Positions 1 through 64,000 of a stretch of 64,000 nt of DNA are shown here, in pieces; positions within the stretch are counted from its first letter, which is position 1, and each line of letters begins with the position of its first letter. The notes beneath the pieces were generated by a model that was not told the origin of the DNA, did no database searches, and worked only from the letters and a program-made list of their open reading frames with translations. The stretch is from Apostichopus japonicus (taxonomy: Eukaryota; Echinodermata; Holothuroidea; Aspidochirotida; Stichopodidae), in the NCBI RefSeq assembly GCF_037975245.1, contig NC_092579.1, positions 937,001 to 1,001,000 on the forward strand, written 5' to 3'. A program made the position numbers and the translations under genes.

Positions 1-612
1 TACATATCAGCTGAGTGTGATATCTCTACAAGCTGGTTATCATCTGTACTATATATGCTAGTTATGTAACTGTATTTTACATATATCATCAATAAGGTTT
101 CTATATATCAGCTGAGTGTAATGTCTCTATCTGCTGGTTATTAACGTTCTATATGCTAGTTATGTAACTGTAGTTTATATATATCATCAAGAAGGTTTCT
201 ACATATCAGCTGAGTGTGACAACTCTACCAGCTGGTTATTGACTGTTCTATATACTGGTTATTAACTGTATTTTACATATATCAATAATAAGGTTTCTAT
301 ATATCAGCTGAGTGTGATATCTCTACCTACTGGGTTTTAACTGTACTATTACTAGTTATGTAACTGTATTTTACATATATCATCAATAACTTTTACATAT
401 CAGATGAGTGTGATATCTCTACCAGCTGGTTATCATCTGTACTATATATGCTAGTTATGTAACTGTATTTTACATATATCATCAATAACTTTGACATATC
501 AGATGAGTGTGATGTCTCTACCTGCTGGTTGTTAACTGTACTATATATACTGGTTATGTAACTGTAGTTTACATATATCATCACTAAGGTTTCTACATCA
601 TGATGTCTCTAC
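1..612. repeat. ~98-bp tandem array starting at the exon-12 donor
   Basis: Six copies of a 96-101-bp unit (anchors ctgag/atgag at 11, 112, 210, 308, 404 and 503). Read on the minus strand, each unit contains a copy of the exon-12 3' end plus donor, e.g. CCAGCAG|gtagagacatca. Five of the six copies keep gtagag. The array abuts the real donor at 612 and runs off the left edge. Confidence 0.9.
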
Positions 613-3600
613 CTGCTGGATATGTCTGCTCCCGTCTTCAGTAGATAGCGTACCACGTGATGATGGCCGTGTTTGCTAGCTAGCAGGAGGGGGGTCATTC
701 CTCTCCTATCAGATTCGTTTATCGTGTCAGGCTGCTCGTGGAGGGCTGCTGCTGTGAACTTCAATTTACCATGTCTGAAACAAACAATCCAGAGAGGTTG
801 TCAATTGACCTGATTAGTCACTTTGACGTATATTTAAAGTAACAAGGAAAATGTTACTATGGATGAAGCATTGGTAGGATACAATTAACCGTGCAATGTC
901 ACTACTCACAAATATAGACATAGTGAACACAGCATGAAATAGTGCAATAAATGTGAAGGCAGGTAAGCGATTACCACTGTGATGTAGTACTTACGACGCA
1001 GCTATGTGTAGAGGGCTTTTTACTTGGTGGTCTTTGCACGTCAAATTTGCTCCCGCATCCAACAGACATCGCATAATCTAATGTAATGTGTAAAGAATAC
1101 ACATTGAACTAACAAACAGCTATTTAATCTCTGATACTGATTAATATCCCTTTAATTAGGTCACAAACAACAGTTCAATGAATATTAGCATAAGGCCCGG
1201 CCTGCATACTCACGATGTGATGGAGAAACGGCATATTGAACATACTATCTGATATTACACAGCACTGTGAATACTTGATAGGTCCAACACATTAACTTGC
1301 TAGTCGAATTAAAGGACAGAACATTCCAAACTTAAAATAAAAGTGAACAATTTATATACATTAGGTCTAACTCTATATGGTGGGATATATTAATGTAAAG
1401 ATAATTAATTTAATAACATTAAAGAGCATTTACCTCCACATTTCCATTTTCAGCAGCATAATGAAGAGGAGTCCATTCCATCTTGCTGGTCGCATTGATT
1501 ATATTAACAGAATTTACGTGTCTTAGCAACATCTTAACAAACTCCACGTGATCCATCTCAACAGCCAAGTGTAAGCAGTTTTTCTGATTGTAATCCAATG
1601 TCTCTATTGCAGAGCCCTCCTTTAACAGTATCCCGCCCGCTTCACAGTTTCCTTTCCATGCAGCACACATTAATGGTGTGAAGCTGTCTTCATCACAGAT
1701 GTCAGGTGGACATCCCTTGGAGATAAATATAGTAAAAGAACAGTAAAACATTGTCTCAAAGTGATAGAAGTGTTATTAATAATTAATTTATTCACAACAT
1801 TTATTTCTTCATATATAGTAGTCTGTTACAAATCACTGCTATAACTCTATGATGTAATTATCTACTATTTATTAACACCCTCACCACCCATCGACTAAAC
1901 AGACTGAAATTCTGAATCCTACCTACCTACGATGAGGTCAGTTCCTTAGATTCAACACAAAACTGAACAAAAAGAATATATAAGGCTCCTATAGAACTCA
2001 CCTAACATATTCACTATAGTATGCGTTGCAAACTTCTCAAGGACAACTAGTGTTGAATGTCGTTCACGGTGCTCTATGTTTATATTATGTCAAACATTAT
2101 TTTATTTCTTTTATTAGAATTGATAGAACATTGCATTAACAATAACATATCGGCCTGAAATGAGGAGCAACGTTATCATCATATCTTGCTTGGTTCCTTC
2201 GATTTACCTTATTTTAAAGTTAAAATATCTTGAGAAAGAAATAGCTATATGAAACATAATCTAACGATACTTATACTCTACCTAAGGTCAACTTTTCCTT
2301 AAAAAGATGGCGATGTCAATTACGTAATCACTTCTGTTTAAAGTATTTATATTATTTATAGCATTAGGAAAATTTAACTTACTCTTATTATGCAACGTGT
2401 ATCGATTCAAGTTTCTATCGGAAGGAGGTGTGAAATTTTCAATCTAAATCATTCTTGCAGAACCTAATCTTGAATTAGGAATATATTTATACACAAATTA
2501 AACACTGTGGAATAATACATGCTACAAACACAAGAACGATTGTCACCTAAATAACGATTGAACCACACGTGAAAAGTAGAAAGCTGCTGATTACATTTTA
2601 ACATGCCTGTTGCAGTAATAGTAGAAAGATGTTGATTACATTTTAACATACCTGTTACAAGCTGTTGCTTACATGTTAACATACCTGTTGAAAGCTGTTG
2701 ATTACATTTTAACATACCTGTTGCAGTAATAATAAAAAGCCGCTGATTACATTTTAACATGCGTGTTGCAGTAATAATAAAAAGCTGTTGATTACATTTT
2801 AACAATCCTGTTACAAGCTGTTGAAGGCTGTTGATTACATTTTAACAACCTGTTATAAGCTGTTGATTACATTTTAACATACCTGTTGCAGTAGTAATAA
2901 AAAGCTGATGATTACATTTAACTTACCTGATACAAGCTGTTGATTACATTTTACATACCTGTTACAAGCTGCTGATTACATTTTAACATACCTGTTACAA
3001 GCTGTTGATTACATGTTGAACATACCTGTTACAAGCTGTTGATTACATGTTAACATACCTGTTACAAGCTGTTGATCTCATTTTAACATACCTGTTACAA
3101 GCTGTTGATTTCATTTTAACATACCAGTTACAGGTGTTGATTACATGTTAACATACCTGTTACAAGCTCTTGATTACATGTTAACATACCTGTTACAAGC
3201 TGTTGATCTCATTTTAACATACCTGTTACAAGCTGTTGATTTCATTTTAACATACCAGTTACAGGTGTTGATTACATGTTTAACATACCAGTTACAAGCT
3301 GTTGATTATATGTTTAACATACCTGTTACAAGCTGTTGATCTCATTTTAACATACCTGTTACGAGCTGTTGATTTCATTTTAACATACCAGTTACAAGCT
3401 GTTGATATCATTTTAACATACCTGTTACAAGCTGTTGATCTCATTTTAACATACCTGTTACGAGCTGTTGATCTCATTTTAACATACCTGTTGCAAGCTG
3501 TTGATTTCATTTTAACATACCAGTTACAAGCTGTCGATATCATTTTAACATACCTGTTACAAGCTGTTGATCTCATTTTAACATACCTGTTACAAGCTGT

Positions 3601-4362
3601 TGATCTCATTTTAACATACCTGTTACATGCTGTTGATTTCATTTTAACATACCTCTTGCAGTAATAATTTCATTGTCTCCACTTGATTATGTAAAGCAGC
3701 TCTGCAGAGGGATTCAAAATGTAATCATGAAAAATAGACAATACCGTAACGAATATGTATACATTATTTTCCAGTTATTCTTGTGACTGCATGAGTTATG
3801 TATTAATCTCTGTAAAAGCGAAAAAACCAAACCCTTATGAAGTTTTAAATTTCCATACAAAAAAAAAATGCAAATGTATTTTTTTTTTTTTAATATTAAT
3901 ATTGCTTTTTACGACCCTAATGTTGCAAGTAACATTTCTGACTCACGTAAAGGGTACGGAGTAAAATAGTTTCTATTTTAGTCAAGGAACAAAGTTCTGC
4001 TGTAATAAAAAGATTGGAAATACATTTGAATGGGGACACACGGGCCCTGTAAACACCAGCGAGTGAGAAGCGAGTCGCCTCTTCCCTATAATCCAACTTA
4101 TCGACCATTGTAATATCACATACCTATGTAAGGGAGACATGTTGTCATTGTCAGCAAGCGTTAGTAACGCCCCGTGGCTGATAAGGTTTCTAGCTATGTC
4201 CCTCGAACCATTCATAGCTGCTATATGAAGAGCACTCTGACCGTTCACTTTAACTGATGTGACGTCACTTCCCTTTTGCAGCAGCATTTGGACAATCTTT
4301 ATGAAGAGGAGGACATTAAAAGATACATCTAATATACCTATACATACACATTATGTACATTA

Positions 4363-4416
<54 letters not shown>

Positions 4417-4445
4417 AATATATATATATATATATACAAATATAT

Positions 4446-4494
<49 letters not shown>

Positions 4495-7400
4495 TACATA
4501 TATATTGCTGATGTCAGAGTAATCTTAGTCTCATCAGCTCATAACTAACCTCGGTGTGTCTTTTCGTTGTTCCTGCATGTAAAGCTGTCTCGCCCCTTAT
4601 ATTCTGTTTACTGAGGTAATCAGGAACGGAGAAGCCATGCTCAGCAGCTGAAATATCGTTGGAATGTGTGACAAATGTTAAAAATAACGTCATATATACA
4701 ATATTTAAATGCAATGAATCTCTAAAACATCTTTAAAAGACTGTTTCTCAATTTACTTATAATTATAGGCACTATTAGAAGATGATGGGGTGTAGGCAAA
4801 ATAATCGAAAATGACTCAACATAAGACTATAGAGTTTGATGTTGCAGGAATGGACATGTTATAAACCATATTATATATATCGCACTTTATGGTATTGCAA
4901 ATCTTTGGTGAACATAACAGATCTATGGTGAACATAACACATATATAGTAAACATAACATATCTATGGTATAAAAAACAGATCTATGGTGAACATAACAG
5001 ATCTATGGTGAACATAACATATCTATGGTGAACATAACATATCTATGGTGAACATACCAGATCTATGGATATCATAACAGATCTATGGTGAACATAACAT
5101 ACATAAAGTGAACATAATATATCTATGGTGAACATAACAGATCTATGATGAACATAACAGATCTATGGCGAACAATACAGATCTATGGTGAACATAACGT
5201 ATATATAGTGAACATAACATATCTATGGAGAACATAACAGATCTATGGTATAAACACTAAAAGGATACGCAGCCTTGCATGAGGACTTGAAATGCAATGT
5301 ATAGCTACTGACGTGTATTATTCAAGAAAAACACACCCAGCATAGAGCCTGGGAAGGGGGCGCAATGAAACAATGATCTTTTATGTAAACATACCATGTG
5401 CAATCAGAATATCGGCAAGTTTCAAATGTCCTGACAAGCAAGCAAAGATTAAAGGAGTGTTCCTGTTACAGTCTTTTGAAAGAATGTCAGCTCCTCTGGA
5501 GATCTGAAGAGAGAAAGTGTAAGTAACAGATGTTTTAAGATATTAAAAATATTTCTAAAATAGGGCATGATAAATGAAGTGATAAGATAACATACACTAT
5601 AACACCTATTATATGATTAAGGGACGCAACCAGTTATTTCATATTAGTACACAAGGTTAAACACCGCTATGTAATCACTATCAATATAATTAATACATTG
5701 TTGCATTGAACCAGTTCGTCACGTGCATCAGTGTCCAAATAAATTAAGCAAATTGTTAGTCCTAGCGAAGTAGGTCCTCTCAGAGGCTGCTTGTGAAGTG
5801 GTAGAGTTTTAAATAGATGGCGCTGTGTATGAATGTATAGAATTTCTTTTTACATACCAGAAGTCGCATCATTTCAACACTGCCGTGGATCGATGAACGA
5901 TGCAGGGCAGTTTGCTGATCTTCGTTCGTCAAGTTCACACTGGCACCCGAATCAAGTAACAGCTTAATGAAAAACAAGTATGAACACAATGACATCATTA
6001 AATCGCAGGTGAAATTATAATTACGTCATTCACCCCTATCACAATTTGTTCAAGATCCACCATTATACTTCCTAACAAACCTTTCGAGAGTTATTTTCAA
6101 ATGTATATATTGTTGTGCTATGTATTGTTGTTACGTATTGTTATGTATTGTTATGTATTCTAATGTATTATTATGTATTGTTATGTATTGTTATATATTG
6201 TTATGTATTGTTATGTGTTGTTATGTATTGACTGTACCAGTCAGAGTCTAAACGGCTAGATAATAAAGACCCTTTGTGCATTCCGTACCAACAATTTCAG
6301 GGTTTGATTATTTTTAAGACAACAACACATTTTAATCTATAAACTATTATTTTTAACAAAATTTTACTTTCTAGTTATGGTTCTCGTAATTTCTCAACAA
6401 GTACGTCACTTTTTAAAAAGCAACATGATACTGTTTCATTAATAAATGAAATAGATATGTTTTATTGAAAAGAAGGTTTCTCATAAGGCTAGGGCACGTG
6501 CAAGCCCCCCCCCCCCCTCACCACGCTTGTCACCCAGGTGCGGCTCCTCTGTCTCTCGTTCTTAGAGCAGGCAAACACAAATAGGCTTAGGGTTAGTTGG
6601 ATGTGAATACTTTGTTTAAATAATTGTCTGCATTGTTGTATATAGTTTCAGAGGATGGCAGCAAGCTAGTAACGACAATCACACATAGCAACCACACGCC
6701 ATTAGCTTCAGAAATGATAGCCATTCGCTTTAAGAACTCGTAAGAATATCATTATAACCACAAAAACATTTTGTGCCAAGTTTTCATAAAAGAGAATCGC
6801 TTTAATGTTTCCTTTTTTCCCCTAAAATCAGGAAGTCAACATATAGAAGTGAAGTAAACAAAATTATAAAATCCAACTTTTTATAAAATTAAGAATCCTT
6901 TTAACTGATTTGTACGTCGTAACTATGTGCCTTCATTATAATTACTGCAAAATAAAAGGTTACGTTTCACAGATGCCTACTTCTGTTTGCTTAACTCAAG
7001 TGACGCAAATCAGACTGATGACAAATTAATTGATTACTGCTCCCCCATCTCTCTCTCTCTCTCTCCATATCTTTCCACCCCTCCCCCCCTCCCCTCTCTC
7101 ACTCTCTCTGGTAAGCTGTCTGGAAAATTGCAGATAATGTGTACTTATGATCGTCTTGGGTAGTTGTAGAGCATTCAGCTCCACAGAGATTGATTTCAAA
7201 CTATTATTTGAGTGTAACTTCGTGATAGAAGATGTGAAAGGCAAATTGATGAGGTTTGTTTTACTGCCTCATGCTACATTTTATGATGATGTTCCGTCGT
7301 AAGTGTGTTTGTCGAATTTGAGACGTTACCCGCTGGAATCAAAAGTACGTTGGCGCAAGATTGTCTGTTAGGCTAAATAACATACGATATAAGCATACAT

Positions 7401-7981
7401 ATTGTATGTTCTTATATTTTATTCCTATAGGATAATCCTTGCCGAAACTTATTTAAGCATGTACAAAGAAAATAAAAATGTTTAACTCCCTTTGTACCTG
7501 CTAACCTTGGTAACAAACAGAGGGTAAAAAGCGGCGGTTAGGAGGGGTGATATACCAGGGATGTGTTACCACATCCACGCAAAGACACGACGTTAAGTAA
7601 GCAAAAAAACAAAACGTCGTTTGATAGCTCGGCAGTCTTTTGCTAATTAGGGGGATCAAACCTTATAGTACATGATCAAATATAGTGTATGGGGTCAGAA
7701 CCCAAAATGTGGGTACCCAAACCTCTCCACGCCTCCGATGTTGCTCTCCACCTACGACTTTGAGAATCATCGGAGACCGACCCCACCCGCCCCACACTCT
7801 CTCCAACATATCTTTGAACTCTTTGAATTGTCACTCGAAATATGCATACATGTAATGTTCCTATGTGATGTTCTTATGTGCAAGGTTTGGTCTATGGAAA
7901 TGTATGTAGAGATGTATATCTTTGTTATTTATATTTATGGTAATGGTGTACAATAATGCCTAATGGGATGATGCATACCTT

Positions 7982-8030
<49 letters not shown>

Positions 8031-11000
8031 GTAATGGTGTACAATACTGCCTAATGGGGTGGTGCATACCTTTGTGATGTATATTTAATGTAATGGTGTA
8101 CAATAATGCGTAATGGGATGATGCATACCTTGTTATGTATATTTAATGTAATGGTGTACAATAATGCGTAATGGGATGATGCATACCTTGTTATGTATAT
8201 TTAATGTAATGGTGAACAATAATGCCTAATGGGGTGATGCATACCTTGTTATGTATATTTAATGTAATGGTTTACAATAATGCGTAATGGGATGATGCAT
8301 ACCTTGTTATGTATATTTAATGTAATGGTGAACAATAATGCCTAATGGGGTGATGCATACCTTGTTATGTATATTTAATGTAATGGTTTACAATAATGCG
8401 TAATGGGATGATGCATACCTTGTTATGTATATTTAATGTCATGGTGTACAATAATGCGTAATGGGATGATGCATACCTTGTTATGTATATTTAATGTCAT
8501 GGTGTACAATAATGCGTAATGGGATGATGCATACCTTGTTATGTATATTTAATGTAATGGTGTACAATAATGCGTAATGGGATGATGCATACCTTGTTAT
8601 GTATATTTAATGTAATGGTGTACAATAATGCGTAATGGGATGATGCATACCTTGTTATGTATATTTAATGTAATGGTGAACAATAATGCGTAATGGGATG
8701 ATGCATACCTTGTTATGTATATTTAATGTAATGGTGAACAATAATGCCTAATGGGGTGATGCATACCTTGTTATGTATATTTAATGTAATGGTTTACAAT
8801 AATGCGTAATGGGATGATGCATACCTTGTTATGTATATTTAATGTAATGGTGAACAATAATGCCTAATGGGGTGATGCATACCTTGTTATGTATATTTAA
8901 TGTAATGGTTTACAATAATGCGTAATGGGATGATGCATACCTTGTTATGTATATTTAATGTAATGGTGAACAATAATGCCTAATGGGGTGATGCATACCT
9001 TGTTATGTATATTTAATGTAATGGTTTACAATAATGCGTAATGGGATGATGCATACCTTGTTATGTATATTTAATGTAATGGTGAACAATAATGCCTAAT
9101 GGGGTGATGCATACCTTGTTATGTATATTTAATGTAATGGTTTACAATAATGCGTAATGGGATGATGCATACCTTGTTATGTATATTTAATGTAATGGTG
9201 AACAATAATGCCTAATGGGGTGATGCATACCTTGTTATGTATATTTAATGTAATGGTTTACAATAATGCGTAATGGGATGATGCATACCTTGTTATGTAT
9301 ATTTAATGTAATGGTGTACAATAATGCGTAATGGGATGATGCATACCTTGTTATGTATATTTAATGTAATGGTGAACAATAATGCCTAATGGGGTGATGC
9401 ATACCTTGTTATGTATATTTAATGTACTGGTGTACAATAATGCGTAATGGGATGATGCATACCTTGTTATGTATATTTAATGTAATGGTGAACAATAATG
9501 CCTAATGGGGTGATGCGTACCTTTGTACAAGTAATTACCTTTGCTATTTCTAGGTATCCATGTGTGCAAGCTATATGTAAGGCTGTGTCTCCGTTAGTAC
9601 CAATGGCATCCACGTTACACCCATGAAGAATTAAAGCACGAGCCACCTCTATATGGTTGAACTTGGAGCATACATGGAGGGATGTACTGCCCTCATTTTT
9701 AGTAGCTATATCTACATCTGCAGAAACAAATAAACACAATAAATGTTAGCCTGGCATGTATATAGTACTAATAAACACAGTAAATGTTAGACCGGCATGT
9801 ATATAATACTAATAAAAACACAATGCATATTACAACGGCATGTATATCATACTAATTAACACAATACATATTAGACTGCCATGTTAATAATACTAAAAAA
9901 CACAGTACATGTTAGCCCCATCATGTATATAGTACTACTACACACAATACATGTTAGCCCAGCATGTATATAGTACTAATAAACACAATACATGTTACAC
10001 CGGCATGTATATAATAATAATAATAAACACAATACATGTTAGACCGGCATGTACATAGTACTAATAAACACAATATATGTTAGACTGTCATGTATATGGT
10101 ACTAATAAACACCATACATGTTAGACCGGCATGTTTATAATAGTAATAAACACAAAATATGTTAGACTGGCATGTATATAATACTAATAAACACAGTAAA
10201 TGTTAGACCGGCATGTATATAGTACAAATAAACACAACACATTTTAGACTGGTATGTATATAGTACTAATAATTACAATGTTAGCCCGGCATGTATATTG
10301 TACTTTGAATCTGGACTAATTAAAGCTACGTCAATTAAGGTTTCTTACCGGCGCCATTGTCTAGTAATAACTGCACAATATCCAAATACCCAAGCTGCGC
10401 AGAAATATGAAGAGGAAACATGCCTTGTTTATTAGTTCGATTAACATTGCTGCAGTCGTCTTCTATGCATTTCTTGACATGTCTAAACGACCTCTTCCGG
10501 ATACACTAAGGAAATAAACAAATTCAGTGCAGACAAATCAGATATGGTTGAGATGAAGAGAAAACAAACATAACGACACGAGCCTTCGAAATGATATTAA
10601 ATAGCAATTTAATCGCGAAGAGAAGCAATTCAAGATATGAATGTTATCAATCAAAGTGAACAAGAACACGCACATCAGTAGCATAATATAAGGGCCTATA
10701 TACAGCAGCGATACGCGCTTTACACAGGCTGGTTATATGGAATGCGTATTGGTAAGATCCGATGCTTGGTTCAGGGTGGTGAATTCTCATGGTAAAATAC
10801 TAGTTTAAATCTAAACATATACTATATTTGAGATATTTATAAAATGTGATAATCGAGGATATGTTGAAATACTTACTTCATGAATACTATGTTTGCGTTC
10901 CACGTTGTTCCCTCTACCAACCGTAACCATGGAAACGAGACTCCCGAAGATATCCTCCGTCGAGTCTTCGGAATCTTGGTCGGCTTTGTTTCTACTAAAT

Positions 11001-13198
11001 TCCACGTCATTGCTACCAATAGATCCCACTTTACTTCTCTTCCTCTCAAATTTAGTCTTCTTTCGTTTCTTCTTAGTGTTTTCGTAGCTCATGGCTACGA
11101 AGCCGATGGTCTTTGCTTTGTTCAGATTACGGAGAGCCGTCGGAGATATTTGATTGTATCTCTCCTGTAGTGCCTTCCTCTCATTCTGATGTCGAATAGG
11201 TGTCGATTCTGAGGCATCTGTTCCTTCCTCTAAACTAGAATCAAAGAATACCGAAGGCGACCAACTACCTCCCTGATGAGCCTCAGGACCGGAGTCATAG
11301 GTAAACGAGGGTGACACCTTACCTCCCATGACCCCTAAATTAGTATCAGATGCTAGCGATGGTGATACTGTACCTTCCCTAGCCTCTAGACTCGAATCAT
11401 AGATCAGCGAGGTTGCCACTGTAGCACCCTTGGCTTCTAAACTGGAGTCATAGACCAGCGAGGGTGACACTGTACCTCCATTGACCCCTGGATTGGTTTC
11501 ACAGACAAGCGTAGGTGACACGGTACCTCCCTTGGTCCCTAAACTGGAACCATAGAGTAACGATGGCAACAATCTCTGATCTTTGTCCATAACAAATCTG
11601 AGTATCTTCGGCTCAGTTGATTTCTGTAAAAAGAGTCGAAATCAACTCAAATCATCCGCTATGAAAGTTATAACATGGCTTGTAGCACCGAATTACCCCC
11701 ATTTACTACATTGTTTTACGTTTCTACGTTGGTATTATTTTCTTTGGTAACTTTTTCTTTAGAGAGAGACAAGAATCTGTGAACTGACAATGTGAAATCT
11801 TAACGTTTATTGGTGCTTCAGACATGCTTCTTAAATTCTTGAGTTTAATTACACATGGTGAGTTACCTCTGCAAGGAGCTTATCAATTTTGTCTACTTCA
11901 TTTGTAATTGGTGATTTAGATTACAGCTTACTGAAGCCACAGGTCTATACATTCTATTCGCAGGTGAACCATTCTAAGTTCATCGATTTTAACAGCACTT
12001 ATAAGGAGTACTTTACTTTCCAGTTTAATTTAATAGATATTATCGTTTTGCAACATTGTTGCAAAATATAACATCTTGAAGATTTAATCTTGGCACATGA
12101 AAGGTCAGTTCACGTTAGTATTAATATGTATATAGGGAAAATGTTATGTTGCAAAATTGTTTTCCTGACTTTTTTTGAATGTGTCCAAAACTCTTCATCC
12201 TGCCGCTCATACAAATATCCGTACCCCCCCACCCTTCCCCCACCCATGTCTTTCTCTTTATAAAAGTACAAGGTCTTCCCTACATTTAATAAAGTTTAAA
12301 TGAACATCATAGGATTATCTTTGGCAGCGGTATTATTGTTTAATATTGTGTAATTTATGTCGTCAATTTCAACAACAGGTAGCACAGTAATTTATAAAAC
12401 CTTGTTACTGCTGTCAGATCAATCGAGAGACATTTAAGTTCAATTTCAATCATTTTAATTAATAATTCTTCTCGATTAGGACCTAGACAAATCAACTTTC
12501 AAATCTCCCCTCCAGAAAGAACTAAGCAAAAAAACTGGTTATGTTCGTAATATTATGTTAGAGCCACAACATTCGTTGCCGCAATAACCTCACTTATATA
12601 GTTTTTAAATAAATACCAATACCATAGCCATGCTCTCAAAAATGATGTAACTGCTTGGCTGAATAGATCTTAACGGGGTAGTGTAGAAAACGAGAGAATA
12701 AATGGCATATGTTTGCTACAACACAGTAAGGTAAGTGAAATGCAGTCATGTCATACTCATATAATGTTACTAAATGGAAAGCATAACTATTCTTTCATCT
12801 TTGAAAATACAACACCAATAAGCATGCATATTTAGAGTAGCAAGTATAAATTAATAGCCCTTCCACAGTTTAATCCTTATTATCGTTCGTTGCATATAAA
12901 TAACTAAGGAATGTATTAACTACAGTATGGCCGCTGAGAGTAGCTCATCATACGGTTGTAATTTTGAGACAGATTAACTATGTTGGCTGGTACAACAGAT
13001 TGGTCATCATGTCAATCTTGATCCAGAGGTTTCAATCTCCCTGACTTGTATAACATGAATACGTGTCTAAGGCCAAACGCATCCCATTATAGTTAACACG
13101 CACAATATTACATCAACCTTTATAAACACACAGATCTTTGCGGACACAATTAACGGTATTCTCGCCTAAACTGAGATGAATCTTACCTTACGAGACAT
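1..13198 (-). CDS. TRPA1: TRPA1-like ankyrin-repeat channel, 5' part (12 exons, runs off the left edge)
   Basis: Twelve minus-strand exons join in phase: 13198-13187, 11623-10877, 10505-10349, 9717-9539, 5962-5858, 5503-5395, 4647-4550, 4296-4124, 3701-3653, 1715-1434, 1077-995 and 774-613, about 718 residues. Residues 1-280 are a non-ankyrin, low-complexity N-terminus; about 282-718 hold 13 ankyrin repeats. The junctions rebuild textbook repeats, e.g. [18 protein letters not shown] and [16 protein letters not shown]. The last repeats follow human TRPA1 collinearly: [11 protein letters not shown], then an insert with DTINESD, then [21 protein letters not shown]1 is a plasma-membrane cation channel with a long N-terminal ankyrin domain and six membrane segments; the latter are not in this window, so the channel assignment is inference. 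The ~250-residue N-terminal extension is unusual for TRPA1. Alternative: another large ankyrin protein. Most introns carry minisatellites. Confidence 0.65.
613..774 (-). CDS. TRPA1: TRPA1-like exon 12 (ankyrin repeats 12-13), last exon in window
   Basis: Acceptor tgtttcag|ACATGG, donor CCAGCAG|gtagag; residues 665-718. It encodes [18 protein letters not shown] and [17 protein letters not shown], the part most like TRPA1. Downstream exons lie beyond position 1. Confidence 0.85.
995..1077 (-). CDS. TRPA1: TRPA1-like exon 11 (ankyrin repeats 11-12)
   Basis: Acceptor tacattag|ATTATG, donor GCTGCGTC|gtaagt; residues 638-664. It reads [18 protein letters not shown] then KSPLHIAA, the latter matching the TRPA1 KSPLHFAA segment. 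Confidence 0.85.
1434..1715 (-). CDS. TRPA1: TRPA1-like exon 10 (ankyrin repeats 8-11)
   Basis: Acceptor tatctccaag|GGATGT, donor GTGGAG|gtaaat; 94 codons, phase 0 to 0 (residues 544-637). It contains [38 protein letters not shown] and [14 protein letters not shown]. These correspond to the TRPA1 repeats that carry NFLHL and CTPLHYAC. Confidence 0.9.
2576..3652. repeat. Tandem array derived from the exon-9 donor
   Basis: About 30 units fill most of intron 9. Near the exon the unit is ~33 bp; farther away it is ~50 bp and still contains the exonic bases TTATTACTGCAACAG before gtatgttaaaatg. This matches the true junction TTATTACTGCAAGAG|gtatgttaaaatg. The long reading frames on both strands here are products of the repeat, not genes. 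Confidence 0.9.
3653..3701 (-). CDS. TRPA1: TRPA1-like exon 9 (49-bp micro-exon)
   Basis: Acceptor ccctctgcag|AGCTGC, donor GCAAGAG|gtatgt. It encodes only [16 protein letters not shown], exactly bridging MSPLHR and [10 protein letters not shown] in phase 2 to 0. It is too short for routine ORF calling, but the repaired repeat is excellent. Its 3' end is the template of the array at 2576-3652. Confidence 0.85.
4124..4296 (-). CDS. TRPA1: TRPA1-like exon 8 (ankyrin repeats 6-8)
   Basis: Acceptor cttcataaag|ATTGTC, donor ACATAG|gtatgt; residues 470-526. It encodes [19 protein letters not shown] and the start of repeat 8 (NMSPLH). Confidence 0.85.
4364..4504. repeat. TA microsatellite in intron 7
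   Basis: Long (TA)n runs interrupted by caaata, in the intron just upstream of the exon-8 acceptor region. The reading frame across it is an artefact. Confidence 0.9.
4550..4647 (-). CDS. TRPA1: TRPA1-like exon 7 (ankyrin repeats 5-6)
   Basis: Acceptor atatttcag|CTGCTG, donor ACCGAG|gttagt; residues 437-469. It contains [15 protein letters not shown] and joins to [12 protein letters not shown] in the next exon. Repeat 5 has an extra loop here. Confidence 0.8.
4895..5255. repeat. ~20-bp minisatellite in intron 6
   Basis: About 18 copies of a 20-bp unit (aacataacagatctatggtg and variants). On the minus strand it contains gttatgttcacc, loosely like the exon-6 donor gtatgtttac, but it is not adjacent to the exon. 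Confidence 0.85.
5395..5503 (-). CDS. TRPA1: TRPA1-like exon 6 (ankyrin repeats 4-5)
   Basis: Acceptor ctcttcag|ATCTCC, donor GCACATG|gtatgt; residues 401-436. It contains [12 protein letters not shown] and [19 protein letters not shown]. Confidence 0.85.
5858..5962 (-). CDS. TRPA1: TRPA1-like exon 5 (ankyrin repeats 3-4)
   Basis: Acceptor ttcattaag|CTGTTA, donor CTTCTG|gtatgt; exactly 35 codons, phase 0 on both sides (residues 366-400). It reads [10 protein letters not shown] then [20 protein letters not shown]. Confidence 0.85.
6112..6232. repeat. 10-bp ttatgtattg minisatellite
   Basis: About 11 near-identical copies in intron 4. No coding signal was seen in the rest of 5970-7900, which includes a C-run near 6507 and a CT/AG-rich stretch at 7040-7110. 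Confidence 0.85.
7905..9533. repeat. 58-bp tandem array abutting the exon-4 donor
   Basis: About 27 copies of a 58-bp unit, interrupted near its left end by a TA run (7986-8030). On the minus strand each unit carries ACAAGgtatgcatcatc. The unit nearest the exon has ACAAAGgtacgcatcacc, 12-18 bases inside the real donor at 9538. Two unit variants (gtaatgggatg and ctaatggggtg) alternate over 8200-9300, which suggests dimer-wise expansion. Confidence 0.9.
9539..9717 (-). CDS. TRPA1: TRPA1-like exon 4 (ankyrin repeats 2-3)
   Basis: Acceptor tttctgcag|ATGTAG, donor GCAAAG|gtaatt; residues 306-365. It encodes [19 protein letters not shown] and [17 protein letters not shown] second donor-like site (ACAAAG|gtacgc) lies 18 bases inside the intron. 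The first is chosen because it joins to [10 protein letters not shown] in the next exon and completes a repeat. Confidence 0.85.
9737..10295. repeat. ~41-bp tandem array upstream of the exon-4 acceptor
   Basis: About 13 copies fill intron 3. On the minus strand the unit reads catgccggtctaacatg followed by tattgtgtttatta. The last copy merges into the acceptor region ctaacatttattgtg...ctgcag at 9718. CTAAC fits the metazoan branch-point consensus, so the array multiplies a branch-point-like element. Confidence 0.85.
10349..10505 (-). CDS. TRPA1: TRPA1-like exon 3 (ankyrin repeat 1)
   Basis: Acceptor ttccttag|TGTAT, donor GGCGCCG|gtaag; residues 254-305, phase 0 to 1. It contains the first ankyrin repeat, with [19 protein letters not shown]. 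Confidence 0.8.
10877..11623 (-). CDS. TRPA1: TRPA1-like exon 2 (repetitive N-terminal region)
   Basis: This 747-bp exon runs from acceptor tttttacag|AAATC to donor CATGAA|gtaagt and codes for residues 5-253. The first half holds about six imperfect repeats of roughly 19 residues built on [16 protein letters not shown]. The second half is basic ([14 protein letters not shown], a possible nuclear-type or polybasic signal) and then acidic ([12 protein letters not shown]). An internal Met at 11590 is an alternative start. No ankyrin repeat is seen here. No similarity to known domains is recognised. Confidence 0.7.
11624..13186 (-). other. TRPA1-like intron 1
   Basis: About 1.56 kb between the tiny first exon and the repetitive N-terminal exon. 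AT-rich, with no repeat array and no coding signal recognised. Confidence 0.4.
13187..13198 (-). CDS. TRPA1: TRPA1-like exon 1 (start codon, 4 codons)
   Basis: ATGTCTCGTAAG encodes MSRK and is followed by a strong donor, AAG|gtaaga. It ends in phase 0, which matches the exon at 11623. That exon is open upstream of its first Met (residues [11 protein letters not shown]), so an upstream coding exon is expected. The 5' UTR probably continues above 13198. Very short, so only moderately certain; translation could instead start at the Met at 11590. Confidence 0.45.
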
Positions 13199-13259
13199 AA
13201 TCGAAGCTATGAGTAACTTGAACTTTAATCGAGAGCGTCTCCAGTAATCAAGAATATGC

Positions 13260-14920
13260 TTCCTCCTCCTCCGGTGAGAATGATGTAGTTATAGAACAGA
13301 CTGACTGGCGTGTCTCATATACCCCACAACTCGAACTAGAAGCCGAGTGTTGATAACTAATATTATTTTAATATGAAAGTTTACGTTATCTCCAAGCACA
13401 CGAATTAAAGAGGTAATTGATCTGAGTTCAGACGGCATTGAATGTTTAATGATTGGAGTAACCAACTTAAATGTTGTGTATGTTATCAATTATCAACATT
13501 TATTGTTCTCTAAACGGTTTTCACTGGTTAATGGGCTTTCAATGTTAACGTTGCTGCTGTCGACACAGACGAAAAATCGAGTCATCTAAGAAACTCAAAT
13601 AATCTTTAAAATCTCTACTGTTATAATGTACCAATCTGGATGTAGAATGGAAAGGTATATTAATGTTGGCGAGAAGTGACCACACCCGGAAAATTCCGCT
13701 ATCTGGAGTCATTATGAATACGACTAAATCTTGTAGAAATTAATATATGATCATGATGTCATCAAGGTTGTCAGGTTTAGTCAGCAATCATATTTAAATG
13801 TAATTGATTACTGATTGGAGCATCACACATTCGAAGGGGGGGGGGGGTGATCAAGTACTGATAAAACTACCGTCTTAGGATAACATTTCGGGAGAGAGAA
13901 AGGGGTCTTTGAAGAGAGAGATGGGTCTGACCGAATGCTAATAATATCACCTTGAGGCCTGATGCTCCATCACCCATCAGTATGAAGATGACCGAACACT
14001 TTACTAAGATGTAAATCAGAATAGAACTTCGAATATAGAGTGAATCATAGGATTCAATTGTTTTATGCTACAGTTGATTCGGCAAAGGATGGGTAAAGCA
14101 AGGCTTTATTGCGATATACGCGTGAAACAGTTCTTTAACTTGTCGAGTGTTCCAATTGAGCACGGCTAGTGTTTCTGAGTGAATCCTCTAAATGGTTCGC
14201 AAGGACAGCTGAAATCAAGCCTCAGTCATTAAATAGCTACAAGCATGCATATAGCCCATCAATAGAACGTTCCTTTTCTAACCCCTCTTTAAGCCCAATG
14301 ACATATATGTTTTAGTGTCACGTCATTGCAGTTTTCTCTATGACTTCAGCATCTTTTTTTTCTATCGCCAATTATTGTAGAGTCGACAGGGGCATGACAG
14401 AAACGACGATTCTCAAATTAAGAGGATCAAATCTTAATCAAAATTTATGCGTTTTATTAAAAATCTCCGTGATGGTTTACTTAACAGACATGCGATACAT
14501 AATATCTTCAACGGTTGAGTTGAGTAAACGATCTTCGTGATTGCTTCATAAACAACTGGAGAGAGGAAGGTTCTTCGAATTCAACGAATCCAGACTTGAC
14601 GTACGTCATGGTTGGCAATTATCACCTATGAGGTAATATTACTCACTTCCAACTCCTCTCCTTATAAAGGCCATTTTACCAGAATTACTTAGTAACTTGA
14701 AATTGCTTTCGAAGATGCTCTCTGAGACAAGGCATAACACAAACACTTATCGTAGTACTAATAACATACATACATTACATTACTCTTAAAACATAGAAGA
14801 CAACTGACAACGCTAATCTTACATGAATGTTAAAGGTCCAGTTTCTGAGGTCATAGTTTCTTTATTAAGCTATGCCATTAATTATTATTACAACGAGAAA
14901 GACCCCTAATAGAAAGTTAA
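13260..14920. other. Gene-free stretch upstream of the TRPA1-like gene
   Basis: No gene or RNA recognised. It would contain the promoter of the minus-strand gene if exon 1 is right. A run of 11 G lies near 13837. The reading frames present are short and unsupported. Confidence 0.4.
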
Positions 14921-15307
14921 TGGCAAGCCAAATGACCGCCATTTTTTTAAATATAATTTCAGGTTTTTGGTAAAAAAAAGTTGGATTGTCGATCGATTAT
15001 CGACGGATATTTCCGATTAGCAATTCACGGATAATCCAAGTTTATCGCCGAAAAACCTTTATTTTTAAGCAATAAACTTGGATTTTCGACCAATTGTCCA
15101 GGCTTTTCCAACGGCAATTCTACGTTTTGATTGATAAGCCAAATTTACTGGTGATAATTAAATCGTTCGAATTTCGGATAATTAAACCTGAATTATCGAC
15201 CGATAAACCCTGGATTATCGGTAGATATTTCAGTTTTATCGGTGGATCATTCGGTTTTCTCGATCGAAAACCTGGAATATCTAATTATTAAGCATTTTGG
15301 CTTGCCA
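14921..15307. mobile_element. 387-bp MITE-like element with TGGCAAGCCAAA ends
   Basis: Ends are inverted repeats: tggcaagccaaatg at the left and attttggcttgcca at the right. The inside is filled with degenerate motifs of the type ATTATCGACCGATAA every ~18-25 bases. No clear target-site duplication is seen. Probably a non-autonomous DNA element, but of no family I recognise. Confidence 0.55.
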
Positions 15308-15719
15308 TACACGTTAAATAGTGTCACCGAAATAATACAAGCCGCCAATGTAAACAGTGTTCAAGCAGCTGTTGAGTAATGTACGAATATATAAAAGCAT
15401 TCAATATTCCAATCCATCTTTATTAGTGTTTAACTTACTAAAAGTTCTGCTTCTCTCATTAACTATATTAAAGTGGCAGTTAAAAGTATGAAGGACAAAC
15501 CAAAGTCTACTTCCTAAATCAGATCCGCCCAAACTTATATATAATTGTTATAACTATACATTGAGACTCATGTAGGCATATTTGTATGTCGAAAGATTTG
15601 AAGGAATAACAAACATTTTTTCATATTTTCGTTAAGAGAGAGAGAGAAAGACAGATAAATAGACATCCGGGGACTAATAAGATGCTAAGATTGATTTGGA
15701 CGGCAGAAGACGTTATGTA

Positions 15720-16650
15720 ACTACATTGCTCTGTTTAGCACTTAATACTCAATCGGTTTGATTTTAAACTTATGTTACGTTCATAACTTACTAAAGTCTT
15801 TAGTTCATATAGTCAGTCGTTTCGATTTGTGATTACTCAAAGTAACTTTTAATCCTGCTTGTTTTTACCTTACGCTTACTCTATTTACCCCCTATACTTC
15901 TAATTTATTTTTCTACTTAGGCTATGCGGTTCTACTTAGCTTCTCAGCTGTTTCAACTTACGGCTATTCATTTACATCTAGTCATCCGTATTTATTTACA
16001 GCAATGGTGTTATTTTTATACTCAGTCGTTTCGACATAAGGCCTAAACTTAGCTGTTACTTCTAGCCATTCTATTTATGACATGACTATTCTACTTAACT
16101 CTTGGCAGCCGTTTGACTTACGGCTACTCTATTTAGTTCCTATGTTACTCAATCATTTCGACTTATAGACTAAACGTAGCTGTTACTTCTACCGACGTCT
16201 AGTTAGACTATGATTTCTCTACTTAGCACTCGGCGGCCGTTTTGACTTAACGGTTCCTCTATGTTCTCCAGTACTCAATCATTTCGACTTATAACTACTT
16301 AGCTGTTAATTCTAGCCACTCTATTTAGGACATGACTATTCTACTTAACACTGGGCAGCCGTTTGACTTACGGCTACTTTATTTAGTGTCTATGCTAGTC
16401 AATCATTTCGACTTGGGGCCTTAACTGAGCTGTTACTCTTATAGCCACGTCTATTGAGGCTATGATTATTCTACTCAACGGCTCCTCTACGTAGCCCCAG
16501 TACTCAACCATTTCGACTTAAAGCTACGTAGTGTAGTTGTTACTTCTCAGTAATTTCGAAGTACCGCTGATCTATTTGCCCTTTGCTCTTCAGCCGTGTC
16601 CTCTAACGGCTGCTCTACTTCGCCTTTCTACGTAGCAGTTTCGACAAGCG
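15720..16650. repeat. Degenerate ~125-bp tandem satellite
   Basis: Repeated blocks share tactcaatcatttcgactta, tagctgttacttctagcca, catgactattctactta and cagccgtttgacttacggct. About six diverged copies with indels, no coding frame. It contains many short CTTA/TAAG words. Confidence 0.75.
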
Positions 16651-19440
16651 CATAATATTATGTTCATATATTATCATTCGGTTAAATCCTAACCTCCTCG
16701 CTGCTTTTACAGATATTTTGTAAGTGCTATACTGCTTTTTATATGAAAAAGCAATATGTAGTCGGTATGTAAGGGACTCACCTAAGAGCAAGTGTGAATG
16801 ATACCATTCTGTATCAATTTGTTCTCGTCATTACGGTGTGCGTAAGGGGAACATTTGACAAAGACAATTTCCTCATAATTTCGACGAACTTTAAATTCAG
16901 TTTATTTGATCACGATTAATGAATTTATTATGTTCTTTGCACTTTGGTTTTGCATTGATATTCGTTTGCTGCATTACTAATCGGCGAACGAAAAAAATAA
17001 CAATAATAATAGTACCACGAATGCCACAAAAAGATGATCTTTGCCGATGTAGCAGCGCAGAATGGGCGACCACCCGGTAACCACTGGATGATTGCGGGGT
17101 GATCACGGGGGGACCACGGGGTGACCACGGAGTGATCACGAGGTGACCACGGATGGCCCAGGGGTTGACCACGGGGTGACCAAGCATCAGCAATACTTCC
17201 TGGTGTGAAAGCATCTTACCAATAATGCAGATTACACTGCTGACACAATCTACAGACAATTACCATTGATATGTGACAGAGATACACGAGGTCGTAATGA
17301 GAGATGTATAGAGTTGCATGTTACTTACAGAGAGAGATCAATTCGTTGACAGTACCTCATTGACAGCTCTTTCATTAAGCCTTCTCTGCCTTGTGTAATC
17401 CAAACATCCCTAGCGTTTCAAACATTTTACTTCTACAATTTAACATATTAAGCCGTCATGAAATTGCGCGCAAATATCATGCTTCTTTGATAGACTTTAT
17501 TTTGACAAGCAATTTAACTCTAAATCTTATATTGTCACTTACAGCTAGAACAGTTTCAACTGGAGTTTCTGTGAGTCGGTGTAACGTTAGAGCGTCAGTG
17601 GTGTTTATATAATGTTTACCATCTATACTTCATTTAAACAAATCACCTCACCAACCATTCCCATCCCCTCTTTATTCACCCTCTAAACCCCCATCAGTAT
17701 ACCCGGATCCGGTCCGTATTTGCTTTAGAAAAACTTTGAAGCTTTCATGTTTATCTTCTTTCTTGAGGTATTCAATCAATCACTTGCTGTTAATATGTTG
17801 TCCTATAAGTATTTAAGGTGCCGTGGGAGCTGTTGGGGGCGTGGGGGAGATTTGATGGCGGGAGGGGGATGGGGGAGAAGGAGCAGTATACACAGGCATT
17901 ATACAGGCTGCTGCCCCAACCAAATATTTTTGTGAAAATTCGGGGCAATATGCTGAGAATTTTTCGGGCACCTACTGAAAGTAAAATGATTTGCAATGTG
18001 TTTTTCAATTGTTAAACTGATATTATTATTATCATTATTATTGTAACGACTTTCCCATTAATTATAACCAATATGGAAGGGTAATAACACGGCAAATGAT
18101 TGTATGTTATTGGCATGCGATGTAATAACCGATGCATGCCTATATGATATGCACATTAAGATGTTGACAAATTTTGGTTATATTTTTCGGGCATGTCGTT
18201 ACAGCCCCCCCCCCCCAAATCAAATTGGGCTCCTACGCCTATGTACATACTCTATGCATATAATATAGGGTTAGGGTAATACTAGCATAATCATAACAAA
18301 CCAGAAAAAAAAAGACAAAGAAGTTAGTTAACAAATTTAACTTTGTAACTTGTAGCGCACTCAGTTACACGACGGTGAGTGTTGCCGAATGAATATTCCT
18401 TTATAAATAAAAATGATAAAGGAAAATATTTGAACAAATCATATAGAAATAAAAAAGAAATAGAACTTACCCCAGTGTGTAAATTTGCAATAAGCTACCA
18501 CGTGGTAGTTCTACAGTCAGGTCCATTAAACGTAACCGTCCAATTTACGATGAGTTGAGGTGGCCAGTTACACGTAAAGCAGTGAGAGTTTGAGCCAGCT
18601 ACAAAGCTGGTCAATTAAGAAAAGGAGCTGCCTGCTGATTGAAAATAGTACGCATCAAATATATTCTGCTTTGTCTTAGTTGTTCTTTTTGATAAATGAG
18701 AAAGTCATTTTGAGCGATATAAAGAAAATGTGCTAATGTTATAGACAGTGTTTTTTGAATGATCATGCATTATCCATCCGTACGTAATCACAAACGAGAG
18801 CCACCGTAAGTCAACAAAAGTTGGGTGATTGTCTGGTCTCCGTTTTACTCGAATATGTTACCAATAGCTGTTCCTCCTTTTCATGGATCTCTATTTTAAT
18901 AGTTACGACTCAAGAGTCCAAATAAACCATCAAATCATCTTAGCTTTATGTTGCTCCTTTCGATTCCAATGATCATCTGCATTTTCTCTTGCTGGCGACA
19001 AATACCTATTTAACAAAGTTTTGACATATTAACTAGCCCTGTTTTGCTTTAAATAATGGCATAAAACTGATCCTCTGTTAGTGTAATGACATTTCATTTA
19101 CGAGGAATCGTAAAGTCTTTCACGGTCCATGAATGATGATAGGAATTAACTTTGTATTTTAGGCAACTTGATTTCCTTTCAAGTACAATGCTTACTGACA
19201 GTGATGTGGGTCAATATTCCATTTATTTGTTTCAAACAAGTAGCCTAGTCATATCTTGCGCATCATGCAGGAAAAGTTTACATGAATCTGTCGTTAGGTC
19301 ATGAGCTGTAATTATAAGCATAAATGGGGGCACTAGATAGAAACTAATTCAACGAATGTTGCTAACAGGTTTTATTGACAGACTTGCAGAATTAGTATAA
19401 TATATCGAGAACACGTACGTGCGTAAGACATGAGTACGAA
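16651..19440. other. Gene-free stretch
   Basis: Apart from the short minisatellite at 17085-17190 and a C-run near 18205, no supported feature was seen. The minus-strand frame at 16897-17259 merely crosses the minisatellite. Confidence 0.4.
17085..17190. repeat. ~13-bp GGTGACCACG minisatellite
   Basis: Tandem variants of ggtgaccacgggg and gtgatcacgag. The units are themselves palindromic around GGTGACC and TGATCA and are GC-rich against an AT-rich background. Confidence 0.75.
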
Positions 19441-21007
19441 CCTTTTTTATTTTATTTTGCAGAGTAAGTCGACGATGTAGATGCAAAATCAGTTTGATTT
19501 ATTTCAGTCAGGTAGGTCACAAATTCATCGACTTGTTAGGGTCGTTACCGTCTGAGATAAAACATTGGTGATGCTTGTATCCTGGTACATTTGAACAGAC
19601 GCTACTTGTATTGGCGGATGTAATTTAACTTTGTGCATTTCGAGGGAATGACGTCCACTTTGTCAAGATACGTCTCAATGTCGTAGGTTATTCTATACGG
19701 ATAGAAACGATCTCGCGGATCCACTACGGCACCTAACGTTTCAAACGTATCAAATAGGATAGGTGACAATTCGAACACACCTCCCGGGTCCTGGTAACGT
19801 ATAGCGTTTTGCAAAGCGGTTTTGGTGTTTGCAACAGTAGCTGTTCTTTATCAATCGTCTACAACGTGGACAATGAAAAGTATGGGCATAGTGATTCATA
19901 TCGATGATGTAACTAAACTGGCTTTCGTAGTAGTTTTTATACATACTATCCGGAAATCAACAAGGAGATTGACGAAGTAATTTGGCAATGGTTTGAGAAG
20001 GAAGTACTTGACCATCGTTCACATCTTGCGATACGTTTGGTTTCAACTCGAACACGTAAATGTTACATGGAAACCACTTTCAACCTCACCTAGATCTTGA
20101 AAGCAAACGCCTTTGAACGCCTCTGTTTTCAGCCTGTAGCAACTTCTTACCCGGCAAACATGGAGTTTAGAAATTTCTAAAAGTCTGCTCTGTCCCCGAT
20201 TCAATTGGGTAGCCAAAGACCTAAATATGCACAAATTATCTCTATGCTATGCGTCATGGCTAACATGTGTCGCTATTATTCTTTAAATCATCGGGAAGAT
20301 TGGATGGTGGTGCATCAACCAAAGAAAATTCACCCAGCGTATTGACGTAAATGCTCACATTCGTCACACATGCAATTACCCAAACAGATTCCCCCTCTCA
20401 TGTGTACCCAGATCTTCGATATCACTAGTCTTAAGTCGTCGCACAACGTCGTCAATGTCTTGATATGACGGGTACTAGTGAAAACGAACGTTCAAGAGTC
20501 TATGATTATTTCGAGAAGTGTGAAAATACCTCAATTCCCCATTTACTCTATGACAAAACGTATACCAAAAGACATGTTTAGTTTAAATTGGCCTCCTTGA
20601 TCTGTAAACACCCCTCTCCGCAACATCGTTTCCCCATCCAGTTCGTTTAATCTAAAATAATAGACGTCTTGCACGCGGATTGCTCGATGATGGTAGGTTC
20701 TAAAATCTCCCCAGTTTTTTTTCTCGTAGACGTTGCACATCATATCCACAATGTCTCGGCGCACTTCTTTCGTTATATAGTGGACGGGTCCTCCTCGAGG
20801 TCATCAAGGCTCCCCCCTTTCTAAGTCGATTCATCGATCTCCATCTCGTCTTCTGCAACAGAGCGAACCAGCTTCGCAGACTCGACTTGGGATTAAGGCA
20901 ATACAAACATAACAAAAAAATTACTACCGTCAGAGAAACATTGATACTGCCAAACGCTTTATTATCGCCAACATAAAGAAAAGAAATAATAAAAGAGAGA
21001 TGCTCAC

Positions 21008-21280
21008 ATCTTCACATTCACTGGAGCTCTCGTCGGACGTTGTAGCGGCTGAGGTACATTTTGCTGTTCACCTGGATGGTCCTCAACCTCTTCTATTATT
21101 TGCCTATTGGCTGCACACCGACCGCCACTCCGCATATAACGCTTCAGATGTGACGGACTTTTAAATGTCTTCATACATCGTTCACACGCGAGGTTTCGCC
21201 ATACATGCACCCTCCGAACGTGATCTTTCATCTTTCTTGAGTTAAGGAACATTTTTGCTGCACCCAAGTTCTCAAGGTTC
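21008..21280 (-). pseudogene. C2H2-like exon of the decayed PolB element
   Basis: Acceptor cgttatag|GAACC and possible donor gtgagc. It contains ACERCMKTFKSPSHLKRYM, a CxxC followed by a finger-like helix with one His replaced, and a preceding degenerate finger ending in HVRRVH. It is the best preserved part of the element. Confidence 0.55.
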
Positions 21281-22303
21281 CTATAACGGAAAAGGTAAAA
21301 ACGAAACAAGATACAACTAGGCTACTAGGTGATGCAAATAATGAATTGACAGACACAGCATGTGCAGACTCTGTTTGTCTAAGTATGTACGTCTTATTTT
21401 GCATAAAATATCATTGCGGCTGCAGGCAAAAACTGGTAACTCTCAAATAGTGTTACAACCTCAACAGAAAGGACGCAGGAAATAATGTGGCCAAGAAGCA
21501 CAGCCCAGTAATTGACGTTGAATAGCTATATAATCAGCGTACGTAATGTGCAATACCTACACATGAACGACCTGTTGACGTACCCATTTGCTCGATCCAG
21601 ATGGCTTTCGCTGGCAGCTATTGGGTCCTCTTTATCCTGCGGTCTATCGGGTTCGTTCTGAAGTTTTCCCCTTTTACCCGCGGCACCTTCTTCGCTTGCA
21701 TTTGTGGCTGCTACCTTCTCTTAAGTGGGGGGGGGGGGTGGTTGGCTTGACTCCGAGGGTTCTTTACCCAGGCATTCCTCTAGTGTAGCCTGTTTACTGG
21801 CATCCCTGTAAAGAAACAATGTTATCATCAGACTTATAACACACTCACCAGCACACACACACACAAATAATTGAAAAGGAGACAGGCAAGACTAGTGCGG
21901 GAGGAGCGCGTCATCAAAAAAAAATAAGTGCTTGATATATTACAGAAAGACCACAAAAGGCCTATTAACGCTTTACATAAGAAAAAAGAATTTAAGCAAT
22001 TTAAAGACATCATAAAACCAATCAAATAATAAAACAGTACCTTAACCATAAGTGAAAAAGGAACATACAAATGTATTCAAAGATATTGAAAATGCACACG
22101 GAATAAAAACTAAACAACAACAAAAAGTCCTAAAAAAAAGACAAAACTAAAACCAGAGCAATTAGTAAATATTAAAAAGCAGGATTAGTAAAAAGGTGAG
22201 TCTTTAAGAGCCTTGGCATTGCTGATAAATTGAGGGACATAAAAGTGGGTTACCTATATGGGAACCAGCCAACGACCTACAACTAATAAATAACATCACT
22301 CAC

Positions 22304-22404
22304 AATTTTCGGAAAGCTTCTTGTTGTCTTTTTGATCTTTCCAACCTTTTCATTTCCTCTACCGCTGAAATGGGTAGCTCTTCTTCTTTCATCGACAAAT
22401 CCAT
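22304..22404 (-). pseudogene. Probable first coding exon of the decayed PolB element
   Basis: ATG at 22404; charged peptide with LPISAVEEMKRLERSKRQQE; possible donor AAAATT|gtgagt. It joins in phase to the exon at 21805, which starts with ASKQATLEECL. Confidence 0.45.
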
Positions 22405-22409
22405 CACGA

Positions 22410-24640
22410 CATACACATACACGTAATACAAGATGAATCGACTCGAACGCTTCTGTGATCTTCTCACAATCAATTCAAATATATGAACCAGTTTCAAATC
22501 ATTAACCTATACGGTTACGTCTTGGAACACGTCATCCATTTGGAATGTCACGTTATTCGTTCGTGTTGAAACGTGTTAGGTCTGTTGTTGTTGTGATGTA
22601 GTTGTTGTTTTTTTCTAAGTCAATTAAACAACTGAAGATAAAGATAATCGAAACCTCGTGGCACGTAATTTACATAAACAACTTTTTTTTTTTCAAAAGA
22701 ATGACGTTATTTCATAACTTTAGCCTCATGGACAAATGAACAATCTTGGCACCAGTGCTTTGATATATACAGTCGCTGGTTTTGCAAGGTACAATTATTT
22801 CTCTAATTAAACGACCTCGGGTTTGGTTGACTGATAACGAGTACACATTTGCTGGTGTAGCACTATTATTTCTCTTCTAATTAAACGAAATCTGGTTCGG
22901 TGTATCGCGCTTATACTGCAATTGAGGAGTAAGTGCAGCTTGTTAATATTCCTTCTGTATCTTTTGTGTAACGTTCCATGTGGAACTGTCTTGGAATGTC
23001 CATTCGGTTTTCAAAGGAACCGTTCGATAGGGGTTTTCATCAGGACCATGACACTCTTATGCGTGTTAGTGTTGTTTCGCCGTACATCCCCCTTACTTGT
23101 CGTAGTCATGACTTTTTACAGCGAAATAATCCATGTGCAGACAATCATTTTCATCACGATACAAAGAGCTACCAACGTCAGAGCGGTCGTGATTGTCGTG
23201 CTGTATTGTGATTGGTTCGTAAATGTTAGGCAAAAATTGCCCTGTTCAATCAAAAGAAAATATTTTAAAATCAAAACGAAGATTGCTTTTCGTCCCTCAC
23301 TTGCTGTTTATAAAGGCCCTTTCAAGAACCCGTGCGAATTCACCAATTCCACCCATCGTATTTCCATCGATAAAAGTCGCTGACACTATCGAAAAGGAAA
23401 TTAATATCCTACCCTATTTAAAATCGGTAAAGTCATCTACAAAACGGGGTTACACCTTGCTTGAGCATTCCTAAAAGTAAACGAGATCATCCAAACCAAC
23501 GGAGGCTCCAACAGACACAACGAAGGCTCTCGAAAGCGCCTGCCACAACGAAAAAAAGGAGGTTCCACAAAGGGGAAAAAACGGAGCTCCAAGAGTAGCC
23601 CCCGGTGCGGCTCCCGAAAAACTGGAGCCTGTGGCACCAGGGGGGTGGGGGTGGCGCTGCACGATATATACTACTAACCAATCAACAAAGAGAATTACTC
23701 TTAAAGGAACATAGACTAACATTGGAGAATTCAATAACCGGAATATGAAATGGACACATTACCTGCTTGATGTGTGGGTAGGGGTACCATGGTGTGGTAG
23801 GGTACCATAGGTAGGGTATCACTCGGGTTGGACAATCATGGATTGTTAACAATATTGGGAAAGCCTGGGAAAGTGGGAAGCAGAGTGTAGAGGGGCGAAG
23901 TAGAGGCTTACGTGGAATGCACGGTATAAGAGTAAGACATAGCAAGGAACCAATTCATTTACGTATGTCACATTATGCCTTGGTGTGTTTTTTCACAACT
24001 ATGTATGATTATCTGTTCTGTTTTACTCAAACGTCACAGAACAGACGAGAGGACAAGAAGCTCTAATGGAGTTGGTAAGTCTAGTAACCGACCTTTCTGT
24101 TTATTGAAGAAAACCAGTCGCTTCCTTAAAGTTACATTGTGTTATATACTTTAAATGATGAATCAAAAAGGCTTGGGCTTTAGCGGTTCTACGTCTACGG
24201 ACTAACGTTCCTCTTCAAATGTAATAGACTTTGATAGGGTCACTGTGACATAAATGACACATCGAGATTGTATTCTGAGACTTTCGATTTGTGAGTTTAC
24301 AAAATGTCTCGGTAAAATTTCGGTTATCGGATTGAGCTGTAATTGCATGAATAATGGATACGATGAAGAAATATTGTACTCTCAAAGCTACTAAGAAGAA
24401 TTTAGGAAATAGTATTTTGGGACTTAACGGGTGTTTAAATATATCGAATTGATGGATTTGATGGTAACACATACTGTCCTAAGATCTAGAAGATTGTTTT
24501 AAGAATCTCAACTTAAATATGGCATTGAACTAGATGAAATGTGACAGCCCGAGTTACGGGAAGTAGTGAAAACTGTCATATTATCACCTAACATTAATCC
24601 ATTTTGCTCAATAACCATTTAGAAAAGTGTTACCCTTTTT
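22410..24640. other. Stretch without a supported gene
   Basis: A 153-codon plus-strand frame (22922-23383) and overlapping frames exist, but the 22922 frame is hydrophobic and low in information. A basic stretch (RKRLPQRKKGGS) is readable at about 23520-23570 without supported borders. These may be more remnants of the neighbouring element; not annotated as genes. Confidence 0.35.
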
Positions 24641-24649
24641 ACTTTGTTG

Positions 24650-25383
24650 TTACTCAACACAAGGATATTTCAAGCCCATTCCATAGTTTCCGTTGATCTT
24701 TTCTGCACCTATTATATTAATTGGCCCGTCACCAAGCACCAACATGTCACGAAATCCCTGCGAGATCTTCTCTATTTCGAATGAAGCGTCGCAGATTTTT
24801 TCGTCTTTTACGATGGTCGTGTCGCAGACATTTGGATTGTTCTTTTCAACATCTGGACGGATTTGGTCCATCATTTCACAGAGGGCCGCTAGTCCGGTTT
24901 GAACACTAACGCATTCGAAAGACTCCAGAAGCGAATCGTCACCGAAGACCAAAGATTTCACCACGTCATCGTCCAGTTTATGACGCACCAACGTGTCTGG
25001 TTCCAAACATGGACTGGTAACGCTTAAAGTAGCTTCGAGATATTCACCCTGGTTCTTGATCCTCAAATGGTCCTCAGCGATAGAAATCTCTTCAAGCTCG
25101 ACTCCGCCTGGTAGGCTTTCTGGTGAGTATTCCCCGATGACTAAACTGTATTGTGCTGGTCCACCGGGAGAGGCAGCCAGGAAGGGGATCATAACCATAG
25201 CTGAAATTTCTTGCAATGGCATGCTTAACATTTCGAAACCTGTAGCAAATCCAAACTCAAAGTTTATAACATGTTTTCCTTTTTCCAAGCCCATGAATTC
25301 CGGATCAGCGGGAATGTAGAGCTTTGGTGCTGTCGAGGGAAAAGTAAAATGAAGCTTCTCAGAAGGTTTCACGAGCATGTATA
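24650..25383 (-). CDS. Unidentified gene, 3'-terminal exon
   Basis: A 734-bp exon from acceptor actcgacag|TATAC to a TGA stop just after GMGLKYPCVE. It is free of stops, compositionally ordinary and clearly protein-like: KLYIPADPEFMGLEKGKHV, then a segment rich in small and hydrophobic residues (MVMIPFLAASPGGPAQYSLV), then an acidic C-terminal half. It joins in phase 1 to the exon at 25897-26056, reading LLKHPA|VYMLVKPSEK. No domain recognised. No membrane segment is convincing. It could be a lineage-specific gene or a fragment of a horizontally acquired gene. Confidence 0.65.
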
Positions 25384-25896
25384 CTGTCGAGTTTGTTACA
25401 AGGGATCAAGTCTAGCTCGTAGGTAAATATATCCTTAATTACTTCATTCAAGTTCCTCGATATTGTGACAGCACCTTCAATAATTGCCATCAATTTTCAC
25501 TTTGTATGAAGGGATATGAAGCGAAAATCAAAGGGAATATTCTGAATGGAATCTTGGTGGCACTTTATGGAATATCATTATTTGTCACGATAAAACGATA
25601 TCAGTTTGCCAAGATAGAACGCACATGTTTGTGTGATAAATGTCATAAACAACAATAAATTAATTGATAAAAGCGACTGTATAACAACCTGCACGGCCAT
25701 AAAATTAACAAATCTGAAATATGTTTAATGCAAACATTCGAAGAGAGAGCCAAAGGTGGAGGTGGAGAGAGGTGGAAAGAGAGAGAGGTGGGTGCAAAGA
25801 GGGAGGTGGAGATAGAGAGAGATTAACGTTGGATAAGCGGCACAAATGAAGGAATTTAGACAATACTGTAAAGTTAAAGAATAGGCAGGACGTTAC

Positions 25897-26056
25897 CAGC
25901 AGGGTGTTTGAGCAAATACTCATCCAGTTTGGCTTGAACGTCTGCTTCGTCTACAGAAAAGAAGACAGAAGTTCCTTCGAACTTTGCTTGCCAGATGTCC
26001 TTCATCCAGGTGGCTGTCGCGATGTACTGCACTAACAAACTTTGAATGACTAAGAC
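25897..26056 (-). CDS. Unidentified gene, upstream exon
   Basis: Open from a possible acceptor ttgctctag|GTCTTA to donor CCCTGCTG|gtaacg. It encodes YIATATWMKDIWQAKFEG and VDEADVQAKLDEYLLKHP. The in-phase join to the next exon supports it. The upstream boundary and any further 5' exons are uncertain; none was found to about 27 kb. Confidence 0.5.
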
Positions 26057-26059
26057 CTA

Positions 26060-29000
26060 GAGCAATAGATTCGCCGATATCTTCATCATGGTGGATGCAG
26101 CTTCCTCACGTTAAGTCGAACTCTCCAGAATATATTGACTGTTAACAGCAAATTTCTTCCACTGAATGAAGGAAGCAGGGCTCGGAGTTATGTTTTATTA
26201 GGAACAGCCTTAGAGCAAGCTACCGGCAGAAATCGTATTTAGTCTGTAGATTGAGATAAGAACCAAAGGTCATTCTGAAATTATTCCAATGGATCGATAA
26301 ATAATTATTAAACTAACATTTCGAACAGTGGCGTGTTCAAAATTGGGTTCTTTCTTCTCTCTGTCTTTATTAATGAAACTGGGCTTGTATAGCTAATGAT
26401 CTATATTTACCAAAAGGAACAACAATAACAATAGTAATAATTTTAAAATAATTGAATTACATTTTATTGTCATTAATTGTATATATTAGACCAATTATCA
26501 CTTCATTTATCTGCAAGAATTCCATACATTGAATAACAAGAATAGAACGGTAATGTTTGGGGTTTATTTATTTCTATATATTCTCAAACTTTTTCAAACT
26601 GACCTGTAACTAAGCTTTATTGAATTCATTTTATTTAAATATATTTTCATAGAGATATCTTCCTGAGGTAGCCGTCAAATACAAATATATATCAAATTAA
26701 TATGATGTCTTTGACACACGGATATGGACTGCCCCTGCACTCGCAATGCGCAATAAATGCACCCACCTCCTCCCACCCCCACCCTCTCCTCACACACACA
26801 ACCCTGGTTTCTCTAAAGTCCAGCTATAAAACGTTAAACAATGATACTAATAAGGCTGCATAGGACCAAGATATGGTTCTGCTAGAAATGGTAAATCCAT
26901 TGTTAATTAATTTGCACGTCCTTTATTCAAGGTTATAATCAGACAATTGTTTCAAGAAGAATCTTTACAGCTTTGGTATCTATAAGGACACATCTGGTCA
27001 AGCCGTGTGCATTTCTTGATTATGTTTGTCATATCAGATGAAGGAGGGTAAAGCAGTCCTATATACACACAAGGTTCGATTGCATCCTTCAAAGATATAT
27101 ATATCTTTACTCTTAATTTAAAATCAATCATAAAAATCGGGTGCACTGATAAAATATCCAATTATCAATTCAGGGCTCGAAATGCACAATTTATGTTTTC
27201 ATATTACTGCATCTAATGTTTTACTTAAGCAATGGGTTAATACATCACTGTGGCTCCCAAAAACTAAGATCATTTTTCACCAAACATAAACCTGCATCCA
27301 ATCATTATTTTCAATAAGTTGATTGTGAGAAGCATTTATGGGACTTAGTTACAATCTAGGATGATTTGAGGTGCCGCGGGTACTGATTTTTTCTTGGTTG
27401 AGGTTCTGTGGTTTCTTCGGGGTGCCAAATGCATTGCTTTATTCCAAGGTCACAGCTACTGAACCGATTAACATGCATGCCCCCCTTTGCCCCTGGTTAC
27501 CGTAATATTTACCGAGACGGGGCGAGGTTTTCCATGTTTCATATTTTTGGTGAATGAATACAACTTGATTCAAAAGCTGGATGATAGCTAACCAAAAGCT
27601 GCAGAAGTATTATATACAGACTTGTAGTATACTTGAAAAGTACTATGGTACTCGAGTAGTAGTCGAATACTCTTGTGCAAGCCTTACTCGGTACTCGCAC
27701 TCGGTCTAAAGTACCCGGATGATAGACTATAAGAGCACTCGTAATTATAATTCAGTATCCAGTCGTACACGCAGATGATAAAAATACCCGTATTCGTACG
27801 GTCACATTTATGTTAAGAACAAACTCTAATTTCATCATTTTTAATATTTGAGAATACTTTGGCTGCTATGGAACTCGGTTCTTGTAGCAACATTAGGGTG
27901 CTATTTTGGAAATTACGCATATCCCTGAAAACACATCAAGCAGACATTCTTCACCATCGGGCTACCAACAAATATGGACTTTCTCTCCAGGTTTTCATAC
28001 AGCATATAAAATTAGGGTATAAATAGAACGTACGTCCATTCAAGAAAATATGTTATAGTTTTATGACCTGCTATAATTTTTAGTACTTTTAATAATTTTA
28101 TCCAATCTCCAGATGGAAATATATAATGATTGTCATTAAAATGTACAGTATGAGTCCATCTTTATGTCTATTTAAGTAATTACCAGGCTTAGTGTAACAC
28201 TTAGGATGCCGTGGTTTAACCTGGTCGGTTTATCCTGGCTGTACACATTACAACTATATTAATAAATTACTAAGGATGAAAGGCAATCAAACATCACCGA
28301 TATTCATTTCATTATATCACCTAGCGAACTTAAACATCAACTTTGGAGACAACATTTTTTGGAGAGGATTTTCCATTAATTTGGGAGTTTACATACCCAT
28401 AATCAACATGTGTAAAAAAAAAACTTCGAAAACCTATCATAACTCAACATAAAACGACCACGAAAGTGGACAATTTGGGTAGTCACGTGACATGTACCTC
28501 CGGAATATCTGAAAACAGAGATCGACCCAAAGGAGCCTCTGGTCACCGTGTGACGTCATCTTTGGTATACCGCGAAAATCAAACGCTGAAACAGGTACTG
28601 TTTATACACAGATAGCGAACAATTGTACTGCATTTGACTTCCAATTTCGAGCGTTTGAAAATTTGTTAGCTTAAAACAAAAATACGTGAAGGTAAAAAAC
28701 TAATTTTAAGACAATTTTAAGCAGAAAATTTAGTAAAAGGGTTATTTCATTTGCAAAATTTCCACTCAACTGGAGGCATCGTTTACATAGCGGAGCGTCA
28801 ATAGGTACGTACGCTAAAATATACTGTAGAACATGCAAACGGCTTGTCGATTCCGTAATACAATTTGATTGCAAGATACCGCAAACTGAACAGAAGAAAA
28901 TACCTAAAAGATGCCTCATGTGTAATATGTCACGGGAAAATGGTTTATGTTACTAGCAACGAATTACCAAAAAAACAATAAACATAATCGAACAACCTAG

Positions 29001-30480
29001 TACAAGGAGACGTTGGCCCGAATCGACCAGGGTAGCATATACATGACTAAGCTTCAGCTGAACATAGTACTTACTCGTTTTAATATCCAAAAGTACAAAC
29101 ACAGAAAAAGTATCTTGTCAATAAACTAAATTTAGCAGTGAATATCCAAATCCACGTTTCTTGTTCAATCCTGGGCGAAAAACTACCGTGACTCTGTGTA
29201 ATTCCATAGAGTTAGGTCTAGTTGATATAGGCCTTGACCAGTAACATCCCACAATCACAAGACAGTCACTAATGTAATAAAACGTCCGATCGCTATATAG
29301 TACCGTTTTATTCCACTCCTTGGACCTTTCTTCCCATTTTTAATGTACTTAACGTCCGAAATTGGTAAAGTTAATTACAGCAATGTAATTGGAGTGAGTT
29401 AAGGATTACATATACATGCAAAATGGTCGGATTTTATGTTCATCGAAAAGTCTCCATAGTTGATGGACAAACTGCAATATAGAGCAATATCATTTAACGT
29501 TACATTGATGGAGACATTGACCAACGCAGCAGACCACGCTAATATCAAGAGGCCTATTTCACACTCGCTTTGAAATTTGGTACTGAAACCGAACTTTTAA
29601 AATTCTGGAAGATATGGTTCTACACATCGCTGCCGCATTTCTAGATGGATTAAGCCAAATGAGTACACGAAATTACCAGTTTGGGTGGAACTGTAATGAT
29701 CCATTTTCTTCAGACCGTTGACTAGTTGTTATTTTGCCCAAGAGTTCTTTCGTACGCCGAACTGTAAATGATAGATTGTAGATTATTAGATCTCTATCTA
29801 CGGCTCTGCTTGCTGTATTAACATAGCGCCATCAACTAATCGGGTGCATCAGAACACTTTTCATTTCGTATATACTGGTTGCTTGTTGTTCAGTAAATGG
29901 CTGGATGTGTTTGTGTCACAAAATGTATTTATAATATTTATTCTGTTCTTCTTTGTTTGTTCCATATCACGATTGTTCCGTGAACCTGAAGAGATATGAG
30001 ATAAAGATAATTATTGTGCCCCATAACAGAATATCACAACCAATGTGTATGCGGTTGTCAAGTTGCCGACTTTCAAACTAATCCTTTTTTTCCATCTTGC
30101 CAAGAACGCCATAAAAAAAAAACTGTAATTAAACACTTGAGAGCCTACCAATAAATATTCTCATTCATTAATTGTTTGTGAAATAATGTCACCGAATTGA
30201 GAGGCTTTGTTATTAGTATTATGGAATGACAACAGAAAAGAAAGGACATGAGTATCTCAGACACTAAGCGTTGCATAGTATATATATATATATATACTTT
30301 GTCGCCTTCGTCGTGCCGTTAACAAACAACTATAACGCGGTTGTATGAGTTACAGCACAAGCCTTCTTCGTCGTGTAGTGACGAATTTAACCACTGACGT
30401 CAAATGTATTCGATTTATCATTAATATGACCATTTCTTTGCAACAATAAACCCTCTCTACAGGAATGATTGAGCGTTTAT
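26060..30480. other. Long stretch with no supported feature
   Basis: AT-rich, with no exon chain, tRNA or rRNA recognised on either strand. An ACTCG/CGAGT-rich patch lies at about 27640-27790. The frames present are short. Confidence 0.4.
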
Positions 30481-30487
30481 CAGACGT

Positions 30488-30594
30488 TTAGACTTATAAG
30501 TCTAAATTTGTTACTCCGCAAATGTTATTAGAATGTGGTTTTGAACTATAGTTCAAAACCACATTCTAATAACATTTTGTGGAGTTACAAATTT
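30488..30594. repeat. Two adjacent palindromes, one with ~45-bp arms
   Basis: The first is a perfect 20-bp palindrome centred in gacttataagtc (30488-30507). The second has a perfect 50-bp core (30524-30573, centre GAACTATAGTTC) and arms extending to 30504 and 30594 with one bulge and two mismatches. It has no spacer, so the DNA could form a cruciform and a transcript a long hairpin. It may be a foldback element. Confidence 0.9.
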
Positions 30595-30989
30595 ACTGCA
30601 GCATAGTTTAGTTTTGATGCCATCGTGAAAGTCTTTGTTTGTCTAACAAAACAATACATTTATTCATGCACTGACTTAATTACCTTCCAAAACAGACAAA
30701 ATGGTGAACGTTTGAATGCATAGCCTTCATGAGAAATAAACAAACATTTCAAATGCATTACAGGTCAAGATTATAAGAACAACAGTATCATAATAAGAAA
30801 GTGAAGCTCTTAAAGAGCCTCTCTCATGATGACATCACATATTACCTTCCACGATCCACTTTCTAGGGTAAAGTTACTAGTAAGACAGTGTTTATCTGGT
30901 TAAACTAGCTTTACATTCAAACAACCATTTATCTAGCGTAAGGAGTAGGTTCATTGAACACTCAACTAGCAGTGTAGGTATATATAATA

Positions 30990-31865
30990 TGGCGTCACCT
31001 TTATTTGACATCGGAATAGCCTTGGATTCGTCAAAACAAATCAGACCCGATTACAATACTTAAAGTGCGTGTCCAAAGCATTCTTAAACCCATTCACACT
31101 ACTTGCAAGTACAACTTTCTCAGGCAAACCATTCCACTCATTCAAAACCCTATTGGGAGAAAAAGTTATGCCGAATATTAAGTTACTTTGTAACTTCTGG
31201 AGTTTAAGACAATGACCTCTGGTACAACTATACTAATAGCAAACATGAACAATTCAGTGAAGGATAATTTGTCAAATCCATACACAATCTTGAAAACCTG
31301 GATCAAGTCACCTCCTGACTCCAGTGTGATGAGATTCAGCAGCTGTAACGCTAATAATAAGGAACACCCTTTAAGGATCTTAGCAGCCCTCCTCTGGACC
31401 TTCTTGAGTACTTCCTTATCCTTGGCAAACTATGGGTTCCACGCCTGCACAGCAAACTCCATATGGCTTATTAAACCGTAACAACTACGTCCTCTTTCAG
31501 AAAACTGAAGTTCCTCTTGATCGTACCTAAAACCCTGTTACCTCTTTTAGCAGCTTCGAGACAATGTTTAGAGGGTTGCAGAGATGAGTCAATGTAGATA
31601 CCTAGGTCTATTTCAACAAAGACCTCCTGCAACTCCTCACCATTAAGATTGTAGGTTATGTACTTTTGGTTACTACTACCAATATGCATCACCTTGCATT
31701 TATCAATATTAAAAAGCGTTTGCCATCCCTGAACCCCACTAGTAACGTCCTGCCAAGAAGCAGAGCCTTTAATTACCACCCTCTGTTTCCTATTTACCAA
31801 GCCAATTCTCGATCCAAGACAGTCAATTTTCATTGACACCCATACTCTTCAGCCTATAGGTAGAT
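30990..31865 (-). mobile_element. LINE (CR1/jockey-like) 3' fragment, broken
   Basis: The minus strand shows reverse-transcriptase pieces: NRKQRVVIKG, SWQDVTSGVQG, FNIDKCKVMHIG, AKRGNRVLGTIKRNFSFL, KKVQRRAAKIL and the 3'-terminal NEWNGLPEKVVLASSVNGFK, ending at a stop near 31041. The palm segment with the FADD catalytic motif, normally between VTSGV and the FN-DKCK motif, is missing. Several frame changes and stops follow. A 5'-truncated, internally deleted dead copy. Confidence 0.85.
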
Positions 31866-32307
31866 ATATGAAGGGTAATGGCCACATCACTTTTCCGTGC
31901 GTGATATCATAGTGCTACTGTCGCAGAGGGGGCTATAGTCATCTTTTTGTTGGTAGTCATCATAAAATGCTGCTATAAGACGAAATTGGTAACATAATGT
32001 ACATAAAAGTCCTGATAATTTATTACATAAGGTAATAAATTAATGTAGAAAAGAAAATGCTTATGAATCGAACAAGTACAGTATAATGCAATAACGGCGT
32101 TCTATAGTAAAACATGTGAGAAACATGTCCAACAGTTGCTACCTTTGCAGACGACGTAGAAGTCATGCAAATGCACACTGAGTGCCGCTCCAGTGTAGTT
32201 TGTATCCGTATGTTAAGATAGTTCTGTACAAGGACCAAACCAATAACCATCTTTGCTTGACACTCAAGCTGGAAACGGAGAAAGCTGCTGTACTGTAACT
32301 TGCCAAA

Positions 32308-32439
32308 ATGACGGCTGTCCATTATATACTGTGTGTTGTCACCATATCTCTGCTGGGACTAGGATTGTTTGATTACTTTACTAACTTCGAAGAGAATGGA
32401 TGTTCCATGACATACATGTACCGAAAGCCTGTTTTCATT
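32308..32439 (+). CDS. PGAP1: PGAP1 exon 1 (signal anchor)
   Basis: ATG in gccaaaATGA; 44 codons with a hydrophobic segment (YILCVVTISLLGLGLF) followed by the family motif FEENGCSMTYM. Donor TTCATT|gtaagc, phase 0. The following 1.2-kb intron shows nothing notable. Confidence 0.9.
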
Positions 32440-35400
32440 GTAAGCCGTTCTAGTATAAGCTAGGCGTAACGTTAGCCTAGGCTACATAGTACAGTTTTTC
32501 TAATTCAAATTTATAACTTAAAGCAACTCTCACTATTTCAATTTCTATAGGCTAGGTCAGTTTTCGTTAACCTATCCTACAGGGCACTGTAGCACACTGG
32601 GGCTGTTTTATATGAACAGACCTAGTTTGACCTATTTAGGTGGTAACAAGATGAATATGGAAGTGTGCCATGACTAACTGGACTGTTCAGGCCTACGTCC
32701 ACCATCCATATGTATATGATTGAATGAGGTAATTATTAGGCCTAATGTACTTTCAGTGATAGCATGGCAGCTTGGTGAATATGGCGTTGACCACTTGTCA
32801 TCCTGCTGCTGGGTTTGTATGAAATTCTGTCGTGCTACTACTAGTCTGGCTACTGGTTGCTTAAACTTAAAGTATTCATTCACCACCACTATTCATTTGG
32901 CTGCTTACAACTTACATCGACTGTAAAGAGTGCAGGTCTGAATGGTAAGTGGCTGCCAGACGAATGGTGACCTATGTTAGGCTACATCCTTATTTGTCTG
33001 GCTGCCTGAGGAATGTAGCCATGATGTCATGGAATAGTGTTCAATTAACCTAGGATACAAGAGTTATCCTAAAGGCTACTCTGCTGTACACAGGAAATAA
33101 GTGATGAGAACGGGTCTCTGCCCGGGGATGAACTAAAAACATGATTACCTGGTCCAAGCCATTAGTGTCCGTCCAAACATTTCTAAAATCATTCACATCG
33201 TTCCCCATTTTCAGTTACATTGTTTTCAAGATAATGAACGGGAGGAAAAAAACTGTATGGCAACATTCGGAATGTACAGTATGATCCAATGCAGTTGAGT
33301 GAAACAGCAGATACAGTGTGAGAATTGTGGTTATGTACATGTACAGTAAAACATGTTTTTCTACAATGTTTTGCTGTATTGACATCCATTGTTGAATTTG
33401 AAGTTTAGTACATGAGCATTTTTCCAAGAAGAAGTTTTTCAGTATTGTGGTTTACTTCATTACGTGCATTGTAATTTAACATAGAAACTGCTAATGATGT
33501 GAAACCTTAAATAAAATCTGCGAAAGAAAATATTCTCAAAGTACCTCTCCATTATTATACAGTTAATATAAATTGATGTTAAATTCTGTTCCATGCTTGT
33601 TTCCCTTTCATTCAGCCTGTTCCTGGTTTGCAAGAGAGAACCGAAAACGCTTTCCCTCGTTACTCACTTTACCTCTATTCAGAAGGGGCCAAGAAAACCA
33701 GGTGCTGTATGGTAGGCTACTGCAAACAGTAGTACTGACAAAGGTCACAAATCCTGTTAGAAACTGATTATATATTATATTACATTATTATTATTATTAT
33801 TATTGTCATAAATATCCAAACCAGTCAGTTTTCCAGTATTTAAGTGTCAAGACTGTTTCCTGTTTACGGGCGGGACCTTTCATACTTCGAAATCTACCCC
33901 AATTTACCACAATCGCAAAGATTCTTTTTACATGCATTTTCAGCAGTATTTGCTGTACTACAGTACCTCTATTAAGATAATGTTAAGTCCGCCTACAGCC
34001 TCTGTAAGCATACAGTATGAATATGGGGTCTTAATCAGTCCCTTGTTAATTAGATGTCTATTCATAAGCACAAGCATGTACTGTGTATCATTGTAAGCTT
34101 TTGGGAATCATACTACTGTATTAGAACAGTTTCATTCCTCATTGAGAGAATTTTAAAGGTTAGTTGAACTTTGTTCTCATCAAATCAGTCTAACTGTATC
34201 TGGTTAGGTGTTTAACAGGCTAGACAAACCAGAGATATTTATATAGATATGTGTATAAATAGACTAGGTTGAGGATATCACCTCAGTTTCATTAGTTTTG
34301 TTAGCTGAGAGGGACTCTGTTGATTTGAAGTCAATCATTAAATCATTAAGTAGTGCTAAGCTATCGTAAACTGAAGGGTATCAATGCACTTTATCTTGTG
34401 GGTGAAAGGTGAGGGAAAATGATGAATGAATTTATACCCTCTGGGAAATACTATAGTTGAAACTATTCATCATACTCTTGGGTGTCATTTAACCACTTGG
34501 TCTGTGTTTGCAGAAGTAGGTCAGTTTGGTGACTTTTGTGAAGGATACAAGTCTGTCATTGGTTGATTTACCTGGACATCTTGAAAATTTTAAGCAGTGG
34601 TTGCATTTTGGGACTAGTGATAATAGAGATAACCTATTACAAGTACAGTACACCCTCCTCATTCTTGCACTGTCAAGAATACTGAGTAATACTATTTTTT
34701 TCTGTACCATGGTACAGAAAAAAATGCAACCTGCTTAAATTTATAGCTTGGTGACACAGACCCCTATAAATGTACCCATATGGCACTCACAGGTCTGGCA
34801 AAAGTGCAGCCAGATGGTAATGGCTTGTTAATGACTTAATGACAATATAACTTTGGCTGTGAAATTGATGCAAAGTACAAAAGACCAGCAATAGTTCACT
34901 TCTACATGGTAGAATTAGAGTGATCCAGTTACATAGTCAACCAGCAGTTGTAAGGCTCATTTTGGTTTCTGTTTAACATCAACTCCTTTTGTGCTGATAT
35001 TGTTATTGTATCAGATGGATACATGTATGAACAGTATAGTACTACTGTAGGTATTGAATTAAAACGTCTGTTAGAGTACTGCAGTAACTATATAAGCAAT
35101 GCAGCAAACTATCAAACTTAACAATGAAAAGTTGTCCACCTCGAGATCAAGTTTGATCAAGTTGAATCGTTAAGGGTAGTGTTTGCAGTATATTCACTCT
35201 ATTTATCAATACTTAGGCTGACTCAGTATGACATACCCACTGGTGCTTGATGTACTTGCCAAAGTGCAATGTACTTACAGTGAAGTGAAGAAGCCTAGAT
35301 ATCGATACACTTAGTTAAATGTTAACTCTAATGCAAACTCAAGCTATTGGTCTTGACCTTTGACCCTAGTAGTAAAATCCCAGAGACATGATAAGTACAG

Positions 35401-38400
35401 TAGGTCGTTATCAGTACATTACATAATCTATGGATAACTGTAAATGTGTAAAGGTAAGTTGGCCTGACGTTTCGATCCTAGCAGGATCTTCTTCAAAGGC
35501 TAAATGACAATTAACAGTAACAGAAGGGACAAAAACACGCACAGAATACAGACAGGTTCATGAGCATGGTGAACACAAAGAGATAGATCTGTAAGGGGAT
35601 TAGTAGACAAGGGATGGAGAGAAGAAAGATAATTGTAAATAATAGTACTTAATGACTGAACATTGATAAACATCTGAACACCTTTCTCTTCTCATCTGCA
35701 CAAATTGTTGAGAATCTTAACATCTTTAAAGATCTAATGATCAGTGAGAGCACTGACCTGCTGAATTATATAGGTGATTTTATTTTATTATCTTTGGAAT
35801 AATTTCACTGGTATCATCACTTTAGCACATGTGTTAAATTTCTACATGAATGCAAGTAAACTTTCATCTATGTTTCTCTACACCGATTTGGTAATTTCAG
35901 TGTTTATGATCTTTTTAAATAAAAAAAAAATTCTCATTTTAGTTCCCTCAAAATAGACTACCTGTATGTATCATTCAAACACTAAATACAGTAATAGTTT
36001 GTGTAATCACATTAGCTAATTGAAAAGGATTGGATGTGGCAACTCTTGATGCTGCTACAGTATATATATACAGTATGTACTTAAGTAAGAGATCAGATAA
36101 AGGTCCAAACTTAAGGCAGCCTGGGTTTATTACTAGTGATGGACAGCACACCCTAGTACTACTGACACTTAGTCAATTTGCCTCATATTCAGTACATTTG
36201 TTGTGTGTGACAATCTCCTTCAAACTTACAGTAGTTGAAATTTTTTGAAAAGCTCTTTTCGTTTATAACAGGCGCGTATCCAGGATTTTCTAACCCGGGG
36301 GGCGCGAATTACTATCTAAGCGGAGCGCCACCATCGGTTGGCGCGCAGCGTACAAGAAAATTTCTGGTTTTGACACCCCCCAGATCACCGGAAATGGCAC
36401 TTCTCGGGCTTGAAAATGACCAACTAGATGTTCACTATTGCCTGAGTAACCAAGTATTTTCCCAATGTTTTTTTTCTCCATCCGTTACCTTTTTTAAGAT
36501 TGTCACCAGTCACACATCATGGTCCACCTTATCACATCTCCTGTGGATCATTGCTTTTGTACTGTAGGTGATTCTAGGTCGCGGCCCACAATACCCGTCA
36601 GCCCCACTTTTCAAGGTTTTAAGCCCATTATTCGTTCAGAATTTGAAAATTCACACTTCTCGTGAAATCAATTCACTTGTAAACATACCCATAATGTTGC
36701 ACAAAATTTCATCTATGGACAGCCAATACAGAAAAATCTCCATGTTTATGAATGTTTGTCAGGGAAATTTCGAAAATTCAGACACAGTTAACATATTGGT
36801 GCAAGGGCGCAGATCAGTCTTGGGTAATGGTGGGGACGCGTGTCTGTTCTCTGATACTATCTAAGCGGAGCGCGACCATGGGTTCGCGCATAGCGTACAA
36901 GAAATTTTTGGCAAATACTCCTCCCAGATCGCCGGAAACAACATTTCCCAGACCCAATAATGCTCCCATACCTCCTTAAGTTTTAGATCTCGTGGCTTAA
37001 AAATTTAGTTTGGGGAAATGCATGGGCGTCTGCAGAAAAAAATCAGGGAAAAAATAATCCAAGTAGACTTTTGTATCCGATGGGTCTGGTTTTGTAACTC
37101 ATTGAGAAGCGATTAGAGGGGTGGGCGTAGGGTTGTGGGGCGCGCGTTTTCATGCAGATGGGAACAATCTCAAGAAGTGATGGGTGCGTTCGCCCCGCCC
37201 CCCCCCCACCACTCGCCGGCAATGATACGCCTTTGGATCCACTACATGATATTCACAGGGAATGTGCTCAATTCTCAAATCGCATGCGGAATTTAATTTT
37301 AGATTCATTGTATGAGATACGGTACTAGGGGTGGGGTAAGAATTAGCATTCAGTTCGCGTTGTATAACATTTTAACTCTGCATGACAGTGTTGCATCGAA
37401 AGACATATGTCTAGTGCAGTTCGCATACACTGGCGGATCCAGGGCCTTTGTTTGGGAGGGGCCAAAGTGGCATTAGAGTGATATGGGGGAGGGGTCTAAG
37501 GAGGGGGTGCCCCTCCCCCTTTTGAAAATTTTCTATTGCTGAATGGCCTCAGACAGGCGCGGCGGAACGGAAAAATTATTGGGGGGGCTAATGTGTGGAG
37601 ACTATCTAAGCGGAGCGCCACCATCGGTTGGCGCGGAGCGTAGAAGAAAATTTTGGGTTTTTTCAAACCCCCAGATGGCCGGAAACGGCACTTCCCGAGT
37701 GTTTTATGCTGAGAATACCTAGCCCTAAAATATGGGTCTCAAGCCTGCAATTTCTCAGATTGCACGTAAAAGTCTGTAAAAACATTGTAATTTGTATATT
37801 CGATAGAGAGTAGCTCTTACTCGTAGGGTACTCGTAAAGACGTTTTTGAGTGTAGTAAGGGCAGTGGGACGCTTTCGACACTATCTAAGCGGAGCGCCAC
37901 CACAGGTTGGCGCGGAGCGTACAGAAAAATTTTGAGTAAAGATACTCCCTAGATTGCAGGAAATGACCCTTTCCGGGCCTTGCTAATTTGCAGATGAACG
38001 GAGAATAAACAGGTGTCGTCGCCATTTTGTCGGAAAATTACACCAACAGAATATGACAAATGTCAATAGGTATATGAGAGCGCAATAAAATATTTAATAA
38101 TCGCAAATAAATAAAAAGTAGTGAAAAGATAAGGCTCTGGTGAAAAGCTGAAAAGGGCGCCAGCAGTCAATTTGAGTCCGTCGGGGGGGGGGGGCATCCG
38201 CCCCCTGTCTGTATATATGGACGCTCCGCCACTAAGTAAGGGTATGTTGGAGAACTGGCTGAAATGAGGCAAGTCATTGGCCTAAGACGAAGTTGTGTTA
38301 CGCTTACCGGTACTCACACTCACTGCTTCCACTTTTTACGGGGCGTGAAGACGCGGTTGGGGTGACAATGTGGTCTATAGCCAGGGGACGGGCCGAGGGT

Positions 38401-41400
38401 CCCCCAGCAATTACTAAAATTATTACACCTATATAGTATACGTGTGCATCGGACAGATCGACAAGTATGCATTGAAAAATGGGCTGATGCACGTTTCGGA
38501 GCCTTGGTAAATATTGGGGGGGGGTTTGTCATGCATTTGCCCCCTCAACTTTTTCCCCCAAGCCCCCCGGTTCCGCCGCCACTGCCCTCAGATGCAATTT
38601 GGTGCGACAAAAGTGTACAATGGTGATGTTAATTTACTTCTAAAAAAAATGTTTCCTATAGGTGTAATTTTCTAAAATATTTATAAAACAAAGTTGGGAT
38701 CATCTTTCTCAAAATTTTTTATTTCTCATAGGTTATAAATTTCTTACAACCAGCCTGTAACTGCAAAATGGTGTTATACTGTAAATCCTCATGCTCATAC
38801 ATTTACATAGCTCCCATTGCAACTCTTGAGAAGGCAAATGCTGGTCCATGCCACGAATCGCCGTCCTGGGGAGGGGTATAAGGGGAGGGGTGTCCCCCTC
38901 CCCTTTTGAATTTTTTTGGAATCCCGGTGATGCCTACATGTAAAATGGTGGCACTTAGAAAGGCTTTTGTCACCCAAAATTTTCTGAGAAATACTCTGTA
39001 TGCATTTTAGTGTGTGTAAAATCAATAAATTGAATAGTAGGTGATAATTCATTCTTTCCCGTGGCATGAAAATGTTCGCTGCTCGCCCCAATGAAAAGAA
39101 TTATAGGCTAATTTGAGGTTCAAATGATTTTGTTAAGGAGGTTTTACACTCTATTATGCTAAATGCTAACGAAATGATGGTTGCTAAGTCAAAATTTGAT
39201 GCAAGTTTTTTATGTATACTTGACAATACAATGCGGTTTTTTCGGACGCTTGTGCGGGTCAGCGGGTTTGGGTGTTAGAATGCGGGTCTAATTCCCGCGA
39301 ATTGCGGGTCAGTTGGGAGCTCTGCATTTAATTTTAAACCAGAAAACGAAAAGGTTTAGACTAGTCTACCACTGCTATTCCTCTCGATTTTTTTAATTTC
39401 CAATCATATGATTTAGCGGATGTTCGGAAACACTTTTTGGCTCACCTTTGGGGGGGGCCATGGCCCCCCTTGGCCCCCCTTGGATCCGCCAGTGTTCGCA
39501 TATAGATCCTGGGCTAATACCGAAGTAATGTTCCCCGACGACTCGGTCGAGTTCAAGACCAGCCACCGTTGGTTTCATATCACAATTTTTACAATTTTGT
39601 TTAAGGCGTCCATACACACATGCGTCATGATATACTATATATAGTATATATATATATACATTAGTGAGATAGGGAAAATGGAAACGTCAAAAATGGAGTT
39701 GTCGGTGTAAGGGGTAAGCTGAGCGCACGCCCCCTCCGAAATCCTCGATCCGTCACTGGCTACCCTGTGTATGTAATAGGCATAAGAGCTGTAATTATGA
39801 CTGTTCCTCTTTCTCTTCCCGGTGTCTAGGCGTTTTCTTCTACTCCCTCCTTTTCTCCTTTTCTCTCCTTCTTCTTTTTTCTTCTTTCCTCTCCTTCCTC
39901 CTCTTTTCCCCCTCTTTTCCCCCTCTTTTTCCCTTTTTTCTTCTCTTTTTTTTCTCTCCTCTTTTTCTTACCCGGGGGGCGCGCGCCCCCAACGCCCCCC
40001 CCCCCTGGATACGCACCTGTATAAGATACACATTTGAAGTTTTAACAAATGATGAAACTCATGAAATATGTGCAAAGCATGATGTGGGGAGTTGCGCTCA
40101 TCAAAATTTCTTATTTGGGCCTTAATAAGTTAACCCCTAAGTATATACTATATAAGCCCACATACAGTTTGTCATTTCAATAATGTGATGTTCCTCTTTT
40201 CAAAGAAGACAATTTAACATTTTCCAAGAAATCACCTTAGACCTCAAACCTGTGTTCAGTATCCTTGAAACCAAGGTTGTAAAATGAAGCAATAACATAA
40301 CATAAAATTAGGCAGTAACTCCCTTTACATCATAAATGTGGATAGTTAGCTAATGTTTATTCATAAATAAAACTAGAATGAAGAAAAGACTTATAAAATG
40401 GTCAATCTTTGATGTATTTTGATGCAGCTCTATTTTCATAATTTCTAATGCCTATTTGAGTGATTAGGACAATGTTGTTCATACTGTACAGTAGGTGTCT
40501 GTAGACAATTTAGATCTCATAGATATCCCATATTGTTTTGTTTAAGGTCAAAGGTTGTCAGCGAGCACTGTAAACATGACTTTTCATACTGGATGTGTGG
40601 ATGCTGCATATTAAATACAACTTGGTTCTTTTTTTTCCATCTGAGTTTCTACATTGTAGAAAGCTTGTAAACAAACATGATATTCGTCATCAACTTGGTC
40701 ATATTTCAAGCTTCCTGAAAACTTCAAGAAGTATATTTATATCAAAATCTCAACATTGTTTCTGATTTTCTTATATTACTTTTGCAGTAACTTCAAGCTC
40801 TCTGGCATCCCAGTTTTATTCATTCCAGGAAATGCTGGTTCTTACAAGCAAGGTGAGAATACCATTGTACTATCAGTATCAATATTGGCCCATATGTATT
40901 GTATATACAGCATAAATACAGAATATATGTACTGACATAGGAAGACATGGCAATGTTTAGCTACTTCAACAACAAATAGACTTAAAGTTTATTTGTATGA
41001 CGAACAAACACTACTGTACGTTTCAAACATACTGTAGCTATCTGTGAATTTTTGTGTTTTCTTTTATACCAGTACTGTACATTCCAAACATACATAGCAA
41101 TCTGTGAATTTTTCTGTCTTCTTTCCAGTACGCTCCCTGGGATCTGTGGCAATAACCAAAGCTGAAGAGTCTGATTACCATTTTAACTACTTCTCGGTTG
41201 ATTTGAATGGAGAGAAGAATGCACTATATGGTGGTTTCTTATTAGAACAGACAGGTACACTGGTTTCATTTCTTATCTATTGGAAAGTTACATTTCACAG
41301 GTTTAATTTAATTTTTCTCAATTTTACAACAGATCATTTGAAGTTTGTGTACAGACACAACATAATTGCTTTATTTGAATGTTCACCTGGGTGAATATAA

Positions 41401-44400
41401 GAAGAACCTGGGGTAGAATGGTCTCCATAAAAAATATAAAAAATACAAATACAAAAATACAAATACAAAAATACAAACAAAAAGAATACAAAAGAAGGGA
41501 CAAAAAGAATAAATCAAGTGCCCCAGAAATTTAGCCACAGTCCTTCCTACCCTCTGCTTTTAAAAAAATAAAAATACAGAGCCGTTCCATCACAAGAAAA
41601 AAAATATATTAAAATTTTCGCAGGGATGACATTTTTTTGGTGTCAAACCCGAATTGCTCGTTGGAGTTCTAAGAGGATACATTTTGCATCCTGACCTCCG
41701 TACACCTGGTATATATATGGTCTCCATAACTTGACCAGCATCCGCCTTACTATATCTAGGAGATTTGAAAGGAACCGTTTTTAACGCTCCCAGTACTGTT
41801 GTAGAACCTGTCAACCAAAATCTCTTAGATGCAATGTTTGTGACAGCAGTCACAAACAGCAAACTTGGATCATAGACCTGTGCAACATAATCAGGAGTAT
41901 AAATGATATGGTCCCTCAAATTGGCATGTGGCCCCTGATTACACTCAAGGGCCCATGGTCCCTCCAAATGGCATGTGGCCCATAATTACACTCAAGGGCC
42001 CATGGTCCCTCCAAATGGCATGTGGCCCCTGATTACACTAAAGGACCCATGGTCCCTCCAAATGGCATGTGGCCCCTGATTACACTCAAGGACCCATGGT
42101 CCCTCCAAATGGCATGTGGCCCCTGATTACACTCAGGGCCCCATGGTTTCTCCAATGGCATGTGGCCCCTGATTACACTCAAGGGCCCATGGTCCCTCCA
42201 AAATGCTTGTGAACCTGAAAACCTGTACTTCTATTGCAATGCAATATCAATATATTAATCAAACATTTGGAGAAAGAGAATATGTAATGATAATATGGAT
42301 TATACAGACAATTGTATATAGAAGTACTAAAAATGATTCTTTGAATAATATAGTATGCTGCAGATCAATAATGATCATAACTGTCATACTCCATCTACTT
42401 CTAACTCATCAGTTTCAGTATTTCTTTGCTGTGTTAAAATGATGTCACATATTTTTTATACAGTGACTATTTGCTGGGTCAGGATTTTAATTCTTCACTG
42501 TTTTTGTTAAACGTCTTCAGTTTTCTTTTTTGCCATTGTTATGATTGTAAAGCTTCAACAAGATCCTTGAAGCCAGGTTGTACTCTGAGCTCTGCTTGTG
42601 TGAATTAAGGATTGGACCCTGATTTATGGGTACCATGTTTGTTATGGAGGGTAGGGGAAGTGTGGAGAGGGATGGGAAAGGTTGGCAAGCAGGTATCATG
42701 CAGCCTGTATTTAGCATTATATTTATTGCTTTTCTTGTACTGTATGTAGGCAAGAAGATAAACCTGTAGGGCTCCATAATAAATACTGTGCATCTTGCCA
42801 GAATTTAGCTAATGGACATGGTTAACTATTGTCCTGCCGTCTAATAAGCTCTTTTCCAATACCATGTACTTATTTTTCCTCATTTATTTTTTTTCTTCTC
42901 TCAAGAATAACAAACTTAAATTAAAATTAAAATAAATAAATAATGTACTTGTTCGTATTTGTTCATTGCCCAGAATTTGTTCACCAGTGTATACGTCACA
43001 TCTTATCGTTCTACTCGGAGGCTAAGAACAAACCAAAGAGCGTTGTTGTGGTCGGCCATTCTATGGTATGTCATTTTACAGCTCCCTCATTTGATTTTTA
43101 TCTGATACCATGATATCTATTACATTAGATGAAGCTCAATTAAAAGCCAGATGCTTTTGGTACATTTACAGTACATTTGGAGAGCAGGGGGGGGGGGGTG
43201 TGGGGAGGACATGGACCCATTTGCAGAGCTGTGATATTCATTGTATGTCATAGTTAGCTGTATACTACTCCGGTATATGGTTATATGTTCACCATTCACT
43301 GAATTGCGTCATTTTTGTTTTGGGATAGTATAAACAGCAGTATACTATCATCATTTAGCAGAACCTGCAGCTGTTTCTACAGTACAGTAGGTCATTGAGT
43401 TATCATTATCAACTCAGGGTTAAGAAGGGTGTGTGTGTATGTGTGTGTGTAGCTGTGTGCCCCATGACTGAGTCACACAGCATGTGGTTAAAGGGGTGTG
43501 TGTGTCTAGCTGTGTGTGCCATGACAGTCACGCAGTTTGTGGTTACTTGTAAGTTAAAAAAGATAGCTCTCCTCCGCATTCTATTTTCCAGGAGAAGGTC
43601 AATAACAAGAAACTAGGCAATATTATTATCTTTGGAACATGCTGAAGCTGTTTCTCTAAGTTTTATCTACGCAGGTCAGAGTTAGCTCTACAATTTTAGT
43701 GAAACAGTGTTTATTTCTTATCCAAAAGGTAGACTCGGTTATCGTAACAAGTTGTTTTGTGAGAACACGGGTTGTGAAGTTGAATTCATCCTTTACGTTG
43801 ACTATCTTTCCTTCTTTCAGGGTGGAGTGATTGCTCGAGGCCTGTTTACTCTTGAAGGTTTTGATCCTAGTCTTGTACACACCATCATCACTCAAGCTAC
43901 TCCACATTCACCAGTTATCAGAATAGACCCCCTACTTGATGAATACTATTGGACCATCAATAATGTAAGTAGCTCTGATGGCCCCTCCCCTTGCCTTTCT
44001 TTAGATAAATTCTGTGTCCCCCTCCCTGCTGTTCACCTCTCCGAATGTTAACCCTCTACTTGATGGCTTTTACTGGGACCATCAATAAGGTAGGTAGGTA
44101 GCATTGGTGGCCCCCTTTGCTATCTAGCTCTGTGTTAACCCTATTCTTGATGTTTTGTTTTGGACTATCAAGAAGGTATGTGATTTTGCCCCCATTTTCT
44201 AAATACCTTCCTCCCAGCCAACCAACCACCCCCTCTCCACCCCCTGCCTATTGATTGCTTTTGTTAAGCTATCAGTAAACCAAGTACTTGTGTTCCTCTG
44301 TTATCATTTACCTCTCTGATTTTATGCTCTTTCAATATGAAGAGCTCAAACTAAACATGAAAGTGTTTCCTTACAAGTTTTACATGATCTCTTGATATTG

Positions 44401-47400
44401 AATACTAAATAGTATGATAGTAATAATGCCTATGGTACTGATTGCATAACACACATGCGTACCATATAAAGTTTGCATTATCCTGGGGCCACCAACTAAG
44501 AACATTCAATTCTCAAACAATGTTAATATCTTAACTTGCAATGTTGTCGATTCTTACCTGAAATGAACCTTTGGGCTTATCCATCAGAGCTTGTTTATAA
44601 TTTACTAAGTAACTTTCTTTCATTTTCTCTGGTAGCTTTGTGCCTTGTTATGACATGGTTACTATTCATAGTTGAAAACAATCAATCATTATCTAGAAAC
44701 ACAGCTCAGATGACCGGTTAATAGTTAGCTTGTTTCAAGTTAAATCCATAAATCCATACAGACTATGCTTTCTACGTTTAAGCTGGTACAGATTCCTACA
44801 AGCAATGTTCCATGCATAACAGAATTAAAACAAGGAAGTGCTAGGTACTGTAAAACTAGTACATTATTTGTGTCTCGTTGCTCTGAATTTATAAATGTTG
44901 AAACAGAACAGTGAATGTCATCACTAAGTTGTTCTTATAATAAAGGTCAAATTAATAGGAGGGAATATACATGATGATGCAATAAAAATTAAAAAGAAAT
45001 TTCCATTAGGTAAGGAATTACAAATTCATAATGATACAGAAAGGGACCAGTTTATATGTAGTTTGAAATCCAGCATTTGGGTACATAATAGTGGATGTCT
45101 CTAGATAATTCTTGAAGGCAACGAAAGCTATTAAGCTAATTAGTAACTTGTTTCAGTGCCATGCATCCTGTTACGATGTACTATTGGAGTATACTGATGT
45201 AATTATTATTTAAACCATAGTGGATGGGGCCATTTTGTTAGACACAGTCTTTGTTCGGGCACAAAATAGCTTGCAGAACAGCGGATGTAGGATTTAGTGC
45301 TATGGTTGAGTTTAAAAGAGACCTAGTGTTTAGGAGGTTGTGAGGTAAATCCCTTCCCGGCCAAAATAAGGTAGGTCTGTCATCCAGGGGGAAATCCACG
45401 GTTTTCCAATCTGAGATGGTCTTCCAGGCCAAAATACCATAATGGAACATGGTCGTATCGTTTACTGCCCTGACTGTACATCTAGAAAATTGATAAATCA
45501 TTCAAAACTTACTTGTTCTTTATAAATACAGTTGATAGTTCATTATTGGTATCAATGTAGTATTGAGTTCCATAAGAGAATATTATTATTATACATTGTT
45601 TCAGTTTACCCCAAAGGTAGCTCGCAGTTCAGTCAAGAACAGACACTGGATTCTATATTGTTACATTGATGTTAGTTGGAATTTGGTATAGGGGCATCAT
45701 AAAATCTGGCACACATTTGTTACTTGCTATGTTAATAGTATCTACAGTTAACAAGTCTGTATAAACAATGCTATCTGAATGATTAAGTGTCTATTACATT
45801 TATCTTTCATTGTCTGCGCACCTGGCTTGGTACAAAATGGCAGCCTCTTGTCAAGCCCTATTATGTCAGCTGTTTGGCTATGGGCTGGTAACTGGGGGGA
45901 GGGGGTGGGGGGCGGGCAGGAGACAAAGTGGTACAATTGTCACGAGTGCTCTCTAACCTTTGTAGAGCCAAACATGTTAAATATCAAATAACTTTGTGAT
46001 TATTTGCGTTTGTTCTTCACAATGTCCATCTAAAGATAGTATCATTACATAGTTATTCCGGGTGTTAGAACTGTTGTAAAGCAAATAACATTTTTCCCTA
46101 CTCTTCTGTAGTACTGGAAGGCAAATCAAGAGGCTTTGAATCATGTGACGTTGCTGTCGGTCGGTGGAGGTCATCGGGACATCATGGTGAAGTCCGCTGC
46201 CACAGACCTGAATGGGATTGTCTTACCATCTCGTCGTATCTCATCTGTGGTAAGTTACTTATAATTACCTCAAATATAACAATTTGAAAGCTAAACAAAA
46301 TGTGATTTTCATAATTCATATTTGCTGGCTAATATTTTCTATCATGTTTTGCATATGGATATTGAATCTTTAAAATATTATTCTACTAAATGTTGTTGTT
46401 GTTCTACAGTTACTTCACAAATTTTCTGAAAGAGCTGAATCTGCTTTAATATAAAATAAATGTTAGAAGGCTAACAGGCATTGTTTTGTTTCTGTTGGAA
46501 TGTGACTTTCTGGTGAATGTTTCATTGTTTCCATGACTACATTTTGTAGTTAATGATATAAGTCGGTCTTATGAAGGGCATGGCATAAGTTACTGTATAT
46601 TGCTCTGTCCTTATTATAGTGTTTATAGAGTTGAAACTTTCTTTCTTGCAGGATCTGCCTTTGGACTGCTTTGCCAAAATGATTGACACTATCTAATTTG
46701 CTTCCTTTTTTTTCCAAAAGCACCTCGGCCCGACAGATTCTTTCAAAATAGTAGTAGTTTTGTGGTTTGATATGCTTTCTGAGCATGTATGACAGTAGGA
46801 AATTAAATGGTTTAAAACATCTCAAACATGACATCACATTGAAGTATGTTTTTGAATATTTCATATAATTTATTTTGTGTGTATATCTCTGTACAATTTT
46901 CATTGTTAAGTATTTTCTCTAATACCTCAATATGGAGGTACAATATGACTCATTTCATCGTATTTTCTATTTTAACAGAGTATGTCTGTGCCTCATGTTT
47001 GGTTAGCTGCTGATCACCAATGTATTGTCTGGTAAGTACCTTACAAAGCAAACTTAATATGCCTATCACAAGAGGAACATTATAATGGTTCATGTACTTG
47101 TGTTTAATATAGAGAGGTTTCTTTACTTGGTTTTATTGCATGGTGGTTAGCAATTTCAGGAGCAGTTCTGTGATATCATTAGCAATTTTATTAGCAGGGA
47201 TGCTACTAGTCATGAATGGAGACAATTATATTCAAGAGTGACTGGAAGAAGTTTGTGAAGTTAAGGTAATAAATAGGCTGGAGTTCATGGCTCGAGTCAG
47301 GAAAATTACAGGCAATGAACTCAACTGACCTGAAATAAATAACAACTCTGCTTTAGTAGAAACTCTGATAGCAAAGTATGATATCTTTGAAAAATTTGAA

Positions 47401-50400
47401 CATCATTCAACTCTGATCACACGAGAGGGTAGGCATGAGTGTACCCAACATACGGTCCTCTTCTCCCCCGTACTCAATTACTCTTGCTCAGAATTCCTTC
47501 GAGAGGTTTGAAATCTCACCTCTAGATGAGGACTGAATGCAGATACAAACCATTAATCTTATTTCAGTTTCATATGAATACTTCTGTATCCACAACTAAG
47601 TCATAATTTCAAAGTGAAATTATTTCTTTCCAAGAGAAAGAAAAAAACAAAAAAAAACTGGGTTACAGCACCTTCTTAAATTTGCCTTTATTTTCCAATA
47701 TTGTAATTAGCTATGCTTTGTCATTTTAGAGACAACCATGAAGGTAGCGCATATATGAGTTCAAAATTTATGCCAATTGCTGTGTACACAGTAACGTATG
47801 AGCAGATATAAAAAGGATGGTTTCTGGATTCATACATGACAGAATAATGTATCTCCAACTATAAAGTTAAAGATGGTATGAGTCCTGTATTTAACTCAAT
47901 CTTTCTGCAACTATAAAGTTAAAGATGGTATGAGTCCTGTATTTAACTCAATCTATCTCCAACTATAAAGTTAAAGATGGTATGAGTCCTGTATTTAACT
48001 CAATCTATCTCCAACTATAAAGTTAAAGATGGTATGAATCCTGTATTTAACTCAATCTATCTCCATCTATAAACTAAAAGATGGTATGAGTCCTGTATTT
48101 AACTCAATCTATCTCCATCTATAAACTAAAAGATGGTATGAGTCCTGTATTTAACTCTCTGCTCTTCTCCTTCTGGAATAAATCTTTTTACTTTTTATCA
48201 TTCTTTACCAGGTGCAAAGAATTGGTTTTAGCTACAAAGAGGGCGCTGTTTGACATGATTGATCCCAAGACCAGCCTGGTTAGTGCTTTGCTAATACAGT
48301 TTCTGAATTCTAAAAATATGGAACATTTTCTAACATGGTTGTACCAAATATTTCTTCACAGGTAATATGTGTCCCTGATGTTTCATTGTGATCCTTCTAT
48401 ATGCATACGTAGGTCTCCTTAGTATAGTAATGCATTAATTTGACATATTTTGTTGTACTTCATGCAGACAGATTAGACTTCTTATTTGTGATGCATTAAA
48501 TGGGATCCATCTTTCAAGTGTGTGATGGACATGTCCGTATCTCATGCAAGTTATATTGAGACTTTTGTGTTTAATTCAGCTGATTCTCTTCTAAATAGTA
48601 ATGGCATTCACTCTATCATGATTGTCATGTTCAATAATGTGAGTGACATTTTTAATTTTTCTGTTTCTCTCATATCTCCTAACTGGAGATGTTTTCAATC
48701 GGCCCTTCTTCATGCATACAACCTTTGGCCGGTCTTCAAATAAATTGCTCAATTTTATCTATTTATTGTTTTAGATATCAGAGGATGCTGAACACAGGAT
48801 GAAGGTCTTCAGATATCACTTTACAGACCACTCTGGCAGCAAGGTCTATCAAGGACATGTGGAAGATACCATTAACTTCTCAGGTTTTAATTTATATTGG
48901 TTTTATGCGGAAGATACCATTAACTTCTTAGGTTATAATTCATATTGGTTTATGTGGAAGATACCATTAACTTCTAAGGTTATAATTAATCCATTATATA
49001 GAAGGTACCATTAACTTTTCAGGTTATAATTATTGCTTTATATGGAAAATACCATTACCTTCTTAAGGTTATGTTTATTGCTTTATGTGGAAGTTACCAT
49101 TAACTTCTAAGGTTATAATAAATCCTTTATGTGGAAGGTACCATTAACTTCTCTAGTTATAATTATTTCTTTATTTTTTTCTCATCCTTGCGTTTTCCTG
49201 TTTGTTTTTCGTATTTTTTGACCTATTACAGTAGAAATAAGTAGTCTTGTAGCATTTCTACAATTCAAATATTGACTTTATTATTGTTAATTTTTTCTCG
49301 TCAATAATCTTTCACTGATTTTTTGTTTTGTTTTTATTCCTTGTGTGTGTGGGTGTGGGTATCTATGTATGTATGTGACGCCTTGGCTTGTAAAGATAAC
49401 TCAATATCCTAAAGATGGATGGACTTCAAACCTTGTATGTTAATGCACCACATTGAGTTCTCGGCTGCTATTGTTTGTAGCTGGGATGGAAGGTCACACT
49501 AGGTCACCAAAGTTCAAACTGGGAAACCTAGTAAACATGATAACTCAACATTAGAAAGTTGGATGGACATCAAACTTTGGCATGTACATAAAACATAGTT
49601 AGTTCTCGGCTGCTATTGTTTTGGGCTGGGATCAAAGGTCATACTAGGTCACCAGAGGTCAAACTGTGGAAACATTGTAAACATGATATCTCAAGAAGAG
49701 AAGCTTTGATGAATCTCATGCCTGGCCAGTTGATGTCTCATATTGATAGAAGAACCCTACAGTATTTAAATTTGTGGAGGTCAAATGTCATTTGCGGTCA
49801 ACATTTATAGTCAAAATCTGAAAATCTTGTAAACACGGTAACTCAAGAAGTACTGTACTTCATACTTAGTATGTAGCTCCAGCGTGGTGAATGTAAGAAC
49901 CCTATAGAAATTGGTAGAGGCCAAGTGAGGTCAACAATTAAATCAAAATCTGAAAACCTTTTAAACATGATAACTTCAAAATTAAAGCAACAATTAACCT
50001 GTGAATGCTCCAATGCTATGATTTTCTTTGGTGAAGATAGTTTGGTCAAATTCAGTTCAGTTTAGTTTTGTGAAGGGGCTTTATAGGTCTTCAACACAAC
50101 ATACAGTTATCAAGGAATAGGTTGTCACCCAATTATTTTCAAGCCTCTGGGCTTCAAGGCCGGATTAACAGGTTATCTCAAAAGTTGGGGAGGGGCGTGG
50201 GGGTGGGAATTGGCTCAAGGGATCAATAGGTTATATCTCAAATCGTCTCATATTGGCCCTTTTCTCTTTGATTTATACTAGATGACTTTTGCTTTGGCAG
50301 TAAGTTGTGCAAATAATTCACAGTGTATAAACAGTGTCTTGTAGACCTCTCATTCATTAATAACAATTATTAAGGGATGGTTGCAAGGTGGCAGAGCTGA

Positions 50401-53400
50401 TGTGCTATTAAAAAAAACCCTCAAAATTGGTAAAAGAAAATGTCCTATTATTCATACATCTATGTGTCAAGTTTTCACATAGGAAGACTATTGTTTCTGG
50501 GATATCGAAATATTGTGGAATAAAACTTCTGTAATGTAAAATCCTTACCAGTGAATGAAATGATTGATGCCCACAAAGGAGTGCTACAAATAAGAGCTGA
50601 AAATCTCATATCTATTCTGGTTCCCACCTAATTCTTGGACACATTTAACTGGCTTGCTCTACATTAGTCAGATAGTTATTTGGAATTTTGAGTAAATTGT
50701 ATGGCAAGGAATCACAAGGCGAACAGGCTTTCTGGTTTGTATTCTGGTTTGCATTAAGAAATCAGAAGTGATGTAGTATCTCTTCATTCAGAGGTGGACA
50801 TTAATGGAATTCATACTTTCTTATAAACACAAACAACCATGAAGGTTTTTGTTGGAAGAGTGAACAGCACCAATCATTGAAATTATCCATCAATCAATCA
50901 GAAATCTAGTATCTATTCCACTTCACACTTGACATAAATCAAGCAAGAGGGCCTGTATACATTCCTTGCCCGTTTGAAGAGTGTACAGCACCAGTCATTG
51001 AAATAATCCATTAATCAATCATCTATACTACTTCACACTTGACATAAATCAAGCAAGAGGGCCTGTATACATTCCTTTGCCCGTTTGATATGTCTTTGAA
51101 ATGTTTGGGATATTGAAGTTTAGTTTTGAAGTCATGTATTTATTGCTGAGCAGATCTTTAGCCTCATGTATAGAAAGGACGTACTTGTATATGCGTGGTT
51201 AGTACTCACTACTTGTATATGCGTGGTTAGTACTCACTACTTGTAAATGCGTGGTTAGTACTCACTACCTGTAAATTCGTGGTTAGTACTCACTACCTGT
51301 AAATGCGTGGTTAGTACTCACTACCTGTAAATGCGTGGTTAGTACTCACTACTTGTAAATGCATGGTTAGTACTCACTACATGTAAATTCGTGGTTAGTA
51401 CTCACTACCTGTAAATGCGTGGTTAGTACTCACTACCTGTAAATGCGTGGCTAGTACTCACTACTTGTAAATGCGTGGTTAGTACTCACTACCTGTAAAT
51501 GCGTGGTTAGTACTCACTACTTGTAAATGCTTGGTTAGTACTCACTACCTGTAAATTCGTGGTTAGTACTCACTACCTGTAAATGAGTCGTTAGTACTCA
51601 CTGTGTGAAGTGGCAGTCTGTAACTTGACAAAGTAAGGTCCTTCTTTCTGTGTTCTTTCTGTTGTTTCTGTGTTCTTTCTGTTGTTTATAAGAATAAGGT
51701 CCTTTTTTGTGTGTTTATTGGAATGGATCAGTGAATGGTTCATCGTCATACCTTCATAGACACAGTATAGAAGCTATTAGGGGATGTTTTCATCTCCCAG
51801 TAATTATTTCATATTTGATATTATTCTTCAACAGATAAACAAAACTTGACTTTCAAGATAGCCACTGATTCCAGACTCCATATAGCAGCATTTAACAAGG
51901 ACAAGATCACTTATTATCTCTTTCCCATCCCATCGTCCAACCACGGATTTGTAGCTACCACTAAAATTCCCGCAGCTAGATGGATCTTCTTATGCACAAA
52001 AGCCACAACGACAACCTGCGAGGAAGGAATTGACATAACAAAGAGGGGTCGTGTGGTGCCACCCCTTAAGGCATCCGTTCGTGAAATCCATCTGAGTCCA
52101 GAGGAACTGGAAGGTCACAAATTTGTGGTGGTGAGAGTTTTAAGTGGCATAGGGGTGAGTTCTACCATCTTTTCCTTTCGTTTTTCAATTCTGTTCTCGA
52201 TGGTTTGTCACGATGTTTACCTCACTGCGCTTGTATAATCGAGAAATTAATGAGGACTATACATTTAAATGTTTGTAAAGAAAAGGTTTTTACAGTTTTA
52301 CTGATATAGTATGTCTCTCTAACTGTTAGAAAGCTTTTTATGATTTCAAAGAAGATATCCAGGGATATGGTGAAAATGTTCATATGATGATTTTATTTTT
52401 AAGGAGAAAATCTTTATGTTGTTTCTATTTTGTTTATCTTTATATTGTCTCTTTTTTGTTTATTTTTATAGGGTGTGATTAATGCAGAGATGTACGATTA
52501 TGAAGATGGAAACGCTGTGGTTACATTACCACCATTTTTCTCATTACGTAAGGAAGTCATTCTCTAGCATATTGAGGATTTTATTATAAAGTTTTGTAAT
52601 AAACTTGAGAGTCGTTAATACTGAGTGTGAATTTTTCCACAGTACATTATGTCATATGCCGCTATTTATTTTTTGTCTGGTTTTGTCATTATTTTCTTTT
52701 ACCAAATACACCCTACTTTTAGAAGTTTCAAATATTGAATTTCTTTTGTGACTAGGTGAATTGTAATAACTTGAATGACTGTCAGGACCAAACAGAGGAA
52801 TTCTGACTTATGCAGAGATAGTTATAGACTTCACTGAGTCCATTACAAGGAACACTCTCTCAGATAAACAGTTTATCACAATGACTGAGATCATTACAAT
52901 CCTAGACAATAGTCAATTAGCATGATAATTGTGATTATTGCATTCCAGGCAGCACAAATATTAGGTTACCTCAGAATAGTACTGTACACTGTAACATTTG
53001 TATTATATATTAATCTGATATTTCACGGCAGAAAGATTTTGACAGTTCTTAAAATAACTAGGAAACAAATCATGGTCTTTGCCAAACTCTCCCTGCATTG
53101 TGATCACTAGCCACCCACCGTTCCCTTATTCCACGTTAAATATTATGAAGTTATATTATATTTCATCTGGGGTTAACTCTTATACTTTTCCTTCCTGCAG
53201 AACCTCAAACAGTAATGAATGTGACCGGTAAAAGTTACGTCAGTATGGTCCTGGAAGGATTCACATCAGTTTCCACAGCCTATGTAGCAGAACTGGTTCA
53301 TGTAATGTGCCCCTCAGATGTTACAGCAAGTTAGTATTCTCTCATTGGTTAATTGCATGTTATTATTAACACAAATTTCAAAATAGCATGTTTTATCTGT

Positions 53401-56400
53401 AGATTTGCAAAATTTTGACCACATTGTAGTGAAAGGTTACATCCATCATTTTTTTGCAGTAAAATTTGGATTGTACAGTTTTCTCACCTAACGCAATTCA
53501 ATTGACTAGTCACTGCTTCTTACTGTCGATAGAATGTCATGGTAAGCTTTAGCATTATTCTTGATCACATGACCAATTTAAGGTAATGACTGGAAGACAG
53601 TTTGATCTGTTACAATCTTATCTTGAGTAAAACTTCAAAGGTTGTGTAAAATCTGCAAGAAATGCAAAAGGCTACTTTGATCAATTCCCTTTATGTTAGC
53701 TGTTCAGACCTACTACACTGGAGATATGAGTACATTTTGTAATGCTTTTAAACTTCTCATTCCCCCCCCCACCTCCCCCACCCCACCCCTCTTTCTATTT
53801 ATATTCCTCCCTCTTCATCCATATTTTTGCTTCAAATGCGTTTTTGTGATCTTAAAGGACTATTTTATAACCCTCAATATAGCTAGATATGATAATAATT
53901 CTGATCTAAAAATGAGAACTACTTTGAGTAATTCTCTGGCAGTTTGGGAAGAATTATTTCCATGGTATACATTGCCTTGAGAGAATGTTGAAATAGTCTT
54001 TCCATAAAGTTTGGTTTAGCCATGTTCTGCTTAACTGCACACATATAGCTGAACTGTTGCAGCTGCTTTCACTTCTGCAGAAATCAACTCTACGTTACGC
54101 TTTGAAGTTCCTTGGAAAGAAGAGGATACATTCTCAGTTGCAGCCGTAAAGGACACAAACTCCCTCTCCTTGAAACTACAGAGTGGTCGTCCACCCAATG
54201 CTGATAATAAGAGTATGCCTAGACTGTCTGTATACATGGACCCTAGATGTCAGTATGCAGTCACTCTGAGGTACTCACACAAAGAAGGATATGGACAGGT
54301 GAGTACTGTAGAGGGTTTGTCCACCCAATGCTGATAATGAGAGTATGCCTAGACTGTCTGTATACATGGACCCTAGATGTCAGTATGCAGTCACTCTGAG
54401 GTACTCACACAAAGAAGGATATGGACAGGTGAGTTCTGTAGAGGGTTTGTCCACCCAATGCTGATAATGAGAGTATGCCTAGACTGTCTGTATACATGGA
54501 CCCTAGATGTCAGTATGCAGTCACTCTGAGGTACTCACACAAAGAAGGATATGGACAGGTGAGTTCTGTAAAGGGTTTGTCCACCCAATGCTGATAATGA
54601 GAGTATGCCTAGATTGTCTGTATTCATGGACCCTAGATGTCAGTATGCAGTCACTCTGAGGTACTCACACAAAGAAGGATATGGACAGGTGAGTTCTGTA
54701 GAGGGTTTGTCCACCCAATGCTGATAATGAGAGTATGCCTAGACTGTCTGTATACATGGACCCTAGATGTCAGTATGCAGTCACTCTGAGGTATTCACAC
54801 AAAGAAGGATATGGACAGGTGAGTACTGTAGAGGATTTGTCCACCCAATGCTGATAATGAGAGTATGCCTAGACTGTCTGTATACATGGACCCTAGATGT
54901 CAGTATGCAGTCACTCTGAGGTACTCACACAAAGAAGGATATGGACAGGTGAGTACTGTAGAGGGTTTGTCCACCCAATGCTGAAAATGAGAGTATGCCT
55001 AGACTGTCTGTATACATGGACCCTAGATGTCAGTATGCAGTCACTCTGAGGTACTCACACAAAGAAGGATATGGACAGGTGAGTACTGCAGAGGGTTTGT
55101 CCACCCAATGCTGATAATGAGAGTATGCCTAGACTGTCTGTATACATGGACCCTAGATGTCAGTATGCAGTCACTCTGAGGTACTCACACAAAGAAGGAT
55201 ATGGACAGGTGAGTACTGTAGAGGGTTTGTCCACCCAATGCTGAAAATGAGAGTATGCCTAGACTGTCTGTATACATGGACCCTAGATGTCAGTATGCAG
55301 TCACTCTGAGGTACTCACACAAAGAAGGATATGGACAGGTGAGTACTGCAGAGGGTTTGTCCACCCAATGCTGATAATGAGAGTATGCCTAGACTGTCTG
55401 TATACATGGACCCTAGATGTCAGTATGCAGTCACTCTGAGGTACTCACACAAAGAAGGATATGGACAGGTGAGTACTGTAGAGGGTTTGTCCACACAATG
55501 CTGATAATGAGAGTATGCCTAGACTGTCTGTATACATGGACCCTAGATGTCAGTATGCAGTCACTCTGAGGTACTCACACAAAGAAGGATATGGACAGGT
55601 GAGTACTGTAGAGGGTTTGTCCACCCAATGCTGATAATGAGAGTATGCCTAGACTGTCTGTATACATGGACCCTAGATGTCAGTATGCAGTCACTCTGAG
55701 GTACTCACACAAAGAAGGATATGGACAGGTGAGTTCTGTAAAGGGTTTGTCCACCCAATGCTGATAATGAGAGTATGCCTAGACTGTCTGTATACATGGA
55801 CCCTAGATGTCAGTATGCAGTCACTCTGAGGTACTCACACAAAGAAGGATATGGACAGGTGAGTTCTGTAGAGGGTTTGTCCACACAATGCTGATAATGA
55901 GAGTATGCCTAGACTGTCTGTATACATGGACCCTAGATGTCAGTATGCAGTCACTCTGAGGTACTCACACAAAGAAGGATATGGACAGGTGAGTACTGTA
56001 GAGGGTTTGTCCACCCAATGCTGATAATGAGAGTATGCCTAGACTGTCTGTATACATGGACCCTAGATGTCAGTATGCAGTCACTCTGAGGTACTCACAC
56101 AAAGAAGGATATGGACAGGTGAGTACTGTAGAGGGTTTGTCCACCCAATGCTGAAAATGAGAGTATGCCTAGACTGTCTGTATACATGGACCCTAGATGT
56201 CAGTATGCAGTCACTCTGAGGTACTCACACAAATAAAGATATGGACAGGTGAGTTCTGTAGAGGGTTTGTCCACACAATGCTGATAATGAGAGTATGCCT
56301 AGACTGTCTGTTTACATGGACCCTAGATGTCAGTATGCAGTCACTCTGAGGTACTCACACAAAGAAGGATATGGACAGGTGAGTCCTGTAGAGGGTTTGT

Positions 56401-59400
56401 CCACCCAATGCTGATAATGAGAGTATGCCTAGACTGTCTGTATACATGGACCCTATATGTCAGTATGCAGTCACTCTGAGGTACTCACACAAAGAAGGAT
56501 ATGGACAGGTGAGTACTGTAGAGGATTTGTCCACCCAATGCTGCTAATGAGAGTATGTCTACATTACATATTGATGAAACAAAAATACCTGGCAAGTAAA
56601 TAAGGTTGCTTTCGAACTGAGCTAAAACATCTCTCTGTCATTATCATACTTTTCCTCGATGTTAAGTAAAATTGTTTGTCATTCAAATGCTGTTTCCTGA
56701 AAAGGTTAAATTAAAGTAAGACTTACATTTCCAGCTGCTCAAAATTGTTTACGGATGATGTTTCTAGCTTTGTGGGTAATGTGACAGAGGTTTATGTTTG
56801 TGTAACTGTTGCACTGTGTCTAGACAGACAGTGCAAACATGTTATTTGTTATATTGGATCAAAAACACACAAAGAAGTCAAACACTACTTTTCTGGTGAC
56901 TATTTGTGTAGAAAGTGAATTGACTTCCTCAGCACTGACAGTAATAGACAACAATGTCCTAATCTTAATCTTCTATCAGTGCCATTGCATGCTCAGTCTC
57001 TGTAGTAAAGAATGCAATACTGATGACATCAGGTTTGGGATTGAATGAGATCACCTTGGAGTACATCTTTAAAAGTGACAGCTTCCTGGAAAGACTGGCA
57101 ACTTTGTGGATAAAATTCAATAAAACAGATACCTTTTTTGGTAAAGTATAAATTTGTAAAGACATTGTAGTGATGTCATAATCACAGACAAGAATAGACA
57201 ATTCCAATGATCCAACTCTTCTCCCGGTGCCATTAATTTGTCAGTATTTATGGTGAAAGAAGATTTACTGGTGGCATGTCTGAGTTTAGGATTAAAGAAT
57301 GTTATTGTAGCGGAACCTCTTTGAAAATGACAGTTTCCTTTAAGAACTGTCAGCTTCTTGGAGAGGAATAGATTGGGCTGAAGGACAATAGATTCAGTCT
57401 TTAATGCTCCTCTAGTCCTCTTCATAATTGGACAACATGGGGATTTATCTAGACAGAAAGTAAATTGTACTTGATTCCCTCAGAGGATCTCAAACCACAT
57501 ATGAAGGTTGACGTAAAGTGCAATGATATATAACAAAGAAAGTGCTTAGATAATTGAAGTGTTGTGTAGGTACTAGGGTGAAGATACAACTAAAGTGGCA
57601 CGTTGTGGAAAATATGCTTATTTTTATAACTATACCAGGCCTAGAAATTCAGATTATTTACAGGCTAGATGCCAGTGGGTTTTACAGTTTGCCAGTAGAA
57701 CAAAATGGCACTTGTATTTTTCTGCCAGTCAACACATGTTGCTCTTGTATTAATTCACGGAAACTGCTAATGGGATTTGAGTTTAGCAAGTAGATCTTTT
57801 ATGCATTGGCATTTAACAGCAAGTGGCTGTGAATTGTGAATTTTAGACCTGTATATGGTATGTAATGTAAAGCTGGTGTGCAAGAAATATACTGAAATTG
57901 TGGTACGACATGCACCAGTCATATCAGCTGTTAGCTAGCGCTAGTTAGGGATGACCATGCCATCTTGTATGCATGGACCTCTCAGCATCAAGGTGTTGAA
58001 TATTCATTATTGCAACTTCCAGTATGGGTAGGCCTGTGTGTAGCCTGTCATTGTTATTGCAACTTCCAGTATGGGTAGGCCTGTGTGTAACCTGTCATTG
58101 TTATTGCAACTTCCACTATGGGTAGGCCTGTGTGTACTAACCTGTCATTGTATTGCAACTTCCAGTATAGGTAGGCCTGTGTGTAACCTGTCATTGTTAA
58201 GTAGACAACAAAGTCTAATATTGAATATATGTATAATACACAATAAGTGAAAAGAAACACAGTTCATTTTGCTCCAACTTAAAATTTATAGCTTGATCTG
58301 TTGGTGAGATATAAGACTGAAATTTTATTTTATTTGTTTTTTTATTACACAGTGTAATAATTTGTGTTATCATACATGGACAACATTACACGGTCCTTGT
58401 TTTTATTTTCATCTTTCAATGGTCTAATTAGGAGTCTACTACAATTGAAATCACTGTTTATAGTTTTATAATGAAGTCACTAGAGCATACCTTACCCTCA
58501 AATTTAAATTACATCTCTTCTCATAGTTGAATTATCTTCCAAGGTTATATAAATTATTGAGTTTTCCAAGGAAAACACAAAACAGGTGGTGTCATTGATG
58601 TATGACATAACAGACCATTGCACAGTGCACTCAACCAAACAAAATACGGAGAACCGTGGTTACTCAATTCAGTAAAAAGATTTGTCATTCTAACAGCTGG
58701 TGTCTTGCTGAATAGCAACAAAAATATGATAAAAAGTGGTCAAGTTAATAAGTAAATTAAAAACGTGTTGCAGATCATTGAACAAACATTCTAGCATCCA
58801 AGGACTTCGATCGCTTTCTGTTAAGCTGAAATTTGACAGCTCTTTTAGGCATTTCGGCTGTTTTGGGTAATTCGGGAAGTTTTGACAACTTTTCTAATTT
58901 ATCGGTCAAGAAGCTGGAGAATGGAGCAGGGGTTATGTTGCAGTATTGTCTAACATCTGGTCTTGTCTCCAAGGATGATGAGGATGCAGGTGTTTCTGAG
59001 CTCTGGTCAGACAGCTTCAAGGATGGTTTGTCCGTTTCACTGAATTCATAATTTTTCATCTGACGGTGAAACACCATCTGTTTTGACCGCTCGCTGTTCG
59101 TCGTATTCTCCTCCAAGTCTTGCTCCATCTCCCTCAGTTCCTGCCTCCGTTTAGCTTCTTCCACCAGAAGGTAATCTTTAATTTCCTCTCTTGAATGTCG
59201 CCTCGTCTCCCTGTCCTTCTCAGAGTAGATCCTTTTGTCGGGAACTCCGTCATAAAATGCCAGTTTCCAGCCAGATCGAGACGGTCGTCCCTTGAGCAGC
59301 GGTTCGGTATGTGTTTGCAAGGTCCTATATGCCATCTCAATGACCGGGCTGGCCATGTGGTCAGGAAATGTGGCAATTCTCTGGTCTCGTACTGTTTGGT

Positions 59401-62400
59401 TTGTAAATATGTCATGTTGTGATCCATCTTGGATATAACTATTATCACTTGTTCTTAAGTCCGAATTCCTCAATGGTCTCACCCTCACAGGTGGCAAGGA
59501 CTGTCTCCGCTGAATAATAAACCTTTTGACCTCTGACTGACCCTTAGTCACATTTTGCCGCCTGTATAATAATGAAGTTGTGCTTGCTGATTTCTTGATC
59601 CTTCTCGATTCTGGAATCAATGTCGTACTCTTTTCTGAATTTGCGTAAGTTTGGAAGGGTTCCTGATTGTGTTTGTTCCCATCTGTGGGTGATTGGCTAT
59701 CAGTGTTTTTGTTGAAGATATAGTCATTCTCGGTTTCCATGGCGACAAGAGTGGAATGGATTTCCTAGGCGTAATAAGATAACCACAGTAGCTGAATATT
59801 AAGTTAGAGTTTTGTGTTGTCTTAATAATTGTAAGCAGTTGCACCTTACCTTATAAAGAAGAGACTTCAAGTTGATTATCTTTTTTTGCGTGATGAAATA
59901 ACAAAATGTTTGCTGACTTCCCAGCTTTATCTGCAGAATGGATGAGGTGGTTTAACAAACTCAATTCCTTATTATTCTCCAGTACAGAATAATTCTCTTG
60001 AACTCTAATATCACTGTTACCTTCCAGCAAATGAACACGAGCTTTGCCAAAATTCCTGGAGACAGAATTAAAATCTTGAGCAAATCAAATGACAGATTCA
60101 GTATAAAATGTCCAAGTGTATCCTTGTTCCATCAAATGGTTCACATAATCTGCTGGAAAACACACATGATTTGGAGATGTCCCTGCCTGTGTAATAATAG
60201 CTTAATATGTCCTTAATATGTTTAAAATGTGAGAGAAATTACACGAAATATTGTATAGATAGTTAAAAAGTTTCTATTTCTTCGTTTCTTTATAATGGTC
60301 TGCTTCCAGCTGCACCAAGAATTGGTGGTGGCACCAAGAACTGATTCTTTGGCACAATTATAAACTGTAAACTGTCCTTAGTTGCAGACATGCAGTCGGT
60401 TGTCCTGGGTACACTAATTGACAAATGAAGTACTAAGCACCTTAGCTTTGTCCAATCAATGACCCAGTTGATCTGCCAATGGTTTCATTGTTTACTTGTG
60501 TAATCAAGCTTATTTAACATGCCAAAGTTGTTGAATGTTCTGCAGTGCAACATTTCTCAAGATAGATTGTTTGGTCTGACCAGAGGCTTACATCCCTGTC
60601 AATCAATAGAACTTATAGAAAGATAAGGGGATTTATTTGCTTAAACCTTCAGACCAAATCCCCCACAAAATGAGCAGTCCCGGTACCCTGTTGAAGTGCT
60701 CCATATGAGCGATTTGGTTGTTTTGTGCGGTGTTCTAGCTTTATTCAGCAATAGGTTCACACTCAATTGATTTCTCAAGTGCTGTATTTTTAGAAACCTC
60801 CCTCAGGTAAAGAACACACATTTAACTAGCTTAGCATGAGAAAAGAACAAGGGAAAACTGTTGAAATGAATATATATGTATGTTTATTGTCAAATGTTAG
60901 ATTTTATATTACACTGGTGGTTCTGTATATCACACATGAGTTTATGTTCTGCTGATGGTATATGGTACTTATGCTCCAATGATGGTTTTATGTTCCCGAT
61001 GGTTTCATATCCCAATAAGTTTAACATTCTACTGCTGGTTACATTTAATTTTATGTTTCACTGGTGGTTTTGTATATCACACATGAGTTTATGTTCCACT
61101 GGTGGTATCTGTCACAACATTGGTATTATGCTGCAATGGTGGATTAATGTTCCCGATGGTTTCATATCCCAATATGTTTAACATTCTATTGCTGGGTACA
61201 TGTTCCAAGTGTTGCATGATTTTATCTGCCTGTGACTTTCATTAAGTGATATTGTTAGAGATGTTCAATAATTATAGAGCTATGTCTTGTGTTATCTGTG
61301 TAACCTTGTCTCAATCAAAACAAGTCCACAGGATTACCTTGTGAATTAGCCATACCTTATGCACAGAGGTATAATCAGGTCGTTTTAGTCTTAAATTCCG
61401 GCACCACTTTGATTAATTTCTTGAGTAAACTATAAATGTATTGTCTTAGGCGGCTAGAGTCACATTGTTTGGTCATTGATGATCAGCTCCAATGGTTTTT
61501 TTAGTAAACTAAAGTGAAGAGTTTAAGATAGCAAGATCCACCTTATTGGTGGGTGTCTTACACTAAAACACCACTCCAGGTTAACCCTGCATTTTTATGT
61601 TGGAACATCCCAGTATCACAGTATGTTTGTGGGAACATCATAGCCAAAAAACTTTCAGTAAAAGGAAAAAAATGAATAAAGTAATATAATACATGACATG
61701 AATATATGATTAATAGATTTGTACAGTGAAACAACAAAGATTCATAATCATAGAAAAATTGTATCAAAAGTTCAAAGAATCTCCAATAATTGTTTGAGAT
61801 TTGCTCATGGTAGATAAAATATGTTGAGGACTACACATCCATAGAAAAGTGTGCTCATGAAATGTTGTGATAAAGACAGCACACAATCACAGCAGACTAT
61901 GGGCTACAGAAATGTTTGCTCTTACTGCTGCTGGTAGCGGCACATGTTAAATGAAGACTGTTGTGTGATTTCAATCCTATTAGCAAATAGTTGAGAAATT
62001 CACTCTGTAAACAAAACAGATATTACTGTGTCAAGACGTATCATCGTCTGGTTACCAGGTTTCCAAGTACAAAATCTTACCCATAGACATGTTTGATCTT
62101 GTAGTACCCTGCAACACAAAGTTCTATTTTTTCTATATTGGAAGAATGACTTCCAAATAAGAATGATAAAGTTAGCAATTTATAATAACAATGGTGCCAA
62201 ATGTACCAGGATTTTGTTAAGAGAACATGTTAGCAATTTTGATTAGAAGAAGAAAAGGGTATTTGTTAGAAGGCTGTTCGTACATCACATTACACTTTCA
62301 ATAAGTAGCTCCCATTGCAGAATTGTAACTACTATGTTCTTGTGACAACCACCCAATCATCATGTCAAATAACAAGGATGCCTGTGACAACTAACAGCCT

Positions 62401-64000
62401 CCCTTTACCTCCCCCTTCTCCTCTAGCTCAAATAAACCCAGTAATACCATCATGTCAGAAGTGTTTCACTCTTGCAATGTTTGATGTGATATTGGTACTG
62501 GGTGGTTCAATCTTTTACTTTTCTTGTTTCTGATATTTTCAAGATGAAGCTTATTAATGGATTTAGTCAATGTCAACTACAAGTGATTACTAATATTGAA
62601 TATTTCAACAAAGACATATTAATCTCAAGAACTATATATATATATATCAAAGACAAATATAGGGAGAACGATTCACATGTGTTAAAACTTTGCTGAAGTT
62701 CTCTTCATAAGCACCTCAAATTCTATAATTGGATTTGGGGATGATAGCTTTTCATTATATTCTCTGTTACATGGAGGTTACTAGAATACTAAGAAGCCTT
62801 TACCGCCCGACCTGATATAAATCATTAAACCTAAGTATAGAAATTACAGAATATTTTTACATTTTAGATAAAAAATCTCTAATTTGTTTTTATGCAGTGT
62901 ACCATTCGTTTCTTTCATCTTCAGCAATGCTGAGGGTCTGGTGACATTTGATTGGTCTATTAAGAAAACCATCTTTGTTAAACAATTTTCAACTCTTTTG
63001 ATGATTGTAGTCCTGACTAATTCCATATATCTCTCTTTTCAGATTGTTAGATTTTACGGCCATACTATTCCAACTTTACTGTCCATTATTGTTGTCCTGG
63101 CAACGTCATTTCAGTTGAAACACCTCTATGCAGACAGTAAGTAATATCAACACTTAATCAAGATTTATAGAGCTAGATCAGTATGGTCCAATGAGAGGAT
63201 ACTTGTTATCTGTTACATGAGATGGAGAGGCTGCATGGTGAAATGGTTTCCAACACATTAACAAAAACAGCAGTTTGTAGCAATTAATATTGTGGCCTGT
63301 TTAAAACATTTGTTTTTCTGGAAATGAAATGGAAAGCAAATATACTACTCCTGGACAGAAAGTTATTGCAAATTAAGAAAATCTAAAAGTTATTTTTCTC
63401 CACATCTCACCTTTCTTTAATTTGAATGAAAAAAAAACATTTGGAAGGAGTTTATGGAAACATACATATTAAGTAACTGTGCTAATCTAATAAACTAATA
63501 ATCTAATAAACTTATAATTGAAATCTTTGTTTACATGTAATATAATGTACAATGATACATGATAAACAATGCATTACATGAATATTCAGTGATGACGATG
63601 GCAACATTCTGAAGTTTCCCATGTCTGTTATCTAATAAAGTGGTCATTGCACTGCTACTCTGGTTTGTAATTATGTTTTTCAAATATGTGATATTTCATA
63701 CTTTATTTTGCTTTCTCACTTATTTGTCCAGCCCTCACAACCTAAGTACTCTTGGTCATTGCTTATATAAGTTTTTGAAATTTGCAACAGAAAAACTTAA
63801 GTTTTGAAATTTGCAACAGAAAAACTTAAGTTTTGACATGTGCAACAGAAAAACTTAAGTTTTGACATGTGCAACAGAAAAAAAGTTTTGACATTTGCAA
63901 CAGAAAAACTTAAGTTTTGAAATTTGCAACAGAAAAACTTAAGTTTTGAAATTTGCAACAGAAAAACTTAAGTTTTGACATTTGCAACAGAAAAATTTAA
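32308..64000 (+). CDS. PGAP1: PGAP1, GPI inositol-deacylase (15 exons in window, 3' end outside)
   Basis: Fifteen plus-strand exons join in phase into about 616 residues that align along vertebrate PGAP1: 32308-32439, 33616-33701, 40788-40852, 41129-41254, 42974-43065, 43821-43964, 46112-46249, 46979-47031, 48212-48278, 48775-48883, 51835-52154, 52472-52547, 53201-53329, 54081-54298 and 63043-63136. PGAP1 is an ER membrane lipase that removes the acyl chain from the inositol of GPI anchors. Residues ~5-22 form the N-terminal membrane anchor. Family landmarks are GIPVLFIPGNAGSYKQ, the nucleophile elbow GHSMGG (Ser about 166), TQATPH and an ADH near residue 273 (human has TDH). The middle is the lumenal beta-rich region. 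The C-terminal multi-pass part lies right of the window. The start is the first ATG before the hydrophobic segment. Confidence 0.95.
33616..33701 (+). CDS. PGAP1: PGAP1 exon 2
   Basis: Acceptor ttcattcag|CCTGTT, donor AAACCAG|gtgctg; residues 45-73. It contains FPRYSLYLYSEG, matching the RYPAYELYLYGEG segment of the human protein. A 7.1-kb intron with transposon remnants follows. Confidence 0.9.
33702..36268. other. PGAP1 intron 2, proximal part
   Basis: AT-rich intron with a short ATT microsatellite near 33785 and no exon seen. The repeat motif at 35461-35640 is listed separately. Confidence 0.5.
35461..35640. mobile_element. Dispersed-element fragment with a hairpin motif (possibly Penelope-like)
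   Basis: The 40-bp block at 35461-35500 contains the hairpin GATCC-TAGCA-GGATC flanked by cctgacgtttc and ttcttcaaaggc. I recall this block as widespread in animal repeats. The following ~140 bases lack features. On the minus strand it resembles part of a hammerhead core (TGAAGA, stem, GAAAC, GTC). The family call is tentative. Confidence 0.4.
36269..36960. mobile_element. Non-autonomous element fragments with GC-rich hairpin modules
   Basis: A left end CAGGCGCGTATCCAGG at 36269 is followed by acccggggggcgcg and the module ctatctaagcggagcgcc...ggcgc (hairpin 36325-36344), then cccccagat..ccggaaa. A second diverged module follows (hairpin 36870-36889). No matching right end with a target duplication was found. 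The CAGGCGC-type end suggests a hAT-like element. Confidence 0.6.
37428..39494. mobile_element. hAT-like non-autonomous transposon with 8-bp target duplication
   Basis: Terminal inverted repeats CACTGGCGGATCCA at 37428 and TGGATCCGCCAGTG ending at 39494. The flanking octamer TTCGCATA is identical on both sides (37420-37427 and 39495-39502), the 8-bp duplication typical of hAT. G/C-run-rich subterminal parts and no transposase frame. It hosts a second element. Confidence 0.85.
37554..38584. mobile_element. Nested hAT-like element inside the previous one
   Basis: Left end CAGGCGCGGCGGAACGG, right end as its inverted counterpart (ccggttccgccgccactg). Flanks gcctcaga (37546-37553) and ccctcaga (38585-38592) match at 7 of 8 bases. 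It carries two further hairpin modules (37615-37634 and 37894-37913). Confidence 0.75.
39503..40019. mobile_element. Further transposon right ends and a polypyrimidine tract
   Basis: A right end ..gatccgtcactg lies near 39759 and another, cctggatacgcacctg, at 40019, both hAT-like in style but without found partners. 39805-39968 is almost purely C/T on the plus strand; the long basic frame opposite it is an artefact. Confidence 0.5.
40788..40852 (+). CDS. PGAP1: PGAP1 exon 3
   Basis: Acceptor ttttgcag|TAACTT, donor CAAG|gtgaga; contains GIPVLFIPGNAGSYKQ, one of the most conserved PGAP1 segments. Confidence 0.95.
41129..41254 (+). CDS. PGAP1: PGAP1 exon 4
   Basis: Acceptor tctttccag|TACGCT, donor CAGACAG|gtacac; residues 95-136. 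It contains RSLGSVAITKAEE, YFSVDLNGEKNALYGG and LEQT. Confidence 0.95.
41912..42208. repeat. 47-bp tandem array in PGAP1 intron 4
   Basis: Six copies of a unit with ggcatgtggcccctgattac and aagggcccatggtccctcc. Not next to a splice site. Confidence 0.9.
42974..43065 (+). CDS. PGAP1: PGAP1 exon 5 (nucleophile serine)
   Basis: Acceptor attgcccag|AATTTG, donor TCTATG|gtatgt; contains EFVHQCIRHIL and VVVVGHSM. The intron falls inside the lipase elbow GHSM|GG, one residue after the serine. Confidence 0.95.
43425..43550. repeat. TG-rich duplicated stretch
   Basis: Two diverged ~65-bp copies containing gtgtgtgtgt, agctgtgtg and ccatgac..agtcac. Confidence 0.7.
43821..43964 (+). CDS. PGAP1: PGAP1 exon 6
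   Basis: Acceptor tctttcag|GGTGGA, donor AATAAT|gtaagt; 48 codons with GGVIARGLFTLEGF and ITQATPHSPV. Its last ~40 bases plus donor recur downstream (43925-44275). Confidence 0.95.
43925..44275 (+). repeat. Diverged copies of the PGAP1 exon-6 3' end with donor
   Basis: The junction ctacttgatg...accatcaataat|gtaagtag recurs as ctacttgatggc...accatcaataag|gtaggtag (44055-44100), as attcttgatg...actatcaagaag|gtatgtg (44143-44182) and, weakly, near 44250. Copies are ~90-120 bp apart, with indels that shift the reading frame. Confidence 0.85.
46112..46249 (+). CDS. PGAP1: PGAP1 exon 7
   Basis: Acceptor ttctgtag|TACTGG, donor TCTGTG|gtaagt; 46 codons including HVTLLSVGGGHRDIMVKS. Confidence 0.9.
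46979..47031 (+). CDS. PGAP1: PGAP1 exon 8 (Asp-His region)
   Basis: Acceptor ttttaacag|AGTATG, donor GTCTG|gtaagt; 53 bp encoding SMSVPHVWLAADHQCIVW. It parallels the human segment ending in TDHLSIVW, taken as contributing the catalytic His. Confidence 0.9.
47845..48160. repeat. 52-bp tandem array in PGAP1 intron 8
   Basis: Six copies of ctccaactataaagttaaag plus atggtatgagtcctg and tatttaactcaatct. The last copy ends ~50 bases before the exon-9 acceptor and leads into its pyrimidine tract. Confidence 0.9.
48212..48278 (+). CDS. PGAP1: PGAP1 exon 9
   Basis: Acceptor ctttaccag|GTGCAA, donor AGCCTG|gttagt; encodes CKELVLATKRALFDMIDPK. This donor, rather than a later gtaata at 48361, is chosen because it gives phase 0 and joins to ISEDAEHRMKVFRYHF, matching the human protein; the later one would run into a stop. 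Confidence 0.85.
48775..48883 (+). CDS. PGAP1: PGAP1 exon 10
   Basis: Acceptor attgttttag|ATATCA, donor ACTTCTCAG|gtttta (weak); residues 302-337. The last ~29 bases are the template for the array at 48855-49168. Confidence 0.85.
48855..49168 (+). repeat. ~48-bp tandem array copied from the exon-10 donor junction
   Basis: The exon end atgtggaagataccattaac plus ttctcag|gtt is followed by six diverged copies (around 48907, 48956, 49001, 49050, 49100 and 49148), each ending ..ttctYag|gttataatt or similar. The first copy stays in frame with the exon. Confidence 0.9.
49380..50000. repeat. Diverged ~120-130-bp tandem repeats in PGAP1 intron 10
   Basis: Repeated phrases: gttctcggctgctattgttt, aaaggtcatactaggtcacc, ggtcaaactg and gtaaacatgataactcaa. 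About four to five diverged copies. Confidence 0.8.
50865..51090. repeat. ~110-bp direct duplication
   Basis: Two copies sharing acttcacacttgacataaat and caagcaagagggcctgtata, differing by a small deletion. Confidence 0.85.
51180..51605. repeat. 28-bp tandem array
   Basis: About 15 copies of a unit with tgtaaatgcgtggttagtac followed by tcactac. On the minus strand each has gtgagtac, a donor-like word, but no exon is near on that strand. Confidence 0.9.
51835..52154 (+). CDS. PGAP1: PGAP1 exon 11
   Basis: Acceptor cttcaacag|ATAAAC, donor ATAGGG|gtgagt; 320 bp, residues 338-444. It contains ARWIFLCTKATTTTCEEGID (cf. human SWIFACI) and LSPEELEGHKFVVVRV. Confidence 0.9.
52472..52547 (+). CDS. 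PGAP1: PGAP1 exon 12
   Basis: Acceptor tttttatag|GGTGTG, donor TCATTAC|gtaagg; encodes GVINAEMYDYEDGNAVVTLP and FFSL. Confidence 0.85.
53201..53329 (+). CDS. PGAP1: PGAP1 exon 13
   Basis: Acceptor cttcctgcag|AACCTC, donor ACAGCAA|gttagt; residues 470-512 with SYVSMVLEGFTSVSTAYVAE. Confidence 0.85.
54081..54298 (+). CDS. PGAP1: PGAP1 exon 14 (template of the 130-bp array)
   Basis: Acceptor cttctgcag|AAATCA, donor GGACAG|gtgagt; residues 513-585. It contains LRFEVPWKEEDTFSVAAVK and CQYAVTLRYSHKEGYGQ, corresponding to human HIPWSYEDSL and CRYEVTV. The 3' half (from 54191) plus donor is copied 17 times downstream, with the exon's own AATAAG codons differing from AATGAG in the copies. Confidence 0.9.
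54191..56562 (+). repeat. 130-bp array: 17 exact-register copies of the exon-14 3' end plus donor
   Basis: Unit starts (ccacccaatg or ccacacaatg) lie at 54191 + 130n for n=0 to 18 with no length change; the last is partial. Each full unit holds 108 bases of exon-14 sequence, then CAG|gtgagt and 22 intronic bases. Variants (gataat/gaaaat, gtactgta/gttctgta/gtactgca, cacccaat/cacacaat) show that a two-unit block at 54971-55230 was copied to 55231-55490. No good acceptor precedes the copies. Confidence 0.98.
56563..58004. other. PGAP1 intron 14, part without features
   Basis: No exon or array recognised. The minus-strand frames at 56965-57425 share the near-repeated phrase lnFIHKvASLSRKL/..FNPKLRHATSK but have no support; ~225-bp diverged duplication is possible. 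Confidence 0.35.
58005..58200. repeat. ~47-50-bp tandem array
   Basis: Four copies of ttgcaacttccagtatgggt followed by aggcctgtgtgtaacctgtc, inside the 8.7-kb PGAP1 intron 14. The minus-strand frame across it is an artefact. Confidence 0.9.
58775..59740 (-). CDS. Uninterrupted 321-codon gene nested in PGAP1 intron 14, opposite strand
   Basis: ATG in a good context (cgccATGG), stop at 58775. The protein is hydrophilic, Ser/Lys/Arg-rich and probably mostly disordered. Visible parts: a basic N-terminal half (ESRRIKKSASTTSLLYRRQ), a central ordered-looking motif GWKLAFYDGVPDKRIYSEKD, a predicted helix or coiled coil (EEAKRRQELREMEQDLEE), and a Leu/Lys-rich C-terminal part (LTDKLEKLSKLPELPK) ending RKRSKSLDARMFVQ. 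No family recognised. The frame is far longer than the neighbouring background, supporting a real gene. A possible acceptor (ttacgcctag) lies just upstream of the ATG, so a 5' UTR exon is possible. Possible polyadenylation signals (tttatt on plus) lie near 58330-58345. Confidence 0.7.
   Translation of the reverse strand: METENDYIFNKNTDSQSPTDGNKHNQEPFQTYANSEKSTTLIPESRRIKKSASTTSLLYRRQNVTKGQSEVKRFIIQRRQSLPPVRVRPLRNSDLRTSDNSYIQDGSQHDIFTNQTVRDQRIATFPDHMASPVIEMAYRTLQTHTEPLLKGRPSRSGWKLAFYDGVPDKRIYSEKDRETRRHSREEIKDYLLVEEAKRRQELREMEQDLEENTTNSERSKQMVFHRQMKNYEFSETDKPSLKLSDQSSETPASSSSLETRPDVRQYCNITPAPFSSFLTDKLEKLSKLPELPKTAEMPKRAVKFQLNRKRSKSLDARMFVQ
60905..61170. repeat. ~147-bp direct duplication with inner short repeats
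   Basis: Two copies of ctggtggttctgtatatcac followed by acatgagtttatgttc, then variants of tgttcccgatggtttcatat. Inner units of ~25 bp based on ctgctggt/ccactggtggt. Confidence 0.8.
63043..63136 (+). CDS. PGAP1: PGAP1 exon 15 (last in window)
   Basis: Acceptor tctcttttcag|ATTGTT, donor GCAGACA|gtaagt; residues 586-616. IVRFYGHTIPTLLSIIVVLA matches the human VVRFHGGALPAYVV region and begins the membrane part. Confidence 0.9.
63765..64000. repeat. ~29-bp tandem array at the right edge
   Basis: About eight copies of aaaacttaagttttgacatt followed by tgcaacag, in PGAP1 intron 15, continuing past the window. The unit contains the palindrome aaacttaagttt. Confidence 0.9.

Follow-up and report, generated by a model that had tools for sequence, protein, structure and literature searches.

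Mirages, tandem duplications of exon-intron boundaries, in genes of the sea cucumber Apostichopus japonicus

Mirages in amphioxus and in a holothurian

Tandem duplications of exon-intron boundaries, known as mirages, were reported from the Adh3 and globin genes of amphioxus, where the account in PMC3087553 finds them at 5' boundaries as well as 3' ones and gives unit lengths from 10 to 160 bp, and PGBD5 and troponin C were added as further amphioxus examples (PMC3902484). As those papers present them, the arrays are minisatellite-like, their units vary by gene (10 to 72 bp in Adh3, ~150 to 160 bp in the globin genes Gb6 and Gb9, 60 and 108 bp in PGBD5), and a splice signal is present in many units, although not in all. 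The Adh3 data and globin RT-PCR described in PMC3087553 suggest that regular splicing is undisturbed by mirages. That paper also offers a model of intron gain; under the Rogers model, as given there, an intron is gained by tandem duplication of exon sequence that contains AGGT. A potato RdRp gene is described as a case of intron gain by tandem duplication (PMC4974935). Intronic minisatellites are further described from a TSSK1-like gene of abalone (PMC6905558) and from earthworm metallothionein (PMC12783039), and in the latter, the duplicated fourth exons are stated to be absent from the transcript.

We analyzed a 64-kb stretch of the A. japonicus genome (C19:937001-1001000), hereafter the window, to which all coordinates refer unless another stretch is named. 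An earlier note on this DNA, which drew attention to arrays at splice donors in two unrelated genes, knew of no described class like them; the amphioxus reports supply that class (PMC3087553). The junction-copying arrays that we describe are mirages, for their units span the exon-intron boundary, are unrelated between arrays and of varied length, retain the splice signal in many copies, and occur at both donors and acceptors, as the amphioxus papers describe for theirs. The host here is a holothurian echinoderm rather than a cephalochordate, the acceptor is represented by one case only, one donor bears as many as 18 copies over 2.4 kb of array, and the arrays are known here from genome sequence alone. 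This study adds a new host group, shows that such arrays recur in unselected genes, and counts copied donors and acceptors for the first time; within the open-licence literature searched, we recognized no account of mirages in echinoderms or in any other group outside amphioxus, where they had been described a few genes at a time. The Rogers model, as PMC3087553 gives it, copies splice signals as the holothurian arrays do, but it places a new intron inside an exon, whereas the arrays described here add, to an intron already present, further copies of its own junction. The abalone and earthworm arrays resemble ours in being tandem units of tens to ~200 bp within introns; unlike ours, they are described in the cited accounts with no copying of the exon end and donor. 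The presence of mirages in several echinoderm genes, including 4 of 57 unselected donors (see below), suggests a possibly wide distribution among invertebrate deuterostomes.

Copied junctions in a TRPA1-like gene and in PGAP1

The exon models of both genes, on which the earlier note relied, hold up. The TRPA1-like gene (613..11623, minus strand) has 11 exons in the window, which join in frame without stops (as listed, 10877-11623, 10349-10505, 9539-9717, 5858-5962, 5395-5503, 4550-4647, 4124-4296, 3653-3701, 1434-1715, 995-1077, and 613-774). In the structure database, the greater part of its ankyrin region aligns to TRPA1 chains, which score lower there than ankyrins and several further proteins with ankyrin repeats, and all eight matches of a downstream exon are TRPA1 chains, in the channel part (best E 2.4e-6), although that exon has no Pfam match. 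A search for TRPA1 relatives in viral contigs gave one pattern match and no confirmed relative. The PGAP1 gene (40788..54298, plus strand) comprises 12 exons that likewise join in frame without stops (40788-40852, 41129-41254, 42974-43065, 43821-43964, 46112-46249, 46979-47031, 48212-48278, 48775-48883, 51835-52154, 52472-52547, 53201-53329, and 54081-54298), matches Pfam PGAP1 at E 5e-74, and finds GPI inositol-deacylase structures; a further exon, which taken alone has no Pfam match, starts near 63043.

Each junction was represented by the 24 bases centered on it, the best copy was sought within 1.5 kb, and a junction was counted as copied at a score of at least 14. Five of the 23 donors in the window (612, 3652, 43964, 48883, and 54298) are copied together with exon sequence at scores of 14 to 24, and the remaining 18 score 10 or less; none of the 23 acceptors in the window is copied, all scoring 9 or less. 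The earlier note had counted six arrays at or near true donors, about a quarter of the introns, with units that copy the exon end and GT. Each of the six arrays is real and lies against or near a donor, five being in the Tandem Repeats Finder (TRF) list and the one at 43965 being clear by alignment, so that a loose reading gives 6/23; the copying of exon ends is confined to five, the array at 9538 being the exception, and the strict reading is 5/23. In the flanks, 10 kb on each side, we placed nine more donors and ten more acceptors. One flank donor, at window coordinate -7655, is copied with its exon end in a 156-bp unit present in 4.3 copies, and an array at 70513 was rejected as a donor copy (junction score 5). 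Across this extended locus, 6 of 32 donors and 0 of 33 acceptors are copied (Fisher P=0.011).

Three minus-strand arrays meet or approach donors of the TRPA1-like gene. At donor 612 (exon 613-774), TRF reports a 98/99-bp array at 1..620 that extends beyond the window (-390..598, 9.9 copies), and by alignment the copies that reach the exon contain 7 to 19 nt of it together with the donor. Donor 3652 (exon 3653-3701; junction score 22) is overlain by a 33-bp array, some of whose units are 45 bp (2576..3660, TRF); up to 22 nt of exon are aligned, with GTATGT, and by eye the exon end recurs nearly exactly in distal 45-bp units. The 58-bp array at 8017..9523 (TRF) starts ~15 nt into the intron that follows exon 9539-9717. 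We rejected it as an exon copy, as donor 9538 scores 6 against at least 14 for copied junctions and the listed copies begin in the intron, with the exception of one alignment (76/105 identical, reaching 48 nt into the exon) whose low identity looks like a TA-rich chance match. A 41-bp minus-strand array of intron sequence only (9729..10304, TRF) almost fills a 631-bp intron of the same gene and stops 11 nt short of acceptor 9717/9718, leaving the exon uncopied. Within a coding exon of this gene lies a 51-bp tandem repeat (11306-11556) that encodes a 17-residue protein repeat.

The PGAP1 arrays are all on the plus strand. Around the end of exon 43821-43964, alignment reveals three diverged copies of a unit of ~95 to 110 bp that includes the donor (43925..44195); the array is missing from the TRF list and is nevertheless clear, with copies at intron positions +68 to +161 (71/94 identical, 58 exon nt) and +174 to +229 (41/59 identical, 38 exon nt). 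In their exon part, these copies have diverged at many positions and a base has been inserted, which is consistent with untranslated passengers. The array over donor 48883 (exon 48775-48883; 48860..49174, TRF) copies 27 exon nt at a junction score of 18, and its unit is 44 bp rather than the 48 bp given before. The largest array (54189..56561, TRF) begins in exon 54081-54298 and comprises 18.3 copies of a 130-bp unit in which the final 110 nt of that exon are followed by 20 nt of intron; the donor-bearing segment CAGGTGAGT is retained in 18/18 full units. Variants are common to non-adjacent units of this array, which fits exchange between units. Differences occupy 13 of 1,870 exon-derived cells against 13 of 340 intron-derived cells, and we did not accept selection as a conclusion from the slower change of the exon part, given that the variable sites are few and common to several units.

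Two candidates near PGAP1 acceptors fall outside the count: a two-copy repeat upstream of acceptor 41128, seen by eye, has a junction score of only 8, and a 26-bp repeat (52410-52470) lies in the pyrimidine tract before acceptor 52472 and leaves the exon uncopied. Read by eye on the minus strand, opposite to that of PGAP1, every unit of a 28-bp array at 51182-51602 resembles donor, branch-site, and acceptor motifs.

What the arrays have in common is position and not sequence, as the earlier note held. When seven units were compared all against all, 18 of the 21 pairs fell within mononucleotide shuffles and 3 lay slightly above all 60 of them, and the TRF periods of junction-spanning arrays range from 33 to 163 bp.

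Copied junctions in unselected exons

A myosin-head family search of the genome (671,581,487 bases, 35 contigs) returned 70 matches, of which 20 were excluded; the other 50 exons, in 48 stretches, were analyzed. Junctions were set automatically from the edges of the family match and are uncertain at, among others, the second donor of L072, L075, L083, L084, and the donor of L098; stretch L094, at a score of 13, just below the threshold of 14, was entered as negative. In the first set, 3 of 40 donors are copied, in arrays of 53 bp x 7.7 copies (L052), of two copies of a ~220-bp unit (L068), and of a unit of up to 163 bp (L069). A second set gave 1 of 10 donors (L096). The corresponding acceptor counts are 0/40 and 1/10, the single case being an acceptor mirage in L098 (C19:15108533-15109491), where three copies of ~125 bp, 98% identical, occupy positions 104-475 and contain the intron end, AG, and the exon start. 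A rule that acceptors are never duplicated had held for the locus and for the first 40 exons; this single case contradicts it.

A random sample of 200 kb (G+C, 37.7%) was also drawn, and its open frames were ranked by coding potential. Ten ranked frames compared with Pfam comprised six SRCR domains, one protein kinase, one VWD, one with a weak coiled-coil match only, and one with no match. Seven SRCR exons of random stretch L011, six of them Pfam-tested and one set by eye, entered the junction counts, and none of their seven donors or seven acceptors is copied. The kinase, VWD, and L025 frames were excluded from those counts, and 95 neurotransmitter-transporter family matches in the genome likewise lie outside them. 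In L025, a 63-bp array (4076-4497) immediately precedes a candidate coding exon near 4516.

Taken together, the unselected exons give 4/57 copied donors and 1/57 copied acceptors (P=0.36). Summed with the locus, the counts are 10/89 donors and 1/90 acceptors (P=0.005), so the difference between donors and acceptors reaches significance only with the discovery locus in the sum. Junction copying in this genome is not confined to donors.

Probable origin and tolerance of the donor arrays

We favor, with a probability of about 0.7, a reading in which these arrays are mirages produced by ordinary local tandem duplication and tolerated at donors since splicing uses the exon-proximal site. An array would be founded when a locally duplicated segment spanned, by chance, an exon-intron boundary, and the minisatellite so founded would grow by slippage or unequal exchange. 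Where the boundary is a donor, the exon, its donor, and the coding sequence would remain whole at the upstream edge, with the extra copies inside the intron; because splicing, we infer, uses only the exon-proximal donor, the array would be nearly neutral and free to drift. Acceptor-spanning arrays arise as well and are apparently rarer, plausibly since an upstream copy of a polypyrimidine tract and AG would be likelier to be used and would leave extra sequence in the mRNA.

How far chance suffices depends on the null against which donors are compared, and the two nulls that we applied disagree. On the coverage null, the share of donors within repeats is close to that of intron positions in the window, the extended locus, and the myosin exons, which we count in favor of ordinary duplication. 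In the window genes, 28.6% of tested intronic positions score at least 14, against which 5/23 donors are no excess (binomial P(>=5)=0.83) and 0/23 acceptors a deficit (P=0.0004). Coverage is 30.0% in the extended locus (P(>=6 donors)=0.95; P(0 acceptors)=8e-6). Near the myosin exons it is 10.0% in the first set and 14.4% in the second, with P(>=4)=0.80 for 4/50 donors and P(<=1)=0.02 for 1/50 acceptors. This null is, however, inflated as a yardstick for origin, because the arrays are long. When arrays were instead placed randomly within the introns of the locus, a comparison that the earlier note had proposed for array edges, donor contacts numbered 6 among 15 arrays where 1.39 were expected (P=0.0007), and acceptor contacts 1 where 1.40 were expected, in a test that counts two donor contacts without exon copying (9538 and 70513), excludes 6 of 21 arrays including one that spans a donor, and sets the end of the last PGAP1 intron in the window 16 nt short. 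Founding units span a donor in 5 of 15 cases against 0.95 expected (P=0.001), with ancestral intron lengths assumed and two of them guessed outright. The independent myosin stretches contain eight arrays, four of which span a junction, three at donors and one at an acceptor, where 1.3 were expected (P=0.023). The array-level tests are in turn weakened because arrays are few, intron lengths are assumed, and the locus was chosen for this very look. Motif counts anchored on the donor itself are circular, and we excluded them from the evidence.

The excess of donor contacts over random placement speaks against plain neutrality, and it supports a duplication process that itself prefers donors, for instance through transcription-linked breakage or replication slippage at intron starts. 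Because the coverage null finds donors no more often repeated than other intron positions, and the array tests carry the limits just given, we regard such a process as unlikely, if worth keeping in mind. The recurrent process proposed in the earlier note survives as recurrence, at -7655 and in the myosin genes, with its preference for donors supported by the array tests and opposed by coverage. We hold equally doubtful the broader form of the claim, in which a junction-linked mechanism makes splice donors the preferred founding sites of tandem duplications in holothurians and leaves several percent of all donors with spare-site arrays. Were it true, such arrays would be a standing source of new exons and introns. 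In a chromosome-level HiFi genome, the origin of mirages and any feeding of intron or exon gain are directly testable.

A simpler possibility is that the pattern was merely spotted, in two genes so rich in minisatellites that some arrays necessarily hit donors. The two genes contain 21 minisatellites under one filter, as against 22 in 200 kb of random stretches under a slightly laxer filter that used only period and score, and 28.6 to 30% of the tested intronic positions are repeated; the locus is unusually minisatellite-rich, and the share of copied donors in the window should therefore not be taken as that of the genome. Copied junctions are nevertheless found in unselected exons as well, and arrays placed randomly within introns rarely reach donors, so that we consider this explanation improbable.

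About as little room is left for spare donors being favored as back-up or regulatory splice sites, which the earlier note had offered alongside toleration. GT stands at the copied junction in many units, without exception in the PGAP1 130-bp array, and GT columns are conserved at 0.75 to 1.0 across eight arrays. Compared with the rest of the unit, however, donor columns are somewhat better conserved in five of those arrays and less in three; when ranked against sliding 9-mers they span 0.37 to 1.0, with L052 first. Five arrays leaning for and three against do not amount to clear conservation, which we reject; the alignments of units point to no clear excess of conservation at spare donors over the unit remainder. 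Units of 44, 130, 53, and 163 bp are, moreover, not multiples of three, and use of a distal donor could shift the frame, an argument that leaves out the units of 33, 45, and 156 bp, which are multiples of three. Toleration of spare donors under ordinary tandem duplication fits these data, and their being favored is unsupported. An artefact of assembly or exon modeling is very improbable, for although tandem arrays are classic sites of misassembly, the published A. japonicus assembly is described as built from PacBio HiFi reads with a contig N50 of 17.2 Mb (PMC10344927), and the exons join in frame with family support.

Other features of the window and of the random stretches are recorded here for completeness. 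Rfam and tRNA scans of the 64-kb window found none. Of seven further frames compared with Pfam, five lie elsewhere in the window, and none has a match. Two minus-strand open frames of 329 and 251 residues (58778-59764 and 24653-25405) have no Pfam match. Minus-strand fragments at 19600-21300 and 31470-31850 resemble, by eye, remains of a Polinton-type polymerase and a LINE reverse transcriptase, and the three such fragments tested have no Pfam match. In the random stretches, L016 contains a long triplet array (8242-9077) that reads on one strand as a run of Asp and His, and long open frames in L010 (5795-9355) and L027 (2579-6589) resemble, by eye, LTR retrotransposon polyproteins.
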